Source: Boothiomyces macroporosus
Taxonomy: Eukaryota > Chytridiomycota > Chytridiomycetes > Rhizophydiales > Terramycetaceae
Assembly (NCBI GenBank): GCA_027604185.1
Contig: JADGKB010000154.1
Span: 1-26,015, forward strand
Direction: 5' to 3'
DNA: 26,015 nt
In this document: positions 1 through 26,015 of the stretch, in pieces
Position numbering within the stretch: the stretch's first letter is position 1
Layout: each line of letters opens with the position of its first letter
Translations under genes and position numbers: made by a program
The notes under the pieces: generated by a model
The model's database searches: none
What the model saw: the letters and a program-made list of their open reading frames with translations, nothing else
Told to the model about the DNA's origin: nothing

Positions 1-475
1 TACCACCACCGCCAATACCAGCAACAGCTCGTCCAGCAATCAAAAAGTTCATTGAAGTAGCAATACCGCACATCAAAGATCCAACTTCAAAGATAATGAT
101 AGCAAACATAAACACTGGCTTTCTTCCAAAAATATTACATAGTTCTCCATAAGCGGGAGAGAGAGCAGTAGATGTCAACAAGAAAGAGATACCAATCCAG
201 GATACTCGATCAAAAGCTTCAAATTCTGCACCAATTGCTGGAATTGCAGTCGCAACGATGGTACCATCAAGAGACACTGCTATTAACAATTATTTACCTA
301 AAAATACAGCCAGAGCAAATGAAATAAATACGGATACAAACTGAAAAGTGGTCAATTTTACTGCAACATAGTCCAAGTGATCGACGGGCTCCTCACTTTT
401 GACAGCTTCGATATCTGTAATATCTATCTTCTTCTCTACTTCCAAATTCTCTTTGATTTCTTTAGTTTCGGCCAT
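1..475 (-). CDS. MFS drug:H+ antiporter, DHA2-like (partial, 5' part)
   Basis: N-terminal part of a 14-helix major facilitator transporter; the gene runs off the left edge. The start is the ATG at 475, beginning MAETKEIKENLE and followed by an acidic cytosolic tail. Exon 1 is 475-298 and exon 2 is 276-1. The join restores FLVSLDGTIVATAIP, the TM1 signature of DHA2 transporters. A 21-nt intron (277-297, GTAAAT...TTAATAGCAG) interrupts the Val codon in phase 1. Without splicing the frame stops 2 codons after the donor. Sequence from 1 to 276 closely follows the paralogue at 1366-2922 (same GELCNIFGRKPVF motif A region), which has no intron here. Exporter of toxic compounds or basic amino acids is the family role; the substrate is unknown. 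Confidence 0.85.
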
Positions 476-1365
476 CAAGTGGAAAAATAATTGAACAACT
501 TTGTCTTTCTTTTTTATACAGGTTCGGGCCTCCGACTTCCGTCTTGTACTTTTTTGACAAAGCCCGACTCGGACGAAGTGAGGCAGTGAGAAGTGCACTC
601 TTCGTGATCAAACAAATCAGACAAGATTATCTTTGGTATCGCAAGTGCTTTAATACTACAAAGTGTTTGATTCTCGAAATGGAGTTTGTAGTCCGTTCAA
701 GTCTGTCAATTATCCTTTTGTTTCAAAACGGCACACTTTTGCGTCGGGTCTTTTATTTAGGAAAACCGACTTTAGGTCGTTGGCGAAATCAAGCACATCA
801 AAGCGTTTGATCGAAAATATCCGCAAGCAGCAACTGTAGCACATTCTTTCGGAGCAAATAGATACTATTGCACGCTAGATATTTTGTAAGCGATCGAAAT
901 GATTAAACTCTGAGTGGTATCGGGTTTGAGGTCTCTGGTCACCAATGAAATTGAATCAAATCTGAGTATGGAAATGCTTATTGTGATACACCACCAGCTG
1001 GTGACTCATATGCGTTGAAGCACAGATATCGGAACCTCGATCACAAAAGATCCAAGAGGTACTTTTGATTGTACTTACTCTGGCAATTACGAGCAAATAA
1101 AAGCACACGCAATCAGTCAATTGTTTCTGGAGGAGTGCTTAGGGCTTACTTCAATCGTAGATGGAAAGGTAGAGTCCAAAATCTACCTTTTCTACTAAAT
1201 TTTAGGCTGCATGAATGGTTCTGTAACCGTTCAAAACCATGTCGGGTTTGAAAAACAACTTAATGCAATGATCTTGAGTGGCACAGCGGACTTGCGGAGG
1301 AAAGATCGCAATAGTCAATCCCAACTAATATTCTCTAAAACAATTATAATAAATGTTTATTTAAA
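476..1365. other. Intergenic region between MFS paralogues with coding-like debris
   Basis: No confident gene. On the plus strand roughly 970-1340, short peptide-like stretches occur in shifting frames: YGNAYCDTPPA, then TFDCTYSGNYEQIKAHAIS, then GCMNGSVTVQNHVGFEKQL. No single splice model with the local tiny-intron rules joined all of them, and a stop lies directly upstream of the first. This may be a decayed secreted-protein gene. The left part (476-600) holds the promoter of the left MFS gene. Confidence 0.3.
511..518 (-). promoter_or_regulatory. TATA box of the left MFS gene
   Basis: TATAAAAA on the minus strand, first base 43 nt before the ATG at 475. Confidence 0.5.
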
Positions 1366-2922
1366 TTATAATGCAACCGTCATTTCACCTGACAACCTCC
1401 TATCACGGATGAATGCAGCTATAATCAAAATTGCTGCTGCTGTAGCGATACTGAAATAGTATCCTTTGCCCAAAGAGTTGCTAACATTCTGAATAATCCA
1501 GTCAGAATTTGGCATTGAGCTGATCGTCTTTGGACTTGCTTTTGCCATGGCTGCAATTTCAGAGCCCAGAGAACTATCGAGAGCATTGTTGAACACTGTG
1601 CCAAAAATAGCTAGACCAAAAGTACCTCCAAGGTTCAAAAAGAAGTTTGAAGCAGAAGTTCCAGATGCGATATCGTCTTTCGATACACCAGCTTGTACTG
1701 CATACACTCTGACCTGGATAATTGAACCAACACCCAATCCAGCAACGAAAAGAATTAGAATTTCCAAGACTTTCGGTGTAGTTGGCTGCAGAATGGAAAC
1801 CAAAGCAAGACCTGTACAAGTAATAGTTCCTCCAATAATAAACCAAATTTGGTATCTTCCTTGTGCACCAACCATTGCACCAGAGACAATCGAAGTAATG
1901 ACCAGGCCAAAAATCATAGGAATACTTTCTAGCCCAGAAGCAGTCGCCGATTCGCCGTTAACCAGTTGGAAATACGTTGGTACATAAAAGAATAGCGGAA
2001 TAAAGCAACACCCCAACAAGAACGCTGCGAGCATTGCTAGTGAAACTGATCTATCTTCAAACAGTCTCGGTGGAATAATAGGGAACTTTGATACCTTTGC
2101 TTCAACATATACAAACACTAGTGCCAAAATACCTCCTACAATCAGCAGAGTGATTGTTTTTGGATCTGACCAAGCCCAAGTTGAACCACCCAACTCCAAT
2201 GGGATCAAAATCAAGACTGTCGAGACAACAATAAAGAAAGTGCCGATATAATCCAATCTGTGCAGTTTGTCCTTGATTGACCCTTCAGGAGGTGGGAACT
2301 TCAAGTAAACAGAAACAATAACAGCAGCAATAAACCCAATAGGCAAGTTGATGTAGAAACACCATCTCCAAGTGAGTTTATCCGTAAACACACCTCCCAA
2401 CAAAGGTCCAATAACACTTGACAAACCAAACACAGCACCAATGATGCCTTGATATTTTCCAGATTCTCTTAGCGATGTAATATCGGCAATCATGATCAGT
2501 ACGCAAGAAAAGATACCACCACCGCCAATACCAGCAACAGCTCGTCCAGCAATCAAAAAGTTCATTGACGGAGCAATACCACACATCAAAGATCCAACTT
2601 CAAATATAATAATCGCAAACAAGAACACTGGCTTTCTTCCAAAAATGTTACACAGCTCTCCATAAACTGGTGAAAGGGCAGTTGAAGTTAACAGGAACGC
2701 AATACCAATCCACGACACTTGATCAAACGCATGAAATTCCGACCCAATCGAAGGGATAGCAGTAGAGACAATTGTACCGTCCAACGAAACCAAGAATACT
2801 GAAAACGCGAAAGAGATAAATACAGAGATAAATTGAAACCGAGTTAGTTTGACAGCAACTTCATCCAAATCTACAGCAGTGTCGTTTCGTAGTACTTGAA
2901 CACCAGACTCTTCCTTGTTCAT
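1366..2922 (-). CDS. MFS drug:H+ antiporter, DHA2 family (14 TM)
   Basis: Complete 518-aa, intronless ORF. The N-terminal ~25 residues are cytosolic. TM1 carries VFLVSLDGTIVSTAIPSIG (DHA2 motif D1), followed by GELCNIFGRKPVF (motif A), an Arg in AGRAVAGIGGGG (motif B) and GLSSVIGPLLGGVF (motif C, typical of antiporters). About 14 hydrophobic segments follow and the protein ends shortly after the last helix. Family members such as yeast Azr1, Sge1 and the Vba proteins export drugs or move basic amino acids at the plasma or vacuolar membrane; the substrate cannot be read here. It is a tandem paralogue of the gene at the left edge, from which it differs by lacking the 21-nt intron. Confidence 0.93.
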   Translation of the reverse strand: MNKEESGVQVLRNDTAVDLDEVAVKLTRFQFISVFISFAFSVFLVSLDGTIVSTAIPSIGSEFHAFDQVSWIGIAFLLTSTALSPVYGELCNIFGRKPVFLFAIIIFEVGSLMCGIAPSMNFLIAGRAVAGIGGGGIFSCVLIMIADITSLRESGKYQGIIGAVFGLSSVIGPLLGGVFTDKLTWRWCFYINLPIGFIAAVIVSVYLKFPPPEGSIKDKLHRLDYIGTFFIVVSTVLILIPLELGGSTWAWSDPKTITLLIVGGILALVFVYVEAKVSKFPIIPPRLFEDRSVSLAMLAAFLLGCCFIPLFFYVPTYFQLVNGESATASGLESIPMIFGLVITSIVSGAMVGAQGRYQIWFIIGGTITCTGLALVSILQPTTPKVLEILILFVAGLGVGSIIQVRVYAVQAGVSKDDIASGTSASNFFLNLGGTFGLAIFGTVFNNALDSSLGSEIAAMAKASPKTISSMPNSDWIIQNVSNSLGKGYYFSIATAAAILIIAAFIRDRRLSGEMTVAL

Positions 2923-3418
2923 TTTGAATTAAAATTTCAAGCTGGTGGTTTTATAGTGGAAAAATGGTGACACGACGTTTCAAGTTTCATCTGTGTCGGC
3001 GGAATGCGTAAAAAAGTCTCCGCCAGCGATATTAATTGTGAAAATATAACGGGAAAACTCATGGAAATGCTTCCTACTATCTACTTTTAATACTGGCCAT
3101 CTTTTCCGGCTATTTTTTCCCGTTTATTGCTCTAAAGAAAGTTTTTTGTTTGTTTTGAAACTGGTCGGGTTCGCCAATGATTCATCCGTGGAAGACGGAC
3201 AGGGCGCCGGTTTTCCGATCGTCTATTGCAACTTAATACTTGTAAGTGGTAGGAACATTAACCTTAAAGGCAATTTAATTTAATGACCTTTCATGGCATT
3301 TGAATCCGCCATGAGGAATTTGTTTGCATGACATCAACTGTCACAAGAACAAATCAATGAATCGACGATAATGAGTCACTTGTGGGCACTGGATTCAAAA
3401 TATTTAATAATGCTTTAT
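2923..3418. other. Intergenic region upstream of the MFS gene
   Basis: Promoter of the MFS gene and 3' flank of PFS2. It contains CGG/CCG-rich inverted motifs: GGCGGA...TCCGCC near 2999-3025, and TCCGT-GGAAG-ACGGA near 3185-3200. Such triplets are typical of Zn2Cys6 regulator sites at fungal drug-transporter promoters, but no binding protein can be assigned. No coding potential seen. Confidence 0.4.
2949..2955 (-). promoter_or_regulatory. TATA box of the complete MFS gene
   Basis: TATAAAA on the minus strand, 33 nt from its first base to the ATG at 2922. Confidence 0.6.
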
Positions 3419-5014
3419 TTATCGTTGGTTAAATCCATATTTATGGTTTTGGTTCTGAAACTGGTTCTGATATCCATTATGATTATAATTCGATTGATTA
3501 GTTCTGTGTCCGGGTAAGCTGTTCCATCCACTTGGTTCTTCTTTTTCTTTCTTTGAGTATCGTGGTATTCTGTTGCTATCCAATCCAGGCAGCCCAGGTA
3601 ATCCTTGCTGCTCTTCTTCCTTTTCGTCGTTATGAGCAGAGTTGTCTACCATCAATCCTAAAGAATCTGCTTCTTCTTTTGTCAAGTTAATCTTGTCATT
3701 CATCAAATCACCAGGTCTATTTCTAGTCCAGAATTTTGTAGTGTGGTCATTACTTCCACTTGCTAGTAAATGTCCAAGTGGGTGCCAGTCTAAAGAGAAG
3801 ATTGAAGATTCATGTGCTTGCTCGATTGCCATTACAGGATCATGTTGCCCAACCAACCAAAACAATAATCCTCCTTCCCAGCCGCCAGAAGAGAACAGAT
3901 TTGAATGAATGGGGTGCCAAGCAATAGACTGAACTTCACGCTTGTGCCCTATAGTTATAAACAAGTACCTCTAAATATCTGCACTTCTTTCATTGTTCTA
4001 ATATCATACAGCCTAACCAATTGATCTCTACAGCAAGTCAACAACCAGTTTCCATTCTTGTTCCATTCACACTGCATAATGGTATTTTTATGTCCATGCA
4101 AAGTTGCTAATGCTTTCCCAGTCTTTGGATCCCATATCTTTGCCAAATTATCTTTCGATCCAGAAGCCAGTATCCCTTTGAATGGATGCCACGCAAGACA
4201 CTTTACATCCCACCCGTGCCCAGTTAAAACACGTTCTTCTTCAGCATCGTTAAAAGACCTGTATTAACTAAACAAACCAAATCTTGATTGTACCATCATC
4301 AGAGCAACTTGCGAATTTAGAATCGTTTGGAGAAAAAGACAAGTCACGAACGGTCTCCTTGTGTGCATTCACAATCTTTAAATTATTCATATTAGACTGC
4401 CAGTATTTGATTATCCCTTTTATCAATAATGGTAACCTGAATCGTCTCCACTGAGCATCCAAGTGTCGTTGTGAGACCATTTCATACTCCTGATGGCTGA
4501 ATCATGTGCCTGTAGAATAGTTTCAAAATTAAATGTTAGTCCGTTCCATAGAGTAAATTCTCCACTACTAGCAGCTGTAATTAGCCTTCTACCTTCCGGT
4601 GTCCACTTTTTAATCAGTAAATACCTATATTAATTTGAAATTGCCTAATGATAAATCAAAAGAAACCTTTATTGCATTGATAGGACACCTGACTTTATTA
4701 GTTGACTGGTGGATAAACTTTGTTGTAACTGAAGAAATGGGATTGGTTTCGTAAGCTATTGGAGGCAAGTAATTGACAACGAAAGAAGACTCTGGCTGAG
4801 AAGCAATGTAATCTCCATACTTGTTTACTTGCCGTAGTTGTAAATGGCGCATAATGTTTGAGTTGTAATCTATGGTTCTTCGCTGAATAGCTTTCCTCAC
4901 ACGTTTACCTACGTTAATGAAGAGTACCTGGGTTAGTAATAGGTTGCCATCAAACCCACGGGATTCAGACAAGTGCTGGGGATTGAAACCACCAACTGTT
5001 TTTCCCTTGTCCAT
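3419..5014 (-). CDS. PFS2: Pfs2/WDR33, WD40 subunit of the mRNA cleavage and polyadenylation factor
   Basis: Scaffold of the nuclear pre-mRNA 3'-end processing complex, contacting the AAUAAA signal with CPSF30/Yth1. Six exons: 5014-4948, 4908-4667, 4605-4437, 4416-4278, 4258-3969, 3948-3419, giving 478 aa. Recognisable parts: [18 protein letters not shown] at the N-terminus, [82 protein letters not shown], then FWTRNRPGD closing the WD40 region. The C-terminal tail has [11 protein letters not shown] and a Gln/Asn-rich end. Introns are 39, 61, 20, 19 and 20 nt; the two longer ones are compound (see separate entries). The start is the first ATG in frame, MDKGK. It is nearer to animal WDR33 than to S. 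cerevisiae Pfs2, from memory of those sequences. Confidence 0.95.
4606..4666 (-). other. 61-nt compound intron of PFS2 (22 + 20 + 19 nt)
   Basis: Lies between CPINAIK and WTPEGRR, which are contiguous in homologues, and contains in-frame stops. It splits exactly into 4666-4645 (GT...ATTAG, 22 nt), 4644-4625 (GCAATTTCAAATTAATATAG, GC-AG) and 4624-4606 (GTATTTACTGATTAAAAAG). It may be spliced once, end to end, or unit by unit. Confidence 0.75.
4909..4947 (-). other. 39-nt compound intron of PFS2 (20 + 19 nt)
   Basis: WDR33 proteins read FDGKR(M/V)RKA at this point; here 13 extra residues separate FDG from KRVRKA. Removing 39 nt restores the motif. The segment is two perfect mini-intron-like units in a row: GCAACCTATTACTAACCCAG (4947-4928, GC-AG) and GTACTCTTCATTAACGTAG (4927-4909, GT-AG). 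Both end TAAC-NN-AG. It is in frame and free of stops, so retention is also possible. Confidence 0.7.
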
Positions 5015-5167
5015 TTTCAGATCAGAGAAAAACAAAACTTTTCGATTCAACTAGAATCATTTCTAAATAATACCAGTTGAATATTGTTTTAGATAGTAGA
5101 GTTAATCAGAGATAATAGAGATTATTACATTTACAATTATATTTCAAAAAGGGTATAGCAGTAAGCA

Positions 5168-6010
5168 TCAGCACTCTTTGGTAGAAAACAAACGCTTTAG
5201 CCACTCTTTAACATCAGCGCTGAGCTTGGGATAAATTGATTCAAAAGTATTAGTTTCCCAAGGACAATTATTATCCTTCAACCAATCAAGTATTTCCAAA
5301 TTCCCAAGCATGGCAGCAATAGCAAAAGTATGGTGATTCCATCCATATCCATGTTCAAACAAGAATTTCAAGAGTTCAAAGTTGCCACTGCTAGCAGCAA
5401 ATGCAAATATTTCATTATTCCACGGACAGTTATTTTCATGTAACCATTTAACGATTTCTAAATTACCTTGTTTTGCTGCCCAAGAAATTGCTGTATAGTC
5501 CATTGGACATGCATTTTCTTTTAACCATTTCATTGATTGTAAATTGCCGACAAAGGCAGCACCAGCAAATACTTCTGCATCCCACGGACATCCATTCTCT
5601 TTCAACCATTCTAGCACTTTAACGTTTCCTTCTTTTGCTGCGTATTCAAACGTATCTGCTTCCCATGGACATTCGTTATCTTTGAGCCACTGCAATAACT
5701 GTATATTTCCACTACAAGCAGCAGAAGAGAATGTTTGATAATCCCAAGGACAATTGATTTCCTTTAAATACTTGCATACTTCTAAGTGCCCACCAAATGC
5801 ACCACTGGAAAATGTATTCTCGTTGAAAACTACATTCTTTTGTTTGAGCCATTTCAAATTCCGCAGGTTACCATCTATTGCTGCTGGCCCAGGATCAATG
5901 TATTTTGTTGTCTTGATTATGTATTTGCTTTGTAATCCTCTAGTGTTTTCTAATGTATTGTAATCACAGTATAGCCATATCCTGTCCCATATTTCCTTTG
6001 GGAGATTCAT
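5168..6010 (-). CDS. CPW-type ankyrin-like repeat protein with F-box-like N-terminus
   Basis: Intronless, 280 aa. The N-terminus MNLPKEIWDRIWLYCDY resembles a short F-box-like motif. From about residue 45 there are 8 repeats of about 27 residues of the form GNLE(I/V)(L/V)KWLKENxCPWDxxTFxxAAxxG, and a final half repeat ending in a Lys/Glu-rich tail. These are divergent ankyrin-type helix pairs with the CPW signature. I know this style from giant DNA viruses (mimivirus and pithovirus relatives), amoebae and stramenopiles, where an F-box often precedes the repeats. The repeats bind proteins, and an F-box would imply a ubiquitin-ligase adaptor; that role is inference. No membrane or signal segment is seen. 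Confidence 0.8.
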   Translation of the reverse strand: MNLPKEIWDRIWLYCDYNTLENTRGLQSKYIIKTTKYIDPGPAAIDGNLRNLKWLKQKNVVFNENTFSSGAFGGHLEVCKYLKEINCPWDYQTFSSAACSGNIQLLQWLKDNECPWEADTFEYAAKEGNVKVLEWLKENGCPWDAEVFAGAAFVGNLQSMKWLKENACPMDYTAISWAAKQGNLEIVKWLHENNCPWNNEIFAFAASSGNFELLKFLFEHGYGWNHHTFAIAAMLGNLEILDWLKDNNCPWETNTFESIYPKLSADVKEWLKRLFSTKEC

Positions 6011-6041
6011 TTTTTTAAAAAGGTAAAAAGATTAAGTTAAA

Positions 6042-6048
6042 CTTTATA
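6042..6048 (-). promoter_or_regulatory. TATA box of the ankyrin-like gene
   Basis: TATAAAG on the minus strand, 38 nt before the ATG at 6010. Confidence 0.5.
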
Positions 6049-6083
6049 GTCACCAAAAGAAAGTATAACCCTAAACGAAACTT

Positions 6084-6797
6084 TTAAAAAACAAAGTTTA
6101 CTGCAGATTTGCAATGAGAAGCCCACGATGAATAATTATCATACTTTGTAGCAAGCAAGATTTGATCAGACCCAGAACGCAGCTTATTAAAAACCAGCCA
6201 TTGGTCAAACATATCCCGATTCAAATTCCCATTCCCATCAACAACCCTACGAACCGGATAATCACCCGCTGGCAAATCCTTTCCAAATCCAGTAGACCTT
6301 CTCACCCAATTATTGTCATCCGAATAGTAAATATCAAACTCTGCGATTTTGGTTGAGGTTACTTGACCGTAAAATGTTGGGTAGACTGTCGCATAGGTTT
6401 TTGATTGATCATGGAATACAAATTTAAAGTAAAAGTCTTCAAAGAATGATTGTGACCATGAATTTACGCCTTGTTGAGAATTGTCGTACGAGTAATGGCC
6501 TTCCCAGAATGAGGGAACTGGAATATAGGTTAGGCCAGAAGGATCACTTGGATCTTGAGTCATTCCAGCCAAAGATACTAGTCCAGTTGGTTCAGAGTTG
6601 TTGAACCACCATGTGCCATACAATGTAGATGGTAAAGTAGGAGAGTTTTCTTTCGTTGCAGGTGCCATTACATTAATCAAATTAGTAGATGGGTAGGGAT
6701 CCAAAGAGTAAAAGCCTTGTCCGTGGGCAGGAGCAACCCAGCATCTGGTACCAGTAGCGAAAGCCAAGCAAGATTCTAGAAATAAAAAGAGAGACAT
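6084..6797 (-). CDS. Putative secreted protein of unknown family
   Basis: 237 aa, intronless. The N-terminus MSLFLFLESCLAFATG looks like a short signal peptide, although the internal Glu is unusual. The mature part is rich in aromatic residues, Ser, Asn and Gly, with sequons such as NNS and NYS. It contains YGTWWFNNSEPTGLVS, PSFWEGHYSYDNSQQG and FFEDFYFKFVFHDQSKTYA, and ends in a hydrophobic VNFVF. It has two Cys after the signal region (near residues 19 and 229) that could pair. I do not recognise the family. The start follows a TATA box by 35 nt, which supports it. Confidence 0.75.
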   Translation of the reverse strand: MSLFLFLESCLAFATGTRCWVAPAHGQGFYSLDPYPSTNLINVMAPATKENSPTLPSTLYGTWWFNNSEPTGLVSLAGMTQDPSDPSGLTYIPVPSFWEGHYSYDNSQQGVNSWSQSFFEDFYFKFVFHDQSKTYATVYPTFYGQVTSTKIAEFDIYYSDDNNWVRRSTGFGKDLPAGDYPVRRVVDGNGNLNRDMFDQWLVFNKLRSGSDQILLATKYDNYSSWASHCKSAVNFVF

Positions 6798-6825
6798 TAT
6801 TTAAATTCGATTCTGAATTCGCTGC

Positions 6826-6832
6826 TTTTATA
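6826..6832 (-). promoter_or_regulatory. TATA box of the 237-aa secreted protein gene
   Basis: TATAAAA on the minus strand, 35 nt before the ATG at 6797. Confidence 0.6.
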
Positions 6833-7080
6833 CTGCTATTGATTCCAAAAAAAGAAGTTACCCGAATTTCCTTTTTTGCACGTGCCGGAATGTCAATTAA
6901 AAAATAATACAGACAGAATAGAAATATAACGAAATTATGAATAAGGAGAAATATAACTAAATAATAGAATTACTGGCTTGTTTTACCTTGTAGTTTAGAC
7001 AGACTCATACAGCATTTGAAACAATCAAGGGACCTTTCTTGGCCGAACAGATTTTCCATCCAAACATTTATTATCAATCA

Positions 7081-9005
7081 CTACACTTCAGTCGCACTAG
7101 CAACCTTCTCTCTTTCTACAATCTCCTCACTAGAATTATTCCTTGATGACAGTTTAGGAATCTTGGAGGTAGACAACACAGATTTCCTCAATTTGGGGGT
7201 TGTAGCAGCAGAGTTGGGGTAAGACTCTACCCTCTTTGCATCGGCTATTGATTTATTCGATTGCATGGTTTTAGTTGGTGACTCTAGTAGTTCTTCTTCT
7301 CTACCAGATTTATCCTTGATTGATTCGTCTTCAGGGACGGCAGAAGGAGGGCGAGATTCTTTCTTTTGGGTTAGTTTTGATGATAGGTGTTGTGTTTGGT
7401 TCTTTTCTAGTGCAAAACTAACGTTGGCTTTGTCTGCTTTGTCTTGGATTACTTTGACGATATTTTCTATATTATTCTTGATTACCTTTTCCTTCTATTT
7501 TTACTGTTTGATACTTTGTTGGTGCTGGTTTCTTTTCACTGGCGTGATTTTGTCTGGTTGCTATGGTTAGGCAATCTTACTGGAAGACTCTCTTGATTTA
7601 CTACCAGTTTCTTCCTTTAATTTACTAGAGCTTTCTGCTTTCAAGTTACTCGTGCTTTCTTTAAGTTTAGATGTAGATGTGTATGTCTTGGAATGCTCAG
7701 TTTCTGATTCAGTGCCAGATGGCTCATTGTACTGCTGGCTCATTTTCCTCTTGTGGGAAGTGTTTGGTTTGGTAGGCATTTCAGAAGCTGCCTCCTGTTC
7801 TGTATGGTGCCGAACTCTTCCTCGCTGAGTAATTGGCCGGATTTTGCTGATAAATTCATTTCGGAGAGTAGCACCGTTCAACCCGACACCATGAGTGTGT
7901 TGAATAGCCATTACATTATATCTCAACTTGATGAAAGGATCGTCGTTGGCTACTAGCACATTCACTGGTCTTAAATCATCAACGTTGTATATCCTGGTCC
8001 CATCAACAGCATAAATCTTTTGAATCTTGCCTGTTACCAACTGAATTTGAGAATTCAATACATCAAGAACCTGCATTAGTAAAGTGTACCTTGGACAGCG
8101 AAGGAAACCGCTTCTTTGTGATGGATAAACTCAAGCCCAAGTGGTAAGCATCGCCATTAGGAAAGAACCGGACTACTTTTGGCTTTTCATTTTCTTTTTT
8201 CATCACTGGCACATGGCTCTCCAAGTCGATAAAGTGGTACGGCAATTTCTTGAATGGATCGAAAGAAGACAGTACAATGTTTTGCCCTGGCTGTAGATCA
8301 TTCAGTACCCTGATGCGTTTACCAGTCTTGGCATCGTAAAGTTTCCGTACTTGGCCACTCTTCAAGATCTTTAGTGATGACAGGTACTTTAGCAACTGAA
8401 TTAATAGTATTTACCTGCTCGAAAGTTTTACAGTTTCGATGATTCAATATTAATCTTATTCCTTCGCTCTTTGCTTCTCCGTTCTCAAATACAGCTATTT
8501 TGAACGCCTTTGTCTGCATTAGTAAAAAGTACCGTTGGGCTGAACAAAGATTCTGAATTAAGAGTCCTAATTTCTGCTTTTTGCTCTTCCGTAAGTAACC
8601 CGCCAGTAGACCTATTAATTTTCCTTCTAGCCAAAGTAGACTGCGATGGCTGCTGCATAGACAACGTTCCCCTACCAACCCCAATAAACACAGGCGGAAT
8701 CTGATCTTCTTCTACCAAATAATCTACTTTTTTAAATGGCTCCCCGCTAGTTGCAACATAAAAGCGTGAATCATGAAGCTCATCGAGTGATCTGATTCTC
8801 GTTCCATTCATGTCAAATATCCTGCGAACCCCCCCTATTAGCTGTATATCCCGCGAGCACTCTGTCAAGAACTGACTTAATTTTCTGTTACCTGTTCAAA
8901 ATTCTTGACGTAAGAAGATACTACTATTTTTTTTCCTGGATAGTAGATATCCCCGTTCCTGTATAACCTGATTTTTGTTGCGTGCGTATCGATAATGGAC
9001 GCCAT
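7081..9005 (-). CDS. Triple doublecortin (DCX) domain protein
   Basis: Doublecortin domains bind the microtubule lattice, so a cytoskeletal or ciliary/flagellar role is expected. Seven exons: 9005-8892, 8871-8533, 8513-8415, 8395-8090, 8070-7581, 7560-7486, 7466-7081; 602 aa. The six introns are 20, 19, 19, 19, 20 and 19 nt. Domain 1 (about 11-92) has KIRLYRNGDIYYPGKK, VRRIFDMNGTRIRSLDEL and FYVATSGEPFKKVDY. Domain 2 has FKIAVFENGEAKSEG and VRKLYDAKTGKRIRVLNDL. Domain 3 has KVVRFFPNGDAYHLG and IQKIYAVDGTRIYNVDDL. The rest (about 340-602) is a Ser/Lys-rich disordered tail with KLKE/SS repeats. A phase-0 intron sits at the equivalent place in all three domains. The start is the ATG just before the first domain (MASIIDTHATKIR). 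Confidence 0.92.
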
Positions 9006-9247
9006 TGCAGATACTCTTATTATTGATAGTGCGCTTTAGTTGGAAAGTGCTCGCAGGCATTCTATTGTTATTGTTTGCACATTTCATTGTTACTCTCAAA
9101 TGATTGGCTGCATGCGCTTTTTGCTATGTTTACAACTATATGAAACAGTCTCATGCTCAAAGGCATTTCGATTTGTTTGTTTCTCATAGTAAGGGTAATT
9201 GACGCGTAGAGACGGGATTGACACTATAAAATATAAAACTATTTTCA

Positions 9248-10575
9248 TTATTCCTTATCATCCAGACCATTAGTCATATGGCACAAAACGCTCGCTGCCT
9301 GGGACAAGTCTTCCATAGGCTGGCTGTCTAGATGCTGTTCGTTGATAAATTCGCTATTAAAATCTTGTTCGACAGGCTCAACTCTTTGCTTTGTTGCTGC
9401 GAGGCTCAAGGACCTATTATTAATTGAATTATACCAGCTGTTAAAACCAGGTATTAGACCAACATTCCTAAAGCAATTGGCAAATTCGATAACATTGTTG
9501 CCCATGTAAAATGCAACGTATGAATTGAAACCGTTCTTTTGAGGATCTATGTGACGGAGAATGCAGATGGGATGCTGGAGGATAGGGGTAAACCAATCAG
9601 CTCCAAATTCGGCTCTGATAATGAATATACCTTCATTATATTCCTTGCTGGCGTATCGAGTAAATATTACGGATAAGAGTCTTTCAATTCCAGTTTCTTG
9701 ATCATTGCTAGTAGTCGAGAACGGTAATGAAGAACTAAGATCACAAAAAATTCTTCCATACCAAGTTTCCTGTTCAAGAGCGTAGAATTCAGCAGTGGAT
9801 TTACATACCTTGTCAAATTCTTGTCCGGTAACGGTTCGCTGCGCCAATTCATACACATACGCAGCATCAAATGGAAGCTTTGGTTTTTCAAGTCGCATTC
9901 TAGCCCTTTTCTTTGGAGGAGTCTGTTCTTCATGTTTAAGGATTTGCTGGTCGAATTCAAGATTCAACTCTAGTGGTTCAGCGACCACGGTATCTTGTGA
10001 TTGAGAATTGGTAAATTCCAACTGATCTTCTTCTTCCTCTTCAGTGTCCGAATCCTTTCTTTTTAATCTACGTTTTTCTGGTTTTCGCTTCTTTCTTGGA
10101 GATACTTTCTTTTCCGATTTGTAATTTCTTGATGCAAGATATGCTTCCAAAACAGCCTAAATTAGCCTAGAAATACTGTAGTGATGACTCCGTTTGGAGC
10201 GGTCTGATTTACTTCAATCCAAGCATCGACCAGCTGTTCCGGAGGGACTTTGGACAGTAGCTGGCAATGCGACTGATACATGGGTGGAGCATAATTGGCA
10301 GGGAGCTTTGCAACGATATCTGAATAAACCCTGTATGAGATGATGTATTCGTATGTGGTTGATTTGGAGAATCCTAAATTCACTTTTGTCCATTCAAGGA
10401 ATTCCTTTTGGTTCTTTACAAGTTTGTCTTGGTAATATAATTTGTGTAGGGTTTGGCCAATAGTTACAAATGAAGCGACATTCTTTGTTTCATGGAGAAT
10501 CTTATTCTTTAAGCCTTCCAAACTGTCGTCCGTAGTCATAAAGTACGAAAGGGATGGACAAATTTTTTCTTTCAT
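9248..10575 (-). CDS. Unidentified nuclear-type protein, 435 aa (possible HTH plus degenerate methyltransferase-like C-terminus)
   Basis: Two exons, 10575-10177 and 10156-9248, joined across the 20-nt intron GTATTTCTAGGCTAATTTAG (10157-10176): VITT|AVLEAYLASRNYK. Residues 1-140 are helical and include LHKLYYQDKLVKNQKEFLEW and GFSKSTTYEYIISYRVYSDI, reminiscent of bacterial DUF3102/HTH segments. Residues ~145-175 are strongly basic (KKVSPRKKRKPEKRRLKRK), a likely nuclear localisation signal, then an acidic run EEEEED. The C-terminal half has FIIRAEFGADWFTPILQHPI and FNSYVAFYMGNNVIEFANCF; the pattern weakly recalls phage-type N6-adenine methyltransferases, but no DPPY motif is seen. I do not assign a function. 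The start could also be the ATG 12 codons further in. Confidence 0.8.
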
Positions 10576-11585
10576 TTTTTGTGTGACATGATTGAAAAGG
10601 AAGGAGCAATGGGAGGGCTGGCTAGAGATCCCAAACAAACCAAAACGAAAAACTAACGAATCGATCCGCAATGTAGAGGCGCTCACTATTTAGTGTGTGT
10701 AGAGTGCAGATTCTGAAATGTCTGTGCTTTCGGACACTTTTCTTTTTTCTTTTCGCTAGGGTTACAGATTTTGTCCGCTTTATTCACCTTGAATTGGTAT
10801 GAATTGCTGATATCATTTAGAGATCAGCTGTTCTTTGACCCTGTCTCTTGTGACCCAAATCTGATGCAAATATCTTGAAATAGATAGTGGAAACAGTTAG
10901 CTGGTTCGTTTGAAAACATCTCGATCTATCAAACTGAACAAGATGATCCTCTCAAAATATAAAAATCAATGAGGAAATCTATTTAAAACCACAGTTTTCA
11001 CACTTTGTAAAAGTTTGGGTTGGGACATCCTCCACCCAAATTCTGTCAAAATGGGATCCAGGATAGTCTGGAATACCGCTGGCGAAATTCGAAGCAATAT
11101 CGGAAAGTACTTGGTGGCATATCGTGAGTTTTGATGCACAACTCTTTCAAGTTATGAACTGATATGCAGTTTGAACCATCGATGAATGTATTGTGTCAAA
11201 GAGTCTTTCTGCTCTTACTAGTCGGGATGCCACCGTGTGTAGTTATTGAAATACCATAGATTCCTGCACCATTGGGCCAGAACTGAAACAAACTTTGTCA
11301 AAATTACTATCTGTAAGAATGGTCATTTGATCCACTATGCAAAGATTGGAAACCTCTATAAATGTGGTTGAACAAGTCCCAAAGGAGATCAAAAAGGTAG
11401 CCTTAAACCATTCAACAACCGCTGCTTTTGAATTAAAAGAGACCACCTGGGCATTGTATTACTCAAGTTTACAAATACACAAATTCAAGCATGACAATCA
11501 CCTGTCAAATTTGACCAAGAAAAAGTCATGTTGAGTCATTGAAATTAATGCATATAAATAGAGATGCAAATAAGCAAACCATAAA
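10576..11585. other. 1-kb region without a confident gene; decayed ORF on plus strand
   Basis: From 11051 (ATGGGATCCAGG) to 11534 the plus strand reads like a broken gene: MGSRIVWNTAGEIRSNIGKY, then SLSALTSRDATV, SCTIGPELKQTLSKLLS, and from 11337 LETSINVVEQVPKEIKKVAL to a TGA. In-frame stops (for example near 11120 and 11325) are only partly removed by intron-like segments (11107-11152; 11240-11260). I do not recognise the product; it is either a pseudogene or a gene whose splicing I could not solve. 10576-11040 holds nothing recognisable. Confidence 0.35.
11553..11560 (+). promoter_or_regulatory. TATA box of the 66-aa gene
   Basis: TATAAATA followed by GAG, 33 nt before the ATG at 11586. 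Confidence 0.6.
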
Positions 11586-11786
11586 ATGACAAGCAAAGAT
11601 CCAAAGCACAAACATCATGAACACAATGCTGAACACTGGTCCAAAAAAGACGAAAAAGAATTGTACAAAGCGCTAGATCAGGCTGAAGAAAGACAAAAGC
11701 ATCATGAACAAGAATTAAGACATGAAATTGAAGAAGCTAGTCGTATCGATATCCAAAGAGGAATTGATAGCCATGAGTTGGAATAA
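11586..11786 (+). CDS. Small charged helical protein, 66 aa
   Basis: Complete ORF directly behind a good TATA box. It is about half charged residues plus His (KHKHHEHNAEHWSKKDEKE; EERQKHHEQELRHEIEEAS) with no hydrophobic segment, so probably a soluble, single long helix or coiled coil. His clusters could bind metal; this is speculation. It converges with the 7TM gene on the other strand, only 13 nt separating the two stops. Family unknown. Confidence 0.6.
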   Translation: MTSKDPKHKHHEHNAEHWSKKDEKELYKALDQAEERQKHHEQELRHEIEEASRIDIQRGIDSHELE

Positions 11787-11799
11787 ATATATTGCCATC

Positions 11800-12740
11800 T
11801 TATTTTTGTGATTCATTTTTTCCAGTGATTATTTTAGTTGCTGCCATTGTGCCGACAGTGATACTCGGCCTTACTGGCTCTGAAGTCCTTTTTCTACTGC
11901 TGCTACTATTGGAAGACGTTTCTTGTGGAAAGATACATCTTTGGGCAAAGATAATCCTATACCCAATAATCGCAGTGGTAATATGAATTAGTATTTGTGA
12001 TAAATTCACTGATAGCCTATTCACATATGGATCGGAAATATAGTAGTAACCCATGTACAACATTGTACATAATATCGAATTGAGGATAATCATGTAACTG
12101 AACCATTTCAGCTTGACGAAATTTGATTTTGCCAAGATGTACTTTTCCACATCCTCTTCGCTCTTTGAAAATTTAAACACAATGTATTTTTGTATCTTGA
12201 CTGCTGAAAATGACGCCAATGCTATTTCAAACAGCACTCCAATTACATTGAATACGACTAAACCTAGATCTCGTATCTAATTAAGTCAGCGAGTACCGTT
12301 AAGGAAATCGGTGGGGCATTGTTGTTTGCAATCATTACCAATGTAACTGTTATTGGAATGAATATTATTACAACAAACCATAATATCCAAATTACTTGTA
12401 TTATCTGTACCGTCCGTTTCTTTATATTCGACAACACAATAATAACTTTGATGAATTCCAATTCACAGTATCCTTTCATAGTGAGTGACATAAATAAGAA
12501 CACTCCCTTCGCATAATCTATAAACAATATGAATTGACCGCAATTAAAGTAGTATAAATAGAGAATCTGGGTAACAACACTGACAAAGTACAAGATATAA
12601 ATTGGGTCTCCAGGTTTAGTTTTTTTCCAAAATATCGAAGTTGCAGTAATGACAAGTGTTGATAATAGAGTTACTATTTGTATTGTAATCTGAATGGCTC
12701 CGTATACTGATGTAGGACTGAAGAATATGGAGTCTGACAT
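11800..12740 (-). CDS. Seven-transmembrane receptor-like protein, family member A
   Basis: 306 aa in two exons (12740-12297, 12276-11800) with the 20-nt intron GTACTCGCTGACTTAATTAG (12277-12296). Splicing gives ISLT|IRDLGLVVFNVIG. Seven hydrophobic segments: four before the intron, three after it. Family hallmarks: GYCELEFIKV at the end of TM3 with a basic IC loop (NIKKRTVQ), VIWILWF opening TM4, a charged loop FSKSEEDVEKY between TM5 and TM6, and GYRIIFAQRCIFPQE after TM7. The Lys/Ser/Thr-rich C-tail is predicted cytosolic. The topology is that of a GPCR, but I recognise no known class (no Ste2, Ste3, Gpr1 or Pth11 motifs). Head-to-head with member B. Confidence 0.85.
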
Positions 12741-12814
12741 TTTAGCTAATGACGTTAACTTGCCACGTTTAAAAACCGCTTGATGGACAAGACGATTAGA
12801 TGGAAATTATTACC

Positions 12815-12879
12815 ATTGCAATTATTAATGAGTGGTAGAGATGCTTATCTTTGATATTATCTACAGTAATAATTGCAAT
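12815..12879. repeat. Inverted repeat, 13-nt perfect arms
   Basis: ATTGCAATTATTA (12815-12827) and its exact reverse complement TAATAATTGCAAT (12867-12879), with a 39-nt spacer, in the divergent promoter. Confidence 0.8.
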
Positions 12880-12963
12880 CTCATTGTTTTTAATCGAAAA
12901 TATTGACAGAGTTCATAGATGCGTCTAATTTAGATTTTCCGACAGTCAGCAATATATCCTTGA

Positions 12964-13020
12964 AGATCTATGAAAGCTGGAGCATCATTAGGCGAGCCAT
13001 CGGATCTTGCTCATAGATCT
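12964..13020. repeat. Inverted repeat, 10-nt perfect arms
   Basis: AGATCTATGA (12964-12973) and TCATAGATCT (13011-13020), spacer 37 nt. Similar geometry to the neighbouring inverted repeat. Confidence 0.75.
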
Positions 13021-13123
13021 GAATACGTAAACCTCGGATAAATGAACTGATAAACTTGAGCCATTATCACTCTTGCTTTGTAATACAAGCCAAAGATAAT
13101 AAATTATCGCTATCAACTAATTG

Positions 13124-13131
13124 TATAAATA
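13124..13131 (+). promoter_or_regulatory. TATA box of 7TM member B
   Basis: TATAAATA, 42 nt before the ATG at 13166. Confidence 0.6.
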
Positions 13132-13165
13132 GAGAGCTTTACGTCACAAATTTGTTGATCCTCTT

Positions 13166-14094
13166 ATGATTAATCCCGACTACTTTGGACCAAACACCAT
13201 CTATGGCCAGCTGCAAATTCCTATTCAAGCCTTTGTATTCATATTTACGACTGCATTTGCATCGTATTCAATGGCCAGCCAAAAGTTTCACGAGAAGGCC
13301 TACAATTTGAAAACAAAGCTCTTAATACTAACTAGCATCACATCGCAAATCCTATATTTAATCAATTTCAATTATCCTTTCGATATCCCGGGATTATCTT
13401 TTGTCTGTCAAATCTTTATCTATGGGACTTTTCTGATCATTGGGTTTTGCGAACTGGAGTTTATAAAGACAATTAGTGTCATTACGATATTCAAGAAAAA
13501 GTTTATCAACATACTACAGACCGTGTGGATTATTTGGTGCTTGTTGGTGGGATTCCTGCCAGTAATCGTCTGTTTCGTTACTCGCTGTCTGCCAAATTCC
13601 ACTCAAAAAGTTTTGGACATGTCCTACGAGGTAACCCAGTATTCATCAAGGCTCAACAAATAGGCTCAGTAGTATTTGACGGATCTTGTCTAGTTACAGA
13701 ATTCGCGTTAGCGTTCACCGCTATAACCGCGATTGAAACCTATATTCGACGGAAATACGGGAATAGCGAAGAGATGGATCGATATAACAGCGCGAGAAGG
13801 AATTTCACGCATTTAAAGTGTTTAACTGCTGCAATAGTAGTAAACAATACTTTTAGCACCTGGCTGTATATAATGAGATATTATTACACGGATATTAACA
13901 CTATAACAATAACAACCAATTGCGCTCACATTTTTATTCATTTGACACCTACCCTAGTAGCCTATAGATTCCTGTTGTCAAAGAATTGCATCTTCCCGAC
14001 TGTCATTACTCCTTCAGCAACAATAGAAAACAAATTAAAAGTCGAAAACACTTTGTTCCACATTGGATCCCTAAATACCCGTTATCTGAAATAA
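13166..14094 (+). CDS. Seven-transmembrane receptor-like protein, family member B
   Basis: 302 aa. Exons 13166-13630 and 13651-14094. The 20-nt intron (13631-13650, GTAACCCAGTATTCATCAAG) joins DMSYE|AQQIGSVVFDGSC; it is the only one here lacking a clear TAAY branch motif. Hallmarks: IIGFCELEFIKTISVI at TM3, FKKKFIN loop, VWIIWCLLVGFLPVIVCF as TM4, NSEEMDRYNSARRNF loop, AYRFLLSKNCIFPT after TM7. Intron position and phase (0) match members A, C, D and E, showing common descent. First gene of a plus-strand run B-C-D. Confidence 0.85.
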
Positions 14095-14229
14095 AGGAAG
14101 TCTCAACCATCTCTTTTCAAATGAATTGTTTTGACTTTGAATATCTTGCTATGATCAATATTGATTGCAGGATGGTGGAATAGACGTTTGATACTGTAAT
14201 CCAGTTTGACTTCTAAAAACGTCACAATA

Positions 14230-15169
14230 ATGTTGCAAGATCAAAATATACAAGATGACATTACCCTCTGGATAATTCAGATTGCAGTACAAATAATAAT
14301 ATTCTTGGTCACTGGTACATTTGCTATTTATTCCTATTTCAGTCCTGCATTCAAAAAGAAGAGCTACGACAACAAAACCAAATCTTTGATTACCACCAGT
14401 CTAATCACGCAAACAAATTTACTAGTATATTTTAATGCGCCTTTCAACGACCCAACATTTTCACTCATTACAAAATTAATCTTTTTCACACTATTTCTAG
14501 TTGTTGCAATTTGCGAATGGGACTTTTTACGAAGGATTAGCTCTATATTAGCATGTAGAAAAGAAACTATTTCAAAATTGCAGGCTGTGTGGATCCTGTG
14601 GAGCTTGTTAGCTGGCTGTTTGCCAATTATCCTAATTTTCATTTCCAATGTGTTTCCATTACCAGATAATGTATTCAACATAATTTTACTGGTAAATGAT
14701 ATTAATATAGTGGAGGGAAATATCATCGTTGATTTATGATTTATCTTGCGTAATTATGGAGTTTACCCTATCAGCAATTGCGATTAAATCCATCCATTCG
14801 TTCATATTAGCCAAATACTCCAAGAACGAAGGTGAAGATAATAATTACAGAATAGCGTCAAAGAACTTCCATAGACTTATTTACTTGACTATTGGTATAG
14901 TCTGCCTCAATTCCACTTGTGTACTATTGTATATTCTGGGAATCATTACTACAGACATTTATGTTTCGCTGCTGCTAAACAATTTATCCCAGGTACTCAT
15001 TAATCTAGGGCCATCACTTATTGCCTTCAGGTTTCTGCTCCGTCAAAGCTGCATATTTCCTTCAGATGGTTATGAAGAAAAAGATACAAAGGGCAATGTA
15101 AAATCATTTGGTGTATATTCCCTAGCCAGGACAAGAAAGATTGATGCCGCAGATAAAGGGGGTAGTTGA
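14230..15169 (+). CDS. Seven-transmembrane receptor-like protein, family member C
   Basis: 306 aa. Exons 14230-14691 and 14711-15169; the 19-nt intron (14692-14710) is GTAAATGATATTAATATAG. The join LILL|WREISSLIYDLSCVIMEF matches member D. The TM3 motif is altered to VAICEWDFLRRISSI, and the following loop is ACRKETISK. The end motif is AFRFLLRQSCIFPSD, with a tail rich in Lys/Asp. An in-frame TTG lies 8 codons upstream; I chose the first ATG (MLQDQN). No TATA box is evident in the 135 nt before it. Confidence 0.85.
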
Positions 15170-15333
15170 TGTGGGAAATATTGTTAATGTCACCCACTTG
15201 CTCCAAATTTCAAATGCCTTGACCATCAATATACAGAGTAAATGTTCATCCAATAAAGCATTTTCACCTCTGTTGTTTTTCCCAGCTATGACAAGATTTT
15301 TTTGACAGCTTTGCTCTTCGTCATCCCAAGAAA

Positions 15334-16290
15334 ATGTTCCACCCTGATATATTGAAATACGACTTGCTATACTGGATAATACAGATCACAATTCAAATTA
15401 TTGTCTTTTCTGGCACTTTTACGTTTGCCTGTTATTCACTGTTCAGTCCTAAATTCAAAAAGAAAACTTACAATTTAAAAACTAAATTTCTATTATTAAT
15501 CAGCCTAATTTCTCAATTAATTAATTTCGTTTATTTCAATACTTACTCATCAAGCGGGATAGAACTAGCATCTGATTTGGCAGTGTTCTCTGGGTTCACT
15601 TGCCTGGGATACTGCGAATTGGATTTTCTTAAATTAATCAGTGTTATTTCGATATTCAAAAAGAAAACATTTATACGGCTGCAAGGTGTATGGATAGTTT
15701 GGTGTATAATCATGGGATACATCCCAGTTATTGCAGATTTCCTTTTTGGTATTCTATACCCCAACCAACCAATATCAAAAAGTGTTACTCAAGTATTCGG
15801 TAGCTAACAGCAGATTCGCGAGATTAGCTCAATAATATACGATAGCTCGTGTGTACTAATCGAGATGGCTCTCGCTACAATTGCCATATCATCAATTCAC
15901 CATTACATCAAGAGTAAATATTCAACGAATGAGGAAGAAAAGATCAACTATGAAAAAGCGCTTGGGAATTTCAGCAAATTAAAACATCTGACAACCACAA
16001 TAGTCGTGGTTAACACACTATGTATCTGGCTGTTTGCAATGAGCTTTATTTACCAGGATATCTATCAATCAACACTATCCAGCAATGCCGCTCAAACACT
16101 GGTACATATCAGCCTTTCTCTAGTTGCATACAGATTTCTAGTCTCTCAAAGCTGCCTGTTTCCAACTGATCAAGTGCCGCCAAATTCAGTAGAGACACCG
16201 GGGAAATCTTTGGCAAAGTATTCCATGGCGAAAACCAAAAAGTTTGACTTTAGCCGCTCCATCAAAAACCCCTCTGGTAGCAGCCAATAA
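15334..16290 (+). CDS. Seven-transmembrane receptor-like protein, family member D
   Basis: 311 or 312 aa. Exon 1 is 15334-15792; exon 2 starts at 15814, or at 15811 if the first of two tandem acceptors (CAGCAG) is used. The shorter choice makes the intron 18 nt, GTATTCGGTAGCTAACAG. Both forms are in frame (Q|IREISS or Q|QIREISS); retention would stop at the TAA. Hallmarks: LGYCELDFLKLISVI, FKKKTFIRLQ, NEEEKINYEKALGNF, AYRFLVSQSCLFPTD. The cytosolic tail (about 45 aa) is Ser/Lys-rich. The stop lies 49 nt before the GDA1 start. Confidence 0.85.
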
Positions 16291-16339
16291 TTTTATTTCT
16301 AGTTTTTTCCATTTTGCTTTTTGCCACGTTAAAATCTAC

Positions 16340-17724
16340 ATGCCAGGCAAACCAAATTTATTCCGGCCAATAGTACTGATACTGTTGCTGGTATTTCTCT
16401 ACCTCTTGTTCAGCCCGTCCAATCTGGGTGCAGTCAAGAAGCAGGAGGAATTTGCGCTGTTAAAAACTAAAAAGTGCTCACTGGTACACAAGGGAATGCC
16501 GGATATACAGTATGCCATAGTGATCGATGCAGGGTCTACAGGGTAATTACCGCTAACTCAGATCTCGTATTCATGTCTATCGATTTAATTATTGTAATCA
16601 AGCACCGGAGCTGGAAGATGAAGTATTTGTCATTACCAAACCAGGTTTGTCTTCCTATGTCGACAACCCAAAAGCTGCAGCAAATTCTCTCGACAAATTA
16701 TTAAAAGAAGCGGTCAAAAGCGTCCCTGTTCAACTCCAAAAATGTACACCAATTGCCGTCAAAGCAACTGCTGGATTACGAATGTTGGAAAATGGAATGG
16801 GTGAACAGATCTTGAAAGAAGTTGAAAAGAAACTAAAGAACGAATATCCATTCCCACTGATCAAAGACGGAGCGGTAGAAATCATGGGGGGAGACGATGA
16901 AGGTAACTTTAGATAACAAAGGTGTATTTGCGTGGATTACAATCAATTATCTTTTAGGAAATATCGGTGGAAGCGATAAAAAGCCTACTGTTGGGATTAT
17001 GGACTTGGGTGGTGGTTCGACCCAAATTGTTTTTGAGCCATCAAGTATGATTCAGCCTGGCTCCCATAAAAAAGAATTGAAATTCTCTGGTCATGAATAT
17101 GTACTCTATCAGCATTCTTATGATGGCTATGGGTTGATGCAAGGAAGAATGAAGATCAAGAAAGCCTCAAAGAATGAAGCGCCTTGTTTACCAGAAGGAA
17201 AAAAGAGTACTTTGAAAATCGGAGATTCAGAACTAGAGCTTCATGGCACCGGGAATGATTTTGATAAGTGCTTTTCGTTTATAGCCGAAAATCTATTCAA
17301 CAAAGAAGAAGCATGCAGCCTGAATCCATGCTCTTTTGATGGTATTTACATGCCAAATCTCAAAGAAAGCTTCAAGAACGACCTGTATGCCTTTTCTTAT
17401 TTCTACGATAAATTCGCCAACCCGTTCAACCACGAAGTTTCTTTTGAACTATCCCAAATGAAATTCCAAGCAGACAACATCTGCAGCAAGAGTCCAAAGA
17501 TACCACAAGGTGGAGTAAAAGAGTACGAAAAGAACAATGACTGGTGTATGGATTTAGGATTCATGTACTCTTTATTAACCGTTGGCTACGGATTGCCAGA
17601 CACTCATGTAGTTAAGACTACTAAAAAAATTAATGGAATTGAAATCGGATGGTGTCTAGGTGCGGCCATTCAAATGATTGATAACCAGCAGACTGACCCC
17701 GACTATGCACAATGTCGTGTTTAA
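16340..17724 (+). CDS. GDA1: Golgi guanosine diphosphatase (GDA1/CD39 family)
   Basis: Hydrolyses GDP released by Golgi mannosyltransferases to GMP, allowing GDP-mannose/GMP exchange. Three exons: 16340-16542, 16562-16902, 16922-17724; 448 aa. Introns are 19 nt each: GTAATTACCGCTAACTCAG and GTAACTTTAGATAACAAAG. One signal-anchor (FRPIVLILLLVFLYLLF, about residues 8-24) gives type II Golgi topology. All apyrase-conserved regions are present: ACR1 IDAGSTG|SRIHVYRFN (split by intron 1), ACR2 AVKATAGLRML, ACR3 GGDDEG|VFAWITINYLLG (split by intron 2), ACR4 VGIMDLGGGSTQIVFEP. The C-terminal Cys pairs of the family are visible. It converges with the DPAP gene, with 18 nt between stops. Confidence 0.96.
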
Positions 17725-17742
17725 TATACTCTTTGATATTAT

Positions 17743-20483
17743 TTATTTGCATTCCATTTTAAAATTGAAGCATATGTACGATGTTAATAGTCTAAACACT
17801 TGGCTTTGAGCACCATTGGCACCCATGCTATGATCGCTATCGGTATAATACTGCACGGTGTATCCTTCAACGCCAGCACCTGTTAGTTTCCACACCAATC
17901 TGGCGCTATTCTGAAAATGCACGTTATCTATGTTAAAAAGATGTACCATCTCCAGTCCCGTGAATCATCAAGAACTTTGCATTTCGGAATCCGTTCATCC
18001 TGGAGATTGCTGATTCCTTGTATCCTTCTGGATTCTCTTCGGGTGTCTGCATATACCGCTACATTAGAAAAGAGTACTTCTGTGTAAATTGAATCGTATA
18101 GTTTCCAGTCTGTAACTGGTGCAACAGCCATTCCAAGCGAAAAGATTGTTGAATCTTGTTCAATGGTTTTTGATGTTAGGAATCCACCAAAACTCCAGCC
18201 CCAAATGCCTATTCTTGAGCTATCTATGAACGAATATGTATCTGCTAAATATTTGGCTGTTGTAATGAAATCTTGGGATTCATGTTTGCCTAGGTTCTTG
18301 TACACTGCTGTACGGAACTTTCTACCTTTGAATCCTGTTCCTCTTGCATCCACAATAACGCCTATAAACCCATGTGCCGATAATTGATAGAGATAGTCGA
18401 TACTGTATATTTTGTTTACTTTTTGATGATTAGGTCCGCCATAGATATCAAACAAGACAGGGTACTTTATGGTTTTATCAAAGTTAGGCGGCAGAATAAC
18501 TTTGCAATTCAGTTCATCACCTTCAATTGGAACTGACAAGTACATTAGTTGGGGTAATTCATAAGTTTCGTGTAGAGTTTGGTAAGAATCCCATTCACTG
18601 GTGAATTTACCAAATGAAGGATCGCCAATCTTTTCAATTCTTTGCCAAGGAATATCTGGGCCAAGATATGCAATGCTATAGTATGTACACCCGGGAGAGA
18701 ACCTGGCATCATAATATCCTTCATTTCCAATCTCTTTGCCAATTTCTTTTTCGTATTCCTTGACAACCCGATATTTCTTTATGCCATCCATAGGTGTTAG
18801 TTGAGTTTTTTCTCCGCTATAGCTCACTCTAAATAAATGTCTTTGGGTAGAGTGAACCTCGGTGCTTGTATAGTAAACGTATTCGTCAGTAACACCTTTG
18901 ATTGCATCGATTTCATACTTTCCACTTGTAAGCCATTCTGGTTTAGCGGATTTGGGATCTTTGAAATACGCTATATGAACGTATCCTTCTTCATTGTCCA
19001 ACAGCTCCAAGTAACTACCACTGATTACATTAATAGAATGCATCTGAATTAATTCCAGTCACCTTTGTAAACCAAGCGCCATCAACAGTTTTCTCATCTC
19101 TAGTAAGACTAGCAATCCACTTTCCATCTTTTAATTCAACCAGATACACTTTTTGATGATTTTGAATTCTGTTCATACACCGTACAACGAAAACTGTTGG
19201 CTGCAACCATTTCAATTCAGCAATAATAAGATCTTGTGATTGGAATACTTGAGGCAATAATATATCGTGATTTTGGACATTTAAATTGGATACTTGGGCG
19301 ACGTGTAAAGTAACTTTTGGATTCGGTGTTCCTGGTTTAGGATATTTATAGTCAATCTTTTGTGGGTACTGATCGTAACCCGCCTTGTCATAATACTGCA
19401 ATTCAAAGTCTTTTACAAGTGTTTCATTGTATTTCAAGTAAGCTACACTAGTGCCATCCAAAGAAATCCAAGAGCTCTGCGGATTATTTAATACTTCTTC
19501 TAAAATTAAGAATAAAAACCTTCGTATACCCAATCAGATATCCCATTGATAATGTTTTTAGATCCATCATTTGTAATTTGCAATTCATGTCCATCAACAG
19601 TAAAGTGCAAGTCATTATCCCTGACCCATACTAAATTATGTCCAACTGGTGCCCACAACACCAAAGCAATCCTACCACTGCCCAGTTCATTCTCTATTAT
19701 CTTGTCTGATACAGTCAAAGTCAACGGTTTCGTAGTCTTTTCTTTAATGCTGTAGATATAGTAATCAGCAAAGAAAGAATGTCTCCATCCACGCTGGACA
19801 TTTGCGGTCAATAGAATATACTCCATGTCTTTGGATAACTCCCAGTTTGTAGGTGTGATTGGTCCCTTTTCTGTTTTGAAATCATTCACATTTGCAATCA
19901 CTGTTTCGTTTCCGTATTCAATGTGAGATAACTTGATTACCCCGTTTTCCATTGTAGCCCTGGTTCCATCAGGAACCATAGGGGATTTCAGCCAGTTATT
20001 ATCTTCATTTAAATAACCAGATGTCTGGTATCCTGCCAGCATTTGGAAAGTAACTGGTTTCTTTGTTGGTTCAACAGGTGCACCAGTTTCCTTTGGTTCT
20101 ACTGGCTCCTTGTTTACTTGTTCTGGTTCCTTGTTTACTTGTTCTGGTCCCTTAACTACTTGTTCTGGCTCCTTGTTTACTTGTTCTGGCTCGTTTGGTT
20201 TATCAAGTTCTACTTTATCATTGGGTATTTCGGGAGTATTTTGGTTTCCTGTCCCATGATCTACAATAGGATTGTTTTCTACGGGTGCATCATCCTTTGT
20301 AGGCAGTCCAGCAATCATGAATAATATGGCAAACAACGAGATGACGCTTACCACCGCAATCAGAATTAAACGCTGCTTTTTCTTTCCCATCCGCCTATGT
20401 CTCTGGCGGATGTTTACGGGTCTGTCAGGGTTGATTCCTAGCAACTGCTCATTGTCCTGCATTTCAATATCGTCAGATTGCAT
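17743..20483 (-). CDS. Ste13/Dap2-like dipeptidyl aminopeptidase (S9B, DPPIV family)
   Basis: Removes X-Pro and X-Ala dipeptides from peptide N-termini; in yeast, Ste13 (Golgi) matures alpha-factor and Dap2 acts in the vacuole. Exons 20483-19520, 19499-19063, 19043-18078, 18058-17947, 17927-17743; 887 aa; introns 20, 19, 19 and 19 nt. Cytosolic tail 1-38, one anchor (about 39-60), then a stalk with 7-residue repeats of the KEPEQVN type (about 100-135), a beta-propeller carrying the DWVYEEEVL substrate-anchoring Glu motif (Glu 321-323), and the hydrolase domain. The triad is visible: Ser ~751 in GWSFGG, Asp ~826 in HGTGDDNVHFQ, His ~859 in DSDHSM. Ste13 versus Dap2 cannot be decided from sequence alone; the nearby precursors rich in X-Ala/X-Pro favour a Ste13 role. 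Confidence 0.95.
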
Positions 20484-20923
20484 TTTTGCAAATCTTGAAA
20501 AACTAAGACTTGCGATTCAAGCTATCCTTACAGACTAGGCAACGGTACCCAGTACATGTAGATTAATCGATGGTGCAATTCTTTGTCTATCAAGCACGCT
20601 TCTGGTCACGTAATTCTCTGTTTTAAGAGCTCTGATAATCTTACGATTGCTGTAACTCGCGCTACCCAACTATCCTCATCTCTCGATTGCTATAACTCGC
20701 ACAAAAATCTAGAATTGCTTATTATCAGTTTTGACAGCTATTCGTTCCATGATAGAAAAGAGCTAAAACGGATACCAACAAGATGACCATGCGGAATTAG
20801 ATTGCTTAAAAGCTAGTCTTGTGATAAACTATTGAGATGGGATCATTTATCCGCATGTAAAGAATTGTATTGCTTACGTAAGACAAAAAAGTAAAAAAAA
20901 TAAGCTACCTGCATACCTGTTTA
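20484..20923. other. Intergenic region between DPAP and GTP cyclohydrolase genes
   Basis: Promoter of the DPAP gene and 3' flank of the cyclohydrolase gene. Contains one direct repeat (next entry); no TATA box or coding potential recognised. Confidence 0.5.
20644..20700. repeat. Direct repeat of 17 nt, 40-nt period
   Basis: CGATTGCTGTAACTCGC (20644-20660) and CGATTGCTATAACTCGC (20684-20700), one mismatch, about 160-220 nt upstream of the DPAP start. Confidence 0.75.
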
Positions 20924-21682
20924 TTAATGGCTGCGAGAGAGCTACATTAACTAATATTACCTTCAAGAATTCATCTCTGGTTTTTCCATCTTCACGGAAT
21001 ACTCCCAACATGCAAGAGGTGATGGTGCTAGTGCTTGCTTTTTGAACTGGATTAGTATAAAATACCTCCCCTCATTACCATGCACATGTGGTTTGCCTCC
21101 ATGGTAACCTAAGTCAAAAATAAAAGTACTGCTACTCCTTGTGGGTGTAGTACATCCATTAAAGCAGTAGCGACTTGTTTAGTCAATCGTTCTTGCACTT
21201 GAAGACGTCTAGCAAACATTTCGGCAATACGAGCCAATTTGGATAGCCCAATTACTTTTTGATTTGGAATATACGCGATGGTCATCTTCATTAGCAAGAT
21301 TTACCTTTCCAATAATAGGCACCATATGATGTTCGCACATGGAGCAAATATCAATGTTCTTTACCATCACCATTTCTTCATGATTTTCTTCAAACACGGC
21401 TTGGTTAACGAGTTCTTCCAAGTTGGAATTGTAGCCTTGAGTCAAAAAATCCAATGCTTTTGCGTATCGCATTGGCGTCTTTAAAATACCTTCTCTATCT
21501 ACATCTTCACCAAGGTTTTCAAGAATGATTTTTACTGCATCGGCTATGCGTTCTAATCTCTGTTGCTTTTCTTCTGGAGTCTCCTTGAAGCGCTTGGCCA
21601 TTCCCTGAGGTGCCCATGATAATCCGTTTTCATCTACTTTTACCGATTTAGCAGAAGCAGCTCTTTCGTGATTAGGAGACAT
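20924..21682 (-). CDS. FOL2: GTP cyclohydrolase I
   Basis: Converts GTP to dihydroneopterin triphosphate, first step of folate and tetrahydrobiopterin synthesis; cytosolic decamer. Five exons: 21682-21305, 21285-21130, 21108-21066, 21046-20961, 20941-20924; 226 aa. Introns are 19, 21, 19 and 19 nt. The zinc ligands are Cys and His in [13 protein letters not shown] and Cys in [10 protein letters not shown]; other landmarks are [35 protein letters not shown] and [14 protein letters not shown]. Intron 4 restores the usual short C-terminus EFLKLSRSH. The last coding exon is only 18 nt. The N-terminus has the fungal [18 protein letters not shown] segment. Confidence 0.96.
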
Positions 21683-22026
21683 TTTTCACAAAAAAATGAA
21701 AATTTCCTTGAAGCGCGTAAACTTGAAATGACGTGTTGATAAAGGAGAAGCTTCCGATCATCTCCGCCTTCTGATGCGAGTACACTGGGAAATATTGCTG
21801 TGCTAGTTGACTGACTGCCCGGTTATATCCGGAAAATGGGAAACAATTTGGGATAGATCACTCGAATTTGAATTGTCTCTGAAAGAACAGATTTCCTTTT
21901 TAGGTTTACCTTTAACAAGATTTTTTCCGCAACACTAGAGATCAATCCCTCTCAACTCTGCGGAAAATCAGACTTGCCGGAAAAATAATCATCCGTATAA
22001 ATAGACACCTGAATGTACACCAACTA
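21683..22026. other. Divergent promoter region, GTP cyclohydrolase / cupin gene
   Basis: Non-coding, with repeated CCGGAAAA-like motifs (near 21830 and 21976) and a TATA box on the cupin side; no TATA on the cyclohydrolase side. Confidence 0.4.
21996..22003 (+). promoter_or_regulatory. TATA box of the cupin gene
   Basis: TATAAATA followed by GAC, 31 nt before the ATG at 22027. Confidence 0.6.
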
Positions 22027-22698
22027 ATGAACGACAATTACTCCCTGCCTGTGTTTGTCGACAGCAAAAAGCTGGAATTTGTAGATAGTCCCAACCCAAT
22101 GGTTCGCAGAAAAAGGTTTGAATTATTTGGTGGACAAGAATCTGGAAGAGTTACTTCAATAGTGGAATACCTCCCAAACTCAAAGTTTCATCAACACCCG
22201 CATCCGCAAGGAGAAGAAATTCTAGTTTTGCAAGGTGTATTTTCAGATGAAAGTGGAGATTACCCTGAAGGATCGTATTTGCTGAACCCTGAAGGATTCG
22301 TGCATGCACCATTTTCAAAAGACGGTTGCTTGATCCTTGTTAAACTCCGACAAGCCCCAGGAACTGATAGGCAGCATATCGCAAAACAAACTCTGAATGC
22401 GGAATGGCAAGCATTTGCAGATTATCAATTAATACAACTTCACAATGATCTGAAATATCAGGAAGAAGCGTATTTGGTCAAATTGAATGGGAAACTAGAG
22501 TTAAAAGATATTGTGAAATCTTGCAATGAGAACCAGCTGTTTGAAATCTTTGTACTGAAAGGAAATTTAGAATTCAAGCAACCAATGGACAAGGATTGCT
22601 GGGGTAGAATGCTGCTTGCAGAAGCCGCCCAGCACAGTTTAACTGGTGATGCCACGGTTTACTTGAAATTTGGCCATCTACGTCCTGATATAAGTTGA
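22027..22698 (+). CDS. ChrR-like cupin protein, bacterial type
   Basis: 223 aa, intronless, probably two cupin folds. Residues ~58-110 carry the metal-binding motif HQHPHPQGEEILVLQG (His, His, Glu) and the second motif GSYLLNPEGFVHAPF with its His. The C-terminal half, including LFEIFVLKGNLEFKQ, looks like a second, degenerate barrel without the His cluster. Close in style to the ChrR cupin-like domain of bacterial anti-sigma factors and stand-alone bacterial cupins, which bind Zn or similar metals. No signal peptide or membrane segment. The enzyme activity, if any, is unknown. Lack of an intron in an intron-dense neighbourhood and bacterial-type sequence suggest acquisition by transfer. Confidence 0.85.
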   Translation: MNDNYSLPVFVDSKKLEFVDSPNPMVRRKRFELFGGQESGRVTSIVEYLPNSKFHQHPHPQGEEILVLQGVFSDESGDYPEGSYLLNPEGFVHAPFSKDGCLILVKLRQAPGTDRQHIAKQTLNAEWQAFADYQLIQLHNDLKYQEEAYLVKLNGKLELKDIVKSCNENQLFEIFVLKGNLEFKQPMDKDCWGRMLLAEAAQHSLTGDATVYLKFGHLRPDIS

Positions 22699-22816
22699 AT
22701 AAAAAATGGTGATATTTGCGGCTAATTAGATGTAAGGCCTTTTGTCGTGCTTTTTCAGACTTTTTGGGATCTCGTTTCCTATATCAGTTACCGAGATTCG
22801 CTCTTAAATCAAAGGG

Positions 22817-23020
22817 TCAAATTGGTGCAACGAATACTCTCTGCAAATTCAATGTCTCATCAAGTAAGGAACGAAGTGGTTCATTGTAACTGTAGAAACG
22901 AGAGTATTGTTTGTAAGCCATGTCAATGCACTGCGGCCAAGCTATGGTGCCATTGGGATAGTCACTTGAAATAGCGACCTTGATTTCTCGAACAACATCA
23001 GCTTTTTCACCAAGGACTTG
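22817..23020 (-). pseudogene. Orphan coding-like fragment, 67 codons
   Basis: An open stretch on the minus strand reads GEKADVVREIKVAISSDYPN, then GTIAWPQCIDMAYKQYSRFY and NEPLRSLLDETLNLQRVFVA, ending at TGA. Composition is that of a real globular protein, but there is no ATG before the middle, and a stop (TAG) flanks it upstream. It lies in the gap between the cupin and DUF4360 genes. Either an exon of an unsolved gene or a relic; family not recognised. Confidence 0.35.
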
Positions 23021-23064
23021 CTAAATATAGCAAGTGGTATGACTGGGTAGGTCGAGAACCGTTG

Positions 23065-23072
23065 TATTTAAA
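23065..23072 (+). promoter_or_regulatory. TATA-like box of the DUF4360 gene
   Basis: TATTTAAA, 30 nt before the ATG at 23095; supports that start over an upstream in-frame non-ATG codon. Confidence 0.5.
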
Positions 23073-23094
23073 CCATAGAATTCTACTCAATCCA

Positions 23095-23682
23095 ATGGCA
23101 CTATATCTAGCAACTCTGGCTTTGTACGTCTCTGCACAACCTTCATTTGCAAACATCAAGCAAATCATCTATGGTGGTACCGGCTGCCCTATTGGTTCCG
23201 CTTCTGCATTAATTACTCCAGACCGATCCGCCTTTCATGTTGAATTCACTGAATTGACCGCGCTTTCTGGGAACAACACTGTTATCACTGACAGCAGAAA
23301 GAACTGCCAAATATCTGTTGAATTTGAATACGAAAAGGGATGGCAATTCTCTCTAGCTGCTGTTGGTTTTACTGGATCACTACATGTTCAACCAAATGTT
23401 ACCGCAGTAGAAAAGACTTCTTATTACTTCCAAGGTGAGTCTGACACTGCCAATTTCCAAACCGTCTTTAATGGTCCAACAAGCGGAGACTTTAACATTG
23501 TCGATGTTGTGCCTTTGGACCAACCAGTATGGAGTGGATGCACAAATGACGTTGCACTAGAAATCAACACCCAAGTGCGATTTTCCAACTGGTCTCCTTC
23601 CGGCCCAGTCTCATTCATCACCACCAGCTCAGAAACCGGCTTTGCATTGCAATCTTACCAATTCAACTGGAAAAAATGCTAA
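23095..23682 (+). CDS. Secreted DUF4360 domain protein
   Basis: 195 aa, intronless. Signal peptide MALYLATLALYVSAQ, then the DUF4360 pattern: YGGTGCPIGSASALITPDRS, VEFTELTALSGNN, SRKNCQISVEFEYEKGWQFS, YYFQG, NFQTVFNGPTSGDF, WSGCTNDVALEINTQVRF and a terminal FNWKKC. Four conserved Cys probably form disulphides, and two or more N-glycosylation sequons are present. DUF4360 proteins are small secreted proteins of fungi, oomycetes and some bacteria with no established function. The stop is only 14 nt from that of the converging 7TM gene. Confidence 0.9.
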   Translation: MALYLATLALYVSAQPSFANIKQIIYGGTGCPIGSASALITPDRSAFHVEFTELTALSGNNTVITDSRKNCQISVEFEYEKGWQFSLAAVGFTGSLHVQPNVTAVEKTSYYFQGESDTANFQTVFNGPTSGDFNIVDVVPLDQPVWSGCTNDVALEINTQVRFSNWSPSGPVSFITTSSETGFALQSYQFNWKKC

Positions 23683-23696
23683 ATAGAATAAACTCT

Positions 23697-24633
23697 TCAT
23701 TTATTTTTTGACATTATTATTTTAGTGACTGTTGCAGTTGATTTTGTCACTTTTGGAGTTGAGAGTTTCTTGTCCTTGCTGTTTGTAGGAGTATTGTCTT
23801 GTGGAAAGATACACTGCTGAGCAGCAATGAACCGATAGGCAAACATGATGGTAGTTAGATGAACGACTATCTGCGATGAATTACACGATAGTTTTCTTAG
23901 TACATCGTCTTCAATTCTAAAAGAACCAAGATACAGTGCTGAACAAAAAAACGCATTGAACACTATTCCATAGCTGAGGTATTTCAGTCGTTTGAATGAA
24001 GCTATGGATAGCGTATATTTCGCATCCTCGTCTTCATTCTTTGAATACTTTCGAACAATGTACCTACGAATTATAAATGCCGCGTAAATGTTGGTTATGA
24101 ATTCGAGTAACGTTCCTAAGACGTTGAATACCATTGCGCCTAAATCGCCATACTAAATTAGTATTTTTTACCTGTTTGAATAGTAGCAAATAATCTGGAT
24201 AGGCAAAAACCAGTATCAATCCCACTGTCAACGGGAGAAACACAAGCAGTAGCCAAATAACTACCCAGAGTATCTGAAGCCCAAACAAAAGCTTTTTAGA
24301 TAGTACTGATATAGATGATAATAGCTTTAAAAATTCAAATTCTGAATGACGGTTAATAAACAAGATAGTGAACAAGCAATATCCGCGAGTGAAATTCAGA
24401 CCTACATTTGCAAGTGGATTATTATAATATGCGATATATACTATTTGTGTAATGATGGATGCTACATATAACACTTTGATTTGCTTGTGTAATTTAGTTA
24501 CTTTGGAATCAATCTTTAGAAACGTGTATATAGTGAATGTTGTACATGTGAATAATACCCCAATTTGTAGAAACAACTGAAATTGTCCGGCTGGAATGGT
24601 TAGTGGGAGGTAGTCTGAATTAATGTTTGACAT
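23697..24633 (-). CDS. Seven-transmembrane receptor-like protein, family member E
   Basis: 305 aa. Exons 24633-24172 and 24152-23697; the 19-nt intron is GTAAAAAATACTAATTTAG (24153-24171). Splicing gives LLLFKQ|YGDLGAMVFNVLG. It groups with member A in the second half (DLGxxVFNVxG, ...FSKSEED/YSKNEDED loop). The TM3 motif is HSEFEFLKLLSSI (Cys lost), TM4 LWVVIWLLLVFLPL, end motif AYRFIAAQQCIFPQD, tail rich in Lys/Ser/Thr. It lies 7.4 kb from the main cluster and 0.5 kb from the peptide precursors, diverging from the first of them. Confidence 0.85.
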
Positions 24634-25064
24634 GAGAAAAAGAATACGTCACCCACTTGTCGTTTCACTTTTAGATTTATTTGGGTTGAAATTATTTTGA
24701 ATGGATGGATTATTACACTGCCGGGTAAATGGGTAAAGTTAAACTGTTGTTCAATTCCTTGATTGTTTAATTGACGTGGGTGGCAGATGTTGTAGGGTAG
24801 ATTGGCATTTCTAGTAGATGGAGAAATCTCTCATCTGTTCCATTCATATCTAGCATCTTTTCCATTTTTACTAACTTTTGAATTTAGATCCGCGGTATTC
24901 ACAGGAGAAAACCTCGCGATTTGAACACAAGGGCGATTCGCATGATTATAGTAAATCAAAGTTTGCATTTTAACCAATGGCAGAAACTCCGGAGAAGACT
25001 GTTGAAAACGTACTCGTGGATTTCCAAGTGTCAATATTTACCATATAAATATTTTCATAAACTG

Positions 25065-25078
25065 CATGGATACTCAAA
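25065..25078 (+). promoter_or_regulatory. CATGGATAYT motif upstream of precursor 1
   Basis: CATGGATACTCAAA, 33 nt before the TATA box; the same core occurs twice upstream of precursor 2. Confidence 0.4.
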
Positions 25079-25097
25079 TATTTGCTACCAGTATCAC

Positions 25098-25105
25098 TAT
25101 AAATT
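25098..25105 (+). promoter_or_regulatory. TATA box of precursor 1
   Basis: TATAAATT, 36 nt before the ATG at 25134. Confidence 0.6.
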
Positions 25106-25133
25106 GCTATATTTTATGCTGCCATACTCTACA

Positions 25134-25431
25134 ATGAAATTCACTTACTTGTTTGTTGCTTCCTGTTTAGCTCTTCCGTAACGCTGGAATTAATCTTAGA
25201 GCTCAAAAAAGAGAGGCAAACCCAGATTATATTGGCTGGCCATTCTATTCCAAGAGGGAGGCAAACCCAGACTTTATCGACTGGGAATACTATGCAAAAA
25301 GAGATGCAAACCCAGACTTTATTGACTGGCCATTTTACTCAAAGAGAGATGCAAAAGCTGACCCAGATGCCTTAATTAGAAACAAACGTGAAGCACAACC
25401 AGAACCAGCTCACGTCAGATTTAGAAAATGA
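25134..25431 (+). CDS. Kex2-processed repeat peptide precursor 1 (pheromone-like)
   Basis: 91 aa. Exon 1 25134-25177, a 22-nt intron (25178-25199, GT...TTAATCTTAG), exon 2 25200-25431. Signal peptide MKFTYLFVASCLALPA, then five segments each introduced by KR: NPDYIGWPFYS, NPDFIDWEYYA and NPDFIDWPFYS after EA or DA, then DAKADPDALIRN and EAQPEPAHVRFRK. Layout equals that of yeast alpha-factor precursors: KR for Kex2, acidic X-Ala spacers for a Ste13-type peptidase. NP, KA, DP, QP and EP continue the dipeptide ladder. Likely secreted peptides DYIGWPFYS, DFIDWEYYA, DFIDWPFYS and LIRN. No spacer pro-region with sequons is seen, unlike MF-alpha1. Pheromone, other signal peptide or structural Kex2 peptide cannot be separated by sequence. 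Confidence 0.85.
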
Positions 25432-25710
25432 AATGCTGACCCAAATTCAAATGATTGTGATTAAATAAACAAGTCTATGTAAAGACTTTGTGTTTTTAAA
25501 TTAAAGACAGTTTTGTAATTTCACTTTGGTAGTTATCCACTTGTGTAAATATACATCACAAAACTAGTAGAGGAGAATATATTCGATCTAATAATTCCAT
25601 TTATCATTTCAAATAAAATTCACTTTAGAGGCTGTATATCCATGGGTTCAGATTTGTTATTCCACGGTTCATTATTGAAAAATACCATTGTTTATTCCTA
25701 TTGGTGCAGT

Positions 25711-25722
25711 CATGGATATTGA
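25711..25722 (+). promoter_or_regulatory. CATGGATAYT motif, copy 1, upstream of precursor 2
   Basis: CATGGATATTGA, 55 nt before the TATA box. Confidence 0.4.
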
Positions 25723-25752
25723 ATTTCCACGGTAGAAAGTGGGAATTGCCGA

Positions 25753-25764
25753 CATGGATATTCA
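25753..25764 (+). promoter_or_regulatory. CATGGATAYT motif, copy 2, upstream of precursor 2
   Basis: CATGGATATTCA, immediately before the TATA box. Confidence 0.4.
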
Positions 25765-25765
25765 G

Positions 25766-25773
25766 TATAAATA
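25766..25773 (+). promoter_or_regulatory. TATA box of precursor 2
   Basis: TATAAATA followed by GGAG, 39 nt before the ATG at 25805. Confidence 0.6.
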
Positions 25774-25804
25774 GGAGAGCAGATCAAGCATAATCATAAC
25801 TATC

Positions 25805-26015
25805 ATGCAATTCACTTACTTGTTGTTCGCTCTCGCATTATCTGCCCCATTGTAATTTCAATTTGATAATAGAAATAAAAGAGAAGCATCTCCAGAACCA
25901 CTTCGATTCGTAAAGCGTGAACCAGAACCACTCAGATTTGTCAAACGTGAAGCCGAGCCTCTTAGATTTGTCAAACGTGAACCAGAAGCAGAACCACTCA
26001 GATTCGTAAAGCGTG
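25805..26015 (+). CDS. Kex2-processed repeat peptide precursor 2 (partial, 3' end beyond window)
   Basis: Exon 1 25805-25851, a 21-nt intron (25852-25872, GTAATTTC...GATAATAG), exon 2 from 25873 to the window end. Signal peptide MQFTYLLFALALSAPL, nearly the same as in precursor 1, with the intron at the same point. Then NKR and repeats EASPEPLRFV, EPEPLRFV, EAEPLRFV and EPEAEPLRFV, each followed by KR. Every residue pair between KR and LRFV is X-Ala or X-Pro, so stepwise dipeptide removal turns all copies into the same core, LRFV. The spacer length varies (2-3 dipeptides), the core does not. The sequence is still in a repeat at the window end, so the copy number is unknown. Confidence 0.85.

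Follow-up and report, generated by a model that had tools for sequence, protein, structure and literature searches.

The record for intron shortness is attributed to ciliates, nucleomorphs and a few parasites. In the Bigelowiella natans nucleomorph, a 373 kb relic algal nucleus, they occupy a narrow band of 18–21 nt with GT-AG ends and an intact U6 ACAGAGA, with shrunken U1 and U5 and reportedly no identifiable 5' splice-site motif (PMC6461891). The heterotrich ciliate Stentor coeruleus has introns of 15–16 nt with the branch A 5 nt before the end, a weak branch consensus and conserved U1, U2 and U6, with Slu7 and Prp18 reported as undetected (PMC9505925). The mikrocytids are described as obligate parasites with 224 very uniform introns of 16–17 nt that share their sequence and with 17–19 identified spliceosomal proteins (PMC10245619), whereas Paramecium introns are given as many and nearly all short, with a median of 24–25 nt and a range of 15–100 nt in P. 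bursaria (PMC12862383). A kindred constraint appears in human introns spliced with SPF45/RBM17 instead of U2AF, which leave no room for a normal pyrimidine tract even in a model intron of 56 nt (PMC8363638). A 2025 paper called its own 23-nt intron comparable only to those of Stentor and Bigelowiella (PMC12316389).

Sequence comparisons make it very probable that in a chytrid fungus, too, the U2-type spliceosomal introns have shrunk genome-wide to a functional minimum of 19–22 nt. The species, Boothiomyces macroporosus (Rhizophydiales), presumably free-living, was studied through a stretch of 26,015 nt (the window) and its draft assembly of 216 contigs and 15.2 Mb; no report of genome-wide 19–22 nt introns in this chytrid was found in the literature. 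In length these introns come near the minimum recorded for any organism. They parallel those of the nucleomorph in their narrow band, GT-AG ends and intact U6, but the chytrid has an ordinary genome, clear donor and branch motifs and a canonical U1 5' end. Relative to Stentor they are 4–6 nt longer and have a strong YTAAY, and Slu7 and Prp18 are present, while the branch A lies as near to the end, U1, U2 and U6 are likewise conserved and the same steric problem of a tight lariat arises. Like those of mikrocytids they are tiny, very uniform and similar in sequence, but they number around 15,000 by extrapolation, with only U5 missed among the components searched. They share with those of Paramecium their abundance and general shortness, but are shorter and less wide-ranging, and they are far shorter than the human model intron. 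Reduction of genome and spliceosome of the nucleomorph or mikrocytid type was considered and set aside, given the 15.2 Mb and the presence of U1, Prp8, SF1, U2AF65, Slu7 and Prp18 in a search that otherwise covered U2, U5 and U6 and missed U5.

Within the window, 29 coding introns were re-derived in 14 genes, with 15 of 19 nt, eight of 20 nt, four of 21 nt, one of 22 nt and one of 61 nt; thus, 28 of the 29 span 19–22 nt, the sole longer one being that of 61 nt. An earlier note on this DNA had placed 30 positions in 14 genes, 28 of them of 18–22 nt. Its gene number and its counts of fifteen 19-nt and eight 20-nt introns were recovered, the total became 29, and its lower bound of 18 nt gave way to 19, as no intron of 18 nt occurs in the curated set. 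Twelve gene models run from ATG to stop with no internal stop and with a length that is a multiple of three, the last as had been claimed for every complete model, and the remaining two are truncated by contig ends. The further claim that removal restores textbook motifs was borne out by ungapped junctions for 14 of the 15 introns in five conserved genes. The fifteenth, DPAP_2 (19 nt, 19044–19062, minus strand, placed by frame and motif), was dropped from this count because of a gap near the junction in the DPP4 alignment.

The MFS transporter intron (21 nt, 277–297, minus strand) is excised exactly, as seen from an intronless, 82% identical paralogue at 1366–2922 that aligns ungapped over FLVSLDG; with this paralogue as guide, an 18-nt reading was set aside for 21 nt. 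On the same strand, the WDR33/PFS2-like gene has PFS2d (20 nt, 3949–3968), PFS2c (19 nt, 4259–4277), PFS2b (20 nt, 4417–4436) and the exceptional PFS2a (61 nt, 4606–4666), all ungapped at the junction against WDR33. A 94-nt GHMM call in this gene was a wrong path, as were calls of 83 nt and 61 nt within FOL2. A 19-nt look-alike at 4909–4927, in an open frame of its poorly conserved N-terminus, was provisionally kept as exon; a 32-nt GT..AG stretch (4928–4959) lies directly upstream of it. With a caret for the junction, GDA1 on the plus strand has two 19-nt introns, GDA1_1 at 16543–16561 (GST^GSRIHVYRF, ungapped against P0001, P0003 and P0006) and GDA1_2 at 16903–16921 (GGDDE^GVFAWIT, ungapped against P0002, P0003 and P0006). 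The other DPAP introns, on the minus strand and with no gap at the junction against DPP4, are DPAP_4 (19 nt, 17928–17946, HGTGD^DNVHFQ), DPAP_3 (19 nt, 18059–18077, SIYTE^RYM) and DPAP_1 (20 nt, 19500–19519, DWVYE^EEV). Those of FOL2, also on the minus strand, are FOL2_4 (19 nt, 20942–20960, EFLK^LSRSH against EFLQLSKGH), FOL2_3 (19 nt, 21047–21065, MVMRG^VQK, ungapped), FOL2_2 (21 nt, 21109–21129, QGVA^VTMEA, ungapped) and FOL2_1 (19 nt, 21286–21304, ungapped junction).

Frame and motif place the introns of the doublecortin-domain gene (minus strand, with DCX domains): introns 1 (20 nt, 8872–8891), 2 (19 nt, 8514–8532), 3 (19 nt, 8396–8414), 4 (19 nt, 8071–8089), 5 (20 nt, 7561–7580) and 6 (19 nt, 7467–7485), where a 41-nt intron at 7561–7601 was rejected in favour of a 20-nt intron plus exon. 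The same holds for the 20-nt intron (10157–10176, minus strand) of the gene at 9248–10575, which has no Pfam match. Five paralogues of a membrane-protein family have an intron at about the same site, which falls in a variable stretch: copies A (19 nt, 24153–24171, minus), B (20 nt, 12277–12296, minus), D (19 nt, 14692–14710, plus) and E (21 nt, 15793–15813, plus) by frame and motif, and C (20 nt, 13631–13650, plus) by frame. In copy E a tandem acceptor also permits an 18-nt reading. In two pheromone-like precursors on the plus strand, removal of introns of 22 nt (25178–25199) and 21 nt (25852–25872) joins an N-terminal stretch to KR-EA repeats, the second gene being truncated at the contig end. 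The repeats had at first suggested a budding yeast (Babjeviella or Nadsonia) as the source, an origin rejected when protein matches pointed to a chytrid.

Beyond the window, junctions are ungapped for all six Prp8 introns, all four of U2AF65 and a 24-nt intron of SF1, which has a one-residue gap two or three residues upstream; Prp8 and SF1 introns were counted on alignments, and those of Slu7, without alignment, were left out. Across the 25 ungapped junctions, 23 introns are of 19–22 nt, one is of 24 nt and one of 61 nt. The length limit is therefore not absolute, since introns of 61 nt and 24 nt occur in conserved genes.

That ultra-short introns are the rule, as the earlier note held, is upheld by statistics over the window together with a further 200 kb of this genome. 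A GHMM gene finder given no length or motif prior made 42 of 109 GT..AG calls at 18–22 nt, versus 4/97 for TG..GA, 6/94 for CA..TC, 4/100 for GA..TG and 3/88 for AC..CT; an earlier setting gave 73/276 versus 9/276, 7/267 and 8/257 in controls. At 23–300 nt this prior-free model found no GT..AG excess (65 calls versus 82–88 in controls). A motif-trained version placed 188 of 263 calls at 19–22 nt (55, 85, 33 and 15 at 19, 20, 21 and 22 nt). The finder is mostly blind to stop-free introns whose length is a multiple of three, such as a 21-nt intron within the zinc knuckle of SF1, and its counts are therefore low for these. One 28-nt call (L032) is a candidate intron only. Over the 15.2 Mb, a single variant of the motif was counted 2,684 times and the reversed pattern 117 times, which suggests a genome total of roughly 15,000 introns. 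With the score threshold set to retain 90% of introns, 12 look-alikes turned up in 164 kb of exon; they are not depleted there, the sense strand giving 12, the antisense strand 12 and codon-shuffled sequence 14.5.

The anatomy of these introns is equally constrained. The donor consensus is (A/G)^GTAATT and the acceptor YAG; in the motif-trained set, +3 is A in 91%, +4 is A in 66% and +5 is G in only 11%. The A of the branch motif YTAAY is found 13–14 nt downstream of the initial G and 5–6 nt short of the intron end. With the branch A chosen by a rule favouring YTRAY, 161 of the 188 introns have it at offset 13 or 14 and 168 have it 5 or 6 nt from the end; the motifs include TTAAT (60), CTAAT (36), TTAAC (17), TTGAT (10) and CTAAC (8). 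U12-type introns have a long conserved donor and a TTCCTTAAC-like branch site; this minor class was rejected, the donor here being GTAATT and the branch YTAAY instead.

The search covered U1, U2, U5, U6, Prp8, SF1, U2AF65, Slu7 and Prp18, and most of these components are present, U5 being the one not found. The U1 5' end is the canonical ATACTTACCTG, which would pair with the donor, in a match of 68.8 bits, below the Rfam cut-off of 69.5; the U2 GUAGUA, complementary to the branch motif, is intact in both copies, as is the U6 ACAGAGA. An RF00020 search gave no match for U5, whose absence is not thereby shown. Read exon by exon, U2AF65 scores 230.7 bits, below the family cut-off of 310.3, and the spliced protein is a clear match to U2AF65. 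By eye, rather than by domain search, a UHM was seen in none of seven G-patch matches, an outcome compatible with the presence of SPF45.

Public annotation of the species partly records the same introns. From a protein that fuses L24 with U2AF65, four introns at the re-derived sites can be deduced, with lengths of 19, 20, 19 and 19 nt; the L24 portion has one of them and the U2AF65 portion the other three. Other tiny introns in the public models checked have been wrongly stretched, with loss of conserved stretches or fusion of genes.

Several other explanations of such segments can be weighed against these patterns. Translational bypassing (ribosome hopping), or removal by a non-spliceosomal nuclease and ligase, could in principle act on segments this short, though no result spoke for it; against it stand the splice-site and branch consensus, the extreme spacing constraint and the conserved pairing sequences in U1, U2 and U6, and it is highly improbable. 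Developmental elimination from DNA, in the manner of ciliate internal eliminated sequences, would suit segments that are short, AT-rich (0.718 versus 0.609 in CDS) and precisely removable; it is extremely improbable given the GT..AG ends, the branch motif at fixed spacing and the encoded spliceosomal core, and fungi are not known to eliminate such segments. Sequencing errors or pseudogenes might be suspected in a draft assembly, but the chance of this is close to negligible: the 19–22 nt insertions carry motifs, recur about 15,000 times by extrapolation, appear in genes such as Prp8, and lie at or near sites where public proteins of close relatives break. The spliceosomal nature proposed by the earlier note is thus the reading that the sequences support, through the GT..AG excess, a branch motif that would pair with U2 at fixed spacing, a donor that would pair with U1 and U6, and restored conserved residues; the lengths, tightly clustered close to the shortest known and with no long class, mark these introns as an ultrashort system.

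The 61 nt of PFS2a can be divided into intron-like units of 22, 20 and 19 nt, with starts GT, GC and GT and ends in AG. This would suggest three adjoining tiny introns removed stepwise through AG^G(T/C) junctions, a rather unlikely reading: the case is single and post hoc, and among 35 calls of 23–130 nt inspected, in a scoring run that could mix sequences, one tiled as two units (21+20), the first possibly exon. It is more doubtful still, and decidedly improbable, that the spliceosome has a fixed length ruler with bounds of about 19–24 nt both ways, by which longer interruptions are cut in tiny steps; if true, this would be recursive splicing on the smallest scale.

For U2-type introns of this size, splicing may be pictured as follows. 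U1 would mark the donor and SF1/U2 the branch site, whereupon U6 would take over from U1. In so cramped an intron, the binding of U1 and of U2 would have to be sequential or to involve rearrangement. After the exchange of U1 for U6, the helix of U6 with the donor and that of U2 with the branch site would lie almost end to end, with a lariat loop of 14–15 nt and a tail of 5–6 nt. Given the short distance from branch to end, U2AF65 would have no room to bind a conventional pyrimidine tract downstream of the branch. Nearly all the information for recognition would sit inside the intron. On the practical side, annotation errors arise in the public models checked where tiny introns get stretched. 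More broadly, a chytrid whose genome is ordinary and which has kept U1, U2, SF1 and U2AF65 would offer a fungal system for minimal introns. It could serve to address how 13 nt can accommodate both U1 and U2, what U2AF contributes when there is no pyrimidine tract, and what determines the lower limit.

Gene models rebuilt from the raw sequence place 29 coding introns in 14 genes of the window, of which 15 are 19 nt long, eight 20 nt, four 21 nt, one 22 nt and one 61 nt. After splicing, 12 of the 14 models are complete from ATG to stop, with the frame kept and no internal stop, and the other two are cut by contig ends (the MFS transporter at 1–475 and the second pheromone-like gene); left unspliced, every one of the 14 meets at least one stop. 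The earlier note had counted 30 positions, 28 of them of 18–22 nt: these counts stand, and the lower bound is moved from 18 to 19 nt. The sole long intron of the window (4606–4666, 61 nt) divides into units of 22, 20 and 19 nt, each beginning with GT or GC and finishing with AG. In the PFS2-like gene, an open frame at the 5' end holds a 19-nt intron look-alike that adjoins 32 nt bounded by GT and AG (4909–4959).

The claim that excision restores conserved protein is borne out at 25 junctions that are gap-free when aligned to homologues or a paralogue, 23 of them of 19–22 nt introns. They comprise 4/4 in FOL2, 2/2 in GDA1, 3/4 in DPAP (the fourth with a gap nearby), 4/4 in the PFS2-like gene against WDR33, and the single MFS junction against an intronless paralogue, also within the window, with 82% identity. 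Beyond the window, they comprise 6/6 in Prp8 against solved PRPF8 chains, which we take to be human, 4/4 in U2AF65 against Globomyces, and a 24-nt intron of SF1, gap-free at the junction itself, a single-residue gap lying two or three positions upstream; Slu7 introns are excluded from this count. Two more SF1 introns lie outside the 25, one of 22 nt and one of 21 nt in the zinc knuckle (locus L027, around 960–981, minus strand); the latter is in frame and stopless, and hence invisible to frame analysis, because its retention would merely add seven residues. The other 14 window introns are placed by frame and motif, and for five of them also by paralogues that align variably at this site.

Five paralogous predicted membrane proteins (11800–16290 and 23697–24633) carry one intron apiece at roughly the same site, of 19 nt in copy A and 20, 20, 19 and 21 nt in copies B–E; copy A, the copy tested, had no Pfam match. 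Two further genes (25134–25431 and 25805–26015) encode precursors with a signal-like N-terminal stretch followed by peptide repeats set off by KR-EA or KR-D, and the first had no Pfam match. Such repeats resemble those of yeast alpha-factor precursors, which are unexpected in a chytrid.

Chance was addressed by replacing GT..AG with control dinucleotide pairs. With a coding model trained on 101 long ORFs, a gene-structure model scanned both strands of the window and of 200 kb from the first ends of five other contigs, a non-random sample, allowing introns of 10–300 nt with all lengths weighted equally. Calls of 18–22 nt made up 42/109 for GT..AG versus 4/97 for TG..GA, 6/94 for CA..TC, 4/100 for GA..TG and 3/88 for AC..CT. 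Longer introns show no excess, since calls of 23–300 nt numbered 65 for GT..AG versus 88, 83, 88 and 82 for the controls. An earlier run with other penalties and a 400-nt limit gave 73/276 versus 9/276, 7/267 and 8/257.

A second run, using the motif learned from these 42 introns, placed 188 of its 263 calls at 19–22 nt (55, 85, 33 and 15, respectively), a density of 1.09 tiny introns for each kb of coding sequence in the models. There were no calls at 18 nt, one below it, one at 23 nt, 12 at 26–60 nt, 25 at 61–150 nt and 36 at 151–300 nt, the long calls being read as mostly adjacent genes fused by the model. The pattern GTAA-N7,8-TAAT-N1,2-TAG has 2,684 matches in the 15.2-Mb genome versus 117 for its reversed control; 35 of its 42 matches in the 226 kb coincide with called introns. 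It is present in 33 of the 188 sampled introns, a share that, with the genome matches, extrapolates to about 14,600 introns. Tiny introns are widespread in this genome.

At the donor of the 188 introns, G occupies −1 in 49%, A +3 in 91% and +4 in 66%, and T +5 in 50%, with G at +5 in just 11%. Under a selection rule that favours YTRAY, the commonest branch pentamers are TTAAT (60), CTAAT (36), TTAAC (17), TTGAT (10) and CTAAC (8). The branch A lies 13 (n=83) or 14 nt (n=78) from the first G and 5 (n=109) or 6 nt (n=59) from the intron end, and the acceptors are TAG (125), CAG (42) and AAG (21). U1, scoring just below the Rfam cut-off, starts with ATACTTACCTGG; GTAGTA is kept in two U2 genes and ACAGAGA in U6, while a search for U5 found none, which does not show its absence. 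The U2 genes (L022 and L023) are largely alike in their 5' halves and differ in their 3' halves. Genes for Prp8, SF1, Slu7, Prp18 and U2AF65 were detected, the last below the family cut-off exon by exon and a clear match after splicing; in our own models, all except Prp18 contain tiny introns. From the donor and branch anatomy together with these snRNA and factor genes, we infer a largely normal spliceosome at its geometric limit. The U6 and U2 helices would be almost in contact on the intron, U1 and U2 would need to bind one after the other or with rearrangement, and U2AF65 would probably act without an ordinary pyrimidine tract downstream of the branch site.

Boothiomyces macroporosus, presumably free-living, belongs to the Terramycetaceae (Rhizophydiales, Chytridiomycota). 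Its public annotation was judged from protein sequences, and HK103_002678, the best match of U2AF65 (gene on contig C2), was mapped back onto the DNA. This protein fuses an L24-like ribosomal protein gene to U2AF65 across 253 nt (locus L031). It implies introns of 19, 20, 19 and 19 nt, one in the L24-like part and three in the U2AF65 part, coinciding with those modelled here, and stretches another 19-nt intron to 52 nt, losing 11 residues that are kept in Globomyces and Kappamyces. The best named matches are Boothiomyces sp. JEL0838 and Terramyces sp. JEL0728 for GDA1 and JEL0838 for FOL2. The public JEL0838 proteins lack VFAWITINYLLG in GDA1 and run out of frame past HMCM in FOL2, and the Terramyces GDA1 is three residues short where its first junction lies; JEL0838 keeps the first GDA1 junction whole, as Terramyces does the second. 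As these breaks fall at, or a few residues from, the intron sites found here, they suggest that the relatives share the introns.

Among the matches listed from the openly accessible literature, judged by titles and abstract openings, there was no report of tiny introns in a chytrid. The consulted passages of a survey of 644 fungal genomes describe intron lengths from intron-free microsporidia to means of a few hundred bases and mention nothing comparable (PMC8476143). By every sequence test applied, the tiny introns are real, with their splicing predicted, and they extend a rare type of gene architecture to a new lineage.
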